A stretch of 64,000 bases of DNA, from contig JAFKMZ010000009.1 of assembly GCA_017305055.1 (NCBI GenBank), positions 37,087 to 101,086 of the forward strand, read 5' to 3'. The DNA comes from Lysobacterales bacterium. GTDB lineage: Bacteria > Pseudomonadota > Gammaproteobacteria > Xanthomonadales > Rhodanobacteraceae. Numbering within the stretch: the stretch's first letter is position 1; every line of letters starts with the position of its first letter. The notes beneath the pieces are model-generated. The model made no database searches. It was not told where the DNA came from and saw only the letters and a program-made list of their open reading frames with translations. A program made the translations under genes and the position numbers. Shown here piece after piece: positions 1 to 64,000 of this stretch.

Positions 1-774
1 GGCAACCCAGAGGCAGGGCGAGCCCTCCAGATGCCCAGGGACCGGCGGCCCGCCGCCCCAGCAGGTGAACTGGAAGAAGTTGCCGTCGTTGACCTCGAGC
101 GCACTCTGGAACGGCATGAAGACATCCTCCGGCCTGGCGTAGTAGCTCGTCTCGTAACCGTTGCCGGTGAAGCCGCCTTGCGCGTCGTAGAACAAGGGCG
201 TGGGCCGCCAGGGCTTCAGCACGCCGACGATGCGCACGTCGCTGTCCTTCAGACGCACGGTCCTGCCGACGCTGTCCGCGCCATCGAACAGCCGGTCGTT
301 GAGATCGGACGAGATCACCGCGACGCGTGCATGGCTCGTTTCATCGGCGGGCGTCCAGGCGCGGCCATAGGCGAACGGCACCTCGAACATCGGGAAGAAA
401 TCCGAGGTGGTGGCCAGCAGGGTCAGCTGCAGCGGTGGGCGATCCACGCCCGGCGCGCTCACCTTCACCGGACTCTGCACGATCAGGGCCTGGCGATCGG
501 CGCGCCGCGCGCTCCACAGCTCCAGCGCCGAGCGGTCGTCCATCACCGCGAGCGGATGCCTGGGGTTGTTCCAGTCGGCCGGCGTGGGATCCACCTGCGG
601 ATAGAAGATATGCGCGCTCTTGCCGGGCAGCGGGTCGCCGGAAAGCACGTGCATCACCGTCAGCGTCGTCATCGAGGCGCCAATGCCGACCGCGATGGCG
701 ATGATCATCAGCGCCGTCAGCATCTTGTTGCGCTTCAGGCTGTGCAGAGCAAGATCAAGATAATAGGCGAACAT
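1..774 (-). CDS. FtsX/MacB-type ABC permease, A class subtype 1 (partial, 3' end outside window)
   Basis: The first 258 codons of a permease read from 774 down to the window edge. It starts MFAYYLDLAL after a strong ribosome binding site (AGGAGG, 6-7 bases upstream), has one membrane segment at about residues 18-42, then the periplasmic MacB-type core domain. The subtype-1 signature ASMTTLTVMHVLSGDPLP is present. The two cysteines shared by all A-class permeases here are visible near the cut end (FTCWGGG and GSPCLW, 16 residues apart). The three C-terminal membrane segments lie outside the window. Its sequence is very close to the A permease at 4949-6268, suggesting a recent duplication. By the pairing pattern of the array, a B-class partner of the LEIAL subtype is expected just beyond the edge. 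Confidence 0.9.
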   Translation of the reverse strand, partial: MFAYYLDLALHSLKRNKMLTALMIIAIAVGIGASMTTLTVMHVLSGDPLPGKSAHIFYPQVDPTPADWNNPRHPLAVMDDRSALELWSARRADRQALIVQSPVKVSAPGVDRPPLQLTLLATTSDFFPMFEVPFAYGRAWTPADETSHARVAVISSDLNDRLFDGADSVGRTVRLKDSDVRIVGVLKPWRPTPLFYDAQGGFTGNGYETSYYARPEDVFMPFQSALEVNDGNFFQFTCWGGGPPVPGHLEGSPCLWVA

Positions 775-820
775 TGCATTCCTCCTGCATTTCCGGCTTC
801 CCAGCCAGGGATCCAAACAA

Positions 821-2080
821 CTAGACCGACCGCGTCGCCTCCACCGGCGACACCCTCGAGGCGCGCAGGGCCGGCGCCAACACCGCGCCCTGCCCCAGCG
901 CCAGCAACGCGACGACGCCGGCCAGCACGTACAGCAGCGACATCCGGTCCATCGCGAACTGCTGCATCAGCCACAGGTTCAGGCCCACCGCCAGGGCCGC
1001 GCCGAGCGCCACGCCCATTCCCGCGATCAGCAGGTTCTCGGCCTGGAAGTAGCGCAGGATGTCGGTGCGCGTCGCCCCCAGCGCGCGGCGGATCCCGATC
1101 TGCCTGCGCCGCTGGCCGACCCAGAAGCTAGTGAGGCCGACGATGCCGGCACCGGTGACGCACAGCAGGACCAGGCAGATCACGCCCATTAGTAGCGCCA
1201 TGCCGATGTCGGCACGATAGGCACGCGCGCGGATGTCGGAGTAGGGATAGATGCCGATGAAGCCAGCGAAGCCGTTGCGGATGACCCGCTGTGGGTTGGC
1301 CGCGACCAGCGCCTGGCGAGCATCGCGCATGGCTGCATCCAGCTGGCCCGGCTTGGCGCGCACCGCGGTACGCGTATAGGTGTCGTTGGGGAACGTCGGC
1401 AGCAGCGTCGAGTTCCAGTTGTAGTCACTCCCCCAGCCAACGTTGGGCGTCTGCAGGCGCGCGACGATGCCGATGATGGTGGTTGGCACCGCGCCACCAT
1501 TGAAATACACGGTCTTGCCCAAGGCATCACCCGCGGGAAACAGCTGGTCCGCCAGCGCCCTGGTGACGATGGCCACCGGCGGCTGCCAGTCGCCACCGCG
1601 GTCGTCGTGGGTGATCTCGCTGGCAGTGAAATTGCGGCCAGCGACCAGCCGCACGCCCAGGGTCTTCAGCAGATCCTCGTCGCCGCCGTAGAACGTCGTC
1701 GTGGCGGTACTGTGGTCCTGGTTCGGCTGCAAGCCGACCCCACCATTGTTCGAGGATTGCAGCAACGGCAGCGACCGGACTGGTGCCGCGGACGCCACAT
1801 CGGGCAGGCCGCGCAGGGTCATGAGGTCGCTGCGGAGCATGGCGTAGCGGCGCTCCAGCGACGCCGCATCGTTGCCGGTTGGGGCGTTGACGATCTGCTG
1901 CTGGATCAGGAACAGGTTCTGCTCGTCCATGCCGGTCGGCCGCTGCACGGTCGCGACGCGCTGGCCGATGATGAACACCGCGTTGCAGACGATCGCCAGG
2001 GTCAGTGCGATCTGCAACGTGATCAGGACGACGCCGGACTTGTGTTTCCTGAGCGCGGCAAGAATGGGGGGGAGTGTCAT
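821..2080 (-). CDS. FtsX/MacB-type ABC permease, B class subtype Q
   Basis: A 419-residue permease of the array, B class. One N-terminal membrane segment (about residues 17-40, containing LQIALTLAIVCNA) is followed by a periplasmic core domain and three C-terminal membrane segments. The cytoplasmic loop FWVGQRRRQIGIRRALGA is the part expected to contact the ATPase. It ends VSPVEATRSV, the subtype-Q tail. A GAGG ribosome binding site lies 7 bases before the ATG. It follows the subtype-2 A permease at 2234-3559, from which it is separated by 153 bp holding a palindromic repeat. No periplasmic cysteines are present, unlike the A class. The exported substrate cannot be predicted. Confidence 0.92.
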   Translation of the reverse strand: MTLPPILAALRKHKSGVVLITLQIALTLAIVCNAVFIIGQRVATVQRPTGMDEQNLFLIQQQIVNAPTGNDAASLERRYAMLRSDLMTLRGLPDVASAAPVRSLPLLQSSNNGGVGLQPNQDHSTATTTFYGGDEDLLKTLGVRLVAGRNFTASEITHDDRGGDWQPPVAIVTRALADQLFPAGDALGKTVYFNGGAVPTTIIGIVARLQTPNVGWGSDYNWNSTLLPTFPNDTYTRTAVRAKPGQLDAAMRDARQALVAANPQRVIRNGFAGFIGIYPYSDIRARAYRADIGMALLMGVICLVLLCVTGAGIVGLTSFWVGQRRRQIGIRRALGATRTDILRYFQAENLLIAGMGVALGAALAVGLNLWLMQQFAMDRMSLLYVLAGVVALLALGQGAVLAPALRASRVSPVEATRSV

Positions 2081-2114
2081 CTGCAGGCCTCGAGCTCAGA
2101 TTTTTGCGTTTGCT

Positions 2115-2198
2115 CGTCATTCCCGCGAAAGCGGGAATCCAGTGTTTCGGTGCCAGCAGATACAAAGTCTCTGGATCCCCGCTTGCGCGGGGATGACG
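2115..2198. repeat. Intergenic palindromic repeat (CGTCATTCCCGCG...CGCGGGGATGACG)
   Basis: An 84-bp element with two facing halves: CGTCATTCCCGCGAAAGCGG on the left and CCCCGCTTGCGCGGGGATGA (then CG) on the right, each itself a small hairpin. It lies in the 153-bp gap between two permease genes. A truncated relative is at 14334-14396. The sequence belongs to the widespread GTCATTCCCGCG / GCGGGAATCCAG type of dispersed intergenic repeat. Whether it affects transcript stability is unknown. Confidence 0.8.
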
Positions 2199-2233
2199 AA
2201 GTGGAATAGTCGATTCGCGCCATGGCGATCGCC

Positions 2234-3559
2234 TCAATTCGATTTCAATTGCCACGCCGGCTGCACCGCCGACGCGCGCAAGGTGGGATACAGGCCGGCC
2301 AGCATCGTCGCCACGATCGCGACGATGAGCGTGGTGGCCAGCAGGGACACGTCCATGTGCGCCAACGCGGCAATCTCCGGCGGCATCACCCAGCCGACCC
2401 CGGCAATGCCCAGCCAGGTCAGCGCCAGTCCCAGCACGCCGCCCGCCAGCCCGACCATGCCGGCCTCGACCAGGAACTGGAGGTAGATCTCGCCACGCGA
2501 GGCGCCCAGCGCGCGGCGCACGCCGATCTCGCCGCTGCGGCGCATGAACTTGGCCAGCAGCAGGCCCATCACGTTGACCAGGCACACCAGCAGCAGGCCC
2601 ACCGCGACGTACAGCGAAACCTTCGTATCCGACGGCACCACGTGCCGCTCGGCCAGCCACGCCATCAGCCCACGCAGGCGCACCTCGGGCGGCCAGTTGA
2701 AACGGCCCGCACGCTGTTGCTCCAGCGAGTAATTGACCAGGAACTGGTGGTAGTCGCGGACTGCCGCGGCATCATCCAGCTGCACCATGAAGGAAATCCA
2801 CACGCACTCGGATTTCTGCAGGCCCTTGAAGCCCGACTCCGCCGGCGGCTGGTTGCAATTGGTACTGCCGTTGATGTTGGCGTCGTTGGCGATGGCGGTG
2901 TCGAACGGCAGGAAGATGTCGGCGGCCAATGGGGTGAAGCCACCGGTATTCACGACGTCATAGAACACCGGATGCGGATGCCAGTCGTCGGTGACGCCGA
3001 CCACGCGGTAGTCGTGGTGGCCGAAGGTGAGCATCCTGCCGACGCTGTCAGCGCCGCCGAACAGCATCCCGTTGAGTTGGCTGCTGATCACCGCGACCTG
3101 GGCACGATTCGCGTCCTCGGCGCCGCTCCAGCCGCCGCCGTAGGCAAACGGCACATCCAGCATCGGGAAGAACTCGCTGCCCACGGCCTCGCCGGCAATC
3201 AGCGTCAGCGACTGGTTGGCGGCCTTCGGAGCGACCGAATCGGCGATCTGGTACATCGCCGATTGGTATTTCGCCCGATGCGCGCGCATCAGCGCCACCG
3301 CATCGGTATAGCTCATCGCGCTGGGAGGCTCGGTGCTGTTGCTGCCCGGCTCGTGGCCGGTCGGTCCCCAGTTGTCGATCTGCGGCACGAAGAGCCGCGC
3401 CGACTTCTGCGGAATCGGGTCTCCCGATACCGCGCGGAACACCGACCACGTCGTCATCGACGCAGCGACGCCGAAACCGACGGTCAGCACCATCAGCGCC
3501 GTGAGCGCCTTGTTGCGCTTCAGGCTGCGCAGCGCGAGATCGAGGTAATAGCCGAACAT
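2234..3559 (-). CDS. FtsX/MacB-type ABC permease, A class subtype 2
   Basis: A 441-residue A-class permease starting MFGYYLDLALRSLKRN. The ATG at 3559 is preferred because GGAG sits 7 bases upstream; an in-frame TTG two codons earlier lacks such a site. The subtype-2 signature is TTWSVFRAVSGDPIPQKS followed by a core domain starting near FVPQID. The conserved cysteine pair is NCNQPP and SECVW (17 residues apart). The C-terminal part carries the loop SGEIGVRRALGAS and the tail PAWQLKSN. It is transcribed 51 bp after the B permease at 3611-4825. Its matching partner by subtype is the following B gene at 821-2080. Confidence 0.92.
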   Translation of the reverse strand: MFGYYLDLALRSLKRNKALTALMVLTVGFGVAASMTTWSVFRAVSGDPIPQKSARLFVPQIDNWGPTGHEPGSNSTEPPSAMSYTDAVALMRAHRAKYQSAMYQIADSVAPKAANQSLTLIAGEAVGSEFFPMLDVPFAYGGGWSGAEDANRAQVAVISSQLNGMLFGGADSVGRMLTFGHHDYRVVGVTDDWHPHPVFYDVVNTGGFTPLAADIFLPFDTAIANDANINGSTNCNQPPAESGFKGLQKSECVWISFMVQLDDAAAVRDYHQFLVNYSLEQQRAGRFNWPPEVRLRGLMAWLAERHVVPSDTKVSLYVAVGLLLVCLVNVMGLLLAKFMRRSGEIGVRRALGASRGEIYLQFLVEAGMVGLAGGVLGLALTWLGIAGVGWVMPPEIAALAHMDVSLLATTLIVAIVATMLAGLYPTLRASAVQPAWQLKSN

Positions 3560-3610
3560 TGCCAATCTCCAAATTGCCTCTCCCCCTGCTTGCAGGGGGA
3601 CGTTGAAACT

Positions 3611-4825
3611 TCACGCACTGCGTGTCGCCACTACTGGCGGCACGGCCGCGGCGCGCAGCGCCGGACCGAGCACCGCGAGCTGGCCGAGCGCCCACAACGC
3701 CATGGCGCCGAGCGGCAGGTAATACAGCGGCAGGCGCGGCAGCTCGTAGAACTTCATCAAGGTGAGGTTCAACGCAAACGCCAGTGCCATGCCCAGCACG
3801 ATGCCGCCGGTGACGATCAGGAAGTTCTCGGTCTGGAAGTAATGCAGGATGTCGCGCCGGGTGGCGCCGATGGCCCGGCGGACGCCGATCTGCCGACGCC
3901 GCTGCGCCACCCAGAAACTGGCCAGGCCGACGATGCCCAAGGCGGTGACCAGCAGCATGGCGGTGATCACGCCGACCAGCATGCCCGCCATGGCACGGTC
4001 GTTCTTGAACACGTCACGGCGCAGATCAGTCAGGGTATGACTGGCTTCCCGATCGATCACCACCTCCGGCACTGCCTTGGCAAGGGATGCGAGCGCATCG
4101 CGCAGCACGCGCGGCAAGTCCCCGGGACTGGCCCGCAACAGGTAGCTGCCCGTCAGGTACGGTCCTGGTTGGGCGGGCAGGAATACTGCCCATTGGCGCC
4201 GTTCCGCCGACCATCCCGTCGGATCGGGCCGGACCAGGTTCTTGAGCACGCCGACCACGCGGAAATGCGACTTCAGCATCCAGAATTCCTTGCCGAGCGG
4301 ATCGGCACCCGGCCACAAGTGTTCGGCCAGGGCCTGCGTGATCTGCACGCTGCCCTGGTCGGGCATGAAACCGGTGAACGCGTGAAAGTCATCGGCCTGC
4401 GGTGCACGCCCGGCGATGACCTTGGCGCCGAGTGCCCGCAGGCTGCCCGGACCACCCACGTAGAACTCGATCACGCCGCCAAAATGCTTGCCGGCGGCAT
4501 CGGTGGTGATTCCAGCGGTACCACGGCGGCTGCCGAATGGTATGGAATTGAGCAGGGACACCGACTCCACGCCGGGAACGGCGCGCAACGCGGCGAGTGC
4601 CCGCGCGTCAACGTCGGCCGCCTGGGCGGAGTCGTAGCCGGTCAGTTGCACCGTCGCGAGCGCAGCTTCATCCACGCCACTGTCGATGTGCATGGCCGTG
4701 ATGCGCTGGGAAATGATGAAACAGGCATTGCACAGCACCGCGCAGGCCAGCGCGATTTCCAGCGCGATCAGGGTCGTGGCCAGCCGATGCTTTTTCAGTG
4801 CCGCGAGTATGGGTTGAATCTGCAT
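3611..4825 (-). CDS. FtsX/MacB-type ABC permease, B class subtype E
   Basis: A 404-residue B-class permease. Residues 15-38 form the first membrane segment with the subtype-E motif LEIALACAVLCNA. The periplasmic core domain runs from about 40 to 275 and has no cysteine. Three membrane helices follow at about 278-307, 337-357 and 367-387, with the cytoplasmic loop QRRRQIGVRRAIGATRRDIL between the first two. The tail is VPPVVATRSA. AGGA lies 8 bases before the ATG. Its A-class partner at 4949-6268 precedes it, separated by 123 bp that hold two copies of a 50-bp tandem repeat. Confidence 0.92.
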   Translation of the reverse strand: MQIQPILAALKKHRLATTLIALEIALACAVLCNACFIISQRITAMHIDSGVDEAALATVQLTGYDSAQAADVDARALAALRAVPGVESVSLLNSIPFGSRRGTAGITTDAAGKHFGGVIEFYVGGPGSLRALGAKVIAGRAPQADDFHAFTGFMPDQGSVQITQALAEHLWPGADPLGKEFWMLKSHFRVVGVLKNLVRPDPTGWSAERRQWAVFLPAQPGPYLTGSYLLRASPGDLPRVLRDALASLAKAVPEVVIDREASHTLTDLRRDVFKNDRAMAGMLVGVITAMLLVTALGIVGLASFWVAQRRRQIGVRRAIGATRRDILHYFQTENFLIVTGGIVLGMALAFALNLTLMKFYELPRLPLYYLPLGAMALWALGQLAVLGPALRAAAVPPVVATRSA

Positions 4826-4855
4826 GACAAGTATCCTGGAAGTGCTCTCTTGAAG

Positions 4856-4948
4856 AGTGCAGCCATGGATGGCTGCTTTCTTGCGCAGGGACCGCGCGTT
4901 AAACCAGTGCAGCCATGGATGGCTGCTTTCACGCGCAGGGACAGCGCA
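4856..4948. repeat. Tandem REP-like repeat, two units of 50 bp
   Basis: Two units starting at 4856 and 4906 share AGTGCAGCCATGGATGGCTG followed by CTTTC and GCGCAGGGAC. Each contains the perfect palindrome GCAGCCATGGATGGCTGC (8-bp arms, 2-bp centre). A diverged third unit lies at 12880-12924 in another gap of the same array. The second unit runs up to the stop codon of the permease at 4949-6268. Such units are likely REP-type elements; their effect on this operon is unknown. Confidence 0.8.
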
Positions 4949-6268
4949 TCACAATGTCTTCAACTGCAGCGCCGGCGCCACCCCGCTGGCCCGCAGCGCA
5001 GGCAGGAAGCCAGCCGCCAGGCTGGCGGCAACGGCGACCGCGAAGGTCAGCCCGAACATGCCGAGGTCCAGGTGCGCGAGGTCGGCGTATTCGACCGGTT
5101 GCCGCCGCACCAGCCATAGGCCCGTCAGGGTCCGCAACCAGCCACCGATGCCGCCGACCACGCCGACCACGCCGGCCTCGACCAGGCATTGCGCGAAGAT
5201 CGCGCCGCGGCTGGCACCCAGCGCACGACGCACGCCGATTTCGCTGCTGCGGCGCAGGAACTTGGCCAGCAGCAGGCCGATCACGTTGAACAGGCAGATG
5301 GCCAGGAACGCAAACGCCAGCCAGGTTTGCAGCTTCACGTCACTGGGCACCACATGGTTGAACACCAGCCACTGCATGAGGCTTGGCATGCGGGTCTGGG
5401 TGCTGGCGAAACGCCCCAGCGCCTTCTGCTGCTGCGCGTAACTGGCAATGAAGGCGCGGTAGTCCGCCACCTTGGTCGCGTCGTCCAGTTGCACCCACAA
5501 GGCGACCCAGACACACGGGGCGTCCTGCAGGTGTCCCGGCGTGGCGACCTTGCCCCAACAGGTGAACTGCCAGAAATTGCCGGCGTTGACCTCCAGTCCG
5601 CTGAAAAACGGCATGAACACGTCTTCGGGCTTGTCGTAGAACGACGAGGTCTGGCCTTCGGCGAAACGCCCAGCACGCACGTCGTAGAAGAGCGGCGAGG
5701 GCCGCCACGTCTGCAGCACGCCGACGATCCGCACGTCGCTGTCCTTCAGACGCAGGATCTTGCCCACGCTGTCGGCACCGCCGAACAGGCGGTCGTTGAG
5801 GTCGGATGAAATCACCGCCACGCGCGCACGGCTGGCGGCATCGGCAGCAGTCCACGCGCTGCCGTACCGGAACGGTACCTTGAACATCGCAAAGAAGTCG
5901 GAGGTCGTGGCCAGCATCGGTACCATCAGCGGCGGCAAGCTGACATCCGGCGTGCGCACCTTGACCTCGCTGTTCGCGATCAAGGCCTGGCGGTCCGCCC
6001 GATGCGCGCTCCACAGATCCACCGCCGAGTGGTAGTCGAGCATGTCCAGCGGCCCGCCCTTGGCGTAGCCGGCCGGCGTGGCGTCCACCTGCGGATAGAA
6101 AATCTGCTGGCTGCGACCGGGCAACGGATCGCCCGACAGCAAGTGCATCACCGTCAGCGTGGTCATGCTCGCGCCGATGCCGACCGCGATCGCGAGGATC
6201 ATCAGCGCCGTCAACACCTTGTTGCGCTTCAGGCTGCGCAGCGCGAGATCAAGGTAGTACGCAAACAT
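4949..6268 (-). CDS. FtsX/MacB-type ABC permease, A class subtype 1
   Basis: A 439-residue A-class permease starting MFAYYLDLALRSLKRN. The ATG at 6268 is chosen because GGAGG lies 5-6 bases upstream and all other A genes begin at the same residue; an in-frame start 8 codons earlier is unlikely. The subtype-1 signature is TTLTVMHLLSGDPLPGRS. The cysteine pair is FTCWGK and APCVW (15 apart). The C-terminal part has the loop SSEIGVRRALGASRG and the tail PALQLKTL. It closely resembles the truncated A permease at 1-774, including the QFTCWG segment. The next gene (3611-4825) is its subtype-E partner. Confidence 0.92.
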   Translation of the reverse strand: MFAYYLDLALRSLKRNKVLTALMILAIAVGIGASMTTLTVMHLLSGDPLPGRSQQIFYPQVDATPAGYAKGGPLDMLDYHSAVDLWSAHRADRQALIANSEVKVRTPDVSLPPLMVPMLATTSDFFAMFKVPFRYGSAWTAADAASRARVAVISSDLNDRLFGGADSVGKILRLKDSDVRIVGVLQTWRPSPLFYDVRAGRFAEGQTSSFYDKPEDVFMPFFSGLEVNAGNFWQFTCWGKVATPGHLQDAPCVWVALWVQLDDATKVADYRAFIASYAQQQKALGRFASTQTRMPSLMQWLVFNHVVPSDVKLQTWLAFAFLAICLFNVIGLLLAKFLRRSSEIGVRRALGASRGAIFAQCLVEAGVVGVVGGIGGWLRTLTGLWLVRRQPVEYADLAHLDLGMFGLTFAVAVAASLAAGFLPALRASGVAPALQLKTL

Positions 6269-6349
6269 CAGTGCCTCCGTCGTTTCGAACACCGCCCCTT
6301 GCGGAGAGGCCAGCCTTGGCTCCCCTCCCCGGAGGGAGAGAAGAAAACA

Positions 6350-7579
6350 TCACACGCTCCGCGTCGCGACGACCGGCGGCACGGCGGCGGCGCGCAGCGC
6401 CGGGCCGAGCACGGCCAGTTGCCCGATCACCCACAACACCACTGCACCGACCGGAAAGTAGATCGCCGGCAGCCGCGGCAACTCGTAGTGCAGCATCAGG
6501 AACAGGTTGATGGCGTAGGCCAGCAGCATGCCGAGCGCGATGCCGAACGTGGCCAGCACGAAGTTCTCGGCCTGGAAGTAGTTGAGGATGTTGCGCCGGG
6601 TGGCACCCAGCGCGCGGCGCACGCCGATCATGCGCCGGCGTTGCGCGACCCAGAAACTCGCCAGTCCGACGATGCCGAGCGCCGTGACCGTCAGCAACGC
6701 GATGATCACGCCGACCAGGATGCCGGCCATGGCGCGGTCGTTCTCGAAGAACTTGCTGCGCACCTCGTCGTAGGTCCGCTGCCTGGTCACCACCCGCTGT
6801 GGATCCGCCTTCTTCAGCGCGGCGACCGCAGCCTTGAGCACGGCCTGGCGATCCTGCGGACGGGTGCGGATCAGATAGCTCTGGTTCTGACCGACGCCCA
6901 TGAACACCGGCAGGACCATGGAATAGTGCGCGGTGGCATCGTTGTATGCGTTGGCACGCGCCAGGTCAGCCAGTACGCCGACCACGCGCACGCCGACCGG
7001 GCCGATGTAGAACGTTCGGCCCAGCGGGTTCTGCCCTGGCCACAGGCGCTGCGCCATGGCCTGGGTGATCACGGTCACCGCCGGCAGCTGCTTGGCGTCG
7101 CCCGTGGCGAGCGCCTTCAGCACGACGTCCACGTTCGTGGCCTCATCCGCCTGCAGGTGCCGCCCCGCCACCAGGCGCGCACCCATGGTCTGCGGCAGAT
7201 CGAGACCGAAGTAAGTGCCGGCGTTGAGCGTGGGTTGGCGCTGCGCAAGGTCGAGCTTGATGCTCGAATTCGATGAGGATATCCCCAGCGGCACCTGGTT
7301 GGTCAGCGCCGCCGCCTGCACGCCAGGCACCTGCCGCAGCACGGCGAGGTCCTCCCTGGCCCGTGCATAGATGTCCGGCGACGGCTCGATCTCGGCCAGC
7401 TGGATCTGCACCAGTGCATGCTCGTCGATGCCCGTGGACATCTGCATGTGCTGCAGCCGCTGGCCGATCAGGAACACCGCATTGCAGACGATGGCGCAGG
7501 TCAGCGCGATCTCCAGGACGAGCAGGCTGGCCGGGATGCGGTGTCTGCGCAACGTGGAAAGTATCGGACGCCATTCCAT
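6350..7579 (-). CDS. FtsX/MacB-type ABC permease, B class subtype E
   Basis: A 409-residue B-class permease starting MEWRPILSTLRRHR. The first membrane segment carries LEIALTCAIVCNA. The periplasmic domain has no cysteine. The cytoplasmic loop is FWVAQRRRMIGVRRALGA and the tail is VPPVVATRSV. Only one base separates its ATG from the stop codon of the A permease at 7581-8888, so the two are almost certainly translationally coupled, which supports A-B pairing. Downstream, 81 bp with a GGAGAGG-type inverted repeat precede the next A gene. Confidence 0.92.
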   Translation of the reverse strand: MEWRPILSTLRRHRIPASLLVLEIALTCAIVCNAVFLIGQRLQHMQMSTGIDEHALVQIQLAEIEPSPDIYARAREDLAVLRQVPGVQAAALTNQVPLGISSSNSSIKLDLAQRQPTLNAGTYFGLDLPQTMGARLVAGRHLQADEATNVDVVLKALATGDAKQLPAVTVITQAMAQRLWPGQNPLGRTFYIGPVGVRVVGVLADLARANAYNDATAHYSMVLPVFMGVGQNQSYLIRTRPQDRQAVLKAAVAALKKADPQRVVTRQRTYDEVRSKFFENDRAMAGILVGVIIALLTVTALGIVGLASFWVAQRRRMIGVRRALGATRRNILNYFQAENFVLATFGIALGMLLAYAINLFLMLHYELPRLPAIYFPVGAVVLWVIGQLAVLGPALRAAAVPPVVATRSV

Positions 7580-7580
7580 G

Positions 7581-8888
7581 TCAGTTGCTCTTCAGTTGCA
7601 GGGCCGGAGTGATCTGGCAGGCACGCCATGCCGGCAACAGGCCCGCCAGCAGGCTCGCGCCCACCGCAAGCAGGAAGGTGACCAGCAGCATCGTCGGATC
7701 CAGATGCGCGAGCGGCGCATAGTCGGATGGCCGGTGCCGGACCAGCCACAGGCCGAGCAGCGCCAGCAGCAGGCCGCCCGCGCCGCCGACCAGTCCCACC
7801 ACCCCCGACTCCACCAGCAGCTGCGTAAACAACGCACGCTTCGACGCGCCCAGCGCGCGGCGTATGCCGAGCTCACTGGCGCGGCGCAGGAACTTCGCCA
7901 GCATCAATCCCACGGTATTGACCAGGCACACCAGGAGGAAGCCGAACGCCAGCCCGGTCTGCAGGCGCACGTCGTTGGGCACCACCCGCTCATACGCCAG
8001 CCACTGCCGCACGTCGCGCAAACGCACGTTCGGCGCCTTCACGAAACGTCCCAGCGACTTCTGCTGCTGCGAATAGCGCACCAGAAACTCCCTGTACGCA
8101 GCAACCTGCGCGGGGCTGTCCAGCCGCACCCAGAACTGCAGCCACACACACTCCTCCGACGGGTAGGTGCCCCCAATGCCACCGGCACCATTGCCCCAGC
8201 AGTCGCTGGAGCCATTGTGATCCATGTGCAGGCCCAGCGCCGTCTGCAGCGGCAGGAACACCTGTTCCGTGTAACCGTAGGAGCCGGTGTTGAGGTCGTA
8301 GAAGTGCGGGCTTGGCTCCCAGTTGTCCAGAACGCCGACGATGCGGAACGCGGTATTGGCAACGCGCAGCGTGCGCCCCACGCTGTCGGCGCCGGCAAAC
8401 AGCCGCTGGTTCAACTCGCTGTTGATCACCACGTCGCGCACCCGCGCCTCGTCGTCGGCCGCGGCCCAGCCCTGGCCATAAAGGAACGGCGTGCCGAACA
8501 TCGGAAAGAAATCGGCCGTGGTGTAGCGCGCCTCGACATAGAACGGATCCAGCGACGATGAATCCGGCTGGATCGGCACCGAACCCCCGGTCATCAGCGC
8601 CTGATGATCCGCGCGCCCCGCCCGCAGCAGGTTCTGGCCATCGGTCAAGGTGAGCTGCTCCGGCGGCTCCTTGCCGGGAAACAGGCCGCTGTTGTCGCGC
8701 GGGTCGATCTGCGGGTAATACAGCGTGCCGCTGCGCCCCGGCAGCGGGTCGCCGGAAAGCACGTGCAGCACGGTCAGCGTGGTCATGGACGCGCCAATGC
8801 CAAGTGCGATCGCCAGCACCATCAGCGCCGTGAGCGCCTTGTTGCGCTTGAGGCTGCGCAGCGCCAGATCGAGGTAATAGGCGAACAT
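7581..8888 (-). CDS. FtsX/MacB-type ABC permease, A class subtype 1
   Basis: A 435-residue A-class permease and a good reference for the class. The first membrane segment spans residues 18-42 and ends in TTLTVLHVLSGDPLPGRS. The periplasmic core covers about 45-304 and contains the cysteine pair C230 and C247 (SSDCWGNG and EECVWL). Membrane segments follow at about 311-332, 358-385 and 398-420, with the ATPase-facing loop SELGIRRALGASKR near 335-350. The tail is PALQLKSN. A GAGG lies upstream of the ATG. The next gene starts one base after its stop. Confidence 0.93.
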   Translation of the reverse strand: MFAYYLDLALRSLKRNKALTALMVLAIALGIGASMTTLTVLHVLSGDPLPGRSGTLYYPQIDPRDNSGLFPGKEPPEQLTLTDGQNLLRAGRADHQALMTGGSVPIQPDSSSLDPFYVEARYTTADFFPMFGTPFLYGQGWAAADDEARVRDVVINSELNQRLFAGADSVGRTLRVANTAFRIVGVLDNWEPSPHFYDLNTGSYGYTEQVFLPLQTALGLHMDHNGSSDCWGNGAGGIGGTYPSEECVWLQFWVRLDSPAQVAAYREFLVRYSQQQKSLGRFVKAPNVRLRDVRQWLAYERVVPNDVRLQTGLAFGFLLVCLVNTVGLMLAKFLRRASELGIRRALGASKRALFTQLLVESGVVGLVGGAGGLLLALLGLWLVRHRPSDYAPLAHLDPTMLLVTFLLAVGASLLAGLLPAWRACQITPALQLKSN

Positions 8889-8912
8889 GTTCCGTCCTCA
8901 GGCATCGAAATC

Positions 8913-9036
8913 CCCTCTCCGCCAACGGCTCCTTCGTTGGGAGAGAAGGTTTGGGTGAGGAGGCGCTTGACCTTCTGCTGCGTCGTCAAGAGCGCCCCTC
9001 GCCCTGCCCTCTCTCCCGGCACCGCCGAGGGAGAGG
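8913..9036. repeat. Intergenic inverted repeats of the CCCTCTC...GAGAGGG type
   Basis: The 161-bp gap between a B and an A permease holds two hairpins. One pairs CTCTCCGCCAACG with CGTTGGGAGAG around 8914-8945. The other pairs CCCTCTC with GAGAGGG around 9007-9036. The same GGGGAGAGGG/CCCTCTCCCC style recurs at 6294-6345, 32059-32089 (inside ribD) and 37876-37925, so this is a dispersed family in this genome. Confidence 0.65.
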
Positions 9037-9049
9037 GTTCAAGCAGACC

Positions 9050-10270
9050 TCAGCCGCTCCTCGTGGCGACCACGGGCGGCACCGCGGCGGCGCGGCGGGC
9101 CGGACCGATCACCGCCAACTGGCCCAGCAACCACAGCGCGATGGCACCGGCCGGCAGGTAGTACATCGGCATGCGCTGAAGCTCGTAGTGCTGCATCAGG
9201 TAGACATTGATGCCGAAGGCCAGGGCCATGCCGAGCAGGACACCGGCTGCCGTCAGCAGGAAGTTCTCAGTCTGGAAGTAGCGCATGATGTGGCCGCGCG
9301 TGGCGCCCAGGGCGCGGCGGATGCCGATCTGCCGGCGCCGCTGGCCGACCCAGAAGCTGGTCAGGCCGACGATGCCGAACGCGGTCACCGCCAGCATCAC
9401 CACGCACACCAGGGCCAGCATGCCGACCATGCTGCGGGTGTCGGCGAAGAACTTGTCGCGGACTTCCGTGAAGGTCTGGCCCTTGACCACCGCGTTCGGC
9501 GACAGCGCCTCGAGTTTCCTGATGCCATCACGCAACACGCGGCCACGGTCGCCCGGATTGCTGCGCACGATATAGGTGTTGAGCACGGAGGCCGGGCTCA
9601 GCGGCAGGAAGATCGCCCAATGGAAACCGGCCGCACCCTCGCCGTTGCGGTCGGGCCGCAGGATGTCGGCCACCACCCCCACCACCGTGTAATGGTTGTC
9701 GTCGCCGATCCAGGCCTGCTTGCCGAGTGCACTCTGGCCGGGCCACAGGCGTTCGGCCAGGCTTTGCGTGACCAGGGCGACGTGGCCGCCCGGCAGGTAG
9801 CTCACGCCAAGCTGGCTGTCCGCATATTCGGCGTCGTCGAAGAACCGGCCCCGCAGCAGGCGCATGCCGAGCGCCTCCGGGCCGCCCCTGGAGAACAGAT
9901 ACTGGGCGACGTTGGGGGTGTTCTTCTTCAGCAGCTCGCCCGGCCCGGTGGCAACGTTGGAGTTCCAGCCGCTTTGGCTGAGCGGCACGATGTTGACCGC
10001 GGCGACCGCGGTGACCCCGGGAATCTCCCGCAGCGCAGCGAGATTGCGCGGCACATCGGCGGCGGCGAGCTTCGGATCGGTCCCTTGCACGGTGATGTCG
10101 ACGATGCCGGCCTCGTCGATCGCGTTCGGCACGTGCATCTCGCCGATGCGCTGGCCGATCATGAACACGGCATTGCACAGCACAGCGCAGGCCAGTGCGA
10201 TCTCCAGCACGATCAGGCCGGCCGGAATCCGGTGCTTGCGCAGGGCCGCGAAGATGGGTCGAATGTCCAT
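9050..10270 (-). CDS. FtsX/MacB-type ABC permease, B class subtype E
   Basis: A 406-residue B-class permease starting MDIRPIFAALRKHR, with LEIALACAVLCNA in the first membrane segment, a cysteine-free periplasmic domain, the loop FWVGQRRRQIGIRRALGA and the tail VPPVVATRSG. Its ATG follows directly on the TGA of the A permease at 10271-11578 (no gap), indicating translational coupling of the pair. The periplasmic domain differs strongly from the other B proteins outside short motifs such as TQSLAERLWPG, which recurs in related form in the other B permeases. Confidence 0.92.
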   Translation of the reverse strand: MDIRPIFAALRKHRIPAGLIVLEIALACAVLCNAVFMIGQRIGEMHVPNAIDEAGIVDITVQGTDPKLAAADVPRNLAALREIPGVTAVAAVNIVPLSQSGWNSNVATGPGELLKKNTPNVAQYLFSRGGPEALGMRLLRGRFFDDAEYADSQLGVSYLPGGHVALVTQSLAERLWPGQSALGKQAWIGDDNHYTVVGVVADILRPDRNGEGAAGFHWAIFLPLSPASVLNTYIVRSNPGDRGRVLRDGIRKLEALSPNAVVKGQTFTEVRDKFFADTRSMVGMLALVCVVMLAVTAFGIVGLTSFWVGQRRRQIGIRRALGATRGHIMRYFQTENFLLTAAGVLLGMALAFGINVYLMQHYELQRMPMYYLPAGAIALWLLGQLAVIGPARRAAAVPPVVATRSG

Positions 10271-11578
10271 TCAACTGGCCTTGAGCTGTGGGGCGGGCGT
10301 GAGCATGCAGGCGCGCCACGCCGGCAACACCCCGGCCAGCAGGCTGGCGAGCACGGCCACCACGAAAGTGAACGCGAACATGGCGAGGTCGAGGCGGGCA
10401 AGGGCGGCGTACTGCGCCGGCTGGTGGCGGATCGCCCACAGCCCGAGTTCGGCGAAGACCAGGCCGAGCACGCCGCCCGCCAGGCCGATCAAGGCAGACT
10501 CGACCATGAACTGGGCGAAGATCGTGCGGCGGGTGGCGCCGAGTGCGCGGCGCACGCCGATCTCGCGCGAGCGGCGCAGGCACTTGGCGAGCAGCAGCCC
10601 GACGGTATTGACCACGCAGATCAGCAGGAAGCCAAACGCCAGCCCGGCCTGCAGGCGCACATCGTCGGGCACCACCTGCGCGTCGCGCATGAACCGCATC
10701 ACGTCGGGCAGGGCAACCTCGGGGCGATGGAAGCGGCCCGTGGCAATCTGCTGCTGCGCGTAGTTCGACAGGAAGGTCTCGTACGCCCCCGCATCGGCGG
10801 CATCGGCCAGCTCCACCCATACGTAGACGAACACGCACGGCGAGGTTTCCAGGTGCTTGATGTCGGCTGCCTCCCAGCAGCTGACGTTCTGCGGATCCAT
10901 CCCATCGGCGCGTGCCGACTGCAGCGGCAGGTACACCGCATCGCCATTGCCGTAGCTGTGCCCGCCGAGCCCGACCGCGTAGAAGCGCGGCTGCGGCGAC
11001 CACGGCTTCAGCACGCCGACGATGCGGTAGTCGTGGTCGTTGATGCGGATGGTTTCGCCGACACTGTTCCTGCCGGCGTACAGCTTGTCGTTGAGAAAGT
11101 CCGCGATCACCGCGACCCGCGCGCGACTTTCGCCATCGCCCTCGCTCCAGCCGCTGCCGTACTTGAACGGCGCGTCGAACATCTGGAAGAAGGCGGCGGT
11201 GGTCATCACGCCGTCGCTGAAGAAGGGCTTCTGGCCGAGTTGCCGCGGCTCGACCTTGGCCTGGGTCAGGGCCATCACCGCCTGCCGCTCGGCCTTGCCG
11301 GCATGCAGTAGGTTCATCGCGTCGGCGTAGGGCATCAGGCCGCCCCAGGGCGGCTTGCTCTGGCCAGGCACGTAGCCCTGCGCCGGCAGCGGGTCGACCT
11401 CGGGATGGAACAGGCGCGCGCTCTTCTGCGGTATCGGATCGCCCGAAAGCAGCTTCAGCACGGTCAGCGTGGTGATGCAGGCGCCGATCCCCAGGCCCAG
11501 CGCCAGCACCATCAACGCTGTCAGGACGCGGTTGCGCCCGAGGCTGCGAACAGCCAGATGGAAGTAATAGCCGAACAT
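10271..11578 (-). CDS. FtsX/MacB-type ABC permease, A class subtype 1
   Basis: A 435-residue A-class permease starting MFGYYFHLAVRSLGRN. It is the most divergent of the subtype-1 A proteins: the signature reads TTLTVLKLLSGDPIPQKS, mixing a subtype-1 helix end with a subtype-2 PIPQKS. The cysteine pair is VSCWEA and SPCVF (14 apart, the shortest spacing of the set). The loop is SREIGVRRALGATRR and the tail PAPQLKAS. The ATG overlaps the stop of the preceding B gene by one base (TGATG), and the following B gene starts directly at its own stop. Confidence 0.92.
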   Translation of the reverse strand: MFGYYFHLAVRSLGRNRVLTALMVLALGLGIGACITTLTVLKLLSGDPIPQKSARLFHPEVDPLPAQGYVPGQSKPPWGGLMPYADAMNLLHAGKAERQAVMALTQAKVEPRQLGQKPFFSDGVMTTAAFFQMFDAPFKYGSGWSEGDGESRARVAVIADFLNDKLYAGRNSVGETIRINDHDYRIVGVLKPWSPQPRFYAVGLGGHSYGNGDAVYLPLQSARADGMDPQNVSCWEAADIKHLETSPCVFVYVWVELADAADAGAYETFLSNYAQQQIATGRFHRPEVALPDVMRFMRDAQVVPDDVRLQAGLAFGFLLICVVNTVGLLLAKCLRRSREIGVRRALGATRRTIFAQFMVESALIGLAGGVLGLVFAELGLWAIRHQPAQYAALARLDLAMFAFTFVVAVLASLLAGVLPAWRACMLTPAPQLKAS

Positions 11579-12834
11579 CACGCGGCCCTGGTGGCCGAGA
11601 CCGGCGAGACGTTGGAGGCGCGCCGGGCCGGCACGAACACCGCAGCCTGGCCGAGCACGAGCACGGCGACGGTGCCGACCAGCACGTACAGCACCGGCAG
11701 GTGGGACATCTCGTAACGGGTGATCAGCCACAGGTTCAGGCCGATCGCGAGCAGCACGCCGAGCACGGCACCGACGCCGGCAATCAGCAGGTTCTCGAGC
11801 TGGAAGTAATGCAGGATGTCCAGCTTGCGTGCGCCCAGCGCGCGCCGCACGCCGATCTGGCGGTGGCGCTGGCCGACCCAGAAGCTGGTCAGGCCGACGA
11901 TGCCCGCCGCGGTCACGGCGATCAGGATCAGGCAGATCACGCCCATCAGGATCGCCATGCCGACATCGGCGCGATACGCCTTGGCGCGGATGTCCGCGAA
12001 CGACTTGACGCTGTCGTCGTCGAGCACGCGCATGGGGTCGACCTTGTACAGCATCGGCGTCACCGCCCGCATCACCGCGTCCAGCTGGCCAGGTTTGGTG
12101 CGCACGGCATAGCGCGTAAAGTTCGCGTCCAACCGGGTCGGCACCAGCGTCGAATACCAGGTGAAGTTGTTGCCCCAGCTGCCGGTGGCGGGTATCTGCA
12201 GGCGCTCGACCACTCCGATGATCGTGCTTGGTGCGCCGCTGCCGTCGCTGTAGATCACGCTGCCAACGGCGTTGCCCTTGGGAAACAGCTTGTCGGCGAG
12301 CGCCTTGGTGACGATCAGGGCTGGCCGCGGTGGATTGTCGCGAAACCCCTGGTGGCGCACGTCGCCGGCGTTGAAGGCACGTCCGGCGACCAGCTTCAGG
12401 CCCATGGTGGACAACGCCTGTTCATCGGTGAAGTAGTACGCGGTGCGCGTACCGCTCTTGTCGCCCGGCCTGGTATCCGGCTTGAGCGAGACCGAACCGG
12501 TCCATGACGAGTTGAGCAGCGGCAACGAGTTGGTCGGTGCCACGGCTTCCACACCCGGCAGGTTGCGCAGTGCGGCAAGATCCTCGCGCTGCATCACGTC
12601 GAGTTTCTCGACACCGTCGGCCGTGTCGGCGCTGGGCGCGCCCACCCACTGCTGGGTGACCAGGAACAGGTTGCTCTCGTCCAACCCGGTCGGCCGGTTC
12701 ACGCGCTCGATGCGCGAACCGATGATGAAGATGGCGTTGCACACGATGGCCAGGGTCAGCGCGATCTGCAGCGCGATCAGCACGACGCCCGCCTTGTGCC
12801 GGCGCAACGCCGCAATCATGGGATGCAATTTCAT
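11578..12834 (-). CDS. FtsX/MacB-type ABC permease, B class subtype Q
   Basis: A 418-residue B-class permease starting MKLHPMIAALRRHKAG, with LQIALTLAIVCNA in the first membrane segment. The loop FWVGQRHRQIGVRRALGARK and the tail VSPVSATRAA mark subtype Q. There are no periplasmic cysteines. AAGGA lies 8 bases before the ATG. Its stop overlaps the start of the next A gene by one base, so consecutive pairs, and not only pair members, can be coupled. Its partner by subtype is the A permease at 12924-14240. Confidence 0.92.
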   Translation of the reverse strand: MKLHPMIAALRRHKAGVVLIALQIALTLAIVCNAIFIIGSRIERVNRPTGLDESNLFLVTQQWVGAPSADTADGVEKLDVMQREDLAALRNLPGVEAVAPTNSLPLLNSSWTGSVSLKPDTRPGDKSGTRTAYYFTDEQALSTMGLKLVAGRAFNAGDVRHQGFRDNPPRPALIVTKALADKLFPKGNAVGSVIYSDGSGAPSTIIGVVERLQIPATGSWGNNFTWYSTLVPTRLDANFTRYAVRTKPGQLDAVMRAVTPMLYKVDPMRVLDDDSVKSFADIRAKAYRADVGMAILMGVICLILIAVTAAGIVGLTSFWVGQRHRQIGVRRALGARKLDILHYFQLENLLIAGVGAVLGVLLAIGLNLWLITRYEMSHLPVLYVLVGTVAVLVLGQAAVFVPARRASNVSPVSATRAA

Positions 12835-12879
12835 ATCAACGTTCCTTCACACCGCCCAATGGAGCCGGCTTTTCTGAGA

Positions 12880-12924
12880 AGTGCGGCCCACGGATGGCCG
12901 CTTCCACGCGCAGGGACAGCGCAT
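12880..12924. repeat. REP-like repeat, single diverged unit
   Basis: A diverged copy of the unit seen twice at 4856-4948: AGTGCGGCCCACGGATGGCC followed by GCTTCCACGCGCAGGGAC. It occupies the same kind of place, the A-to-B gap of a pair, right after the A-gene stop codon. The GCGGCC...GGCCGC arms are kept although the bases differ from the other copies, which is consistent with selection for the hairpin. Confidence 0.7.
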
Positions 12925-14240
12925 CAATTGCTCTTCAGTTGCCAGGCTGGCTGCACGTTCGAGGCGCGCCAGGTCGGATACAGGCCGGCCAGCACCGTCG
13001 CCACCACCGCCACCAGCAGGGCCAGCGCCAGCAGCGACACATCCAGTCGCGCCAGGTCGGCGATGTCCTTGGGCAGCACCCAGCCGACGCTGGCCACCCC
13101 CGCGCCGGTAAGCAGCAGGCCGAGCACGCCGCCGGCGACGCCAACCATGCCGGCCTCGGTCAGGAACTGCACATAGATCGCCGCACGCGGCGCACCCAGG
13201 GCCCGGCGCACGCCAATCTCGCCGCTGCGGCGCAGGAACTTCGCCAACAACAGGCCCACCGTGTTGACCAGGCACACCAGCAGCAGCCCGAACGCCACCA
13301 GCAGCGACACCTTGGTATCGCTGGGCACCACATGCTGGCTCTCCAGCCACGCGGGCAGGTCGCGCAGGCGGTTGTTGGGCGGCCAGCTGAAGCGCCCGGA
13401 AGCCTGCTGCTGACGCGCGTAGCCGTCCAGATAGGTCCGGTAGGCCTGCACCGCAGCCGCATCGTCCAGCTCGACCATGTAGGCGATCCATACGCAGGGT
13501 GAATGCTGCAGCCCGACGAAGCCGGATTCCTCCGGCACCGCGTTGCAGTTGGTGTTGCCGTCGTTCGGGATGTCAGCCTGGATGGCAGTCTGGAACGGCA
13601 TGAACACATCGTCGGCATCGATGACGAAGCCGCCGCCGTTGACCACGTCGTAGTAGCGCGGCTGCGGGTTCCAGTGGTCGAGCACACCCACCACGCGGTA
13701 CTCGTGGCCTTCCAGATTCACGCTCTTGCCTACGCTGTCCACACCGCCAAACAGTTTCTGGTTGAGCTTGCTGTTGATGACCACGACCTGCGCGCGATTG
13801 GTGTCGTCACTTGCGCTCCAGGCGCTGCCGTACTTGAACGGCACATCCAGCATCGGGAAGAATTCGCTGTACACCGCATGCCCGCTGACATTCAGCGGAT
13901 GCTTGCCGGCACCCGTGGGGACCACGGACGGCGCAATCTGGTACATCGCGGACTGCCGCTTGGCGCGGTGGTCGCGCATCAGGGCCACGGCATCGGTGTA
14001 GTCCATGGCATTGGGCGGCTCGCCATCGGGATCGCGGCCACTCGGCCCCCACATGTCGATCTGCGGTACGAACAACTGCGCCGACTTCCACGGGATCGGG
14101 TCACCCGACACGGCGCGGAACACCGACCACGAGGTCATCGACGCAGCCACGCCAAAGCCGATGGCCAGCACCATCAGGATGGTGAGGCCCGGACTGCGCT
14201 TCAGGCTGCGCAAGCCCAATTCAAGGTAGTAGGCGAACAT
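12924..14240 (-). CDS. FtsX/MacB-type ABC permease, A class subtype 2
   Basis: A 438-residue A-class permease starting MFAYYLELGLRSLKRS at 14240, with GGAG 7 bases upstream. An open frame extends well upstream, but the added residues are read through an intergenic repeat and do not match the family. The subtype-2 signature is TSWSVFRAVSGDPIPWKS. The cysteine pair is TNCNAV and SPCVW (17 apart), with ESGFVGLQ between, nearly identical to the A permease at 2234-3559. The tail is PAWQLKSN. It lies 169 bp after the beta-lactamase gene. Confidence 0.92.
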   Translation of the reverse strand: MFAYYLELGLRSLKRSPGLTILMVLAIGFGVAASMTSWSVFRAVSGDPIPWKSAQLFVPQIDMWGPSGRDPDGEPPNAMDYTDAVALMRDHRAKRQSAMYQIAPSVVPTGAGKHPLNVSGHAVYSEFFPMLDVPFKYGSAWSASDDTNRAQVVVINSKLNQKLFGGVDSVGKSVNLEGHEYRVVGVLDHWNPQPRYYDVVNGGGFVIDADDVFMPFQTAIQADIPNDGNTNCNAVPEESGFVGLQHSPCVWIAYMVELDDAAAVQAYRTYLDGYARQQQASGRFSWPPNNRLRDLPAWLESQHVVPSDTKVSLLVAFGLLLVCLVNTVGLLLAKFLRRSGEIGVRRALGAPRAAIYVQFLTEAGMVGVAGGVLGLLLTGAGVASVGWVLPKDIADLARLDVSLLALALLVAVVATVLAGLYPTWRASNVQPAWQLKSN

Positions 14241-14333
14241 TCCGTCACTCCGTTGTGCCATCGAACCGCTGCTTCGGGAAGCAAACCCATACCGCCGCTC
14301 TTCAGAAACCCTCTGGACAACCTTGCCCTTGAT

Positions 14334-14396
14334 CGTCATCCCCGCGAAGGCGGGGATCCAGTGACTCCAGACGTCTGCAATCGGGGGCACTGGATC
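14334..14396. repeat. Truncated CGTCATCCCCGCG-type intergenic repeat
   Basis: CGTCATCCCCGCGAAGGCGG followed by GGATCCAGTG, ending at a second ACTGGATC. It matches the left half of the element at 2115-2198, with the right half mostly lost. It lies in the 169-bp gap between the beta-lactamase gene and the next permease. Confidence 0.65.
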
Positions 14397-14409
14397 GTTC
14401 AGGCGCTCC

Positions 14410-15312
14410 TCACGAACCCGCGGCCTTCGCCGCTGCTGTGGCACGTTCTTTAGCCAGTTGTGCCTCGAAACTTTTCTGTGCCGCTTGCGCGTACCGGCGG
14501 CAGCCGGCTGTATCGACCAGCGCATCGGCATGGCCCTGCCCGCGCCTGTCCACACGCGCCCAGAAATCCACCGCTTCCGGATGCGGGTTGAGCGCGATGT
14601 CGCAGGGCAGCGCCGCCACCAGCGCGAAGCTGTGCTCGAAATCCGCCACGATGTCGGGGTACCTGGCGTTGCCGAGCAGTTGGTAGTCGGGTGCCGAAAG
14701 GCTGCCGATATCGACCAGGTGCAGGCAGCGCTGGTCCTCGCAGGAGGTCCAGGTCCAGGTCGTGTTGCCCTTCGTATGCCCCGGCGTCACGTGCGCGGTC
14801 AGCTGCAGATCACCCAGGTGCAGCGTCTCTCCGTCGCGCACAGTGCGGCTCGCCACCACCGGCGCGAACGGAAAGTCGTCGCCATATTGCGGATCGCCCA
14901 GGCCGCCGCGCGCCAGCAGCGGCGCGTCCGCGGCGCTCACGATGACCTGGGCGCCGGTGTCGTGGGCGAGCCGCGCGATGTCCCCGGCGTGGTCGAAATG
15001 CGCGTGCGTGTTGAGTATCCATTTGATGTCGTGCAGGTCGACGCCGAGGCTGCGGATGTTGGCCTCGATCAGCGGCGCATCCCCCGGTACGCCACCGTCG
15101 ATCAGCACGTTGCCGCCGGGAGCGGTGATCAGCAGCACGCTGAGGCCGCGCGGGCCGACGAACCAGGTGTTGCCATGGACGCGCACGGGTTTCTGCGGCG
15201 CCGTCCAGGACGGCCATTTCGCCAGCGTCGCGCGCTCGGTCGCCGGCATCTGCGCGAACGCACAGGGTGCGCACAGGCCGAGGGCAAGCATGGCTGTGAT
15301 CAAAGGACGCAT
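14410..15312 (-). CDS. Subclass B3 metallo-beta-lactamase
   Basis: A 300-residue protein with an N-terminal signal peptide (about residues 1-20, ending AFA). The zinc ligands of the B3 subclass are all present: H103, H105, D107 and H108 in HAHFDH, H179 in TPGHTKG and H244 in NPHP. The segment SLSAPDYQLLGNARYP closely follows L1 of Stenotrophomonas, as do LLARGG and ALPCD. The start at 15312 has AAGGAG 7 bases upstream. It is the only non-transporter gene inside the permease array, co-directional, 61 bp after a B permease. By family it should hydrolyse beta-lactams with two zinc ions in the periplasm; whether it acts on antibiotics or on a substrate of the transporter is unknown. Confidence 0.9.
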   Translation of the reverse strand: MRPLITAMLALGLCAPCAFAQMPATERATLAKWPSWTAPQKPVRVHGNTWFVGPRGLSVLLITAPGGNVLIDGGVPGDAPLIEANIRSLGVDLHDIKWILNTHAHFDHAGDIARLAHDTGAQVIVSAADAPLLARGGLGDPQYGDDFPFAPVVASRTVRDGETLHLGDLQLTAHVTPGHTKGNTTWTWTSCEDQRCLHLVDIGSLSAPDYQLLGNARYPDIVADFEHSFALVAALPCDIALNPHPEAVDFWARVDRRGQGHADALVDTAGCRRYAQAAQKSFEAQLAKERATAAAKAAGS

Positions 15313-15373
15313 CGACGACTCCTTGGCTGACATTTCTTCATGGACGGCGCTGGACTCCTGGCAGGCATCAACA

Positions 15374-16612
15374 TCACACCGGCCTGGTGGCTTCGACCGG
15401 CGACACGCGCGAGGCGCGCAGTGCCGGTGCCAGCACCGCGCCCTGGCCAAGCAGCAGCAGCATGACCACGCCGGCGGCCACATACGCCAACGACAGGCGG
15501 GCCGTCTCGAACTGGGTGATCATCCAGCCGTTGATGAGCAGCGCCAGCAACACGCCCAGCAACACGCCGCCGGTCGAGATCAGGAAGTTTTCGGTAAGAA
15601 AGTAGTTGAGGATGTCGCGCCTGGTCGCCCCGAGCGCCCGGCGCACGCCGATCTGCTTGCGCCGCTGGCCTACCCAGAAACTGGTGAGACCCACGATGCC
15701 CGCGGCGGTAATCGCCAGCAGCACGGCACAGATGATGCCCATCAGGATCGCCAGGCCACGATCGCTGTCGAAGACCTTGTGGCGAATGGCAGCGTAGTCC
15801 TGGATGCCGTCTTTCGGACTGATGATGCGCAGGCGGCTTTGCGCATACAGTGCCTTGGGCGCCTCGCGCATGGCAGCGGCGAGCTGGCCGGGCTTGGCGC
15901 GCACGATGTAGTAGATGCCACGCGAATCGTCCGCTCGCGCTGGCCAGATCAACGACTGTCCGGCGTAGGACTGGTTCCATTGATCCACGCCCTGCCGATG
16001 CAGCGTATCGACGATGCCAACGATGGTGCTGGGCGTGAGGCCCATCGCATAAAAGCTCTTGCCCAGCGCCGAACCGTCGGGATAGAGACGGTCGGCCAAG
16101 GCCTGGCTGACGATGACCACCGGTGGTATGACGACCTGCTGGGTACCCATCTCGGTGACTTCGTCGGGACGGAAATTGCGTCCCGCGACCAGTCGCAGCC
16201 CCAAGGTGTCGAGCAGATGTTCGTCGCTGTAGTAAACCGCCGCATCGGTGGTCGGCTGGACCTGGTCGGGCGTCATGGTGACGAAGTTGTCCCATCCGCC
16301 GCCCTGCAGCGGATATCCGGTGGAGGGGGCGGCGTCGCGCACGCTGGGCAGTTGCCGCAGCGCGAGAAGATCGGCCTGCACCTGGGCGTCGATCTGCGGG
16401 GTTGGCCGGTCGACGGCCCACTGGTTCTGGATCACGAAGACGGCGGCCTCATCGACACCACTTGGTTCGGACAGGTTGGACAGCCGCGCATGCATGATGA
16501 ACAGCGCATTGCACACGATGGCGAGCGTCAGCGCGATCTGCAGCGCGATCAGCGCGGTGCCCGCCTTGTGCCGGCGCAGTGCTGTGAGGATGGGACGGAT
16601 CTGCAGGTTCAT
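15374..16612 (-). CDS. FtsX/MacB-type ABC permease, B class subtype Q
   Basis: A 412-residue B-class permease reading MNLQIRPILTALRRHKAG. Two consecutive ATGs occur; the second (16612) has the better spacing to AGGAG. The first membrane segment holds LQIALTLAIVCNA, the periplasmic domain lacks cysteines, the loop is FWVGQRRKQIGVRRALGA and the tail VSPVEATRPV. It lies about 10 bp after its A partner at 16623-17933. It belongs to the first pair after the TolC gene and is followed by the beta-lactamase gene. Confidence 0.92.
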   Translation of the reverse strand: MNLQIRPILTALRRHKAGTALIALQIALTLAIVCNALFIMHARLSNLSEPSGVDEAAVFVIQNQWAVDRPTPQIDAQVQADLLALRQLPSVRDAAPSTGYPLQGGGWDNFVTMTPDQVQPTTDAAVYYSDEHLLDTLGLRLVAGRNFRPDEVTEMGTQQVVIPPVVIVSQALADRLYPDGSALGKSFYAMGLTPSTIVGIVDTLHRQGVDQWNQSYAGQSLIWPARADDSRGIYYIVRAKPGQLAAAMREAPKALYAQSRLRIISPKDGIQDYAAIRHKVFDSDRGLAILMGIICAVLLAITAAGIVGLTSFWVGQRRKQIGVRRALGATRRDILNYFLTENFLISTGGVLLGVLLALLINGWMITQFETARLSLAYVAAGVVMLLLLGQGAVLAPALRASRVSPVEATRPV

Positions 16613-16622
16613 CATCCTCTCC

Positions 16623-17933
16623 TCAGCTCGACTTCAGCTGCCACGCCGGCTGCACGTGGGCCGCCCGCCACGACGGGTAGAACGCCGCACAGACGGTGGC
16701 GGCGATGGCCACGATCAAGGTAAGCCCCACCAGCGAGACATCGAGTTGCGCCAGCTGCGCGATCTGCGGCGGGAACAGGATGCCAACGCCGGCCACACCC
16801 ACCGCAGTGAGCAGCAGGCCCAACACGCCGCCGGCCAGGCCCACGGTGCCGGCCTCTATCAGGTACTGCGTGTAGATCTCCCGCCGCGATGCGCCCAATG
16901 CACGGCGTACGCCGATCTCACCCGCGCGGCGCAGGAACTTCGCCAGCAGCAGACCCACAGTGTTGATCAGGCATATCAGGAAGAAACCCAATGCCACGGC
17001 CAGCGAGATACGACTCTCCGGCGGCACCACGTGCTCATGGTCCAGCCACTGCATGACATCACGCAGCCGCACGTTCGGCGGCCAGGCAAAGCGGCCGGCC
17101 TTCTGCTGATCGGCAGCATAGGCTTCGAGGAAGCGGTGATAGCGTGCGACGGCGGCGGCGTTGTCCAGCTCCACCCACGCCGTAATCCACACGCAGTTGC
17201 TCTGCAGATAGTCATCCCAACCGGTGTAGGCGAGCTTGCCGCGGCAGCTGTTGCTGCCGTTGGTGCGCATACGCAGGTCCAGCGCGCGGCTGTACGGCAG
17301 GTAGAAATCCGGCTCGTCGGCAAACCCGCTGGTGCTGAACAAGTCGTAGAAGCGCGGGCGCGGATTCCAGTGATTGGTGACACCCACCACACGGTAATCG
17401 TGGCCACCGAGATTGATCGTGCGGCCCGTACTGTCGGCACCGCGAAACAGCTTCTGGTTGAGTTCGTCGCTGATAACCACGTCGGCAGCACGCGCGTCGT
17501 CATCCTGTGCGCGCCAAGCACCGCCGTAGCGGAACGGTACCTCGAACATTGGAAAGAAGTCGCTGCCCACGGCATAGCCGCTGACGGCGACCGGAAGCTC
17601 GCGGTTGCCGCCAGGCAGCACCGACAGGGCTACCGGATACAGCAGAGTCTGACGCTTCGCCTCGTGCGCGCGCAGCAGCGCCATCGCATCGATGTAGTTG
17701 AGCGCCTCCGCCGGTTCACCCTTGAGGTTCTGCTGCGGCCCCCAGGCATCGATCTGCGGCGTGAACAACTGCGCGGACTTGTCCGGGATCGGATTGCCCG
17801 ACACGGCACGGAACACCGAATACGTGATCATCGACGCGGCCACGCCGAAACCGATGGCCAATACCATCAGGGCAGTCAGCGCCGGATTGCGCCTGAGGCT
17901 GCGCAAGCCGAGATCGAGGTAATACGCAAACAT
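16623..17933 (-). CDS. FtsX/MacB-type ABC permease, A class subtype 2
   Basis: A 436-residue A-class permease, first of the array, starting MFAYYLDLGLRSLRRN with GGAGG 7 bases upstream; this rules out the in-frame start 7 codons earlier. The signature is ITYSVFRAVSGNPIPDKS. The cysteine pair is NSCRGK and SNCVW (17 apart). The loop is AGEIGVRRALGASRR and the tail PAWQLKSS. It follows the TolC gene by 109 bp in which no repeat or terminator is evident, so read-through from the adaptor-ATPase-TolC genes is likely. Confidence 0.92.
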   Translation of the reverse strand: MFAYYLDLGLRSLRRNPALTALMVLAIGFGVAASMITYSVFRAVSGNPIPDKSAQLFTPQIDAWGPQQNLKGEPAEALNYIDAMALLRAHEAKRQTLLYPVALSVLPGGNRELPVAVSGYAVGSDFFPMFEVPFRYGGAWRAQDDDARAADVVISDELNQKLFRGADSTGRTINLGGHDYRVVGVTNHWNPRPRFYDLFSTSGFADEPDFYLPYSRALDLRMRTNGSNSCRGKLAYTGWDDYLQSNCVWITAWVELDNAAAVARYHRFLEAYAADQQKAGRFAWPPNVRLRDVMQWLDHEHVVPPESRISLAVALGFFLICLINTVGLLLAKFLRRAGEIGVRRALGASRREIYTQYLIEAGTVGLAGGVLGLLLTAVGVAGVGILFPPQIAQLAQLDVSLVGLTLIVAIAATVCAAFYPSWRAAHVQPAWQLKSS

Positions 17934-18042
17934 GCACCGTCCTCCAAGCCTCAAGCTGCCGCCATCTGGACGGCCGCCGCGTCGTACTCCGATGGTTCAA
18001 ACCGCGGCCATCCTCACCATCCACCCAGGGAAAAGGACAAGC

Positions 18043-19398
18043 TCACTGCAACAGGCGGTTCACTTCCTCCAGGTCATGCACATCGATCTCGCCCGCAGCC
18101 TGCTTGAGCAGAAGTTTGTTGAGCACGAACTGGTGGCGCACGACGGTGTACTCGCTTTGCACGTTGGCCAGCGTGCCGATCGCCACCACCACGTTGGTCA
18201 AACTCTGCGTGCCGATCTCGTAGCCGGCGCGCATCGAGGCCACGGCCTTGCGCGCGGCTTCCACCGAGGTGCGCGCGACCTGCACCTGCTCGATGCCGTC
18301 GACCACCAGGTTGTAGTAGTTGGCCGCGTCGCGGGCCGCCTGACGGCGCTGGCTTTCCAGCACGCCAGTGTCCTCGTCGCGTTGCGCCAGTGCGCGCCGT
18401 ACCTGCGAGCGGGTCAGGCCACCGCTGAAGATCGGCACGTTCAGGGTCAGGCCCACGGTGGTGACGCCCGGGCCATAGCCGGGACCGTTGGCCGGCGAAC
18501 CCGGAACCGCGCTCGACCAGCTGCCGAACTTGCCGTACTGCAGGCGTGCATCCAGTGTCGGCAGGCGTCCGGCACGTGCGGCCGAAACCAGGTGCCGGTC
18601 CGCGCTCACCGTGTAGCGCGCCGCCAGCACCACCGGATTGCTGTCCATGGCCGCGTCGACCCAGGTCTTGGCGTTCGCCGGCTCGGGCGGCGTCAGGGGC
18701 AGGTCCTCGCGCAGCTTCTTGAGCGTGCCGGTGGGCTGGCCGGTGATCTGCTCCAGCGCATGCCGCGCATCCTTCAGCTGCGCCTCGGCGCCGATGCGCT
18801 GCGACTTGATGTACAGGTAGTACGCCTGCGACTGGCTGACGTCCGAAGCCATGGCCAGGCCATTCTTGAAGCGCACGCTGGACTGGTCGAACTCCTGCTT
18901 GTACGCGTCCTCGTAGGAACGGAACACGTCCAGCTCGTCCTGCGCCACCAGCACATTGAAGTACGCATCGGCGACCCGCACGCACAGGCGTTGCGTGGCC
19001 GCGCGCAGCGTCTCGTCGCCGGCGTCACGGCTGGCATGTGCCGCACGCAGTTGTGCGATCGCAGCCACGTCGAGCAGGGGCTGGCTGAGCGTGCCGCCCA
19101 GGTTGCGCTCCCGCGTATGCCCGGCCGCACCGGTGGTGATGATGTTGCCGTTGGAACTGGTCGTGGTGCCACTGCCGCCGTGGATCTGTTCCAGCCCCAG
19201 CCCCAGCGACAACTGCGGCAACAGGGCAGAGCGCGCCTGCGGCACGTCCTCGGCACTCACCCGCTGCGCCGCGCTGGCCGTGCTCAGCACGGGGTCATTG
19301 GCCACGGCCTGGCGATAGGCATCCATGAGGTCGTCGGCGTGACCGGCCAGGGGCGCCAGGGCCAGGCCAAGCAGGAGTGGCGACAGGAACGTGCGCAT
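18043..19398 (-). CDS. TolC-family outer membrane efflux protein
   Basis: A 451-residue outer membrane channel with a signal peptide (MRTFLSPLLLGLALAPLAGHA). The DLMDAYRQAVANDPVL start of the mature protein is typical of TolC proteins, followed by two outer-membrane-efflux repeats with long helical stretches. The protein should form the trimeric exit duct through which the adaptor and permeases push substrate across the outer membrane. Its ATG lies 8 bp after the ATPase stop codon, indicating a common transcript. It is the only TolC gene seen with the thirteen permeases. Confidence 0.93.
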   Translation of the reverse strand: MRTFLSPLLLGLALAPLAGHADDLMDAYRQAVANDPVLSTASAAQRVSAEDVPQARSALLPQLSLGLGLEQIHGGSGTTTSSNGNIITTGAAGHTRERNLGGTLSQPLLDVAAIAQLRAAHASRDAGDETLRAATQRLCVRVADAYFNVLVAQDELDVFRSYEDAYKQEFDQSSVRFKNGLAMASDVSQSQAYYLYIKSQRIGAEAQLKDARHALEQITGQPTGTLKKLREDLPLTPPEPANAKTWVDAAMDSNPVVLAARYTVSADRHLVSAARAGRLPTLDARLQYGKFGSWSSAVPGSPANGPGYGPGVTTVGLTLNVPIFSGGLTRSQVRRALAQRDEDTGVLESQRRQAARDAANYYNLVVDGIEQVQVARTSVEAARKAVASMRAGYEIGTQSLTNVVVAIGTLANVQSEYTVVRHQFVLNKLLLKQAAGEIDVHDLEEVNRLLQ

Positions 19399-19406
19399 GA
19401 TCGTGA

Positions 19407-20129
19407 TCAGCCACCCTGCGCCTGCTCATGCGCGCGCGCCTCGGTATGGAAGCGCGGCTCCTCGGCCAGATCGACCACCTGGCCATCGATGATGTGCACG
19501 TTGCGCTGGGCCCGCGCGGCCAGCTCCTGGTCGTGGGTGACCATGACGATGGTGGCGCCGTCGCGATGGATGTTCTCCAGCAGCTCCAGCACGCCGCGCG
19601 CCATCTGCGTGTCCAGGTTGCCGGTGGGCTCGTCGGCGAGCAGCAGGCGCGGACTGCCGGCCAGCGCGCGCGCGATCGCCACGCGCTGCTGCTGGCCGCC
19701 CGACAGCTCGGCCGGGTAGTGCTTGAAGCGCGAGGCCAGGCCGACACGCTCGAGCGCATCCATGATGCGCTGCTTGCGCTCGGCTCCCTTCATGCCGCGA
19801 TAGCGCAGCGGCACCTCGATGTTGTCGAACACGTTGAGGTCGGGGATCAGGTTGAAGGCCTGGAAGATGAAGCCGATCTTCTCGTTGCGGATCTTCGAAC
19901 GGGCGTTGTCGTTGAGGTTGCTGACCTCGATGCCGTCGAGGTGGTATTCACCACCGCTGAAACTCTCCAGCAGTCCGGCGATGGTCAGGAAGGTGGTCTT
20001 GCCGGAGCCCGACGGGCCGGTGACGGCGACAAATTCCCCCTCCTTCACGTCGATGTTGAAATCGCGCAAGGCGTAGGTTTCCACCACTTCGGTGCGGTAG
20101 ACCTTGGACAGGTGGGTCATCTTCAACAT
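19407..20129 (-). CDS. MacB/LolD-type ABC transporter ATP-binding protein
   Basis: A 240-residue ATPase with Walker A GPSGSGKT (residues 38-45), Q-loop FIFQAFNLIPDL (88-99), signature LSGGQQQR (142-149), Walker B LLLADEP (162-168) and switch histidine VTHD (197-200). It belongs to the MacB/FtsE/LolD class that drives mechanotransmission rather than classical transport. The ATG at 20129 has AAGGGA upstream. Unlike true MacB, the ATPase and permease are separate proteins. It is the only ATPase in the cluster, so it presumably energises all permease pairs. An acidic, glutamine-rich tail follows the catalytic core. Confidence 0.95.
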   Translation of the reverse strand: MLKMTHLSKVYRTEVVETYALRDFNIDVKEGEFVAVTGPSGSGKTTFLTIAGLLESFSGGEYHLDGIEVSNLNDNARSKIRNEKIGFIFQAFNLIPDLNVFDNIEVPLRYRGMKGAERKQRIMDALERVGLASRFKHYPAELSGGQQQRVAIARALAGSPRLLLADEPTGNLDTQMARGVLELLENIHRDGATIVMVTHDQELAARAQRNVHIIDGQVVDLAEEPRFHTEARAHEQAQGG

Positions 20130-20158
20130 GCTTGTCGTCCCTTGGTGGTGGTAGTAGT

Positions 20159-20249
20159 TTGAGGAGGGAGTGAAGAGGGGTGAGGGGCGAGGCAAAGCCG
20201 GAGGGGTAGGGCTACTGCTCTGCCTCACTCCTCACTCCTCTTCACTCAT
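20159..20249. repeat. Imperfect inverted repeat in the adaptor-ATPase gap
   Basis: GAGGAGGGAGTGAAGAGGGG on the left faces CCTCTTCACTCATTCCTC on the right across the 129-bp gap between the adaptor and ATPase genes. The arms are long but imperfect. It could fold in the mRNA and change the ratio of adaptor to downstream products, but it may simply be another dispersed repeat (GAGTGAGG type). Confidence 0.55.
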
Positions 20250-20258
20250 TCCTCGCGT

Positions 20259-21530
20259 TCAACTGCTGATCACGACTTTCGCCGCGCCCTTGAAGTTGTC
20301 GGTGCCGGAAATCACGATGCGCTGGCCAGCCTGCAGGCCCTGCAGGATTTCCACCTTGTCGATGCTGGAGGCGCCGACGCGGATCGGCGTCTTGGTGGCA
20401 ATGTCGCCGTTCACCACGTAGGCGTAGGCGCCGCCGGACTCGTCGACGAAGGAGCCACGCTGCACGGTCAGCACGTTGTCGCGATGGTCGAGCAGCACGC
20501 GCACGGACAGGCGCTGGTTCTGCCGCAGCTGCTTGGGCGTGGCGCCGTCGAAGCGCAGGCGGGCGGCCACCTGGCCGTTGACCACCTCCGGCGAGATCGC
20601 GCTGACCAGGCCCTTCCAGGTATGCCCATTGCCGCTGATCTCGCCGGCCATGCCGATGCCCAGGTCGCGGGCGAAGCTCTCCGGCACCTGCATCTCCACC
20701 TGCAGCGCCGACAGGTCGATCACACTCAGCAGCTGCGCATCCTTGGCCACGGTGGCGCGTTCGGCGATGAACAATTGCCCGACCTGGCCGTCGACCGGCG
20801 ACTTCACCTGCAGGTCGTCGACCTGGCGCTGCAGGTCGGCCACCAGCAGCAGCTGCCGCTCGTGCGCAAGTTTCTTGGCCTTGACGTCGAACTGCAGGCT
20901 GTCGTTGTCCAGGCCCAGGTTGGCCTTGGCGTGCGCGGCGGCAATGCGTGCCTTCTCCAGGGAGTCCTTGGCCTTGTCCACGTCCATGTTGGAGACCGCA
21001 CCCTTGGCAAAGGCCTTCTGGTAGCGGTCCAGGTTGCGTTCGGCGGTCTGCTCGTCGATGTGCGCGTTGTCGTAGGTTTCCTGCTGCTGCGCGCGCTCCT
21101 TGCGGGCATCGATCTGCGCACGCTGATAGGCAACCGCCATGGCGTCGGCGTTGCTCTGCTCCTGGGCCAGCTTGTTGGTCAACTCGGGACTGACGATGGT
21201 GGCCAGCACCTCGCCGCGCTTGACCGTGTCGCCGGCATGCACCTTGAGCGTGACCGCGCCGCCCGAGGTGGCATACAGGGTCGGGCTGACCGCCGCGACG
21301 ACCTTGCCCTCGGCCGCGATGTCGCGCACGAACGGGCCACGCTCCACGGTGGCGAAGGACAGGCGCGAGGCGCTGACCGACGCGGAAGCCGAAAACAGCC
21401 GGCCGATGCGTGGTGCCAGCACCGCCAGCAGGGCAAGTACCAGGACGCCGGCGCCAATCAGGATGAGCTGGCGGCGGCGGTTGGGTTTGACTTCGACCAG
21501 GCGGTCGGTGGCGGAGGTATCGCGGATCAT
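20259..21530 (-). CDS. Periplasmic adaptor (MacA/HlyD membrane-fusion protein)
   Basis: A 423-residue adaptor starting MIRDTSATDR at 21530 (AGGGA upstream). A cytoplasmic N-terminus is followed by a membrane anchor at about residues 26-45, a biotinyl-lipoyl domain (GGAVTLKVHAGDTVKRGE), a long helical hairpin (about 115-215) and C-terminal beta domains ending in the MacA-like GLQAGQRIVISG. It should connect the inner-membrane permeases to the TolC channel. It is the first gene of the transport operon and lies behind a sigma-54-type promoter. No second adaptor is present for the many permeases. Confidence 0.93.
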   Translation of the reverse strand: MIRDTSATDRLVEVKPNRRRQLILIGAGVLVLALLAVLAPRIGRLFSASASVSASRLSFATVERGPFVRDIAAEGKVVAAVSPTLYATSGGAVTLKVHAGDTVKRGEVLATIVSPELTNKLAQEQSNADAMAVAYQRAQIDARKERAQQQETYDNAHIDEQTAERNLDRYQKAFAKGAVSNMDVDKAKDSLEKARIAAAHAKANLGLDNDSLQFDVKAKKLAHERQLLLVADLQRQVDDLQVKSPVDGQVGQLFIAERATVAKDAQLLSVIDLSALQVEMQVPESFARDLGIGMAGEISGNGHTWKGLVSAISPEVVNGQVAARLRFDGATPKQLRQNQRLSVRVLLDHRDNVLTVQRGSFVDESGGAYAYVVNGDIATKTPIRVGASSIDKVEILQGLQAGQRIVISGTDNFKGAAKVVISS

Positions 21531-21574
21531 GTCGTCCCTGCCTGCCGCGCGACGCGCGGCCCCAAGCAGTGCCG

Positions 21575-21592
21575 TTGCAACCGCCGTGCCAA
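21575..21592 (-). promoter_or_regulatory. Sigma-54 (RpoN) promoter of the efflux operon
   Basis: The minus strand reads TTGGCACGGCGGTTGCAA. This matches the -24/-12 consensus TGGCAC-N5-TTGC, with GG and GC exactly 10 bases apart. Transcription would start near 21565, about 35 bases before the adaptor ATG. Such promoters need an enhancer-binding activator, for which candidate sites lie upstream at 21652-21712. Confidence 0.8.
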
Positions 21593-21651
21593 GCTCGTCG
21601 ATCCTCGCCAGGCCGCATGCCACAGGCGTTTGCGCCACGCCGCCCGGCGGC

Positions 21652-21712
21652 GTCCGGTGTCCGCGGACACTTGCGGACACGGGGTGGACAGGCACAACCG
21701 CCCGCGGACAAG
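21652..21712. promoter_or_regulatory. Cluster of TGTCCG/CGGACA half-sites, candidate upstream activator sites
   Basis: A perfect 14-bp palindrome GTGTCCGCGGACAC at 21657-21670 is followed at once by a further half-site GCGGACAC (21673-21680), then GTGGACA and GCGGACAA. The cluster lies about 65-120 bp upstream of the sigma-54 element, the normal distance for enhancer sites of NtrC-type activators. It could also serve the divergent alcohol dehydrogenase gene. Confidence 0.6.
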
Positions 21713-21837
21713 CCTACGCGGCGACCGCGCGCCCAGGCATGTCCGCCACGTACGTGGCGCGTGATAATGGCTGGCGCACAGCGCAGCGTGCGTCCCGCCA
21801 TGGTGTTGTGCACGTTCTGTCGCAATGGGAGTTTGCA

Positions 21838-22845
21838 ATGTCCGAGATTCATGGCTGGATGACGAGCGCGGCCGGTGCACCGCTCAAGCTGACCACGCTC
21901 GACGCCGGCCCGCTGGCTGCCGACGACGTCGAGGTTGCCGTCACCTACTGTGGCGTCTGCCATTCCGACCTGTCGATGGTGCGCAACGAATGGCACAACG
22001 CCCGCTACCCGCTCCTGCCCGGCCATGAGGTCATCGGCACGGTCAGCGCGCTCGGCGCCAACGCCAAGGGCCTGCGGATCGGCCAGGCGGTCGGCATTGG
22101 CTGGACTGCGGAAAGCTGCATGCATTGCCAGCGCTGCCTGTCCGGCAACCAGGTGCTGTGCGACCAGGCCGTGCCCACCATCGTCGGCCACCACGGTGGC
22201 TTCGCGGACAAGGTCCGCGCGCACTGGGCATGGACGATTCCGCTGCCGGAAGGCATCGACCAGGCCAGCGCCGGGCCGCTGCTGTGCGGCGGCATGACCG
22301 TGTTCAAGCCGCTGCTCGAATACCGCGTGCTGCCCACGGCGCGCGTCGGCGTGGTCGGCATCGGCGGCCTCGGCCACCTGGCGGTCAAGTTTGCGGCCGC
22401 CTGGGGCTGCGAGGTCACCGCCTTCACCTCCAACCCGGGCAAGGTCGACGAGGCCTGGGGCTTCGGTGCACACCACGTCGTCGCCAGCGGCGACGCGAAG
22501 GCCCTGCATGCCGTCGCCGGCTCGCTCGACCTGTTGATCGTGACCGTGAACGCCGCCATGGACTGGAACGCGCTGCTGCAGACCCTGGACAAGCGCGGCC
22601 GCATGCACGTCGTCGGCGTGGTGCCCGAACCGATCCCGGTGCCCGCGTTCGCCCTGATCGGCGGGCAGCGCGACGTCTCCGGCTCGCCGACCGGCTCGCC
22701 GGTCGACCTGGCGCAGATGCTCGCCTTCGCCGCGCGCCACGACGTGCGCCCGCAGGTCGAGCACTTCCCCATGGCCGAGGTCAACGCCGCGCTTGCCCAT
22801 CTGCAGGCCGGCAAGGCGCGCTACCGTATCGTCCTCGACGCCTGA
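21838..22845 (+). CDS. Zinc-dependent NAD(P) alcohol dehydrogenase
   Basis: A 335-residue medium-chain dehydrogenase. Catalytic zinc ligands are seen in GVCHSDL and GHEVIG, and the structural zinc cysteines in CMHCQRCLSGNQVLC. The nucleotide-binding Rossmann motif is GIGGLGHLA. The CMHCQRC pattern and the lengths fit the YahK/cinnamyl-alcohol-dehydrogenase-like group, which usually uses NADP to reduce aldehydes. The ATG at 21838 starts MSEIHGWM. The gene is divergent from the efflux operon and shares its 307-bp upstream region, and it ends 10 bp from the convergent exporter gene at 22856. Confidence 0.9.
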   Translation: MSEIHGWMTSAAGAPLKLTTLDAGPLAADDVEVAVTYCGVCHSDLSMVRNEWHNARYPLLPGHEVIGTVSALGANAKGLRIGQAVGIGWTAESCMHCQRCLSGNQVLCDQAVPTIVGHHGGFADKVRAHWAWTIPLPEGIDQASAGPLLCGGMTVFKPLLEYRVLPTARVGVVGIGGLGHLAVKFAAAWGCEVTAFTSNPGKVDEAWGFGAHHVVASGDAKALHAVAGSLDLLIVTVNAAMDWNALLQTLDKRGRMHVVGVVPEPIPVPAFALIGGQRDVSGSPTGSPVDLAQMLAFAARHDVRPQVEHFPMAEVNAALAHLQAGKARYRIVLDA

Positions 22846-22855
22846 TGCCGGCGGC

Positions 22856-24400
22856 TCAATGCCCTCCGCCGGGAGCACGGCTGCGGCCGATGAAGGGCGG
22901 CTTGGCCAGCCAGACCACGGCCACCAGGGCGATGAAGATCACGCCCATGGCGCTGAACAGGTGGTTGAAGGAAATCTGCGTCGCCTGCTGGGTGATCACC
23001 TGGTTCATTCCGGCCGCGTATTGCTGCAGGTCGCCGCCGCTGGCGGCGATGCTGTCGCGCACCTGGCTGTTGTAGGGGTTGATGTGCTCGACCAGGTTGG
23101 CGTGGTTGACCACCCCGCCGCGGGTCCACAGGTAGGTGGTGATCGAGGCGGCGAAGCTGCCGCCGAGCGAGCGCAGGAAGGTCGCCGTGCCCGAGCCATC
23201 GGCCACCTCGCGCCCGGACAGGTCGGAGAGCAGGATGGTCAGGACCGGCATGAAGAACAAGGCCACGCCGAGGCCCTGCAGCAGCTGCGCGATCGCCACG
23301 TGGTAGAAATCCACCTGGGTGGTGAACACCGCGCGCATGAAGCAGGTGAGCCCCATCACCACGAACGCGAACGAGGCCAGCCAGCGCAGGTCCATGCGCG
23401 TCCCGTACTTGCCGACCCAGAACGTCAGCAGCACCGGAATGACGCCGATTGGCGCCGTCGCCAGCCCGGCCCATACCGGGGTGTAGTTCACCGTATTCTG
23501 CAGCCACAGCGGGACCAGCAGGCCAATGGAGAAGAACACCGCGAAGGCCAGCACCAGGACCAGCGTGCCGGCGGCGAAGTTGCGGTGCCGGAACAGGCGC
23601 AGGTTGACGATCGGCTCGCGGTCGGTGAGCTCCCAGATCAGGAACACCGCCAGCGAGATGGTGGCCACGATGGCCAGCACGACGATGGTGTTGGAATGGA
23701 ACCAGTCGAGCTGGTTGCCCTTGTCCAGCAGGATCTGCAGCGAGCCGACGCCGAGGATCAGGGTGATGAGGCCCACCCAGTCGATGCGCGGCTTGTCGAT
23801 GTCCTCGGGCCGCCCCCGCAGCTGCGAGGCAACCACCATGGCGGCAAAGATGCCGATCGGCACGTTGATGAAGAAGATCCATTCCCATGAGTAGTTGCCG
23901 GTGATCCAGCCGCCCAGCACCGGCCCGGCGATCGGCGCCACCACGGTGACCATGCCCAGGATCGCCAGCGCCATGCCGCGCTTGGCCGGCGGGTAGATCG
24001 ACACCAGCAGGCTCTGCGTCAGCGGGTACATCGGGCCGGCCATCGCGCCCTGCACGGCGCGGAAGAACACCAGCATGCCGAGGCTCTCGGACAGGCCGCA
24101 AAGCAGCGAGCACAGGGTGAACATCACCGTGGCCCAGACGAAGGTCTTCACCTCGCCAAAGGTGCGGGCCAGGAAGCCGGTCAGCGGCAGGGCGATCGCG
24201 TTGGCGACGGTGAACGAGGTGATGACCCAGACCGACTGGTCCTGGCTGGCGCCCAGGTTGCCGGCAATCGTCGGCAGCGAGACGTTGGCGATGGTGAGGT
24301 CCAGCACCTGCATGAAGGTGGCCAGGGACAGGCCGAAGGTCGCCAACGGCAGGCTGGCGGGGTGGAACGCGCCGATGCCCGGCTTGGCCACGGCATTCAT
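22856..24400 (-). CDS. DHA2-family (EmrB/QacA) multidrug MFS exporter
   Basis: A 514-residue exporter with 14 predicted membrane helices. The motif APIAGPVLGGWI (antiporter motif C) and the segment SWEWIFFINVPIGI are characteristic of EmrB. It should exchange protons for hydrophobic drugs at the inner membrane. EmrB normally works with an EmrA adaptor and an outer membrane factor, but no EmrA gene lies next to it. It is the last gene of the minus-strand run that begins at glyA, 112 bp after the exported hydrolase gene. Confidence 0.92.
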   Translation of the reverse strand: MNAVAKPGIGAFHPASLPLATFGLSLATFMQVLDLTIANVSLPTIAGNLGASQDQSVWVITSFTVANAIALPLTGFLARTFGEVKTFVWATVMFTLCSLLCGLSESLGMLVFFRAVQGAMAGPMYPLTQSLLVSIYPPAKRGMALAILGMVTVVAPIAGPVLGGWITGNYSWEWIFFINVPIGIFAAMVVASQLRGRPEDIDKPRIDWVGLITLILGVGSLQILLDKGNQLDWFHSNTIVVLAIVATISLAVFLIWELTDREPIVNLRLFRHRNFAAGTLVLVLAFAVFFSIGLLVPLWLQNTVNYTPVWAGLATAPIGVIPVLLTFWVGKYGTRMDLRWLASFAFVVMGLTCFMRAVFTTQVDFYHVAIAQLLQGLGVALFFMPVLTILLSDLSGREVADGSGTATFLRSLGGSFAASITTYLWTRGGVVNHANLVEHINPYNSQVRDSIAASGGDLQQYAAGMNQVITQQATQISFNHLFSAMGVIFIALVAVVWLAKPPFIGRSRAPGGGH

Positions 24401-24512
24401 GCCGCAGCTCCCTGGCCGCAGGGCGCCGGCTCAGGCACCGGCGACGGCCGCCGTGCCGGAAACCTGCATGCTCCAGGCCGCAGGCGTGACAGGCCCGTCA
24501 CCACGCGCACGC

Positions 24513-25673
24513 TCACGATCCGCCACCCTGCCCCGGCGCGGCCGGCGCGTCGCGGTAGACGTCGTACTCCATGAGGTCCGTGCCTTCGATGACCGGGCCG
24601 GAAAACCAGCGCCGCACGCCGGCAGTGTACGGCGTGGAGTCGGTTTCGCTGTCGAGGCCCGGCACGATGTGGTACAGGATCACCGCCTTCACCCCGGCCT
24701 GTGCGGCGAGCTTGCCCACTTCCCCGGGCGTCAGGTGCTCGCGCTGCATGTGCAGCAGCGTGGCGCCGCTCAGGGGGTGGTGGTACTGGCTGAGCCACTG
24801 GCCCTTGAGCAGCTCCACGTCCAGCACCTCGCTGACCAGCACGTCCGCGCCCCGCGCCAGGGCGGCCACGGCCGGCGACGGCCCGGTGTCACCGGTGAAC
24901 ACCACCGAGCCGTTGGGCGTGTCGAAGCGGTAGGAGTAGGACTTGTCGCCCATGCGCGCGGCGGGCTGCCCGGGCTGGAAGTGGAAATGGGTGTTCTCGA
25001 CCGCCGTGACCTTCACCGTGCCGTCGTCGTAGAACACGCCGTTGCGGGTGATGTCGTGGCCGACGAACATGCCGGCCGCCGGCGCATAGGCGTCCTGGTA
25101 ATTGGCCTGGAAGATGCGCTCGGACACGCTGAGGAACTTGAGCGCGGTGTCGACCAGGAAGGTGGTCGAGCGCGGGCCATAGATCTGCACCGGCGGCAGC
25201 GGCGACTTGCCATCGGTGACACCGAGGTTCTGGTTCAGGCTGTACCAGCTGTAGGAGATCAGCGGCTCCAGCCCGGCATTGTGGTCCATGTGGTTGTGGG
25301 TGATGAACACGGTGCGCACCTGCCACGGCGCGTAGCCAGCCAGGCCAAGCTGGTGCAGGACGCCGGCGCCGGCATCGATCAGGTAGGGCCGGCCATTGAC
25401 GACCAGCAGCGCCGCCGGATTCGAGCGCCGGCGCTTGATGCCCGGGCCACCGGTGGTGCCGAGCAGGATGATGCGCGTCGACGGCGCGACAGGCGCAGGC
25501 GACAGCGATGGCGACGTGCCGGCCGTCGCCGGCAGGGCATCGGCCGTGGCCGCCAGCGCCAGCGGCGCCAGCATGCCCAGGACGAGCGCAAGACCCATCC
25601 GGTGCGCAACCCGCGTCATCCTCGCGGACATGCCCGCCAGGATGCGTCGACCCGTTCGTGCCGTTTGCGTCAT
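24513..25673 (-). CDS. Exported metallo-beta-lactamase-fold hydrolase
   Basis: A 386-residue protein if started at the ATG at 25673; an ATG at 25631 is also possible. A signal peptide covers the stretch up to about LAPLALAATADA. The zinc motif HNHMDHNAG is followed by later ligands in VFTGDTG and YHHPLSG. The arrangement, with RRRSNPAALLVVNGRPYLID early on, fits the RNase Z/arylsulfatase-like branch of the superfamily, not true beta-lactamases. The substrate is unknown. It lies between pgpA and the drug exporter on the same strand. Confidence 0.8.
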   Translation of the reverse strand: MTQTARTGRRILAGMSARMTRVAHRMGLALVLGMLAPLALAATADALPATAGTSPSLSPAPVAPSTRIILLGTTGGPGIKRRRSNPAALLVVNGRPYLIDAGAGVLHQLGLAGYAPWQVRTVFITHNHMDHNAGLEPLISYSWYSLNQNLGVTDGKSPLPPVQIYGPRSTTFLVDTALKFLSVSERIFQANYQDAYAPAAGMFVGHDITRNGVFYDDGTVKVTAVENTHFHFQPGQPAARMGDKSYSYRFDTPNGSVVFTGDTGPSPAVAALARGADVLVSEVLDVELLKGQWLSQYHHPLSGATLLHMQREHLTPGEVGKLAAQAGVKAVILYHIVPGLDSETDSTPYTAGVRRWFSGPVIEGTDLMEYDVYRDAPAAPGQGGGS

Positions 25674-25730
25674 GCCGTCATCCTGCGCCTTCAGCTGCCA
25701 GCGTGCGCGTGAAAGATGGCATGGCACCCC

Positions 25731-26258
25731 TCAGCCAACCACGGCCAGCAGCAGCACCAGCAGCAGCGCGGCAAACACGCCGGCCAACAGGTCGTCGACC
25801 ATCACCCCCAGGCCGCCCTTCACCCGCCGGTCGAGCCAGCTGATCGGCCATGGCTTCCACACGTCGAACAGGCGGAACAGGGCAAAGCCGGCCAGCATCG
25901 ACCCGCCGAGGGCCACTGGCCCGGTCGGCATCCATGCCGGCAGCAGCAGCGGCAGCAAGGCCACCCACTGGCCGACGAACTCGTCCCACACGATGCTGCG
26001 GTGGTCGGCCACCTGCAGTGCCCGGCCCGCCACGCCGCAGGCCCACACGCCGAGGCCAAAGGCCAGCAGCAGGACGCACAGGTACCAGGGCCACGCCAGC
26101 TCGCGCAGGGCCAGCCAGGGCAGCAGCGCGGCGAGCGAGCCAAACGTGCCCTGGGCCACCGGGGCGAGGCCGGAACCGAAGCCGCAGGCCAGCCAACCGG
26201 CGGGGCTTGCCAGCAGGCGCTGCCGCTGCTGCGCACTGAGCCGTGTGCGGGCGCTCAC
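25731..26258 (-). CDS. pgpA: Phosphatidylglycerophosphatase A
   Basis: A 175-residue membrane phosphatase that removes phosphate from phosphatidylglycerol phosphate. Visible family motifs are GFGSGLAPVAQGTFGS, the acidic WDEFVGQW and the C-terminal RVKGGLGVMVDDLLAG, where aspartates bind magnesium. About four membrane helices are present. The start is the GTG at 26258, which overlaps the thiL stop (GTGA), and not the longer open frame that reads back into thiL. The pair thiL-pgpA is common in proteobacteria. Confidence 0.92.
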   Translation of the reverse strand: MSARTRLSAQQRQRLLASPAGWLACGFGSGLAPVAQGTFGSLAALLPWLALRELAWPWYLCVLLLAFGLGVWACGVAGRALQVADHRSIVWDEFVGQWVALLPLLLPAWMPTGPVALGGSMLAGFALFRLFDVWKPWPISWLDRRVKGGLGVMVDDLLAGVFAALLLVLLLAVVG

Positions 26259-27229
26259 GCAAAATGTTCCCAGCTGCGCGTGCCTGGGGTGAGCCAGCCG
26301 CCATGCCCGTCGCGCACGCGCACCCCGCTGCCGGCCACGATGCGCCCGATCCAGGCCACCCCGCAGCCGACCCGGCCCAGGTCGGTCAGCGCCTGCTGCA
26401 GGTGCTCCGGGGCGACGGTGAAGCACAGCTCATAGTTGTCACCCCCGGTGAGGGCGAATTCCAGCGACTCGCTCTCGCCGTGCAGCTCGCGCAACGCGCG
26501 CGAACGCGGCAGCAACGTGGCATCGAGCTCGGCGCCGACACCGCTGGCGGCACAGATGTGGCCGAGGTCGCCCAGCAGGCCATCGGAAACATCGATGCAG
26601 GCACTGGCCAGGCCGCGCAGCGCGATGCCGGCCGCCACGCGCGGCACCGGCCGCTCCAGCCGCTCGACCAGCTGCCTGCGCAGCGCCGCCCGCTCCGGCG
26701 TGTCGCGCGGCGGGTCGCGCAATGCGTACAGGCCGGCGACACCGTCGCCAAGTGTGCCGGTCACCAGCACCACGTCGCCGACGCGGGCGCCGGACCGCAA
26801 TAGGGCAGCGCCCGCCGGCACCAGGCCATGCACGGCGACGCTGATGCTGAGCGGGCCGCTGGTGGTGTCTCCGCCGACCAGGGCCACCTGGTATTCACGC
26901 GCCAGCTGCGCAAAGCCCGCTGCGAGCTCCTGCACGAACGCGGCGTCGGCCCGGCGCAAAGTCAAGGCCAGCAGCGCCCAGGCCGGCGCCGCGCCCATCG
27001 CCGCCAGATCCGACAGGTTCACCGCCAACGCCTTCCAGCCCAGGGCGGCGGGCGCCGTACCTGGCAGGAAATGCACGCCCTCGACCATGGTGTCGAGCGC
27101 CACCACCAGCTCCTGGCTAGGCGGCACGCGAACCACGGCACCATCGTCGCCCATGCCCACGCTGACGTCCGCGCGTGGCACCTGGGTGCCGTCCTGGATC
27201 ATGGCGATCAAGTCAAATTCCGTGCCCAT
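26255..27229 (-). CDS. thiL: Thiamine-monophosphate kinase
   Basis: A 324-residue kinase making thiamine diphosphate from thiamine monophosphate and ATP. It starts MGTEFDLIA and shows GDDGAVV, the magnesium/ATP segment DTMVEGVHF, NLSDLAAMGA, GGDTTSGPL and IDVSDGLLGDLGHI, all typical of ThiL. Length is normal. It lies after nusB (107 bp gap) and its stop overlaps the GTG start of pgpA. Confidence 0.95.
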   Translation of the reverse strand: MGTEFDLIAMIQDGTQVPRADVSVGMGDDGAVVRVPPSQELVVALDTMVEGVHFLPGTAPAALGWKALAVNLSDLAAMGAAPAWALLALTLRRADAAFVQELAAGFAQLAREYQVALVGGDTTSGPLSISVAVHGLVPAGAALLRSGARVGDVVLVTGTLGDGVAGLYALRDPPRDTPERAALRRQLVERLERPVPRVAAGIALRGLASACIDVSDGLLGDLGHICAASGVGAELDATLLPRSRALRELHGESESLEFALTGGDNYELCFTVAPEHLQQALTDLGRVGCGVAWIGRIVAGSGVRVRDGHGGWLTPGTRSWEHFA

Positions 27230-27336
27230 CGCTTGTCGCCGTAGCGCTCCTCCAGGAGCGAAGCCTGCATGGCCGCATCGTGGGCCGCCGCCGGATCACC
27301 GCCGGCGCACCGCGGACCAGCCGCCGCCATGGCGGA

Positions 27337-27783
27337 TCAACCGGTCTTTTCCAGCGCGCGCAGGTCGCCGGCCAGCGCATCCAGTACGCCATTCACGTAG
27401 CTGTGACCGTGATCGGCACCAAAACGCTTGGTGACCTCGATCGCCTCGTTGAGCACCACGCGATACGGCACATCCAGGCGGAACTTCAACTCGTAGGTGG
27501 CCATGCGCAATACCGCTCGCTCGATGGGGTCGACCTGTTCGACCTCGCGGTCGAGATGCGGCCGCAAGGCGGCGTCCAGCAGCGCCACGTTGCGTTCCAC
27601 GCCGCGCAGCAAGTCCTCGAAATACTCGAGGTCGGCGACCTGCATGTCCTGCTCGTGCTCGAACTGCCGGATCACCGCGGCCATGCCGTTGCCGCTCATC
27701 TGCCAGGCATACAGCGCCTGCAGGGCACGGCGACGCGAACGCGAGCGCGCTGCCGGATCCAGCGCCTGCGGATCGCGGCTCAT
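27337..27783 (-). CDS. nusB: Transcription antitermination factor NusB
   Basis: A 148-residue all-helical RNA-binding protein that acts with NusE (S10) on rRNA boxA sites. The basic N-terminus [17 protein letters not shown] and the C-terminal [14 protein letters not shown] and YVNGVLDAL are diagnostic. The ATG at 27783 overlaps the ribH stop codon by four bases (ATGA), the usual ribH-nusB coupling. Confidence 0.95.
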
Positions 27784-28244
27784 CCCAGCTGGCGATACAG
27801 GCTGGCCATCTCCAATGCGGCCATCGCCGCATCGGCGCCCTTGTTGCCGGCCTTGGTCCCGGCGCGCTCGATGGCCTGCTCGATGCTGTCCGTGGTGAGC
27901 ACGCCAAAGGCGACCGGTACGCCCGAATCCTGGGCCACGCGGGCCAGGCCCTTGGCGCACTCGCCGGCGACCAGATCGAAATGCGGGGTTGCGCCGCGGA
28001 TCACCGCGCCCAGGGCAACGATCGCCGCATAGCGTCCGGAAGCCGCCAGCCTGCCCACCACCGGCGCCAGCTCCCACGCGCCAGGCACACGCACCAGCTC
28101 GATCGCGCTGTCCTTCACCCCATGGCGCAGCAGCACGTCACGCGCCCCGGCCACCAGGGGCTCGACCACGAATCCGTTGAAGCGCGCGGCCACCAGCGCG
28201 TAGCGCCCCTGGGCCGCGGCAAAGTCGCCTTCGATGATCTTCAT
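27780..28244 (-). CDS. ribH: 6,7-dimethyl-8-ribityllumazine synthase
   Basis: A 154-residue enzyme joining the DHBP product of RibB with the pyrimidine intermediate to form the lumazine precursor of riboflavin. Motifs are [36 protein letters not shown] and [12 protein letters not shown] with [10 protein letters not shown]. The ATG at 28244 starts MKIIEGDF. It lies 131 bp after the LD-carboxypeptidase gene and overlaps nusB. Confidence 0.95.
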
Positions 28245-28375
28245 TGCGCGTTCCTTGGGCGGGTGTCCCGTGAGGGCGGACATTTTACGGGTTTGACCCC
28301 ATTCCTGCTCGCGGCCGGCTGGACGCTGCCGCAACGCACGGACGCCGGCGCCAGCGGCGATACCTGGCCAGCACC

Positions 28376-29344
28376 CTACGGCGCGGGTAGTTCCGGCGCT
28401 GCCCACGCCAGATGCGGATAGCCGGTGCAGTCGAGTTGCGCGCGGCCGGCAGCCACCCGCAACCGCGCCGGCGCGCCAAACGGCAGGGTCAGCTGGCGCC
28501 CCGCATGGCCATGCGGCAGGCCGTCCACCAGCGGGATGCCTGCCATCCGGCCGATCTGCGCAAACGCCGCCGCGAGGTCGTAGCCGTGGTCGCGCGGCCC
28601 TGGCCGGCAATGCTCGAACGTGCCCAACACCAGGGCCTGCTGGCGGCCAAGCACGCCGGCAAGCTGCAACTGGTACAGCCAGCGTTCGATGCGGAACGGC
28701 GGTTCGCCGAGATCCTCGACGAACAGGATGCCGCCCTCGATCGCCGGAAAATACGGTGTACCCAGCAGGCTGCACAGCACCGCCAGGTTGCCGCCCCACA
28801 GCGGTCCGCGCACGTCGAGCCCGGGTTCGGCTGCCGTGTCCCAGGCCAGCGTCGTTTCCGGCGCGGTCAGCGTGGCCCAGAGCTGGCGCCAGGTGGGTTC
28901 ATCCAAAGGCTCTGCGCCGAGATCAGCCAGCAAGGGGCCGGTGAACGTGCACAGGCCGCTGCGCGCATGCAGCGCAAGCTGCAGCGCGGTGAAATCGCTG
29001 TGCCCGACCAGCGCGGTGGGGGCACCGGCCAGGCGCTCGCGCAGCGCCGCGTAGTGCAAGTGCGGCAGCAGCCGTGTGGCGCCGTAGCCGCCGCGCGTCG
29101 CCAGCACGAGGTCTGGCAGTTCGGGCAGCGTGGCCAGGTCGTTGAGGTCCGCCGCGCGCTCGGCATCGCTGCCGGCAAAGCGCAGCTCGCTGCGCCCCAG
29201 CACCTGCAGTCCGCTCACCCCGCAGCCGGCCAGGCGCAGGCGCGCCACGCCGCGGGTCATCACTGCCGGATCGGGCGCGTAGCCGGATGGAGCAACCAGG
29301 TGGACATGGACACCACGCTGGGGCACCGGTGGCAGCTCAGACAT
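28376..29344 (-). CDS. LD-carboxypeptidase (peptidase S66 family)
   Basis: A 322-residue serine peptidase of the LdcA/muramoyltetrapeptide carboxypeptidase family, which trims the terminal D-alanine of murein tetrapeptides in the cytoplasm during peptidoglycan recycling. The nucleophile motif is VGHSDFTAL (usually GYSD), preceded by [11 protein letters not shown]. The glutamate and histidine of the Ser-Glu-His triad lie in GGILFVED and GLPHGHAG. The ATG at 29344 overlaps the end of the upstream ribB gene by 8 bp, so the two are cotranslated. An insertion of this gene between ribB and ribH is unusual for the riboflavin operon. Confidence 0.9.
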
Positions 29345-30428
29345 AATCGACGACCTCCAGCCCAAAGCCGGCCAGGCCCACGAAATTGCGCGGCGTGCCC
29401 ATGACGCGCAGGCGACACACGCCGAGGTCGGCCAGCATCTGCGCGCCCACGCCAAGCTCGCGCCACGCCCGCTGCTGGGCGGCGCCAGCGGCCGGCACCG
29501 TGGGCTGCCGGCCGAGGCGCGCCAGGACGGCCTGCGCCGTATCGTCACCGGCCAGCACCAGCAGGACACCACGGTCGGCCTCGGCAATCCGCTGCAGCGC
29601 GCTGCTGACCGTGGCGCCAAGCTCGTCGCGGTGCAGATGCAATACGTCGGACAAGGTGTTGCGCACATGGACGCGGCACAGCACCGGAGCCGCATCGGTC
29701 AGCACACCACGGGTCAGGGCAAAGTGCAGCTCGCCGCGCAGCGCATCGCGATAGACCACGAGATGGAACGCACCGAAATCCGTGGTCACGTCCTCCTCGT
29801 GGACCCGTTTCACGGTCTGCTCCGTCTCCAGCCGGTAGCGGATCAGGTCGGCGATGGAGCCGATCTTCAAACCGTGTTTGGCGGCAAAGACTTCCAGATC
29901 CGGGCGCCGTGCCATGCTGCCGTCGTCGCGCATCACCTCGATCAGCACCGCGGCCGGCTCCAGTCCGGCCAGCGCGGCGAGGTCGCAGCCGGCTTCGGTA
30001 TGTCCTGCGCGCACCAGCACGCCGCCGGGCTGCGCGGTGAGCGGGAACACGTGGCCGGGCTGGTGCAGGTCGGCGGGGCTGGCGTCCGGCTGCACGGCCA
30101 CCTGGATGGTGCGCGCGCGGTCGTGCGCCGAGATGCCGGTGGTGACACCCGTGGCCGCCTCGATGGATACGGTGAAATTGGTGTGCTGCGCCGAGGTGTT
30201 CTCGCTCACCATCGGCCGCAGGCCGAGCTGGTGCGTGCGCTGCTCGGTCAGGGTCAGGCACAGCAGGCCGCGTGCCTCGCGCACCATGAAGTTGACGTCC
30301 TCGGCGCGGACCTTGACCGCGGCCATGATGAGGTCGCCTTCGTTCTCGCGGCCCTCGTCGTCGAGGATGATGACCATGCGGCCGGCGCGGACGTCGTCGA
30401 TGATTTCGGGGATGGTATTGAATGGCAT
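29337..30428 (-). CDS. ribB: 3,4-dihydroxy-2-butanone-4-phosphate synthase with degenerate GTP cyclohydrolase II domain (RibBX type)
   Basis: A 363-residue fusion. Residues 1 to about 205 form a complete RibB domain (DDEGRENEGDLIMAA, HTEAGCDLAALAGL) that makes DHBP from ribulose 5-phosphate. The remaining 155 residues align with GTP cyclohydrolase II, but the zinc triad SECLTGD...RCDCG is replaced by VRNTLSD...HRDELG, and the GTP-binding GRGIG-like stretch is missing. The second domain should therefore not open GTP. This matches the RibBX variant known in Proteobacteria. An active GTP cyclohydrolase II must be encoded elsewhere. The ATG at 30428 starts MPFNTIPEII. Confidence 0.9.
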   Translation of the reverse strand: MPFNTIPEIIDDVRAGRMVIILDDEGRENEGDLIMAAVKVRAEDVNFMVREARGLLCLTLTEQRTHQLGLRPMVSENTSAQHTNFTVSIEAATGVTTGISAHDRARTIQVAVQPDASPADLHQPGHVFPLTAQPGGVLVRAGHTEAGCDLAALAGLEPAAVLIEVMRDDGSMARRPDLEVFAAKHGLKIGSIADLIRYRLETEQTVKRVHEEDVTTDFGAFHLVVYRDALRGELHFALTRGVLTDAAPVLCRVHVRNTLSDVLHLHRDELGATVSSALQRIAEADRGVLLVLAGDDTAQAVLARLGRQPTVPAAGAAQQRAWRELGVGAQMLADLGVCRLRVMGTPRNFVGLAGFGLEVVDYV

Positions 30429-30496
30429 GCCTGGTTCCGGAGTTCGCGAGTTCCTGTCATCCCAGCGCGAGCTGGAACGACCCTGGGGGGGGTGGA

Positions 30497-31138
30497 TCAG
30501 ATGAAGCCGTGTCGTTCGAGGAAGGCCGCATCCAGTGGTGGTGTGCCGCCGCTGCCGAGCAAGCGCTCGACGTAGCGCGCCAGCAGGTCGACCTCGATGT
30601 TCACCGGATCGCCGGTTCGCCTTGCCTGGAACGTGGTGTGCCCGACCGTATGCGGGACCAGGTTCACCCCGAAACGTGTTCCGGCCACCTCGTTCACGGT
30701 GAGGCTGGTGCCATCGATGCACACCGAGCCCTTGCCGGCGACATATCTCTGCAGGCCGGCTGGCAGCTCGAAGGTCCAGCGTTGGGACCGTGCGTCGGCG
30801 GCGACCGACACCACCGTGCCCACGCCGTCCACGTGGCCGGACACCAGGTGGCCGCCCAGGCGGTCCGCCAGGCGCAGCGCCGGCTCCAGGTTCACCGCGT
30901 CACCCGCAACCAGCCGGCCCAGCGTGGTGCGCGACAAGGTCTCCACGGAAACATCGAAACCGGCGGTGCCTTGCCGCCACTCCACCACGGTCAGGCACAC
31001 CCCGGCCACGGCAATGGAATCGCCGAGCTGGATGTCGTCGACGCCGAGCGCGCCCGCCTCCACCAGCAGCCGCGCGTCGCCGCCGCGCCGCTCCAGGCGC
31101 AACACATGACCCACGCCGCGCACGATGCCGGTGAACAT
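30497..31138 (-). CDS. ribE: Riboflavin synthase, alpha chain
   Basis: A 213-residue enzyme that dismutates two lumazine molecules into riboflavin. It begins MFTGIV, the invariant start of the family, and has two lumazine-binding repeats: GDSIAVAGVCLTV in the first and GSVCIDGTSLTVNEV in the second, with GHLVSGHVDGVG between. Length is normal. The gene is the first behind the FMN riboswitch, so it and the genes after it should be repressed when FMN is plentiful. A possible earlier start three codons upstream is ignored in favour of MFTGIV. Confidence 0.95.
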   Translation of the reverse strand: MFTGIVRGVGHVLRLERRGGDARLLVEAGALGVDDIQLGDSIAVAGVCLTVVEWRQGTAGFDVSVETLSRTTLGRLVAGDAVNLEPALRLADRLGGHLVSGHVDGVGTVVSVAADARSQRWTFELPAGLQRYVAGKGSVCIDGTSLTVNEVAGTRFGVNLVPHTVGHTTFQARRTGDPVNIEVDLLARYVERLLGSGGTPPLDAAFLERHGFI

Positions 31139-31267
31139 CAGCGGCACTCCACGGCACGGAGGACGGCCGGACCAGCATCAGGAATGGACTTCATGCGACA
31201 CCCCGCACCGACGCAAACCACCGACGTCCCAGGGCTCGCCACCGGGCACGCGAACGCGCCTGCCCGA

Positions 31268-31460
31268 CCGTCTTCTCTTCATCCGGACTGTGCGGTAGCG
31301 GCACGCCGCTGCCAACCGTCGGCTCCGGCATCGGACCGGATCTGCTGACCCTGCAGCCAGGTCACGAAGGGCCTGGTCGCCGGCGCTCGCGGGCTCATCG
31401 AACGGCAGCGCCGCCCAACCTACCGCCGGTGGGGAATTTCGCCCCGCCCTGAAGACGTTG
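31268..31460 (-). ncRNA. FMN riboswitch (RFN element)
   Basis: Read on the minus strand, the conserved blocks appear in the right order: CTTCAGGGCGGGGCGAAATT then CCCCACCGGCGGTA, GAGCCCGCGAGCG, GTCAGCAGATCCGGT, GCCGGAGCCGACGGT and finally CAGTCCGGATGAAGAGAAGA. These are the core of the FMN aptamer. It lies 130 bases before the ribE start and after the ribD stop. No clear terminator stem with a U-run was found behind it, so control of ribE translation start is as likely as attenuation. Confidence 0.95.
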
Positions 31461-31544
31461 CCTGTCGACCATGCAGCCGGTCGACCCGCGCAGTCTAGCA
31501 CCGCCCCGCGTGGCCCGGCCCGGCTCGCCGCCACGGCGAACTCC

Positions 31545-32810
31545 CTACCGCGATGCAGGCTCCTGGCGCAGACGCAGGCGCCAGTCCGCGCCGAGCATGC
31601 GCTGCTCGACCAGGTGCAGCTCCCAGCGGCCCGCCATGTCGGCCAGCGGCGGCAAATGCAGCAGCGGCAGCGCCGCATCGCCAAGCAGCAGCGGCGCCAC
31701 GTAAAGCAGCAGCTCATCGACCAGGCCGGCGGCAAACAACGCCCCGCCCAGCGTCGGACCGGCCTCGACCTGCACCTCGTTGCAGCCGCGCGTGGCCAGC
31801 AACGCCAGGACCGCGGGCAGGTCCAGCCTTCCATCGGGCGCGGCCACGGCGACCCGCTCGACCCGAGCAAAGCGCCCGTCGGCGCAGGTGGCATCGGCAG
31901 CATGCACGAGCAGGGTCGGGGCACTGCCGTCCAGCACGTGGCTGCCGGCTGGCGTGCGCAGGGAGCGATCGAGCACCACGCGGAGCGGTGGCGTGAAGTC
32001 CAGGCCGTGACTTGCCCCTGGCGCGGCGTCCGTCGCAAAAGCAGCCCCCCCAACCCAACCCTCTCCCCCGGCGGAGCCAGGGGAGAGGGACTCGTCGCGG
32101 CTGCCTGCGCGCTCCGTGGCCGCGACGGCGGAAGGGTGCCCATGGGCCATTGCACCGGGGGTCGCCTGCGGCAGGCGGACGGTCAGCCGCGGATCGTCGG
32201 CGCAGACGGTACCGCTGCCGGTGAGGATGGCCGAGCTGCGGGCGCGCCAGTGCTGCACGTCGGCGCGGGCGGCAGCACCGGTGATCCATTGCGACCGGCC
32301 ATTGGCCAAGGCCGTCCGGCCGTCCAGGCTGATGGCCTGCTTCAGCCGCAGCCACGGGCGGCCGCGCTCGATGCGGCTGAAAAATCCCGGATTCAGGTCA
32401 CGCGCGGGCGCCGCCAGCAGGCCGACCTCGACCTCAATGCCGGCGCCGCGCAACATGGCGAAGCCGCGCCCGGCAATCTTCGGCGAGGGGTCCCCGGTTG
32501 CCGCGACCACCCGCGCCACGCCAGCCTCGACCAGGGCCAGCGCACACGGCGGCGTGCGCCCGTAGTGCGCGCACGGCTCCAGGGTCACATACGCGGTGGC
32601 GCCGCGCGCGTGCGCGCCGGCCTCGCCCAGCGCCAGGACTTCGGCATGCGGCTCGCCGGCATGCCGATGCCAGCCGGTACCGACCACTTCGGCGCCATGG
32701 GCGATCACGCAGCCGACCCGCGGATTGGGCTGGGTCGTATACAGGCCACGCTCGGCCAGGCGCAGCGCATGCGCCATGTGCAGATGGTCGAGGGCTGAAA
32801 AGCCGGTCAT
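31545..32810 (-). CDS. ribD: Bifunctional deaminase/reductase RibD with an in-frame repeat-derived insertion
   Basis: A 421-residue protein, about 50 longer than usual. Residues 1-145 form the deaminase with zinc ligands in HAEVLAL (H55) and LEPCAHYGRTPPC (C80, C89). Residues 150 onward are the reductase (LKQAISLDGRTA, SGTVCADDPRLTVR). At residues 215-273 (DNA 31992-32168) a segment with ESLSPGSAGGEGWVGG interrupts the usual step from DDPRLTVRLP to PLRVVLD; it encodes a copy of the genome's GGGGAGAGGG repeat. The start at 32810 (MTGFSALDH) fits relatives; a GTG at 32867 is possible. The gene lies upstream of, and not behind, the FMN riboswitch. Confidence 0.92.
   Translation of the reverse strand: MTGFSALDHLHMAHALRLAERGLYTTQPNPRVGCVIAHGAEVVGTGWHRHAGEPHAEVLALGEAGAHARGATAYVTLEPCAHYGRTPPCALALVEAGVARVVAATGDPSPKIAGRGFAMLRGAGIEVEVGLLAAPARDLNPGFFSRIERGRPWLRLKQAISLDGRTALANGRSQWITGAAARADVQHWRARSSAILTGSGTVCADDPRLTVRLPQATPGAMAHGHPSAVAATERAGSRDESLSPGSAGGEGWVGGAAFATDAAPGASHGLDFTPPLRVVLDRSLRTPAGSHVLDGSAPTLLVHAADATCADGRFARVERVAVAAPDGRLDLPAVLALLATRGCNEVQVEAGPTLGGALFAAGLVDELLLYVAPLLLGDAALPLLHLPPLADMAGRWELHLVEQRMLGADWRLRLRQEPASR
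32059..32089. repeat. GGGGAGAGG inverted repeat inside ribD
   Basis: CCTCTCCCC (32060-32068) pairs perfectly with GGGGAGAGG (32080-32088) over an 11-base loop. It is the same kind of hairpin seen between genes at 8913-9036 and 37876-37925, here read as coding sequence in ribD without breaking the frame. Confidence 0.75.
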
Positions 32811-32853
32811 CCAGCGACGGTCCCGGGCAGCAGGCGACCCACGGGCTGGCGCC

Positions 32854-33354
32854 TCACTCCTTGTCACCCAGCAGCGGCAGCTGCAGGCTCTCCAGGCCAG
32901 GCAGGTCGCGCTCGAGCCGCTCGATTTCCTCGCGGAACGCCTGCATGTCCTCGAACTTGCGGTATACCGAGGCGAAGCGCACGTAGGCCACGTGATCGAG
33001 CTGCTTCAGCTCGCGCATCACCAGCTCGCCGACCTGGCGCGAGGACACCTCGCGCTCGGCGCCGCGACGCAAGTCGTTGACGATGGCGAGCACGGCCGCG
33101 TCGACGGCATCGCCGCTGACCGGGCGCTTCTGCAGCGCGCGCTCGAAACCCACACGCAGCTTGTGCTCGTCGAAGGCCTCACGCCGCTTGCCGCTCTTGA
33201 CGATCGTCGGCAGCTTGAGTTCGGCCGTCTCGAAGGTGTTGAAGCGCTCGCCGCAGCGTGGGCACTCGCGGCGGCGGCGCACGCTGCCGCCGTCCTCGGT
33301 CAGGCGCGAGTCGATGACACGGGTATCGTCGTGCTGGCAGAACGGGCAATGCAT
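32854..33354 (-). CDS. nrdR: Ribonucleotide reductase transcriptional repressor NrdR
   Basis: A 166-residue regulator that binds NrdR boxes before ribonucleotide reductase genes according to the ATP/dATP state. The N-terminal zinc ribbon is CPFC and CPRCGERF; the ATP-cone follows from about residue 49 ([18 protein letters not shown]). Length is slightly above average because of a C-terminal tail rich in charged residues. It lies between glyA and ribD, a conserved arrangement. No nrd gene is in the window. Confidence 0.96.
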
Positions 33355-33358
33355 CAGA

Positions 33359-33462
33359 AGGCCGGGAATGGAGAAACGGGAGTGGAGAATCGGTACGGCC
33401 CCATCCCCGTGCGCGGTACCGCCTTGCCCACTCCCGGTTGCCGATTCCCTACTCCCGGCTTT
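33359..33462. repeat. GGGAATCGG/ACTCCCGG intergenic repeat
   Basis: The 108-bp gap between glyA and nrdR is built from short motifs such as GGGAATGG, GGGAGTGG and GAGAATCGG facing CACTCCCGGTTGCCGATTCC and ACTCCCGG. A related stretch (CGGGAGTCGGGAATCGGGAA) follows ettA at 37819-37845. It looks like a dispersed low-complexity repeat. Confidence 0.6.
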
Positions 33463-34731
33463 TCAGCCATAGACGGGAAACTTGCGGCACTGGGCCTTGA
33501 CCTTGTCGCGCACCTGCGCGGTCACCGCCTCGTCGCCCGCCGCATCGAGCACGTCGCAGATCCACCCGGCCAGCTCGACCACATCGGCCTCGCCGTAGCC
33601 GCGGGTGGTGACCGCGGGCGTGCCGATGCGCAGGCCGGAGGTGACGAAGGGTTTCTGCGGGTCGTTCGGCACGGCGTTCTTGTTCACCGTGATATGCGCC
33701 GCGCCCAGCATGGCCTCGGCATCCTTGCCGGTGATCTCGCGGCCGATGAGGTCGAGCAGCATGAGGTGGTCCTCGGTGCCGCCCGAGACGACCTTGTAGC
33801 CGCGCGCCACGAAGGTGCGGGCCATGGCCTTGGCGTTCTTCACCACCTGTGTCTGGTACGCCTTGAACGCCGGCTCCAGCGCCTCCTTGAACGCCACCGC
33901 CTTGGCGGCGATCACATGCATCAGCGGGCCGCCCTGGATGCCGGGGAAGACGATGGACTGCAGCTTCTTCTCGATTTCCTCGGCGGCGTCGCCCATGGCG
34001 GCGCGCGAGGCCACGATGAAGCCACCGCGTGGGCCACGCAGGGTCTTGTGCGTCGTGGAGGTGACCACGTGCGCATGCGGCAGCGGGCTCGGGTACACGC
34101 CTGCCGCGATCAGGCCTGCCACGTGCGCCATGTCCACGAAGAAGTAGGCGCCGACCTTGTCGGCGATGGCGCGGAAGCGCGCCCAGTCCATGATCTGCGA
34201 ATAGGCGCTGAAGCCGGCCACGATCATCCTTGGCTTGTGCTCGACGGCCAGGCGCTCGACCTCGTCGTAATCCACCAGCCCATGCTCGTTCACCCCGTAC
34301 TGCACGGCGTGGAACAACTTGCCGGAAATGTTCGGCTTGGCGCCATGGGTGAGGTGGCCGCCATGCGCGAGCGACATGCCGAGGATGGTGTCGCCGGGTG
34401 CGAGCAACGCGAGGTATACCGCCTGGTTGGCCTGCGAACCGGAGTGCGGCTGCACGTTCGCGTAGTCGGCGCCGAACAACTGCTTGACGCGGTCGATGGC
34501 CAGCTGCTCGGCGACATCGACGTATTCGCAGCCGCCGTAGTAGCGCTTGCCGGGATAGCCCTCGGCGTACTTGTTGGTGAGCTTGGAGCCCTGCGCCTCC
34601 ATCACCCGCGGGCTGGCATAGTTCTCCGAGGCGATCAGCTCGACGTGGTCCTCCTGGCGCTGGCCCTCGGCAGCGATCGCCGCCGCCAATTCGTCGTCGT
34701 AGCCGGCAATCTTGCTGTCCTTGGGAAACAT
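33463..34731 (-). CDS. glyA: Serine hydroxymethyltransferase
   Basis: A 422-residue PLP enzyme that converts serine and tetrahydrofolate into glycine and methylene-tetrahydrofolate. Motifs include [48 protein letters not shown] and the PLP-lysine segment [14 protein letters not shown]. The start at 34731 ([12 protein letters not shown]) has GAGG upstream. It is the first gene of the minus-strand run that continues through nrdR and the riboflavin genes. Confidence 0.97.
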
Positions 34732-34768
34732 TCTGACCTCATCGGGTAACGGCGGGTTGGCAGGCTGG

Positions 34769-34797
34769 ATTGTAGCTGTCACGTGCCATGGCGGCCA
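34769..34797 (-). promoter_or_regulatory. Candidate sigma-70 promoter of glyA
   Basis: On the minus strand TACAAT (34774-34769) lies 38 bases before the glyA ATG, with a poor -35 (TGGCCG) 17 bases further up. The -10 is good; the -35 is weak, as is common in this group. Confidence 0.4.
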
Positions 34798-34868
34798 CTT
34801 GGTGGCGTTTGCGGGCGCATGCTGCATCGCGTACGGTACGACGCGTGCAACCTGCCCAGGACGCCCGC

Positions 34869-35945
34869 ATGCTCCCAGCCTCCCATCTCCGGCGGCCACA
34901 TCGGTTCGCCTTCCTCCTCGCCCTGCTCCTGCCACTGGCTGCCTTCGCGTCCGGCACCACCGGCGTGGGCATCACCGCGATCACGATCACCGATCCGGTC
35001 AGCGGACAGCCGACCCAGGGCTACGTGTTCTATCCCTCGGCGCAAGCCCTGCACGGCACCACGGCGATCGGCCCGTACAACGTGGCCGCCACCCCGGACG
35101 CCCCGGCCATCGCCGGCGCGAAGCCGCTGGTGGTGATCTCCCACGGCAATGGCGGCAGCGACCTGGGCCATCATGACCTGGCCACGTGGCTCGCCAGCCA
35201 CGGCTTCGTGGTGGCCACGCTCAATCACCTCGGCGACTACTTCCGCGACACCAGCAAGGTCGGCAGCATCGAGGTGCTCGCCGGGCGTCCGGTCCAGGTC
35301 AAGGCCACCATCACCAGGCTGCTCGACGATCCGCACTGGAAGACCCTGATCGACCCCACCCGCATCGGTGTCGCCGGTTTCTCGGCCGGCGGCTATACCG
35401 CGCTGATGGTGGCCGGTGCCAGGCTGCAGCTCGTCCGTTTCGTCGATTTCTGCCAGCACTACCCGCAGGACCATGACGTCTGCGGCCACGCCGCCGGGTT
35501 CAAGGCGAAAGCGGCGAGCCAGGGCAAGACCGTGGAACAGCTGCTCGACGGGATGACGGCGCAGATGGGCCGTTACGGCGACACCGCCGACCCGCGCGTG
35601 AAGGCCGCCTTCGCGATGGCCCCGCTCAGCCTGATCTTCGACGCGCACAGCTTCGACGATGTGCACATCCCGGTCTTCCTCTACTACGGACAGAACGACA
35701 GCGTGCTGCCGCCGGAAGCCAACGCCAGGCACATCGCGCCGTACCTGGGGACGCTCTACGCCATCAAGGAGATCCCGCACGCCGACCATTGGGTATTCCT
35801 GGCGCCCTGCTCACCCGAACTGGCCAAGGACATTCCCACGATGTGCAGGGATCCTGCCGGCGTGGATCGCGTCAAGGCCCACGAACAGATCGATGCCGAC
35901 GCCCTGGCCTTCTTCCGCAGGACCCTGGACGTGAAAGGTCACTGA
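34869..35945 (+). CDS. Exported alpha/beta hydrolase (dienelactone hydrolase-like)
   Basis: A 358-residue protein with a signal peptide ([14 protein letters not shown], about residues 14-28). The nucleophile elbow is GFSAGGYTA, the oxyanion part [10 protein letters not shown], and a late acid/histidine pair lies near [12 protein letters not shown] and PHADHWVF. This fits the predicted dienelactone hydrolase/PAF-acetylhydrolase-like group found in many proteobacterial periplasms. A cysteine pair ([12 protein letters not shown]) could form a disulfide. Substrate unknown. The gene is divergent from glyA with 137 bp between. Confidence 0.85.
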
Positions 35946-36077
35946 GGTATCGCGCGCGCCAGGCGGTCGGCAAGCCGACGCAGGGCACGAACGTCCATGC
36001 GAGGCGATCCTGCTGCACACCGCACCAGCGGCACCCGGATCGACAGGGCCAGACCGGCGTCCGCGCGCCGCGACCTC

Positions 36078-36083
36078 TATAAT
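36078..36083 (+). promoter_or_regulatory. -10 element upstream of ettA
   Basis: A perfect TATAAT, 70 bases before the ettA start, within CTCTATAATGGCGGG. The -35 region (CGGCGT, 17 bases up) is poor. This is the best promoter candidate between the hydrolase gene and ettA. Confidence 0.5.
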
Positions 36084-36153
36084 GGCGGGTTTATACCCAT
36101 TCTGACCGCACGACCTGGCCCAGGGCCGGGCCGCGCACGTCGCCGGAGGCTCC

Positions 36154-37815
<1,662 letters not shown>

Positions 37816-37885
37816 AGGCCGGGAGTCGGGAATCGGGAATCGGAAAAGCCCACCCGCAGACTGCCAGGATTTGGCCCCTCTCCCA

Positions 37886-38032
37886 TCGGCGACCGCAGGG
37901 AGTCCCCTTGTGGGTGAGAGGGGTTGGGGTGAGGGTTCGGTTCCTGCGCGAACCTCCACGCGGGCCCCGAACCCTCATCCGCCCCTTTCGGGGCACCTTC
38001 TCACCCACAAGGGGACTCCCTGCGGTCGCCGA
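37886..38032. repeat. Long inverted repeat, 34-bp perfect arms
   Basis: The 249-bp gap between ettA and pyrF contains two perfectly complementary 34-bp arms, 37886-37919 and 37999-38032, around a 79-bp centre. The left arm starts TCGGCGACCGCAGGGAGTCC and ends GTGGGTGAGA. The centre holds GGGTTGGGGTGAGGG and CGAACC motifs seen in other repeats of this genome. It could be a small non-autonomous mobile element or act as a barrier to transcription from ettA into pyrF. No open frame or terminator U-run was seen. Confidence 0.85.
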
Positions 38033-38064
38033 CGGGAGACGGGAATTCGCTCACGGAGATCTCG

Positions 38065-38898
38065 ATGCACTTCATGCAATCACTGCAGCAGGCTTGGGCC
38101 CGCAACGATTCACTGGTCTGCGTCGGCCTCGACCCGGAGCCGGCAAAGTTTCCTGCCCACCTGCGCGACGCGCCTGACGCGGTGTTCGCCTTCTGCAGCG
38201 CCATCGTCGACGCCACCGCCGACCTGGTCTGCGCGTTCAAGCCGCAGTTCGCGCACTTTGCCGCGCTGCGTGCCGAGGACGCGCTGGAGCGCCTGATCGC
38301 GTACATCCACGACCGGCATCCGGGCGTCCCGGTCATCCTCGACGCCAAGCGCGGCGACATCGGCTCCACCGCGCAGCACTACGTGCATGAGGCGTTCGAG
38401 CGCTACCGCGCCGATGCGGTCACGGTGAATCCCTACCTCGGCCGCGATGCCGTGCAGCCCTTCCTGGACCACGCCGACAAGGGCGTGATCATCCTGTGCC
38501 ACACCTCGAACCCGGGTGCCGGCGACCTGCAGGACCTGCCGGTGGCCGAGCCCGGCGGCGCACCGCGTCCGCTCTACCAGCACCTGGCCGCGCGCATCGC
38601 CCGCGACTGGAACGCCCGCGGCAACTGCGTGCTGGTGGTCGGCGCCACCTGGCCGGAGCAGCTGGGGCAAGTGCGCGCGATCGTCGGCCAGATGCCGCTG
38701 CTGGTGCCGGGCGTCGGCGCCCAGGGCGGCGACGTGGAAGCCGTCGTCCGCCAGGGCCAGACGGCCGACGGCGACGGCCTGATGGTCAGTTCATCCCGCG
38801 CCATCCTGTACGCTGGCCACGACGCGGATTTCGCCCAGGCCGCACGCGCTGCCGCCCGGCAATTGCGCGAGAGCATCAATCACTTCCGCAACAAATGA
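38065..38898 (+). CDS. pyrF: Orotidine-5'-phosphate decarboxylase
   Basis: A 277-residue enzyme for the last step of UMP synthesis. It belongs to the longer type-2 PyrF group. The catalytic Asp-Lys-Asp array is in [12 protein letters not shown], and CVGLDPEP and [12 protein letters not shown] are further family motifs; [15 protein letters not shown] and PGVGAQGGD bind the phosphate. The ATG at 38065 ([10 protein letters not shown]) has GGAGA upstream. It converges on def with 19 bp between the stop codons. Confidence 0.95.
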
Positions 38899-38917
38899 GG
38901 CTGCATGCACCGCCCGC

Positions 38918-39454
38918 TCAGGCTTCGGGCGCAAGCTCGGCCGGAAACAGCACATCGGTGTAGCCGAACTTGCCAAAGTCGGTGATGCGCGAGGGATACA
39001 GGCGGCCGATCAGGTGGTCGCACTCGTGTTGCACGACGCGGGCATGGAAGCCCTCGGCGGCGCGGCCGATGCGTTGGCCGTGCGGGTCGATGCCTTCGTA
39101 GCGGATCATGCTGTAGCGGTTGACCGCACCGCGCAGACCAGGCACGGACAGGCAACCTTCCCAGCCCTCTTCCATGTCCCTGGACAGCGGCGTGATCACC
39201 GGGTTGAGCAGGATCGTGCGCGGCACGGCAGGCGCGTCGGGATAACGCTCGCTGTTGTCGAAGCCGAAGATCACCAGTTGCAGGTCGACGCCGATCTGCG
39301 GTGCGGCCAGGCCGACGCCATCGGCCGCCGCCATGGTCTCGAACATGTCGGCAATCAGGGCCTCGAGCTCGGCGGTGCCCAGCAGGGACCCGGGCACTGG
39401 GGCGGCAATGCGCAACAGCCGCGGATCACCCATCTTCAGGATTTCACGGATCAT
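38918..39454 (-). CDS. def: Peptide deformylase
   Basis: A 178-residue metalloenzyme that removes the formyl group from nascent proteins. The three motifs are [18 protein letters not shown] (metal cysteine) and QHECDHLIG (metal histidines and catalytic glutamate). The ATG at 39454 has a very strong AGGAGG. The short C-terminus after YPSRITDF is that of a type I enzyme. It is not next to fmt, so it may be a second deformylase of the genome. Confidence 0.95.
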
Positions 39455-39628
39455 GCAAGCCTCCTACGCGACCCCACGCGAGCCACATACCGCCGCACAA
39501 AGTATGGACGGCGCCACGTGAAGGCAAGCCTACCTGCCGCCGCCATGCCTGGCCTGGCCTGGCTCGCGACCAGCCACGCTGCCCTCGCGGAACCTGCGCA
39601 CGCAGCGGGATGACCGACCCCGCGGCAG

Positions 39629-40438
39629 TCAGCCGCCAAACACCTTCTTCAGCAGGCTGGTGGTCCGCGCCGCCGGATTGCTGCGGATGGACTGCTCCTG
39701 CTCGCCGATGACCGTGAACAGCCCGTCCAGCGTCTCGCGTGTCACGTAGTCGTCCAGGTCCAGCGGGCTGCTGCCCTGTGCCGCGCCGTGACCGCCGGCC
39801 AGCGCCCCGAGCGAGCCCAGCGCACCACCCAGCGCGCCGCCACTGCCGCCGCCGATGAAGGCCTTGTATTTCTGCGTGACGCCGACGCTGTCGGTGGCCT
39901 TGGCAACGATCGGATGGATGCGCGCGGTCAGCGCATCGCCCGCCACGCGGCGGAAGAAGTCGGTGGCTGCATGGTCGCCGCCGGTGAGGATGCCGCGGGC
40001 GTCGTCCAGGGTCATCTTGCGGATCGCGTCGCCGAAGATGTCCGCCACCTGCGGCACGGCCTTTTCGGCGGCGTGGTTCATGCTCTGCTGGAACGCATCG
40101 ACCTTGGCGCCCTGCCCCAGCTCGCGCACCAGCTTGCCCGCCTGCTCGAGTTTGCCCGGCAGGGGAATGCGCACCTTGCTGTTGTTCCAGAAGCCGCCGT
40201 CGCGACCGAGGCTGTTGATCGCGTCGGTGGTGCCCTTGGCGAGTGCCTCCTTCAAGCCGGCGGCAATGTCGCTGTCCGGCAAACCGGCGCCGAGCGAGGT
40301 GGCGCCAGCCGGGGAGTTCACCGCCTGCTTCGCCTTGTCCAGCAGGCCCTTGAACTGGTTGCTGCCTGCAGCCAGCACAGGGAGTGCGGCGGCCAGCAAC
40401 ACCAGGCCGATGGAGATCGCACGGGTGGGAATGCGCAT
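39629..40438 (-). CDS. DUF4197 exported protein
   Basis: A 269-residue protein with a signal peptide (SIGLVLLAAALPVLAAG). The mature part matches the DUF4197 family by pattern: AAGLKEALAKGTTDAIN, IPLPGKLEQAGKLVRELG, AAEKAVPQVADIFGDAI and the C-terminal TRETLDGLFTVIGEQEQSIR. A glycine-rich loop (GGGSGGALGGALGSLG, about residues 198-213) interrupts the usual sequence. The function of this periplasmic family is unknown. CAGGAG lies 7 bases before the ATG. Confidence 0.88.
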   Translation of the reverse strand: MRIPTRAISIGLVLLAAALPVLAAGSNQFKGLLDKAKQAVNSPAGATSLGAGLPDSDIAAGLKEALAKGTTDAINSLGRDGGFWNNSKVRIPLPGKLEQAGKLVRELGQGAKVDAFQQSMNHAAEKAVPQVADIFGDAIRKMTLDDARGILTGGDHAATDFFRRVAGDALTARIHPIVAKATDSVGVTQKYKAFIGGGSGGALGGALGSLGALAGGHGAAQGSSPLDLDDYVTRETLDGLFTVIGEQEQSIRSNPAARTTSLLKKVFGG

Positions 40439-40711
40439 GACGGACTCCTGCGGGCTGTGGTTCGGGGCAGTGTACGCGTCGCGCAACACGTGTGCCGGCC
40501 CGTCGCACGGACTCGCCCGGACACGATATGCGCCACATGTCCGGCACCCGGCTGGGTCAGCGGGCCGTTGCCAGCCGTGCCCGTGCATGGTTGACCCGCG
40601 CCGGCACGAGGGGGAACCTACGGACGCGGGCAGTCGAGACGTTCGCGGCTCCGCAGCTGGAACGGCTTCATCGCACACGCCACCCAGGGAACGCCGAATC
40701 GAGGAACCAGC

Positions 40712-42802
40712 ATGCGCGCTACCGCCACCGCACCACACCCGTTGCGTCCTGCCGGCAAACTCCTGTGGGCGGTCGTCGCCATCATCGGCGCGTGTTGCCT
40801 CGGCGTCGTGGCGCTGCGCCGCGGCGAACCGGTCAACGCGATCTGGCTGGTGGCGGCGGCGATCGCGGTATTCGCGATCGGCTACCGCTTCTACAGCCTG
40901 TTCATCAACGACCGGGTGCTGCAGCTCGACCCGACACGGGCCACGCCGGCGGTGTTGCGCAACGATGGGCTGGACTATGTGCCGACCGACAAGTGGGTGG
41001 TGTTCGGCCACCACTTCGCGGCGATCGCCGGCGCCGGCCCGCTGGTGGGCCCGGTGCTGGCCGCGCAGATGGGCTACCTGCCGGGCACGCTGTGGATCCT
41101 GTTCGGCGTGGTGTTTGCCGGCGCGGTGCAGGATTTCATGATACTGGGCCTGTCGCTGCGCCGCGACGGCCGCTCGCTCGGCAACATGCTGCGCGATGAG
41201 CTGGGGCCGCTGCCCGGCATCGTGGCCATGCTCGGCGTGCTGGTGCTGATGATGATCGTGCTGGCGGTGCTGGCCCTGGTGGTGGTCAAGGCGCTCACGC
41301 ACAGCCCGTGGGGCACGTTCACCGTGGCCGCGACGATACCGATCGCGCTGCTGATGGGTGTCTATCTGCGCTGGTTCCGGGTCGGCAGGATCCTCGAGGT
41401 GTCGATCATCGGCCTGGTCCTGCTGCTGGTGTCGATCTGGGCGGGCAAGTTCGTGGCCGGCTCCGCGCTGCTGGCGCCGCTGTTCGACTTCGATGCGCAG
41501 GCGCTGGCGTGGCTACTCATTGGGTACGGCTTCTTTGCCTCGGTGCTGCCGGTGTGGCTGCTGCTGGCGCCGCGCGACTACCTCAGCACCTTCCTCAAGA
41601 TCGGCACCATCGCACTGCTGGCGCTGGCCATCTTCCTGGCCGCGCCGACGTTGCAGATGCCGGCGGTCACGCGCTTCATCGACGGCAGCGGCCCGGTGTT
41701 CAGCGGCCACCTGTTCCCGTTCCTGTTCATCACCATCGCCTGCGGCGCGGTATCGGGCTGGCATTCCATCATCGCCTCCGGCACCACGCCGAAGCTGCTG
41801 GCCAACGAAGGCCAGGCGCGGCTGATCGGCTACGGTGGCATGCTGATGGAGGCCTTCGTCGCGATCATGGCGCTGATTGCCGCCGCCTCGCTGCATCCGG
41901 GCGTGTACTTCGCGATGAACTCGCCCAGCGCGATCATCGGCAGCACCGTGCAGGAGGCGGCCACCACGATCAGCCAGTGGGGCTTCGTGGTGACTCCGGC
42001 GGAACTGCTGCAGACGGCCAAGGACATCGGCGAGACCAGCATCCTGAGCCGCGCCGGCGGCGCACCGACGCTGGCCGTGGGCATGGCCCAGCTGCTGCAC
42101 AACATCCTGCCCGGCGGCGGCATGCTGGCGTTCTGGTACCACTACGCGATCCTGTTCGAGGCCCTGTTCATCCTGACCACGGTGGATGCCGGCACCCGCG
42201 TCGGCCGCTTCATGATCCAGGAGATTGCCGGACTGGTGCACAAGCCGCTGCAGGCAACCGAATCGTGGACCGGCAACCTGCTGGCCACGGCGATCTGCGT
42301 GGGCATCTGGGGCTACTTCCTCTACCAGGGCGCGGTGGACCCGCTCGGCGGCATCAATACGTTGTGGCCGCTGTTCGGCATCGCCAACCAGATGCTGGCG
42401 GCGATCGCGCTGATGCTGGCCACCGTGGTGGTGGTCAAGCTGAAGCGCGAGCGCTACGTGCTGGTGCCCGGCATCCCGGCCATCTGGCTGATCATCTGCA
42501 CGCTCACCGCCGGCTGGCAGAAACTCTCCGGCCCGATCAGCTTCACCGCGGCCGCCGACAAGTACGCGACCGCCCTGCAGCAGGGCCAGCTGCTGGCCCC
42601 AGCAACGAATGCGGCCACGATGCAGCAGATCATCACCAACAACCGCGTCGACATGGTGCTGACTGGCGTGTTCATGGCCCTGATCGTCGCCATGACCCTG
42701 TTCTCGCTGCGCGCGCTGGTGCGTGCCTGGCGGGCCAACCACCCGACCGCGCACGAAGAGCCTTATGTCGCTCTGGCCAGCGTGGCCGGAGCTGCGCCAT
42801 GA
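40712..42802 (+). CDS. cstA: CstA-family carbon starvation transporter
   Basis: A 696-residue membrane protein with about 16-18 helices. Early motifs GHHFAAIAGAGPLVGPVLAAQ and GAVQDF and the later SGWHSIIASGTTPK are diagnostic of CstA/BtsT, which import pyruvate or peptides when carbon is scarce. The N-terminal part is somewhat extended compared with the 688-701 residue E. coli proteins but length is normal. GAGG lies before the ATG. Its stop overlaps the ybdD-like gene by four bases (ATGA), the usual pair. Confidence 0.94.
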   Translation: MRATATAPHPLRPAGKLLWAVVAIIGACCLGVVALRRGEPVNAIWLVAAAIAVFAIGYRFYSLFINDRVLQLDPTRATPAVLRNDGLDYVPTDKWVVFGHHFAAIAGAGPLVGPVLAAQMGYLPGTLWILFGVVFAGAVQDFMILGLSLRRDGRSLGNMLRDELGPLPGIVAMLGVLVLMMIVLAVLALVVVKALTHSPWGTFTVAATIPIALLMGVYLRWFRVGRILEVSIIGLVLLLVSIWAGKFVAGSALLAPLFDFDAQALAWLLIGYGFFASVLPVWLLLAPRDYLSTFLKIGTIALLALAIFLAAPTLQMPAVTRFIDGSGPVFSGHLFPFLFITIACGAVSGWHSIIASGTTPKLLANEGQARLIGYGGMLMEAFVAIMALIAAASLHPGVYFAMNSPSAIIGSTVQEAATTISQWGFVVTPAELLQTAKDIGETSILSRAGGAPTLAVGMAQLLHNILPGGGMLAFWYHYAILFEALFILTTVDAGTRVGRFMIQEIAGLVHKPLQATESWTGNLLATAICVGIWGYFLYQGAVDPLGGINTLWPLFGIANQMLAAIALMLATVVVVKLKRERYVLVPGIPAIWLIICTLTAGWQKLSGPISFTAAADKYATALQQGQLLAPATNAATMQQIITNNRVDMVLTGVFMALIVAMTLFSLRALVRAWRANHPTAHEEPYVALASVAGAAP

Positions 42803-43029
42803 ACACACTCATGCTGAGCCAGCGTTTGCAGGGCGCCCGGCAATTCTGCCGGCGCGGCTGGCAGCGTGCGGTGCAGACCGCCCGCCTGTGTTGCGGCGTA
42901 CCCGACTACGACACCTACGTCGCCCACCTGCGCGCCCATCACCCGGAGCGCGCGATCCCGAGCTACCAGGCGTTCTTCCGCGAGCGCCAGACCGCCCGCT
43001 ACAAGGGCGGCGGCGGCCGCTGCTGCTAG
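42799..43029 (+). CDS. YbdD/YjiX-family small protein
   Basis: A 76-residue protein of the YbdD/YjiX family that always accompanies CstA/BtsT. It shows GVPDYDTYVAHLRAHHP, SYQAFFRERQTARY and a cysteine-ending tail GGGGRCC typical of the family (usually RCC). The ATG overlaps the cstA stop (ATGA). Its partner needs it for transport activity in enteric bacteria; the mechanism is unknown. It is easily overlooked because a longer frame from cstA runs into it. Confidence 0.9.
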   Translation: MNTLMLSQRLQGARQFCRRGWQRAVQTARLCCGVPDYDTYVAHLRAHHPERAIPSYQAFFRERQTARYKGGGGRCC

Positions 43030-43256
43030 ACCTCCTTCCCCGCCACGACCACCGCGCATCCGCGTGCACTCCTGGAGAAACCCGCTGCCTTGCGCGGGTT
43101 CCGCTTTCCCGTGGCGGCGCCGCCGAAGCGCACCGCGCGGACACACGCCGCAACAGGCGCGTCGCGCGCGGGAGTGCTCCGGTGACGAGCAGCCAGGAAT
43201 CCAGGCGGGCAAACGACCGTGGCGACCACGGTGCGCCGCGCATCGCCAGCCGGCCG
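43030..43256. other. Gene-free stretch between ybdD and the secretion-protein remnant
   Basis: No convincing coding sequence was seen here. It contains the candidate terminator at 43079-43100 and a GC-rich stretch rich in CGCG. Together with the following remnant it makes up 483 bp without an intact gene, so it may be the decayed upstream part of a lost gene. Confidence 0.5.
43079..43100 (+). terminator. Candidate terminator after cstA-ybdD
   Basis: AACCCGC (43079-43085) pairs perfectly with GCGGGTT (43094-43100) over an 8-base loop, followed by CCGCTTT. The stem is good, the T-run short, so termination strength is uncertain. Confidence 0.45.
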
Positions 43257-43433
43257 TGGACCACCGGCAGCAACCACGCCAGGCTCAGCAGCGTCGGCGT
43301 CGGCTTTGCGTGGCTCGGGCCCAGCCAGTGGCAGGCCCAGGTCCAGGTGGCCAAGCCTTTCGGCGCGGAGACTCCATTGGCCGCCAGGCAAACCAACGCC
43401 CGCCTCTGGGTGTGGCTGTTGAAAGGGTTCTGA
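43257..43433 (+). pseudogene. C-terminal remnant resembling a two-partner secretion transporter (FhaC/ShlB type)
   Basis: A 59-codon open stretch ends SSVGVGFAWLGPSQWQAQVQ, then VAKPFGAE and finally [11 protein letters not shown] before a TGA. Alternating hydrophobic beta strands and the final aromatic residue are typical of the last strands of outer-membrane TpsB barrels that secrete haemagglutinin-like proteins. The rest of such a gene (about 500 codons) is absent upstream. No TpsA exoprotein gene is near. The assignment rests on the C-terminal pattern only. Confidence 0.5.
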
Positions 43434-43468
43434 ACCCGGTTGTACCTGCCTGGGCGCAGCCGATCCGC

Positions 43469-43474
43469 TACAAT
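43469..43474 (+). promoter_or_regulatory. -10 element upstream of purL
   Basis: TACAAT within CCGCTACAATACC, 39 bases before the purL ATG. The -35 region is not recognisable. No purine-repressor-like palindrome was seen around it. Confidence 0.45.
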
Positions 43475-43512
43475 ACCGGGTTCCCGCGGCCGCGCCAGAC
43501 GCTATTCCCCGC

Positions 43513-46500
43513 ATGATCGCATTGGACGGGCGCAGCGCCCTTTCCCCCTTCCGCCTGGAACGCCTGAACCAACGCCTGGCAACGCTGCACCACGGCGTCC
43601 AGGCGCAGGCGGCGTGGGCGGTGTATTTCCTCGACACCAGCACCCTGCCGTCGCCCGAGAGCTATGCGCGCCTGCTGCAACTGCTCGGGGCCAAGGACGG
43701 GCCGCCCGCACCGGCCACGCTCTGGGTTGTGCCGCGGCTTGGCACCATCTCGCCATGGTCGAGCAAGGCCACCGAAATCCTGCGCCACGCCAGGCTGGAT
43801 TGCGGGCGCGTGGAGCGCGGCCTGGCCTGGCAACTGGTGGGCTGGAACGGGCGCGACGAGGCCGCACGGACCGTGATCGCCGCCGCGCTGCACGATGCCA
43901 TGACCCAGTCGGTACTCGAGCGCATCGAGCAGGCCCAGGACCTGTTTCACGCCGGCAGCCCCGGTCCGCTCGCGCACATCGCGCTCGGGGACGATCCGCA
44001 TGCTGCCCTGGCGCAGGCCAACCGCCAGCTCGGCCTGGCGCTGGCCGAGGACGAGATCGACTACCTCGTCGCGCGTTATGCCGAGCTGGGCCGTGATCCC
44101 ACCGACGCGGAGCTGTTCATGTTCGCGCAGGCGAACTCCGAGCACTGCCGGCACAAGGTCTTCAACGCCAGCTGGACGCTCGATGGCGTGGATCAGGACC
44201 AGACCCTGTTCGGCATGATCAAGCACACCCATCGCGTGGCACCGGCGCATACGCTCTCGGCGTACTCCGACAATGCCGCGGTGATCGAGGGCAGCGACGG
44301 GCAGCGCTTCCTTGCCGACCCGGAAGATGGGCTCTGGCGCCGACATGCCGAGCGCATCGATTTCGCCATCAAGGTGGAGACCCACAACCATCCCACCGCG
44401 ATCGCGCCGTGGCCCGGTGCGGCCACCGGCGCCGGCGGCGAGATCCGTGACGAGGGCGCCACCGGCCGCGGCGGCAAGCCCAAGGCTGGGCTCACCGGGT
44501 TCTCCGTCTCCGACCTGCGCATTCCCGGGCACCCGCAGCCGTGGGAAGTTTCCCGGCCCCTGCCACCGCGGGTGGCCAGCGCGTTCGAGATCATGCGCGA
44601 CGGCCCGCTCGGCGCGGCCGCGTTCAACAACGAATTTGGCCGTCCCTGCCTGGGCGGCTATTTCCGCAGCTTCGAGCTGGAGACCGGCGAGGCTGGCCTG
44701 CGCCGCGGCTACGACAAGCCCATCATGCTCGCCGGGGGCCTGGCCAACCTGCGCCCCGACCTGGTGCTGAAGCACAAGTTGCGGCCGGGCGACGCGGTGA
44801 TCGTCCTCGGCGGCCCGGCCATGCTGATCGGCCTGGGCGGTGGCGCCAGCTCGTCGCTGGGCTCGGGCGCCTCCACGGCGGAGCTGGATTTTGCCTCGGT
44901 GCAACGCGACAACGCCGAGATGCAGCGGCGCTGCCAGCAGGTCATCGACGCGTGCTGCGCGCTGGGCGAGGGCACGCCGATCGTCAGCATCCACGACGTC
45001 GGCGCCGGCGGCCTGTCCAATGCCATCCCCGAGCTGCTCAACGATGCCGGCGTGGGCGGCCAGATCGACCTGGCCCGCATTCCCTGCGACGACCCGGCGC
45101 TGTCGCCGATGCAGATATGGAGCAACGAGGCACAGGAACGCTATGTGCTCGCCGTGCGCGCCGCGGACGTCACCCGCTTCGCTGCACTGTGCCAGCGTGA
45201 ACGCTGCCCGCATGCCGTGGTTGGTGAGGCCACGGCGGACCGGCGCCTGCTGCTCACCGACACACGGCGCAACCTGACCGCGATCGACCTGCCGATGGAC
45301 GTGCTGTTCGGCAAGCCACCGAAGATGCATCGCGATGCCCGGCGCATCCCGCAGCGCGTCGAACTGCTGCCGGATCTGGGTGGCATTGCCATGGAAGAGG
45401 CCTTGCTGCGCGTGCTGCGCCTGCCGGGCGTGGGCAGCAAGAGCTTCCTCATCACCATCGGGGACCGCACCGTGGGCGGCATGAGCCATCGCGACCCCAT
45501 GGTCGGTCCCTGGCAGGTGCCGGTGGCCGACTGCGCCGTGATGCTGGCGGACTTCGACGGCTATGCCGGCGAAGCCATGGCGCTCGGCGAGCGCGCGCCG
45601 GTGGCGCTGCTTTCCAGCGCCAGCGCCGCGCGCATGGCCGTGGGCGAGGTGATCACCAACCTTGCGGCCGCGCCGATTGCCGACCTGGGCCGGGTGCGGC
45701 TGTCGGCCAACTGGATGGCGGCGGTCAACCACCCGGGCGAGGACGCGGCGCTGTTCGATGCGGTCAAGGCCATCGGCCTCGAGCTGTGTCCGGCGCTGGA
45801 CATCTCCATCCCGGTGGGCAAGGACTCATTGTCCATGCAGACCAGCTGGCATGATGGCGAGGGCGGGCAGCATACGGTGTCACCGGTGTCGCTCGTGGTC
45901 ACCGGCTTTGCCAGCGTCGATGACGTGCGCCGCAGCCTGACACCGCAGCTGCGCATGGACCGCGGCCCGACCGAGCTGTGGCTGCTCGACCTGGGCGGCG
46001 GGCGCGACCGACTGGGCGGCTCGGCGCTCACCCAGGTCTTCAACCGCGCCGGTGGCGTGGCCCCGGACCTGGAGGATCCGGCGCGCCTGCGCGCGCTGTT
46101 CGACCTGGTGCAGGCGGCGAACGCCGTCGGCCTGCTGTTGGCCTATCACGACCGCTCCGACGGCGGGGTCATCACCACCCTGCTGGAAATGGCCTTCGCC
46201 GGCCATTGCGGGCTGGAGGTCCATCTGGACGGCTGGGCCGAGGCCAGCCTGCGCGCCCTGTTCAACGAGGAACTGGGCGCGGTGCTGCAGGTGCCTTTGG
46301 AGCGGCGCGACGAGTTCGTGGCCCTGCTCGACCACCACGGCCTCGGCACCGTGAGCCATCGCATCGGGCGGCCCAAGGAGAAACTCGGCATCAAGCTGTA
46401 CCTGGGCGACGAGGTGCTGTTCAAGTGGCGCTGGCGTGACCTCTTCGCGGCCTGGAACGAAACCAGCCATGCCATGCAGCGGCTGCGCGACAACCCCCTG

Positions 46501-47376
46501 ACCACGGACGCCGAGCTGGCCTGGCGCCTGGACGACGCCGACCCCGGCATCAGCGCCAAGCTCGGCTTCGACCCGGCCGCGGACGTCGCCGCGCCGTTCA
46601 TCGCACGCGGTGCGCGGCCGCGCCTGGCCGTGCTGCGCGAGCAGGGCGTCAACGGCCAGGTGGAAATGGCCGCCGCCTTCGACCGCGCAGGCTTCGACAC
46701 CGTCGACGTGCACATGTCGGACCTGATCGAGGGCCGCCACGAACTGGCCGGCTTCCACGGCTTTGCCGCGTGCGGCGGGTTCTCCTATGGCGACGTGCTC
46801 GGCGCCGGGCGCGGCTGGGCCGCCTCGATCCTCTACCACCCGGCGCTGCGCGAGCAGTTCGCCACGTTCTTTGCCGACCCGGGCAAGTTCGCCGTGGGTG
46901 TCTGCAATGGCTGCCAGATGCTGGCCCAGCTCAAGGACATCATTCCCGATGCGCAGCATTGGCCGGAATTCCTGACCAATGCCTCCGAGCAGTACGAGTC
47001 GCGCCTGGTAACCGTCGAGGTGCTGGACTCGCCAAGCATGCTGTTTGCCGGCATGGCCGGTTCGCGTATCCCCGTCGCTGTGGCGCATGGCGAGGGCCGG
47101 GTGAACTTCCCGCTGGTGTGCAGCCCGTCCAAGGCCACGGCGGTCCTGCGCTTCGTCGACAACCGCGGCAAGCCGACCGAGGACTTTCCGCTGAACAGCA
47201 ATGGCTCGCCGGGCGGCCTGGCCGGCTTCACCGCGGCCGGCGGACGGGTCACGATCATGATGCCGCACCCGGAGCGGGTGTTCCGCAGCGTGCAGATGAG
47301 CTGGCGGCCGGATACCTGGGGCGAGGACTCGCCGTGGCTGCGCATGTTCCGCAACGCCCGCGTCTGGTGCGGTTGA
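43513..47376 (+). CDS. purL: Phosphoribosylformylglycinamidine synthase
   Basis: A 1287-residue single-chain FGAM synthase of the large gammaproteobacterial type. It uses glutamine and ATP to turn FGAR into FGAM. The N-terminal PurS-like part is followed by two PurM-like halves ([73 protein letters not shown]) and a C-terminal glutaminase with nucleophile cysteine in GVCNGCQML and histidine/glutamate in MPHPERVFR. All parts are complete. No clear ribosome binding site precedes the ATG. Confidence 0.97.
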
Positions 47377-47397
47377 GAGCATGCGCCGCGTCCGCGC

Positions 47398-48174
47398 ATG
47401 ACCCTGCTGGACCTGCCCCCCTGGAACGTGGTGCTGGGACTGGTGGCCTGGCTGCTGGTCCTGGCCTTCCTGCCCTGGTGGCTCGGGTTGTCGTTGTTGC
47501 TGGCCGTGACCGCGCTGCTGCTCCTGCTGCGGCCGCGCCTGCCGGACGAACATGCCCGCCTGTTGCGCTGGGGCCTGCGCTGGGGCCTGCCCGGCATGCT
47601 GCTGTCCCTGCAACGTGCACTTGGCGGCGACGCGCTGGCCTGGACCATCGCCCTGCTCGGCGCGTTGACCGGCTACATGCTCGTGGTCGGCCTGGAGCTG
47701 TGGCTCGATCGTGACCTGGTCCGCGAGCCGCTGCAGCCGGCAGGAACGCCGCAAGCCGCCCCGGCGGAGGAGTGGCCGGGGCGCCTCATGCAGTCGGCCC
47801 TCGGTCCGCCGGTGGAACTCATCGAGCTCGACGTGCCGCAGTGGCGAGATGCCGGGAGCGAACTGCCCGATCCCTGGGGCGGGCACGCGCGCTATGCCGA
47901 TGGTGGCTACGTGTTTGCCGGCCGGCGGCGGATCGACGGTGTGGCCGCGCGTGCCTGCTTCAGCCCCGACGGGCGCTGGTTCGCCGCGCCGGTCGCGCGC
48001 GGCGCGGGTGTGTTGTTGTGGGATCGCCGGCACGACCGCGAGCACCGCCTGCGCCGCTGGCTGCTGGCCGGCTGGTACCGCGAGCAACCCTGGCTGCAGC
48101 GGCGTCCCGAGGCACCGCCCTGCACGCTGCACCAGGTGCTGGGTACCGACGAGGTGACCGGTGGTGAAGACTGA
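47398..48174 (+). CDS. Predicted inner-membrane protein of unknown function
   Basis: A 258-residue protein, not recognised. Three or four hydrophobic segments occupy the N-terminal 105 residues (LVAWLLVLAFLPWWLGLSLL, TALLLLLRP, AWTIALLGALTGYMLVVG). The remaining 150 residues are soluble, with paired tryptophans and arginines (LRRWLLAGWYREQPWLQRRP) and a FSPDGRWFAAPV segment reminiscent of one beta-propeller blade. It starts 21 bp after purL and may be cotranscribed with it. Confidence 0.7.
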   Translation: MTLLDLPPWNVVLGLVAWLLVLAFLPWWLGLSLLLAVTALLLLLRPRLPDEHARLLRWGLRWGLPGMLLSLQRALGGDALAWTIALLGALTGYMLVVGLELWLDRDLVREPLQPAGTPQAAPAEEWPGRLMQSALGPPVELIELDVPQWRDAGSELPDPWGGHARYADGGYVFAGRRRIDGVAARACFSPDGRWFAAPVARGAGVLLWDRRHDREHRLRRWLLAGWYREQPWLQRRPEAPPCTLHQVLGTDEVTGGED

Positions 48175-48225
48175 CGCCCGCTACACTGGCGGCCGGTTTC
48201 ATGCCGTGCCCGGTCCACGCTGATC

Positions 48226-49146
48226 ATGTCGCCACCCTCTTCACCCGCGGCCAGCCGCCTGCTCAGCGTCATCGTCGTGGCTGCCGACAGCGGGCCGGCC
48301 CTGCGCGAATGCATACGCAACGTGCTTGATTGGCCGCTGCGCCTGGAATTGCTGGTGCTGGACAACGCCTCCAACGACGGCGTGCCACAAGCCGCGGCCC
48401 GGGCCTGGGCGCACGACCCCCGTCTGCAGGTGATCTACAACCGCGAAAATCTCGGCTTTGGCACGGCGGTCAATCGCGGCGCGGCGCAGTCCAGCGGCGA
48501 TGTCCTGCTGGTGCTCAATCCGGATTGCATGTTGGCGGCACCTGGCGCCACGCGCTTGCTGGAAGTGCTGGACAGCGATACGGACATTGGCCTGGTTGGC
48601 GCCGTGACCTGCAATGCCCAGGGCAAACCCGATCCGGCGTCGTGGCGCCGCGACCCGCTGTTCCGGCGCGCGGTGGCCAGCATGCTCGGCCTCGCCCGCG
48701 CCGGGGTCAACATCACCCGGCCGCTGCCCGACCACCCGGTCGACGCCGAAGCAGTATCGGGCGCGCTCATGCTGCTGCCGCGTCGGGTCTTCGAGCGCGT
48801 CGGCGGCTTCGATCCTGGGTACTTCCTGCATTGCGAGGATCTGGACCTGTGCCGCCGGGTCCGCGATACCGGCCTGCGCGTGGTCCTGGCCGCGGACGTG
48901 CACGTGCTGCACGCCAAGGGCGGCTCCAGCGCGCATCGCCCGATCTTCGTCAGCCGGCACAAGCACCGTGGCATGTGGCGCTGGTTCCGCAAGTTCGATC
49001 CCGCCGCGCGCAACCCGCTGCTGGCGGGGCTGGTGTGGCTGGGCATCTGGGCGCACTTCGCGCTGCAGCTGCCGATCCTGTTCGCGCGCAAACTGCTGCG
49101 TCGACCCGGCGGCAACCGGCATGGTGAACCCGGGCGCGGCCAATGA
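48226..49146 (+). CDS. Glycosyltransferase family 2 (rhamnosyltransferase-like)
   Basis: A 306-residue GT-A glycosyltransferase. The nucleotide-sugar site is SVIVVAADSG and LLVLDNASNDG; the NRENLGFGTAVNRG and LLVLNPDCM (metal-binding DxD equivalent) segments and GGFDPGYFLHCEDLDLCRR are typical of the WbbL/rhamnosyltransferase group. An amphipathic or membrane-bound tail follows (LQLPILFARKLLRRP). It probably adds a sugar to a surface polysaccharide. TACACT at 48182-48187 may be its -10 element. Confidence 0.88.
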   Translation: MSPPSSPAASRLLSVIVVAADSGPALRECIRNVLDWPLRLELLVLDNASNDGVPQAAARAWAHDPRLQVIYNRENLGFGTAVNRGAAQSSGDVLLVLNPDCMLAAPGATRLLEVLDSDTDIGLVGAVTCNAQGKPDPASWRRDPLFRRAVASMLGLARAGVNITRPLPDHPVDAEAVSGALMLLPRRVFERVGGFDPGYFLHCEDLDLCRRVRDTGLRVVLAADVHVLHAKGGSSAHRPIFVSRHKHRGMWRWFRKFDPAARNPLLAGLVWLGIWAHFALQLPILFARKLLRRPGGNRHGEPGRGQ

Positions 49147-49246
49147 AGCACGCGCCGCAACGGTCGCCACGCCAGCCTGATGGAGCCTGCACGGCGGCAG
49201 AGTCCAAGCCGCCGTCGCGGCGGAACGCCATGTGGATGGGCGGCCG

Positions 49247-50149
49247 ATGATGCCGGCCGGCCACCCACAACGCATGACGCTGCTGGCCACCATGGCCCTC
49301 TTGGCAGTGACCGCGGTCTGGGGCTCGACCTTCGTCATGATCAAAGACCTGCTGGCGCGCATGTCCGTGGTCGACTTCCTCGCCGTGCGCTATGCGATCG
49401 GCGCGGTGGCGGCACTGGTCCTGTTTGCCGGCCCGGTGCGGCGGCTCGGGCGCGCGCAACTCGCGCGGGGCCTGCTGCTCGGCGTGCTCTACGGCCTGGG
49501 CCAGTTGCTGCAGACCTGGGGCCTGGCCCTGATCGCGCCCAGCGTCAGCGGCTTCGTCACCGGCACCTATGTGATCTTCACCCCGATCCTCGCCACCATC
49601 CTGCTGCGCCAGCGCATGGCGCCGATGGTATGGGCAGCAGTGGCCATGGCCACGCTGGGCCTGGGCCTGCTGACCCTGCGTGGCTTTGCCGTCGGCACCG
49701 GAGTGTGGCTGACCTTGGCCGCTGCCATGCTCTATGCGCTGCAGATCATCGGTCTCAGCCGCTGGTCGCGGCCCGGCGACACCCTGGGCCTGTCGGCGGT
49801 GCAGATGCTGGCCATTGCCGTGGTCTGTGGCGCCGCCACCCTGCCGCACGGCCCAGCCCTGCCACCGGATCCTGGCGCCTGGCTGGCCGTGCTGTACATG
49901 GCGCTGGTGGCCGGGGTCCTGGCGATGATCCTGCAGACCTGGGCGCAGGCCCACCTGTCGGCCACGCGCAGCGCGATCATGATGACCGGCGAGCCGCTGT
50001 TTGCCGCCGCGTTCGCCGTGGCCTTCGGCAGCGACCTGCTCACCTGGCGCATGTTGCTCGGCGGCGGTCTGATCGTCGCGGCGATGGCGCTGGTGGAGTG
50101 GAAGCCCGGCCGCCAGCCGGCCCCTGCCCCTTTGGGTCCGGAACCGTAG
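49247..50149 (+). CDS. DMT-superfamily EamA transporter
   Basis: A roughly 300-residue exporter with ten membrane helices in two EamA repeats. The first has AVWGSTFVMIKDLL and FLAVRYAIGAVAAL, the second TLAAAMLYALQIIGLSRWS and RSAIMMTGEPLFAAAFA, all typical of the RhaT/EamA group that exports amino acids or metabolites. The start is uncertain: ATG at 49247 is used; GTG at 49232 and ATG at 49274 are in frame. It converges on hda with 17 bp between. Confidence 0.85.
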   Translation: MMPAGHPQRMTLLATMALLAVTAVWGSTFVMIKDLLARMSVVDFLAVRYAIGAVAALVLFAGPVRRLGRAQLARGLLLGVLYGLGQLLQTWGLALIAPSVSGFVTGTYVIFTPILATILLRQRMAPMVWAAVAMATLGLGLLTLRGFAVGTGVWLTLAAAMLYALQIIGLSRWSRPGDTLGLSAVQMLAIAVVCGAATLPHGPALPPDPGAWLAVLYMALVAGVLAMILQTWAQAHLSATRSAIMMTGEPLFAAAFAVAFGSDLLTWRMLLGGGLIVAAMALVEWKPGRQPAPAPLGPEP

Positions 50150-50166
50150 CACGGCAGCCATTCCAG

Positions 50167-50925
50167 TCACGGCGCCGGCGGGACGGACTCCTGATGCAGG
50201 AAGTCGCGCAGGAACGGCACCGTGATGCGCCGCTGTGCGGCCAGGGAAGCGCGATCGAGGCGGTCGAGCAGGTCGAGCAACGTGCCCAGGTCGCGGGCAT
50301 GATGGGTGAACAGCCAGTCCAGCACGCTGTCCTCGAGCTGGATCCCGCGCCCGGTGGCGTAGCGCTTGAGCACGGCGCGGCGCGCGGTGGCATCCAGGGG
50401 CTTGAGCGCAAACCGGATGCAGGCGCCCAGGCGCGAGCGCAGGTCGGGCAATTGAATGCCAAGCTGGCCGGGCGCTGCCGACGCCGCAAACAACAAGTCG
50501 AGCTGGCCTGCGCGGGCGCGGTTGTAAAGATCGAACAGGGCGTGCTCGGCGGCGGCGTTCCCGGCCACCGCATCGAGGTCGTCCAGCGCCAGCAGCGTAT
50601 TGCCGGGCGCGGCCTGCAGCGCCTCCTCCGGATCGGCGAGCGCCGCCAGCGGCACGTATTGCGCACGGCGCGGTGCCGTTGCCGGCAGGCGCGCATCCGC
50701 CGCCGCATCGCCATCGGCCCGGGCCGCGATGTGCGCCTGGCAGGCGGCCATCAGCAAATGGCTGCGGCCGCTGCCCTGCGGACCATGCAGGTACACCCAG
50801 GGTGCGCCCTCGCCAAGCGCCAGCGCGCGCACAGCCGCGACGGCGGCGGCATTCGGCCCCGGACAAAAATGTTCGAAGCGCTGCCGACGCGGCCAGCGCA
50901 GGACCAGGGGCAGCTGGGCGGTCAC
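50167..50925 (-). CDS. hda: DnaA regulatory inactivator Hda
   Basis: A 252-residue AAA+ protein that, with the DNA-loaded sliding clamp, makes DnaA hydrolyse its ATP. The N-terminal QLPLVL is the clamp-binding motif. The Walker A-like GPQGSGRSHLLMA has arginine in place of lysine, as in other Hda proteins, and TLLALDDLDAV is the Walker B. Arginine-rich sensor regions follow (RFALKPLDATARRAVL). The GTG at 50925 is the start: it overlaps the perM stop (GTGA), and a longer frame reads into perM. Confidence 0.93.
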   Translation of the reverse strand: MTAQLPLVLRWPRRQRFEHFCPGPNAAAVAAVRALALGEGAPWVYLHGPQGSGRSHLLMAACQAHIAARADGDAAADARLPATAPRRAQYVPLAALADPEEALQAAPGNTLLALDDLDAVAGNAAAEHALFDLYNRARAGQLDLLFAASAAPGQLGIQLPDLRSRLGACIRFALKPLDATARRAVLKRYATGRGIQLEDSVLDWLFTHHARDLGTLLDLLDRLDRASLAAQRRITVPFLRDFLHQESVPPAP

Positions 50926-52115
50926 GTCGCGCCTGGCTTCCCCGGTGCGGAAGGCGCCGCCGGCCCGTCCGCAGGGCCGTTCGTTTCCGTGACCTCGACC
51001 TTGCCGCCCCCGCGCAATTTGACATCGACCTCCGCCACCACCGGGTCGCCCCGGCCGCTCTCGGTGTACAGGTCGCTCAGGCGGTAGCGTTCCAGCAGGT
51101 AGCGCAGCAGCACCATGATCACCGAGGCCGCCGGCAGGGCCAGCAGCATGCCGAGGAAGCCGAACAGGTAGCCGCCGGCCATGACCGCGAAGATCACCGC
51201 CACCGGATGCAGGCCGATCTTGTCGCCGACCAGTTTGGGCACCAGCACATAGCCCTCGAGCAGCTGGCCGAGGGCAAACACGCCGCACACCAGCAGCAGG
51301 TGCAGCCAGTCACCGTATTGCACCAGCACGGCCACGATGGCGGCGACGAAGCCGATGATGAAGCCGAGGTAGGGCACGAAGCTCAGCAAGCCGGCCACCA
51401 TGCCGATCAGGGGCCCGACGCTCAGGCCGGCCAGCGCCAGCCCGGCGCCGTAGAACGCGCCAAGGGCCAGCATCACCAGCAACTGGCCGCGCACAAAGGC
51501 GCCAAGGATCGCATCCGATTCGCGCGCCAGGTGCGCGATGGTCGGCTGGATCGAACGCGGCAACATGTGGTCGATGGTGGCCACCAGCCGGTCCCAGTCG
51601 CGCAGCAGGTAGAACGCCACCACGGGCACCAGCACGAAATTGGTCAGCCACAGCACCAGGTGCATGCTGGAGCTGGTGACCTTGCCCAGCAGGAGCCCGG
51701 CGAGGTTGCCGGCCGAACTGAGATGGGTCTTGAGATACCCCAGCAGCTGCTCGCCGCTCAGCACATCGGCATCCAGGTGCAGGTGGGACTGCAGCCACGG
51801 CCAGGCGGTGTGCTGCGCCCACGCCGCGTAGGCCGGCAGGTTGCTGACCAGGCGCTCCACCTGGCGCGCGACCAGCGGAATCAGCAGCAGCAGCACGCCG
51901 GCAAAGGCCAGCAGCAGCACCAGGAACACGATGGTGGCGGCCCAGTTGCGGCCCAGGCCCCAGCGTTCCAGACGGTCGGCCATCGGATCACCCAGGTAGC
52001 CGAGCATGGCGCCGATGGCAAACGGCATCAGCACCGGCCCGAGCAGCCACACCAGGAACAGGATGCACACGGCGATGCCGACCAGTTGCCAACGGTGGGC
52101 GGATTCCTGGGTCAC
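50922..52115 (-). CDS. AI-2E/PerM family membrane transporter
   Basis: A 397-residue membrane protein of the PerM/AI-2 exporter family with about eight helices. Family features are LLGPVLMPFAIGAMLGYLGDP, the long soluble segment 60-150, RGQLLVMLALGAFYGAGLAL, FVPYLGFIIGF and LGMLLALPAASVIMVLLRY. The GTG at 52115 has AGGAG 8 bases upstream and is preferred to earlier in-frame starts. The substrate is unknown. Its overlap with hda by GTGA is a conserved arrangement in this group. Confidence 0.9.
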   Translation of the reverse strand: MTQESAHRWQLVGIAVCILFLVWLLGPVLMPFAIGAMLGYLGDPMADRLERWGLGRNWAATIVFLVLLLAFAGVLLLLIPLVARQVERLVSNLPAYAAWAQHTAWPWLQSHLHLDADVLSGEQLLGYLKTHLSSAGNLAGLLLGKVTSSSMHLVLWLTNFVLVPVVAFYLLRDWDRLVATIDHMLPRSIQPTIAHLARESDAILGAFVRGQLLVMLALGAFYGAGLALAGLSVGPLIGMVAGLLSFVPYLGFIIGFVAAIVAVLVQYGDWLHLLLVCGVFALGQLLEGYVLVPKLVGDKIGLHPVAVIFAVMAGGYLFGFLGMLLALPAASVIMVLLRYLLERYRLSDLYTESGRGDPVVAEVDVKLRGGGKVEVTETNGPADGPAAPSAPGKPGAT

Positions 52116-52242
52116 GCGGGTGCTCCTGGCGGGTGGTACGGCATCAGGCACTGGGCACGGCATGAGCCACAGCGCACCACCCATGTCGCCACGGTGCGCC
52201 ACCCTCGAATCATACCCGTCGTCCCCGCGGCCGGCATGGGCC

Positions 52243-53226
52243 TCAGCGCAACCAGCGCAGGGTCACGTCGGCACCCGCATGCGGTGTCCCCTGCAGCAGG
52301 ACGTGCCCGTTGGCGGCGAGGTTCGCGGCCAGGCCAGCCAGCGGCATGGCAGCCTGGACCTGAAGCAGCACACCATCACCCTGCGCACCAAGGGTATCCA
52401 CCTGGCGTACCGCAGGGTCTCCGCGCAGCGCAGCCAGCAGCCTGGCGTAGTCCATGGCCGAGCGCAGGCCGTCCACCCACAGCTTGCCCTCGCTCACGCT
52501 GGCGCCGACCACGTTGAGCTGGGTGTTCACGCGCGCGGCCAGGCCGGCTCCGGCCGCGGCAAGCAACTGGTCCTCGGTGGCGGCGCGGTCGCTCCAGCGC
52601 TGGATCTGGCCACCAGCCACCAGGGTCCAATCCGCCCCACCCGGGTGCAAGCGGCCCAGCAGCACCAGACCGGTGTGGTAGTGCTGGTCGACCTGCGCCA
52701 GGGCCTGCGGGTCCGCACTGGCCAGGCGCTCCAGGTCCGGTGCCGTACCGGCCTGCGGATAGGCCACGGTGACCCCCTTGGCCCCCGCCGCCGCGGCGAG
52801 GTGTTCCAGCGCGGCCTGGTCGAACAGCGCGCCATCGGTCCCCTGCACCAGCAGCAACACCGGCGGCCGGGCGCCGACGCTGGCAAAACCCAGCTGTGCC
52901 ACCACCCGCTGCACGGCGGCCGGGGCAAAGTCCACCTGCAGGCGGATGCCATCGTTGGCGCGTTGGTACTGGTATTTCTGCACCAGGGAAGAGGCGCCCT
53001 GCAAGGCATCGGCATAGCCGGGCTTGTCGCGCAGGTCCTGGCCGCCGGCCACCCGCGCCAGCACCTGGGCCAGCGCGCTGGCAAAGGCGTCATTGCGCTG
53101 CGCGTCGCTGGTATCCGGCACCGGCACCACCACCGAATAAGCTGAGGTCGCGGCCTGGGCGCGGGCGGTGGAACACCAGCCACCACCAAGCAGCAGGGCA
53201 ACGAGCAACAAGCACGACCAGCGCAT
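52243..53226 (-). CDS. DUF2066 exported protein
   Basis: A 327-residue protein with a signal peptide ([18 protein letters not shown]). The mature part begins [20 protein letters not shown] and continues with [11 protein letters not shown], the signature of DUF2066 proteins, which lie next to purM in many gammaproteobacteria. The function is unknown. A cysteine at GGGWCST could be a lipobox-like site, but the spacing is not ideal. Start at 53226 is uncertain by a few codons. Confidence 0.85.
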
Positions 53227-53364
53227 GGGCGGCACGACTCCTGGGAAACTCAAGGCCGCAGTCTGCCCAATCGGACCGCCAGCGTCCATCATCCGGTGCC
53301 CGCAGCTGCGGCCCGGCGGCCTGGCCCTGATAAACTGGCACGCTCTTCGCTGGCGGTGCTTGCC

Positions 53365-54417
53365 ATGTCAGATGCCCTCTCCTACCGCTCGGCCGGCGTC
53401 GATATCGATGCCGGCAACGCGGTGGTCGAACGTATCAAGCCGCTGGTGCAGCGCACCGCGCGGGCCGAGGTCATGGGCGGGCTCGGCGGCTTTGGCGGCC
53501 TGTTCGACCTCTCCGGCCGCTACCGCGAACCCGTGCTGGTATCCGGTACCGATGGCGTCGGCACCAAGCTGAAGCTGGCCCAGGCCATGGGCCGACACGA
53601 CACGATCGGCATCGACCTGGTCGCCATGTGCGTCAACGACGTGCTGGTGCCGGGCGCCGAGCCGCTGTTCTTTCTCGACTACTTTGCCACCGGCAAGCTC
53701 GACGTGGACACCACGGTGGCCGTGGTCGGCGGCATCGCGCGCGGCTGCGAGCTGGCCGGCTGCGCCCTGATCGGCGGCGAGACCGCCGAGATGCCGGACA
53801 TGTACCCCGCCGGCGAATACGACCTGGCCGGCTTCACCGTCGGCGCGGTGGAGAAATCCGCCATGCTCACTGGCGCCGCCATCGCCGCCGGGGACGTCGT
53901 GCTCGGTGTAGCCTCCTCGGGCCCACATTCCAACGGCTACTCGCTGATCCGCCGGATCCTCGAGCGCGCCGGCTGCGCGCCGGAGAGCGGAAAGCTGGAC
54001 CTGGATCTCGGCGGCGTGAGCCTGGGCGAGGCGCTGCTGGCGCCGACCACGATCTACGTCAAGCCCATGCTGGAGCTGCTGCGCAGCCACCCCGGAGAGG
54101 TCCACGGCATGGCCCACATCACCGGTGGCGGGCTCAAGGAAAACATCATCCGCGTGGTTCCCGCGGCGCTCGGCCTGCATCTGGATGCCTCCGCCCTGGT
54201 GCTGCCACCGGTATTCGACTGGCTGCAGCGCGAAGGCAACGTGGCCCGCGAGGAGATGTGGCGCACGTTCAACTGCGGCATCGGTTTCACCCTCATCGTG
54301 CCCGCCGCCAGCGTGGGCGGGATCGGCACGCAACTTGCGGCGCACGGGCTCGCCAGCACGGTGGTCGGCAGCGTGGTGCCGGTCGCCAAGGGCGGCGAAC
54401 GCGTGCGGATCGACTGA
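53365..54417 (+). CDS. purM: Phosphoribosylformylglycinamidine cyclo-ligase
   Basis: A 350-residue enzyme that closes the imidazole ring (FGAM to AIR). It begins [18 protein letters not shown], with [56 protein letters not shown] and [12 protein letters not shown]; all family motifs and the ATP-site residues are present. It is divergent from DUF2066 and followed by purN after 3 bp. Confidence 0.97.
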
Positions 54418-54420
54418 GCC

Positions 54421-55104
54421 GTGACTCCGGGCAACATGCAACCCCGGCCACGGGTGGCCGTGCTGGCTTCCGGCCGCGGCAGCAACCTGGCAGCGCTGCT
54501 GGCGGCACGCGAGCGCGGCGGGCTGGCTGCGGATTTCGTGCTGGTGGGCAGCGACAAGGCCGACGCGCCCGCGCTGCGCCTGGCCGAAGCCGCCGGCGTA
54601 CCCACCGTGGCCCTGGCGCCGAAGGCTTATCCCGACCGGCGCAGCTTCGATCGCGATCTGCTGCAGCGGGTCACCGACAGCGGCGCGCAATGGCTGGTGC
54701 TGGCCGGTTACATGCGCGTGCTGGATGGTGAGGCCCTACGGCCCTGGGTCGGCCGCGCGATCAACATCCATCCGTCCCTGCTGCCCAAGTACCGCGGCCT
54801 GCACACCCACCGCCGTGTACTCGAGGCGGGGGATCGGGAGCACGGCGCCAGCGTGCACTTCGTCACCGCCGAGCTCGACGGCGGCCCGGTGATTGCCCAG
54901 GCCCGCCTGCGTACCGAGGCCGGCGACAGCGAGGAGGCGCTGGCCGCGCGCCTGCTGCCTCTGGAGCATCGGCTGCTGCCTGCAGTATTGACGCTGCTGC
55001 TCGGCGGCCGTCTGCGCTACCGGGATGGGCAAGTGTGGCTGGACGGCAATGCCCTGCCCGCACCGCTGCTGCTGGGGCCCGACGGACTGCACGCCGCGGC
55101 CTGA
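54421..55104 (+). CDS. purN: Phosphoribosylglycinamide formyltransferase
   Basis: A 227-residue enzyme that transfers a formyl group from 10-formyl-tetrahydrofolate to GAR. Motifs: VLASGRGSNLAALL, LVLAGYMRVL, INIHPSLLPKYRGLHTHRRV with the catalytic His, and ASVHFVTAELDGGPVIAQ. The GTG start lies 3 bp after purM. The C-terminal 30 residues (GNALPAPLLLGPDGLHAAA) exceed E. coli PurN. Confidence 0.95.
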   Translation: MTPGNMQPRPRVAVLASGRGSNLAALLAARERGGLAADFVLVGSDKADAPALRLAEAAGVPTVALAPKAYPDRRSFDRDLLQRVTDSGAQWLVLAGYMRVLDGEALRPWVGRAINIHPSLLPKYRGLHTHRRVLEAGDREHGASVHFVTAELDGGPVIAQARLRTEAGDSEEALAARLLPLEHRLLPAVLTLLLGGRLRYRDGQVWLDGNALPAPLLLGPDGLHAAA

Positions 55105-55152
55105 GGGCACCGGCACCGCCGGCGTTCAGTCGGCCACTGCCACACTGGCCAC

Positions 55153-55863
55153 ATGAAATCCCTTGCCCTGCTGTTTGGCGTACTCGGTGTGACCGCCCTG
55201 GCCGGCGGCACGCATGCCGCACCAGCGCCGGCACCACCGGCGCCCTTTACCGCCACCTACCAGGTGGAGCGCGACGGCCAGGACATGGGCGTGGCCACGG
55301 TCACGCTGCAGCGCGCCGACGATGGCAGCTGGGTCTATCGCAAGGACGTCAGCGGCACCAAGGGCCTGGCGGCGCTGCTCAACGCCAGCATGCATGAAAG
55401 CTCCCGCCTGCGCTGGCACGACGGCATGCCCGAGGCGCTGAGCTACGATTATGAGTTGCAGGCGCTCAAGCGCAAGCAGCGCCACCTGCAGGTGGACTGG
55501 GCGGCCAACCAGGTGACCGTGCAGGATGGCAAGCGCGACTCGAGCTATCCCGCCGAGCCGGGCATGGTCGAGCGCAACACCCTGCCGCTGGCCCTGGGTC
55601 TGGCGCTGCGCCAGGGCCAGCGCGAGGTGGCCTTGCCGGTGGCGGTACGCCAGCGGGTGGAGCGCCAGCAGTTCAAGGTAGTCGGCACCCAGGCAGTCGA
55701 CGTGCCCGCCGGCCATTTCGACGCCCTGCATGTCGAGCGCACCGATGCCGACCGCGGCTTCACCGCGTGGTATGTGCCCAAGCGCTATCCGCTGCCGGTC
55801 AAACTCGCGCAGACCGAAGGCGGCAGCATGACGATGGAGCTCGTGAGCTTCACGTCTTCCTGA
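55153..55863 (+). CDS. DUF3108 exported protein
   Basis: A 236-residue protein with a signal peptide (LLFGVLGVTALAGGTHA). The mature part resembles DUF3108: FTATYQVERDGQDMGVATVTL, SYDYELQALKRKQRHLQVDW and TAWYVPKRYPLPVKL. Such proteins are predicted lipid-binding beta-sheet proteins of the periplasm; the function is unknown. It follows purN by 48 bp, an arrangement common in Xanthomonadales. Confidence 0.85.
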   Translation: MKSLALLFGVLGVTALAGGTHAAPAPAPPAPFTATYQVERDGQDMGVATVTLQRADDGSWVYRKDVSGTKGLAALLNASMHESSRLRWHDGMPEALSYDYELQALKRKQRHLQVDWAANQVTVQDGKRDSSYPAEPGMVERNTLPLALGLALRQGQREVALPVAVRQRVERQQFKVVGTQAVDVPAGHFDALHVERTDADRGFTAWYVPKRYPLPVKLAQTEGGSMTMELVSFTSS

Positions 55864-55957
55864 GTCCCTGCCAGGCGGCGGAGGGCTCGCGCAGCCACGG
55901 GTCACGGCGTCGGCCGATCGGGGACATCCCGCCGGCACCAGCCATCGTGCCGCCCAC

Positions 55958-56926
55958 CTATGCAGGTGCGTCGGACACGTAGCGCATGGCGACATCGCAG
56001 CGTGCGTACTCGGCACCGTAACGGGCCATGATGCCCTCGTCGTGCCGGAAACCGAGCTTCTCGTACAGGTGCACGGCTGCGGCGCAACGCTTGTTGGTGA
56101 GCAGGAACAGCGGATCGGCATGCAGTGCCGTCGCACGCTCGATGAGTGCGCGCAGCAGCATCTCGCCGGCCTTCAGGCCACGCGCACTCTCGCGTACGCC
56201 CAGCTTGGTCAGCTCCATGGCGCGACCCGGCTTGACCGGCATGAGTGCGCCGGCGCCCACGATGCCCAGCCCGCGCGCCTCGACAAACAGGATCGTGCCG
56301 CCGGCGTCGATGATCTTTTCGCGTGGATGCTCCAGCGCCTCGGCATCAGGCGCCTCGAGCTGGAACATGGCCTCGATCCACTCGCGGTTGATGTCGCGGA
56401 AGGCGCCGGCCAGGGTGTCGTCGTATTCGCGCAGCGTCAGCACCTCGGGCCTCGCACTGGCCGCCCGTGCCTCCAGCGGCGCTTCCGCCAGCGCCGCCTC
56501 CAGCGCGTCGACCTGTTGCATGAAGGCGGCCAGCCGGTCCGGCGACAGCGCCACCAGCGCCTCTTCCAGCGCCGGCACCACACGCAAACAGGCCCGTGCG
56601 TAGGCCGCCTGCCCTGCTGCGGTCAGCGCGACCGCGCGCTTGCGCTGGTCCGCGCACGGCCGGGAGGTCACCAGGCCCAAGTCAGCCAGCTGGCGCACGC
56701 TGCGCGTGATGCCAGGCTGGCTGATGCCGATCGCCTGCACCAGCTCGCCGATGCTCAGCGTGTGCCCATCCAGCGCGGCCAATACCGGCATGTGGCTCGG
56801 TTGCATCGGCAACCCCGCTGCCACCGTCACCTGCGCCGCCCCGGCCTGCAGGCGCTCGCCCAGGCGCTTCAGGCGGCTGCCCAGATAGCCCGGCCCGAGG
56901 GTTGACAGAAGATCGCTTTCCATCAT
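55958..56926 (-). CDS. MarR-type regulator fused to a GNAT acetyltransferase
   Basis: A 322-residue fusion. Residues 1-160 form a MarR winged-helix domain (LPMQPSHMPVLAAL, ISQPGITRSVRQLADLGLVT, DQRKRAVALTAAG). Residues 165-320 form a GNAT domain with the acetyl-CoA loop RGLKAGEMLLRALIERA and the C-terminal YEKLGFRHDEG. MarR-GNAT fusions occur widely; ligand and acetyl acceptor are unknown. The start lies close behind the palindrome GTTATATAAC and has no ribosome binding site. Two ATGs (56926, 56923) are possible. Confidence 0.9.
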   Translation of the reverse strand: MMESDLLSTLGPGYLGSRLKRLGERLQAGAAQVTVAAGLPMQPSHMPVLAALDGHTLSIGELVQAIGISQPGITRSVRQLADLGLVTSRPCADQRKRAVALTAAGQAAYARACLRVVPALEEALVALSPDRLAAFMQQVDALEAALAEAPLEARAASARPEVLTLREYDDTLAGAFRDINREWIEAMFQLEAPDAEALEHPREKIIDAGGTILFVEARGLGIVGAGALMPVKPGRAMELTKLGVRESARGLKAGEMLLRALIERATALHADPLFLLTNKRCAAAVHLYEKLGFRHDEGIMARYGAEYARCDVAMRYVSDAPA

Positions 56927-56937
56927 TTACATCACGC

Positions 56938-56947
56938 GTTATATAAC
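56938..56947. promoter_or_regulatory. Palindrome GTTATATAAC, probable promoter/operator of the MarR-GNAT gene
   Basis: A perfect 10-bp palindrome covering a TATA-type -10 element. It lies only 12 bases before the ATG, so the transcript would have almost no leader, which fits the missing ribosome binding site. Binding of the encoded MarR domain here would give autorepression. Confidence 0.45.
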
Positions 56948-57104
56948 CGACATGCAAAATAGCGCGAAAGCCGGCAATCAGCAAGCGGCAGCCCTCGCCC
57001 CGCCTTGCTGGCACTGCCACACCTCGTCCTCCAGGTCCTGTCAGCCACTCCGATCAGCCCGCTGCGGCTGGTGAACACCAGTGAATCCGCGCGCGGCTGT
57101 GTGC

Positions 57105-59198
57105 TCATGCGCTGGCGGCCTCGGCGTCTTCCTCGCCCAATTGAAGTTCCAGCGCCTGCCGGACCAGACCCATCACATACGGCAGGTCGGCATCGTTCTC
57201 CAATCCCACTTCCACGCAGCCGTTGCCCCAGCGTCCCAGGCCCGTCACGTCACGACACAGCTTGCGCGGGTCATCGATGCCCGCAAACGCCATGTTGAGC
57301 GTCAGGCGCAGCCGCTTGGCTTGCGGCACGACATCCACGAAATTCGTTTCCGCCTTGTAGGCCACGTACAGCTTCAGAAACTCCTCGTGCACGCACTCGT
57401 CCAACGCGAGCACCTGCGCGCGGAAGTGCTCGAACAGTGCGCGCACCGGGCTGGCGGCCAAGCTCGGATGATCGTCAATCGTGTACTCCGATGCGACGTC
57501 TGCCTTCTTTTCGCGGTACGCATCCACCACATCGTCCGCGAGCGCCGGCGCCCGCCATATGTCAATCGCGCTTCTGGCGAGGCGTTCCGCGCGCGCCTTG
57601 ATTTGCTGCTCGTTCCAGTCCGCGCAGCTGCCCAGTCCCTCGTTCAACTTCAACGGGCTGTGCGCGAAGCCGCCCTCCATGTTGCGCTTCTCGGCAAACG
57701 GCCGATCGCTGTATTCCGAGTTGTAGCCGGTCAGCGTGAGGTTGCCGAGTGTGTGCAGATACTGCTCGTGCACGCGCGCCCAGTCCGCGCCCAGCGATTG
57801 CTTCCACGCCGCGCTCAGCTTGTCGTTCTGCGGCATGATGTGTTCGATGGTGTAGCCCTGCACCTGCACGCGTTCCTTGCGCCCGAAGTTCTCGAAGCGG
57901 CGCAGCCAGTAGCTGCGGCGGTTGAACATGTACAGGTTGCGCACCTGCAGTTGCCGCTGGAACTCCTCGTCGCCGGGGAAGCGCCGGTACGACGGCAACA
58001 GCAGGAACGCGGCCTTGACGCTTTCCAGATACCGGTCCTTCTTGAGCTTGCGCGCAAACGTGGCGAAGGTCTGGCGCTGCGAGTTGGTGGGGATGTCGCA
58101 AATCGCCCGCCGGAACACGTAGCTTTCGACCAACTGCAGGATTTCGACAAATTCATCCTTGGCCAGCCGCTGCTGCGCGTAGTCGTGGTACACGTCCATC
58201 AGCAGCGGATAGCACACATCCGCGCGCAGCTCGCGGATGTCCTGGAATGCCACGGCAAGCTCCGGGTCCTTCTCGTTGCCCAGCGCCATGCAGCAGTAGT
58301 AGCGCGCAAACTCCAGCAGCGCGGCCAACAGCGGCTCATCCTCACGGTCACGCGCATGGACCTTGAACTCGTTGTAGACCTCATCCCTGCGAATGCGGTG
58401 GTTGCCGGTGTGGATGACCAGGAAGAAGCGCATGAACTCGTCGAAGTACTGGTTGTAGTTCTCCGCGCCGAACAGCGTTTCCATCGGCCGCCAGTAGTCT
58501 TCGTATAGGCGCGTCTGTTCCTCGTGCGGCAAGCCCATCAGCACGTAGTTGCGGATCAGGTCGGCCTGGGTCAGCGCCTTGCCGGTGGAGTTCATGCTCT
58601 CGAAGATCATCTGCGGGTTGTCGATGCCCTGCTGCAGGCGCACGTCCACGATCATCAATTTCTGGATGCCCGCATAAACGACAGCGAGGTCAGCGTCTGC
58701 AACCTTGTCCGTGAAGAACGCGAAATTTTCCACGATGCGGTGTGACGCCTCGTCCGGCGCCGGCTTGCCATCGAGCAGTGCGACCAGCGTGTCTTTGTCG
58801 GTCTTGGTGAGCAGCATCTTGTAGCGTTGCTCACCCTTGCCGTAGCGGTTCATGAGGAAGTAATCCTCGATCTCCGCGGCCGATACGGGCTTGTCCAGCC
58901 CCTCGGCCTGCAGACGCCGCATCAGCGCCAGCAACAGCAGGGACAAGGTGGTGATGCGCTGCTGCCCGTCGATCACCAGCCACAGCGAGATCGCCGCGCT
59001 GGTCTCCTGCTCGGGGATGTACACCGCCGAGCCGATGAAATGGCTGTCCAGCTCCGCATGGCCTCCCACGCGGATGATGTCGTTCCAAAGCTGCTCGCAA
59101 TGGGAAACCTCCCAGCTGTAGGTGCGCTGGAAGATGGGGATGATGAACTGCTTGGCGCCCTGCAATAGTTGCGTGAACTGAAGATCCTGGGCTTTCAT
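57105..59198 (-). CDS. GmrSD-like type IV restriction protein (DUF262-DUF1524 single chain)
   Basis: A 697-residue defence protein. The N-terminal DUF262 (GmrS/ParB-like) has FIIPIFQRTYSWE, the catalytic DGQQR (residues 77-81, in VIDGQQRITTLSLLLL) and FESMNSTGKALTQADLIRNY. The C-terminal half has the DUF1524 HNH nuclease with EHIMPQND (from E452) and LGNLTLTGYNSEYS, followed by a DUF5655-like end (residues 590-690). GmrSD systems use nucleotides to cut DNA with modified (for example glucosylated) cytosines in phages. The ATG overlaps the stop of a 37-codon frame resembling an HsdM N-terminus. Confidence 0.9.
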   Translation of the reverse strand: MKAQDLQFTQLLQGAKQFIIPIFQRTYSWEVSHCEQLWNDIIRVGGHAELDSHFIGSAVYIPEQETSAAISLWLVIDGQQRITTLSLLLLALMRRLQAEGLDKPVSAAEIEDYFLMNRYGKGEQRYKMLLTKTDKDTLVALLDGKPAPDEASHRIVENFAFFTDKVADADLAVVYAGIQKLMIVDVRLQQGIDNPQMIFESMNSTGKALTQADLIRNYVLMGLPHEEQTRLYEDYWRPMETLFGAENYNQYFDEFMRFFLVIHTGNHRIRRDEVYNEFKVHARDREDEPLLAALLEFARYYCCMALGNEKDPELAVAFQDIRELRADVCYPLLMDVYHDYAQQRLAKDEFVEILQLVESYVFRRAICDIPTNSQRQTFATFARKLKKDRYLESVKAAFLLLPSYRRFPGDEEFQRQLQVRNLYMFNRRSYWLRRFENFGRKERVQVQGYTIEHIMPQNDKLSAAWKQSLGADWARVHEQYLHTLGNLTLTGYNSEYSDRPFAEKRNMEGGFAHSPLKLNEGLGSCADWNEQQIKARAERLARSAIDIWRAPALADDVVDAYREKKADVASEYTIDDHPSLAASPVRALFEHFRAQVLALDECVHEEFLKLYVAYKAETNFVDVVPQAKRLRLTLNMAFAGIDDPRKLCRDVTGLGRWGNGCVEVGLENDADLPYVMGLVRQALELQLGEEDAEAASA

Positions 59199-59308
59199 GC
59201 GCCGGCGGCCCCTTTGGTGGGTTGCAGCAGGAGTGTGACGCGGACCTTGTCCGCCGCGCCCATGAGAAAGGATTCAAGCTGAGGCAGGGTGATTTTGGTG
59301 CGGGTCAA
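59195..59308 (-). pseudogene. Remnant resembling the N-terminus of a type I restriction methylase (HsdM)
   Basis: A 37-codon frame starting at TTG 59308 with GGAGG 7-8 bases upstream. The first part, TRTKITLPQLESFLMGAADK, matches the usual beginning of HsdM-type N6 methylases (ITLPQLESFLxxAAD). The similarity then breaks off and the frame ends in an ATGA overlap with the DUF262 gene. It looks like a deletion scar whose translation start may now drive the downstream defence gene. Confidence 0.6.
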
Positions 59309-59342
59309 TGGTTTGCCTCCGTTGGATCGAATGCCACGACGT

Positions 59343-59468
59343 TTACGCGGCGATCTGCCGCAGGCCGAGGGCGGCAAGCAGCTGGAAGTCGGCGTCGTAG
59401 GCGGTGACGAATACTGCCTTGGCGCGGATGGCGCACCGCTGGGCTGCCTCGTGGGGCGGTTCGCCCAT
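59343..59468 (-). pseudogene. Small frame resembling a PIN-domain C-terminus
   Basis: A 41-codon frame (MGEPPHEAAQRCAIRAKAVF, then VTAYDADFQLLAALGLRQIA). The pattern of an alanine-rich helix, a strand ending in VTAYDADF and a final ALGLR strand is like the end of PIN/VapC toxins. No ribosome binding site or complete domain is visible, so it is probably a remnant between murA and the defence gene. Confidence 0.35.
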
Positions 59469-59507
59469 GATCAGGTACGACGGATCACGACAAGCGCGCC
59501 GCCGCAC

Positions 59508-60776
<1,269 letters not shown>

Positions 60777-60804
60777 TCAGTGGGTCCGGCGCGCAATGGC
60801 CGCG

Positions 60805-61044
60805 TCAAGGGCGTCGCGCCGCTTCCTCGGGGGTCATGGTGCGCAGCGCCAGGGCGTGGATCACGCCACCCATGTGGGGGCCGAGCGTGGCATATACCAG
60901 CCGATGCCGGGCCAGCGGCAGCTTGCCGGCAAACTGGCTGGAGACCACGGTGGCCTCGAAATGCACGTCATCGTCGCTGCGCACTTCCACCTGCGCGCCG
61001 GCCAAGCCGCGCTCGATCATTGCCTGGATACTCGTCGAATCCAT
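60805..61044 (-). CDS. ibaG: BolA-family protein IbaG
   Basis: A 79-residue protein of the BolA family, upstream of murA as in E. coli. It has the family fold pattern IQAMIERGLAGAQVEVRSDDDVHFEATVV cut here to parts: IQAMIERGLAG, DDDVHFEATVVSSQF, HRLVYATLG and a late histidine in GGVIHALALRT. BolA proteins bind monothiol glutaredoxins and 2Fe-2S clusters. The ATG at 61044 is inside a much longer non-coding frame. Confidence 0.88.
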   Translation of the reverse strand: MDSTSIQAMIERGLAGAQVEVRSDDDVHFEATVVSSQFAGKLPLARHRLVYATLGPHMGGVIHALALRTMTPEEAARRP

Positions 61045-61097
61045 CGAGGATGCCCTTGCGGCACCGGCAAACTGCGGAAAGTACGTGCCGATGACGC

Positions 61098-61103
61098 TAA
61101 AAT
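61098..61103 (+). promoter_or_regulatory. Candidate -10 element upstream of kdsD
   Basis: TAAAAT in CGCTAAAATGTGC, in the 132-bp space between the divergent ibaG and kdsD genes. No good -35 was seen, so the assignment is weak. Confidence 0.3.
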
Positions 61104-61176
61104 GTGCAACGGCCAATGGTAATGGAGTTGGCCGGCGCTTGGAACGTCGGACCAGGCCACCCACCCCCGAGGCAGC

Positions 61177-62199
61177 ATGAGCGCACGCGCCACCCCCCTG
61201 ATCGACAGCCCAGCCACTGGCCTGCTCAACCCCGAGCTGATCGCCGCCAGCGCGCACAACGTGATTGCGGCCGAGGCTGCGGCCATAGCCGCGCTGGACT
61301 CGCGGATCGGTGCCGGGTTCGTCGAGGCCTGCCGGCTGATCCTGGCCTGCAAGGGCCGGGTCGTGGTCAGCGGCATGGGCAAGTCCGGACACATCGCGCG
61401 CAAGATCGCCGCCACCCTGGCCTCCACCGGCACCCCGGCGTTCTTCGTGCATCCCGGCGAGGCCAGCCATGGCGACCTGGGCATGATCATGCCGCAGGAC
61501 GTGGTGCTGGCCCTGTCCTACTCCGGCGAGACCGACGAGCTGCTGGTGATCCTGCCGGTGATCAAGCGCCAGGGCATCCCGCTCATCGTCATCACCGGCA
61601 ATGCCGTCTCGTCGCTCGCCGGACTCGCCGACATCTGCCTGGACGGCAGCATCTCGTGCGAAGCCTGCCCGCTCGGCCTGGCGCCCACGACAAGCACCAC
61701 GGTCGCACTGGTGCTCGGCGACGCGCTCGCCATCGCCCTGCTGGAGGCACGCGGCTTCACCTCCGACGATTTCGCGCGCTCGCATCCCGCTGGCGCCCTG
61801 GGGCGCCGCCTGCTGCTGCGCATCGGCGACGTGATGCATACCGGTGCCGACATTCCGCGCGTCTCGCCGCATGCCAGCCTGGCCAGCGCGCTGATGGAAA
61901 TGACCCGCAAGCGGCTGGGCATGACCGCCGTGGTGGACGCGCAGGATCACCTGCTGGGCGTGTTCACCGACGGCGACCTGCGCCGAGCGCTGGACGACAA
62001 GGATGTCGACCTGCGCGGCGTCGAGGTGGCCGACCTGATGACACGCGGGCCGAAGACCATCAACGCCGACAAGCTCGCCTCCGAGGCCGCGCAGCTGATG
62101 GAGAAGCACCAGATCCACGCCCTGCTGGTGGTCGACGCCGAACACCGCGTGGTCGGCGCGCTCAACATCCACGACCTGCTCCGTGCGCGGGTGGTCTGA
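61177..62199 (+). CDS. kdsD: D-arabinose 5-phosphate isomerase
   Basis: A 340-residue enzyme that makes arabinose 5-phosphate for KDO synthesis. The SIS domain has GMGKSGHIARKIAATLASTGTP-type motifs (GMGKSGHIARKIAATL, ALSYSGETDEL, LAPTTSTTVALVLGDALA), with the metal-binding HPGEASHGDLG. Two CBS domains follow from about residue 215 (VFTDGDLRR, HALLVVDAEHRVVGALNIHD). It starts the kds-lpt gene run, divergent from ibaG. Confidence 0.95.
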   Translation: MSARATPLIDSPATGLLNPELIAASAHNVIAAEAAAIAALDSRIGAGFVEACRLILACKGRVVVSGMGKSGHIARKIAATLASTGTPAFFVHPGEASHGDLGMIMPQDVVLALSYSGETDELLVILPVIKRQGIPLIVITGNAVSSLAGLADICLDGSISCEACPLGLAPTTSTTVALVLGDALAIALLEARGFTSDDFARSHPAGALGRRLLLRIGDVMHTGADIPRVSPHASLASALMEMTRKRLGMTAVVDAQDHLLGVFTDGDLRRALDDKDVDLRGVEVADLMTRGPKTINADKLASEAAQLMEKHQIHALLVVDAEHRVVGALNIHDLLRARVV

Positions 62200-62268
62200 T
62201 GGGTCTCGACCCATCGGACGGATCGGGCACGTCCGCTCCTGCCTTCTTGAACCTGCAAACAACCAGCC

Positions 62269-62820
62269 GTGTCCAATTCTCCCTGTCCCGCTGACGTACC
62301 CGTTGACGTGCTTGCCCGCGCGGCACTCGTCCGCGTGGCCGTCTTCGACGTCGACGGCACCCTGACCGACGGCAGGCTGCCGTACGGCGGCAACGGCCAC
62401 GACGGCCGCCAGTTCCACGTCCACGACGGCCTCGGGCTGCAAAGCCTGCAGAGACACGGCATCGAGGTGGCACTGATCACGGCGCGGCAGAGCCAGGCCG
62501 TGGCCATGCGGGCGGCCGATCTCGGCATTCGCCATGTGTTCCAGGCCCAGGCGGACAAGCGTGCCTGCCTGCTGGCCCTGCTCGACACCCTGCAACTGCA
62601 ACCGGGCGAGGCCTGCTACGTCGGCGACGACCTGCCGGACCTGCGCCCGATGCGCGTGGCTGGGCTGGCCGTGGCGGTGGCCAACGCGCACCCGTGGCTG
62701 GTGGCCCATGCCCACTGGCAGACCATGCGCCCGGGCGGCGGCGGTGCAGCGCGCGAAGTCTGCGACCTGCTGCTGCAGGCCCAGGGCAAGGCCGCCGCCG
62801 AGCTGGCCCGGTGGCAGTGA
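62269..62820 (+). CDS. kdsC: KDO-8-phosphate phosphatase
   Basis: A 183-residue HAD phosphatase that removes the phosphate from KDO-8-P. Motif I is FDVDGTLTDGRL, motif II ITARQS, motif III lysine in QADKRACL and motif IV YVGDDLPDLRPM. The start is taken as GTG 62269, but GTG 62308 (13 codons later) would also give a complete enzyme. Its stop overlaps the lptC GTG (GTGA). Confidence 0.93.
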   Translation: MSNSPCPADVPVDVLARAALVRVAVFDVDGTLTDGRLPYGGNGHDGRQFHVHDGLGLQSLQRHGIEVALITARQSQAVAMRAADLGIRHVFQAQADKRACLLALLDTLQLQPGEACYVGDDLPDLRPMRVAGLAVAVANAHPWLVAHAHWQTMRPGGGGAAREVCDLLLQAQGKAAAELARWQ

Positions 62821-63518
62821 AGCTTGGCGCATGGCTGCGTGACCGGCGCACCCTGGTGGCCACCATCGGCCTGGCGGTGGCTGCCGGGCTCGCGCAGTGG
62901 CTGCTGCACTGGCTCGGCCCGGCACCGGCCGGGACCGCCTTCGAGGGCCCGCCGCGCTCGGGCTACGTGCTGCACGAGGCGCGCATCAGCACCTACGACA
63001 AGGCCGGCCAGCCCAGCCTGCACCTGCAGTCACCGCGCATCGAGCGGCGCGAGGCAGATGCCTCGCTGTACGTGGACGCGCCGACCTTCCAGCTGCCGGC
63101 AGGCCGGCCAGGCGTCCCGGACTGGCAAGGCCAGGCCGCGCGCGGCTGGGTCAACCAGGGCGCCACCCTGGCCACCCTGGACGGTAACGTGGTCATGCAG
63201 CGTGCCGCCTATGGCGACACGCCCCAAGCCGAAATCCACACCGCGGACCTGAAGCTCTGGCCGCAGGACAAGAAGCTGGCCACCGCGGCCCCGGCGCAGC
63301 TGACCGAGGGCGCCACTAGAATCCATGGGGTCGGCATGCGCGCCGACCTCAACCAACAACACCTGGAGCTGCTTGATGATGTCCACGCCACATTCCCGCC
63401 GCAGCAGCGCCGGAATCAGGCTCGCGTGTGCGCTCCTGGGTCCGCTGCTGATGCTGCCGGCGCTTGCCAGGCAGAGCGACCGCAGCCAGCCGATGCAGGT
63501 CGAGGCGCGGCACTTTGA
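62817..63518 (+). CDS. lptC: LPS export protein LptC with extended C-terminus overlapping lptA
   Basis: A 233-residue bitopic protein passing LPS from LptBFG to LptA. The GTG start overlaps kdsC. A membrane anchor ([20 protein letters not shown]) is followed by the beta-jellyroll with LHLQSPRIERREADASLYVD and LNQQHLELLDDVHATF. Homologues usually end here (about 190 residues). The frame instead runs 47 codons further with a compositionally odd tail (QARVCAPGSAADAAGACQAE), overlapping lptA by 143 bp. The function assignment is firm; the tail may reflect loss of the usual stop codon. Confidence 0.9.
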   Translation: MKLGAWLRDRRTLVATIGLAVAAGLAQWLLHWLGPAPAGTAFEGPPRSGYVLHEARISTYDKAGQPSLHLQSPRIERREADASLYVDAPTFQLPAGRPGVPDWQGQAARGWVNQGATLATLDGNVVMQRAAYGDTPQAEIHTADLKLWPQDKKLATAAPAQLTEGATRIHGVGMRADLNQQHLELLDDVHATFPPQQRRNQARVCAPGSAADAAGACQAERPQPADAGRGAAL

Positions 63519-63987
63519 CGGCTACCAGAAGCCCAACAGCGTCAGCACCCTGGCCGGCAATGTGGTCATCACCCAGGGTACCCTGCGCGCCACTGGCGAC
63601 CAGGCCAAGGTGTTCCTCGACGCGAGCACCCAGATCAGCCACGTGCTGATCACCGGCGCGCCGGCGCACATCCAGCAGCTCGACGACAGCGGCAACCTGA
63701 TGCAAGGTCATGCCGCGAGCATCGACTACGACAGCGTGCACGGCATCGCCGTGCTCGCCGGCGACGCCGTGGTGAGCCAGCAGGGCCGCGGCACGGCACG
63801 TGGCGACAAGCTCACCTACAACACCCAGACCAGCCAGATGACCGGGGACAGTGCAGGCGACGGCATGGTGCACATGATCTTCCTGCCCAAGCCGGCCGGC
63901 CCGGTACGGCCGCCGGCGCCGGCCGCTGCCGGCAGCGCCGCACCGGCAGCGGCCGCCAGCGTCCCGACCGGCCGCGGCCGGGGCTGA
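63376..63987 (+). CDS. lptA: LPS transport periplasmic protein LptA
   Basis: A 203-residue protein with a signal peptide (LACALLGPLLMLPALA). The OstA-like fold is seen in MQVEARHFDGYQKPNSVSTL, GNVVITQGTLRATGDQAKVF, IDYDSVHGIAVLAGDAVV and ARGDKLTYNTQTSQM. It bridges the periplasm for LPS. A proline/alanine-rich tail ([17 protein letters not shown]) ends the protein. The ATG at 63376 (or 63379) has GGAG 8 bases upstream, inside the lptC tail. Confidence 0.93.
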   Translation: MMSTPHSRRSSAGIRLACALLGPLLMLPALARQSDRSQPMQVEARHFDGYQKPNSVSTLAGNVVITQGTLRATGDQAKVFLDASTQISHVLITGAPAHIQQLDDSGNLMQGHAASIDYDSVHGIAVLAGDAVVSQQGRGTARGDKLTYNTQTSQMTGDSAGDGMVHMIFLPKPAGPVRPPAPAAAGSAAPAAAASVPTGRGRG

Positions 63988-63991
63988 CGCC

Positions 63992-64000
63992 ATGCTCTCC
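63992..64000 (+). CDS. Start of the next gene, probably lptB (partial)
   Basis: An ATG 4 bp after the lptA stop gives only MLS before the window ends. The position directly behind lptA is that of lptB, the ATPase of the LPS exporter; the sequence itself is too short to confirm it. Confidence 0.4.

Follow-up and report, generated by a model that had tools for sequence, protein, structure and literature searches.

One separate ATPase and an array of paired FtsX/MacB-type permeases in a sigma54-associated operon of Rhodanobacter-related bacteria: a probable MacAB-TolC-like exporter

In most descriptions of tripartite pumps, each adaptor and channel has a single transporter. The window, which was the whole 64,000-nucleotide stretch analysed (G000:C58:37087-101086), carried an operon of soil bacteria related to Rhodanobacter in which a long row of permeases followed one adaptor and one ATPase. 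Based on sequence comparison, the operon probably encodes a sigma54-controlled MacAB-TolC-like (type VII ABC) exporter, in which one ATPase homodimer, adaptor and TolC would serve many alternative permease heterodimers. Since one motor and many permease pairs share one operon, one engine probably drives many export heads.

All operon genes lay on the minus strand, separated by -1 to 169 nt, in the order adaptor, ATPase, TolC and 14 FtsX/MacB-type permeases, which formed seven alternating B/A pairs with B ahead of A in 7/7. The periplasmic HlyD/MacA-like adaptor (20259..21530, ATG at 21530, 423-aa relatives) matched Pfam PF16576 (HlyD_D23) and PF13437 (HlyD_3). The ATP-binding subunit (19407..20129), separate from the permeases, matched PF00005 (ABC_tran), with DarD as best NCBIfam model, and the TolC-family outer-membrane channel (18043..19398) matched Pfam OEP and TIGR01844 (296.6 bits). 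The first pair was composed of B1 (16623..17933, MacB_PCD and FtsX) and A1 (15374..16615, FtsX and MacB_PCD). The following pairs, identified by FtsX (PF02687), were B2 (12924..14240) and A2 (11578..12834), B3 (10271..11578) and A3 (9050..10270), B4 (7581..8888) and A4 (6350..7579), B5 (4949..6268) and A5 (3611..4825), B6 (2234..3559) and A6 (821..2080), B7 (C58 36535-37860, the 5' part being 1..774 of the window) and A7 (C58 35301-36521, outside the window). Thus 13 of the 14 permeases (B1-B6, A1-A6 and the 5' part of B7) were wholly or partly in the window, and a genome-wide PF02687 search gave 14 consecutive FtsX domains, one per permease gene, at C58:35328-54086. A subclass B3 metallo-beta-lactamase gene (14410..15312, minus strand; NF033105 334.6 bits, cut-off 240), overlooked in the earlier note, was located between pairs 1 and 2.

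The earlier note had described one adaptor, one ATPase and one TolC followed by 13 permeases on the same strand, which was confirmed for the window. Its expectation that the array continued past position 1 was also right, but the array was not open-ended: in the adjoining contig stretch it ended 1.8 kb past the window with a total of 14 permeases, followed on the same strand by a sigma54-type response regulator (C58 33907-35250; sigma54-interaction domain PF00158, 220 bits) and a histidine kinase (C58 32472-33857), the last operon gene. In other genomes, the layout adaptor, ATPase, (TolC), (BA)n, response regulator and histidine kinase recurred with n = 1 to 11. A single pair was found in Rhizobacter, two Luteibacter and seven sister-family loci, two or three pairs in other loci, and the 20 long arrays selected for size each had between 5 and 11. 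Of 80 named loci, 77 had this layout, and the remaining three were interrupted by contig ends. Adaptor and ATPase were present in all 77 permease-holding named loci, and a single ATPase stood ahead of the array in each of these and in the 20 long arrays. TolC proved not to be a constant of the operon, because only 21/77 named loci and 10/20 long arrays had it there; in most named loci it was outside the operon. Assembly collapse or mis-joining was ruled out by the divergence of the copies and by the presence of arrays in many different assemblies, among them a genome of one contig (G024) with five pairs, and a hidden ATPase gene was likewise ruled out, none being found beside the array. Broken or lone copies occurred in some arrays (G007, G018 and G056). 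A plasmid search with one A permease gave distant matches only (Pseudoalteromonas, Gemmatirosa), and no description of such an array was among the matches listed in a literature search, which covered few subscription journals.

The hydropathy of nine A and nine B proteins revealed four membrane segments, the first two of which flank a large periplasmic domain. The combination of MacB_PCD and FtsX permeases with four hydrophobic segments, an adaptor and TolC in the window operon resembled MacAB-TolC. MacB, however, carries ATPase and permease in one chain and works as a homodimer, whereas the operon ATPase is separate and faces seven (up to 11) different B/A pairs. MacAB-TolC of E. coli is described as exporting periplasmic substrates, one being the peptide toxin STII, and as raising colistin and bacitracin resistance (PMC5985334). 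The operon ATPase and adaptor also matched the DarD and DarC models of the darobactin exporter DarBCD, with scores under the equivalog cut-offs (258.8 against 375 bits and 85.6 against 450 bits). Dar has a single permease gene, and LolCDE, to our knowledge, works without adaptor or TolC. LolCDE, as described in PMC8277102, resembles the present system in combining a single separate ATPase with two different MacB/FtsX-type permeases, and differs in having one pair only and in moving lipoproteins. Compared to the "acidobacterial duplicated orphan permeases" (ADOP, TIGR03434), B matched the N-terminal half (7-401) and A the C-terminal half (about 410-801) in the four proteins aligned (B1, A1, B3, A3), with scores of 159-196 bits that were far under the cut-off of 622.3 and place them outside ADOP membership; here the halves are separate genes with a motor operon attached.

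Permeases of this kind might also act as FtsEX- or BceAB-like mechanotransmitters or sensors, with the shared ATPase used for signalling or for shielding envelope targets rather than for export and the terminal kinase reading their state. This alternative accords with the regulator found in 17/17 named loci that reached the array's end and in 17/20 long arrays; of the other three, two ran off the stretch and one (G016) was without a regulator within 6.5 kb beyond a shortened final A. It also accords with the sensor genes adjoining some separate pairs, namely BlaI and M56 BlaR1-like genes by Pfam (L003), an M56 gene by Pfam with BlaI by likeness only (L152), BlaI and M56 BlaR1-like genes by likeness only (L155), and a LytTR regulator (L004). 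We nevertheless regard it as unlikely, given that the invariable adaptor and ATPase, together with TolC where present, are parts of a tripartite exporter, and that the best solved match of both types was MacB, LolC/LolF, YtrF and BceB being weaker.

Returning to the shared-motor exporter, the arrangement proposed in the earlier note, in which modular B/A pairs stand behind a single adaptor and a single ATPase, was supported, and in the window genome the ATPase had no close second copy (next best match 43% identity). Three relatives of the same genus had a second ATPase of 51-55% identity. Among 25 genomes, 20 combined an A-type permease with an ATPase at 65% identity or more (including G005, where the match was partial and lay at a contig end, and G008, with a stop flagged), three had neither, none had the ATPase alone, and two had the permease without the ATPase (G011, fragmented; G033, a weak permease match). 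Two further pairs of the window genome (C48 and C80) lay outside the array without an adjoining ATPase gene and grouped with pairs from the arrays of relatives (SH-aLRT 100 and 99) in a tree built by a quick method, in which C48 was flagged for its unusual residue composition; the pairs from other genomes in this tree were all in-array ones. No intact ATPase or adaptor of the operon type was found beside away-from-array pairs in 12/12 loci examined, while the lone pair L150 adjoined a truncated ATPase remnant, the array of the same genome having the full ATPase. The genome does encode other ATPases, as 46 ABC_tran matches indicate, and another cellular ATPase could serve some pairs. It is very improbable, though, that each pair is powered by a separate ATPase encoded elsewhere and that the array is a mere storage place, since permease and operon ATPase were both present or both absent in 23/25 genomes, pairs without an ATPase gene occurred both in and out of the array, and the arrays consistently followed a single ATPase.

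The paralogues of the window genome were 44-71% (B) and 37-63% (A) identical, and pair types were common to different genera, with types 1 and 2 close to the array's head. Rather than exchanging freely, B and A co-diversified as fixed pairs: the B/A distance correlation was 0.936 over 128 pairs, compared with a mean of 0.033 and a maximum of 0.119 in 1000 within-genome reshuffles, which rules out free mixing. This correlation did not include G007, G016, G018 and G056, whose arrays had broken, lone or unclear copies. Overall, the earlier interpretation was supported in part. The dN/dS values were 0.055-0.351 in 22 comparisons, a sign of purifying selection acting on the copies included. In nine paralogues, the cytoplasmic loop was 71% (B) and 78% (A) identical, compared with 43% and 32% for the periplasmic domains. 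The loop also aligned well with MacB, so its conservation is no proof of a shared motor. Plain gene amplification for dosage or through drift, with pairs functionally alike, would fit copy numbers from 1 to 11 among relatives and the broken copies, but it is the least probable alternative in view of the age of the pairs, the types common to genera, the purifying selection and the concentration of variation in the periplasmic domains.

In the shared-motor exporter, each B/A pair would form an eight-helix heterodimer bearing two periplasmic domains of its own, and the shared ATPase would dock onto the conserved cytoplasmic loops of any pair present. The periplasmic domains of the pair would pick a periplasmic substrate, likely a periplasmic peptide or peptide-like antibiotic, and ATP-driven movement would drive it out via the shared adaptor and TolC. 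Group II ECF transporters are importers that share an ATPase. A single ATPase is likewise reported to serve several permease systems in Mycobacterium (MceG, PMC9947336) and in Gram-positive sugar uptake (MsiK, PMC8427247). All of these are importers, whereas here an export machine would share ATPase and adaptor, with its heads lined up in one operon. If true, this would be a new way of building a cell-envelope pump, with one motor and many permease heads, and a combinatorial defence or secretion machine like the shared-ATPase importers but across both membranes. The relatives' arrays with 1, 2, 3 and 5-11 pairs offer a tractable test case for how ATPase-less "orphan" permeases work. A more specific reading, to which we give slightly less than an even chance, is a plug-in exporter in which one ATPase/adaptor/TolC motor takes up to 11 operon heads and scattered others, each for another peptide-like compound, and in which a single sigma54 switch also brings about production of a dedicated small membrane peptide. 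If so, the same logic would explain the powering of ADOPs in Acidobacteriota and Bacteroidota, which number dozens to more than 100 per genome; 102 copies are given for one acidobacterial genome (PMC10564751), and 28 and 33, annotated as of unknown function, for two Dyadobacter genomes (PMC11573002).

The features of a sigma54 two-component system were all present, namely a regulator with a sigma54-interaction domain, a -24/-12 promoter and an upstream palindrome. The promoter TGGCACGGCGGTTGC (21577..21591, minus strand) was the sole mismatch-free match in the 64 kb; one-mismatch matches were at chance level (9, 8.56 expected), so only the perfect match is informative. The score was at least 9/10 in 98 of 100 loci and perfect in 82, compared with perfect matches in 2 of 1911 random stretches. 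The perfect palindrome TGTCCGCGGACA (21658..21669), whose start lay 78 nt before that of the promoter, was unique within the window, where 12 copies with up to two mismatches were found (6.1 expected). Its core TCCGCGGA was detected in 83/83 distinct operon upstream regions whose promoter scored 9/10 or more (0.2 expected), and the perfect palindrome was missing in 6/10 sister-family loci. Ahead of later pairs, only 1/269 sigma54 sites was perfect, so the pairs seem to be without sigma54 promoters of their own. At window positions 1-20000, no sigma70 promoter was found (2.1 expected), and simple terminators were not above chance (5, 9.5 expected). Among away-from-array pairs, palindrome and promoter occurred at L164 only, 12 others being without both. 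From its conserved position, the palindrome is a candidate enhancer at which the response regulator encoded in the operon would bind, and the terminal kinase and regulator would turn on the whole operon through it and the sigma54 promoter. In Rhodanobacteraceae the same switch probably turns on a small membrane peptide too: within this family, palindrome and sigma54 promoter also stood ahead of genes encoding a new small membrane peptide, and with the operon comes a sigma54 regulon that includes a new family of small peptides.

In the 3.5 Mb genome holding the window, which lies within contig C58, the operon comprised an adaptor (20259-21530), an ATPase (19407-20129) and a TolC (18043-19398) gene, all on the minus strand, followed downstream of TolC on the same strand by seven alternating pairs of FtsX/MacB-type permeases of two types, B and A (B1 A1 to B7 A7). 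B7 was cut by the window edge and A7 lay wholly beyond it; after A7 the array ended with a response regulator (RR) containing a sigma54-interaction domain and then a histidine kinase (HK). A subclass B3 metallo-beta-lactamase (MBL) gene was located in the array between A1 and B2 (14410-15312). The gaps between operon genes were -1 to 169 nt. Short palindromic repeat elements, which we read as REP type, were observed in the gaps B5-A5 (4826-4948), B2-A2 (12835-12923), B6-A6 (2081-2233) and MBL-B2 (14241-14409).

The same plan recurred in relatives. Scanning named genomes for the adaptor gave 96 loci, of which the best 80 were retained, mostly from Rhodanobacter, Dyella, Frateuria, Fulvimonas and Luteibacter, plus two from Rhizobacter, and annotated with models built from the window genes. 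Adaptor, ATPase, at least one B and at least one A were found in 77 of these best 80, and the remaining three (L055, L060 and L086) were cut by contig ends. Of these 77 loci, 21 had TolC placed between ATPase and B1, and 17 reached the array end, each with the regulator there. Among these 17 loci, one pair was present in Rhizobacter L087 and L088 and Luteibacter L067 and L077, two pairs in ten Luteibacter loci and one Rhodanobacter assembly (L021), and three in Pinirhizobacter L079; another Rhodanobacter assembly (L016) carried two A and three B pieces. In 20 longer arrays picked for high copy number, some from the same genomes as the named loci, the A-type count was 5 to 11, the longest array being that of Fulvimonas sp. 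R45 (G052) with 11 pairs (22 permeases), and R. glycinis MO64 (G051) contained at least 10 pairs up to the end of the stretch. The regulator followed the array in 17 of the 20; G051 and G072 ran past the stretch end, and in G016 (L102/L103; G016:C14, ~556500) the last A was shortened and no regulator was found within the next 6.5 kb, unlike the other arrays with the end reached. In the sister family, which we infer to be Lysobacteraceae, exactly one A-type gene was found in 31 of 40 genomes, two to six in 6 and zero in 3; the seven fetched single-pair loci read adaptor-ATPase-B-A-RR-HK, and the three fetched arrays had 4 or 5 pairs.

The window genome has nine B/A pairs, of which seven form the array and two lie on other contigs (C48 and C80), and one operon ATPase, whose next best match in that genome was 43% identical. 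Across 25 genomes, permease and ATPase of at least 65% identity occurred together in 20 (G005 partial at a contig end; a stop flagged in G008), neither in 3, the permease alone in 2 (G011, fragmented; G033, weak permease match) and the ATPase alone in none. A second ATPase of 51-55% identity was detected in three same-genus relatives (G003:C16:55096, G009:C1:1156334 and G006:C28:47468). Beside twelve separate pairs picked from search listings (L003, L004 and L150-L159), an intact ATPase or adaptor of the operon type was found in none. A truncated ATPase remnant adjoined the pair in L150 (9636-10008, minus strand), whose genome (G157) also carries an array of five pairs with a complete ATPase (L146); an AMP-binding enzyme, read by us as NRPS-like, a penicillin amidase and an ABC exporter lay beside this pair. 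In L003 (8221-13856), L152 (5228-10224) and L155 (1861-6857), a BlaI-type repressor and a BlaR1-like M56 peptidase preceded the separate pair and an S9/DPPIV-type peptidase adjoined it, these assignments being based on Pfam in L003, partly on Pfam in L152 and on likeness in L155. These BlaI/BlaR1-linked pairs appear to be differently regulated copies of the same module. Of the away-from-array pairs observed, only that in L164 (~3004; G004:C7) came with the operon's control sites: upstream of it stood a palindrome, a sigma54 site scoring 9/10 and a short remnant of a permease.

B and A are related yet distinct permease types. Each has four hydrophobic segments, and its periplasmic domain spans 232-266 residues; MacB is the closest solved relative of both. 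The N-terminal half of the double-permease model for acidobacterial duplicated orphan permeases (TIGR03434) was matched by B1 and B3 and its C-terminal half by A1 and A3, with scores well below the cut-off. Across the window genome's nine pairs, mean identity was 71% (B) and 78% (A) in the cytoplasmic loop and 43% (B) and 32% (A) in the periplasmic domain, a pattern that fits a common docking surface with divergent heads, the loop being MacB-like in any case. The dN/dS was 0.055-0.351 in 22 comparisons, 12 of them on six of the window's seven pairs, and was 0.155 for the ATPase, 0.17-0.20 for the adaptor and 0.27-0.30 for TolC. Decay was seen too, as broken B copies in G007 and G056 and as an unpaired A in G018.

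B and A diverged together. The comparison covered 128 pairs, namely those of 16 arrays and 9 named loci and the two that lie apart in the window genome; of the 20 arrays, G007, G016, G018 and G056 were left out for their broken, lone or unclear copies. The B and A distances correlated at 0.936, a value from related rows and so not a test statistic. Across 1000 reshuffles of partners within genomes the mean was 0.033 and the highest value 0.119. Window type 1 had its best match at one of the first two positions in 14 of the 15 other arrays, and type 2 at one of the first three in all 15. In a tree of joined B and A built by a quick method, with separate pairs only from the window genome, no clear orthologue of window pair 6 was found. 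The C80 pair grouped with in-array pairs of Fulvimonas R45, Rhodanobacter PCA2 and 7MK24 (SH-aLRT 99), and the C48 pair, whose residue make-up was flagged, with eight in-array pairs of other genomes (SH-aLRT 100); thus a pair type that stands in the array of one genome can lie outside it in another, with no motor gene beside it.

The components are of the MacB/type VII kind, and shared ATPases have been described for importers (PMC9947336, PMC8427247). A literature search of partial coverage gave, among the matches listed, no account of a tripartite exporter that combines a single ATPase with a series of permease pairs.

A perfect sigma54 promoter (21577-21591) ended 46 nt ahead of the adaptor start codon, and a perfect palindrome, TGTCCGCGGACA, started 78 nt ahead of the promoter start. 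Complete upstream sequence was available for 100 loci, some of them duplicates; the promoter scored at least 9/10 in 98 (82 perfect) and lower in L067 and L089. The background was a perfect match in 2 of 1911 random stretches. The palindrome core was present in all 83 distinct upstream regions with a promoter of at least 9/10 (all 12 bases in 81), and the perfect palindrome occurred exactly once, close to the adaptor start, in 78 of the best 80 of 96 named loci, Rhizobacter included; of ten sister-family loci, four had it (L146-L149) and six did not (L140-L145). The palindrome is a candidate binding site of the operon's response regulator. Palindrome and promoter searched as one combined pattern gave a match in 22 of the 41 relatives, which all belong to the window's genus, and in 44 of the 59 genomes of the family; the reversed control pattern gave no match in either set. 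Among 36 distinct combined sites (L160-L207, with L160-L177 selected as sites away from the operon), 15 preceded an adaptor, 20 a small peptide gene and 1 neither.

This peptide, of 28-69 residues with a conserved hydrophobic start and a two-cysteine tail in 9 of 12 aligned members, probably represents a new family of small membrane peptides under the palindrome and sigma54 promoter of the exporter operon. Two members tried had no Pfam match, and NCBIfam gave a chance-level match alone. The window genome's copy (G000:C21:17484-17577; L161:2985-3078), with relatives in L162-L207, retained the hydrophobic part alone. The peptide was present in 39 of 59 Rhodanobacteraceae genomes (some matches with stops), and a combined site lay within 300 nt upstream at 32 of 38 places taken from 36 of these genomes, two of which contributed two places each; the three genomes with the weakest matches were left out. 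With 7 of the 59 genomes set aside for want of an A-type count, it occurred in 31 of the 36 genomes with at least two A-type genes and in 3 of the 15 that have a single one (Fisher P = 1.2e-5); counted per genus, the figures were 14 of 17 versus 1 of 6 (P = 0.009). One genome without an A-type gene also had the peptide. The peptide may work together with the pump, or may in other species be a substrate; according to a published model, the peptide STII reaches the periplasm by Sec, gains disulfides and exits through MacAB-TolC (PMC5985334).

Neighbouring genes were also surveyed. The B3 metallo-beta-lactamase inside the array was confined to the window array (1 of 20); of the 80 named loci, 11 (10 from Dyella) carried a related gene upstream of the adaptor, at a distance of 1.1-1.8 kb. 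Seven of the 20 arrays contained a DUF885 gene and two an S33-like alpha/beta hydrolase, with Pfam run on one example of each; S9 peptidase and BlaI/BlaR1-like genes lay beside separate pairs, and M3 and M16 peptidases beside peptide genes, which in several genomes were adjoined by M16/M3 peptidases or an esterase. As a raw tally, the array and separate-pair neighbours acting on peptides or beta-lactams are a pointer to possible substrates; ankyrin genes in two arrays and a carboxylesterase by a peptide gene did not fit this pattern. Elsewhere in the window, one 569-aa frame with tandem ATP-binding domains was observed at ~36217-37569 and resembles an ABC-F protein.
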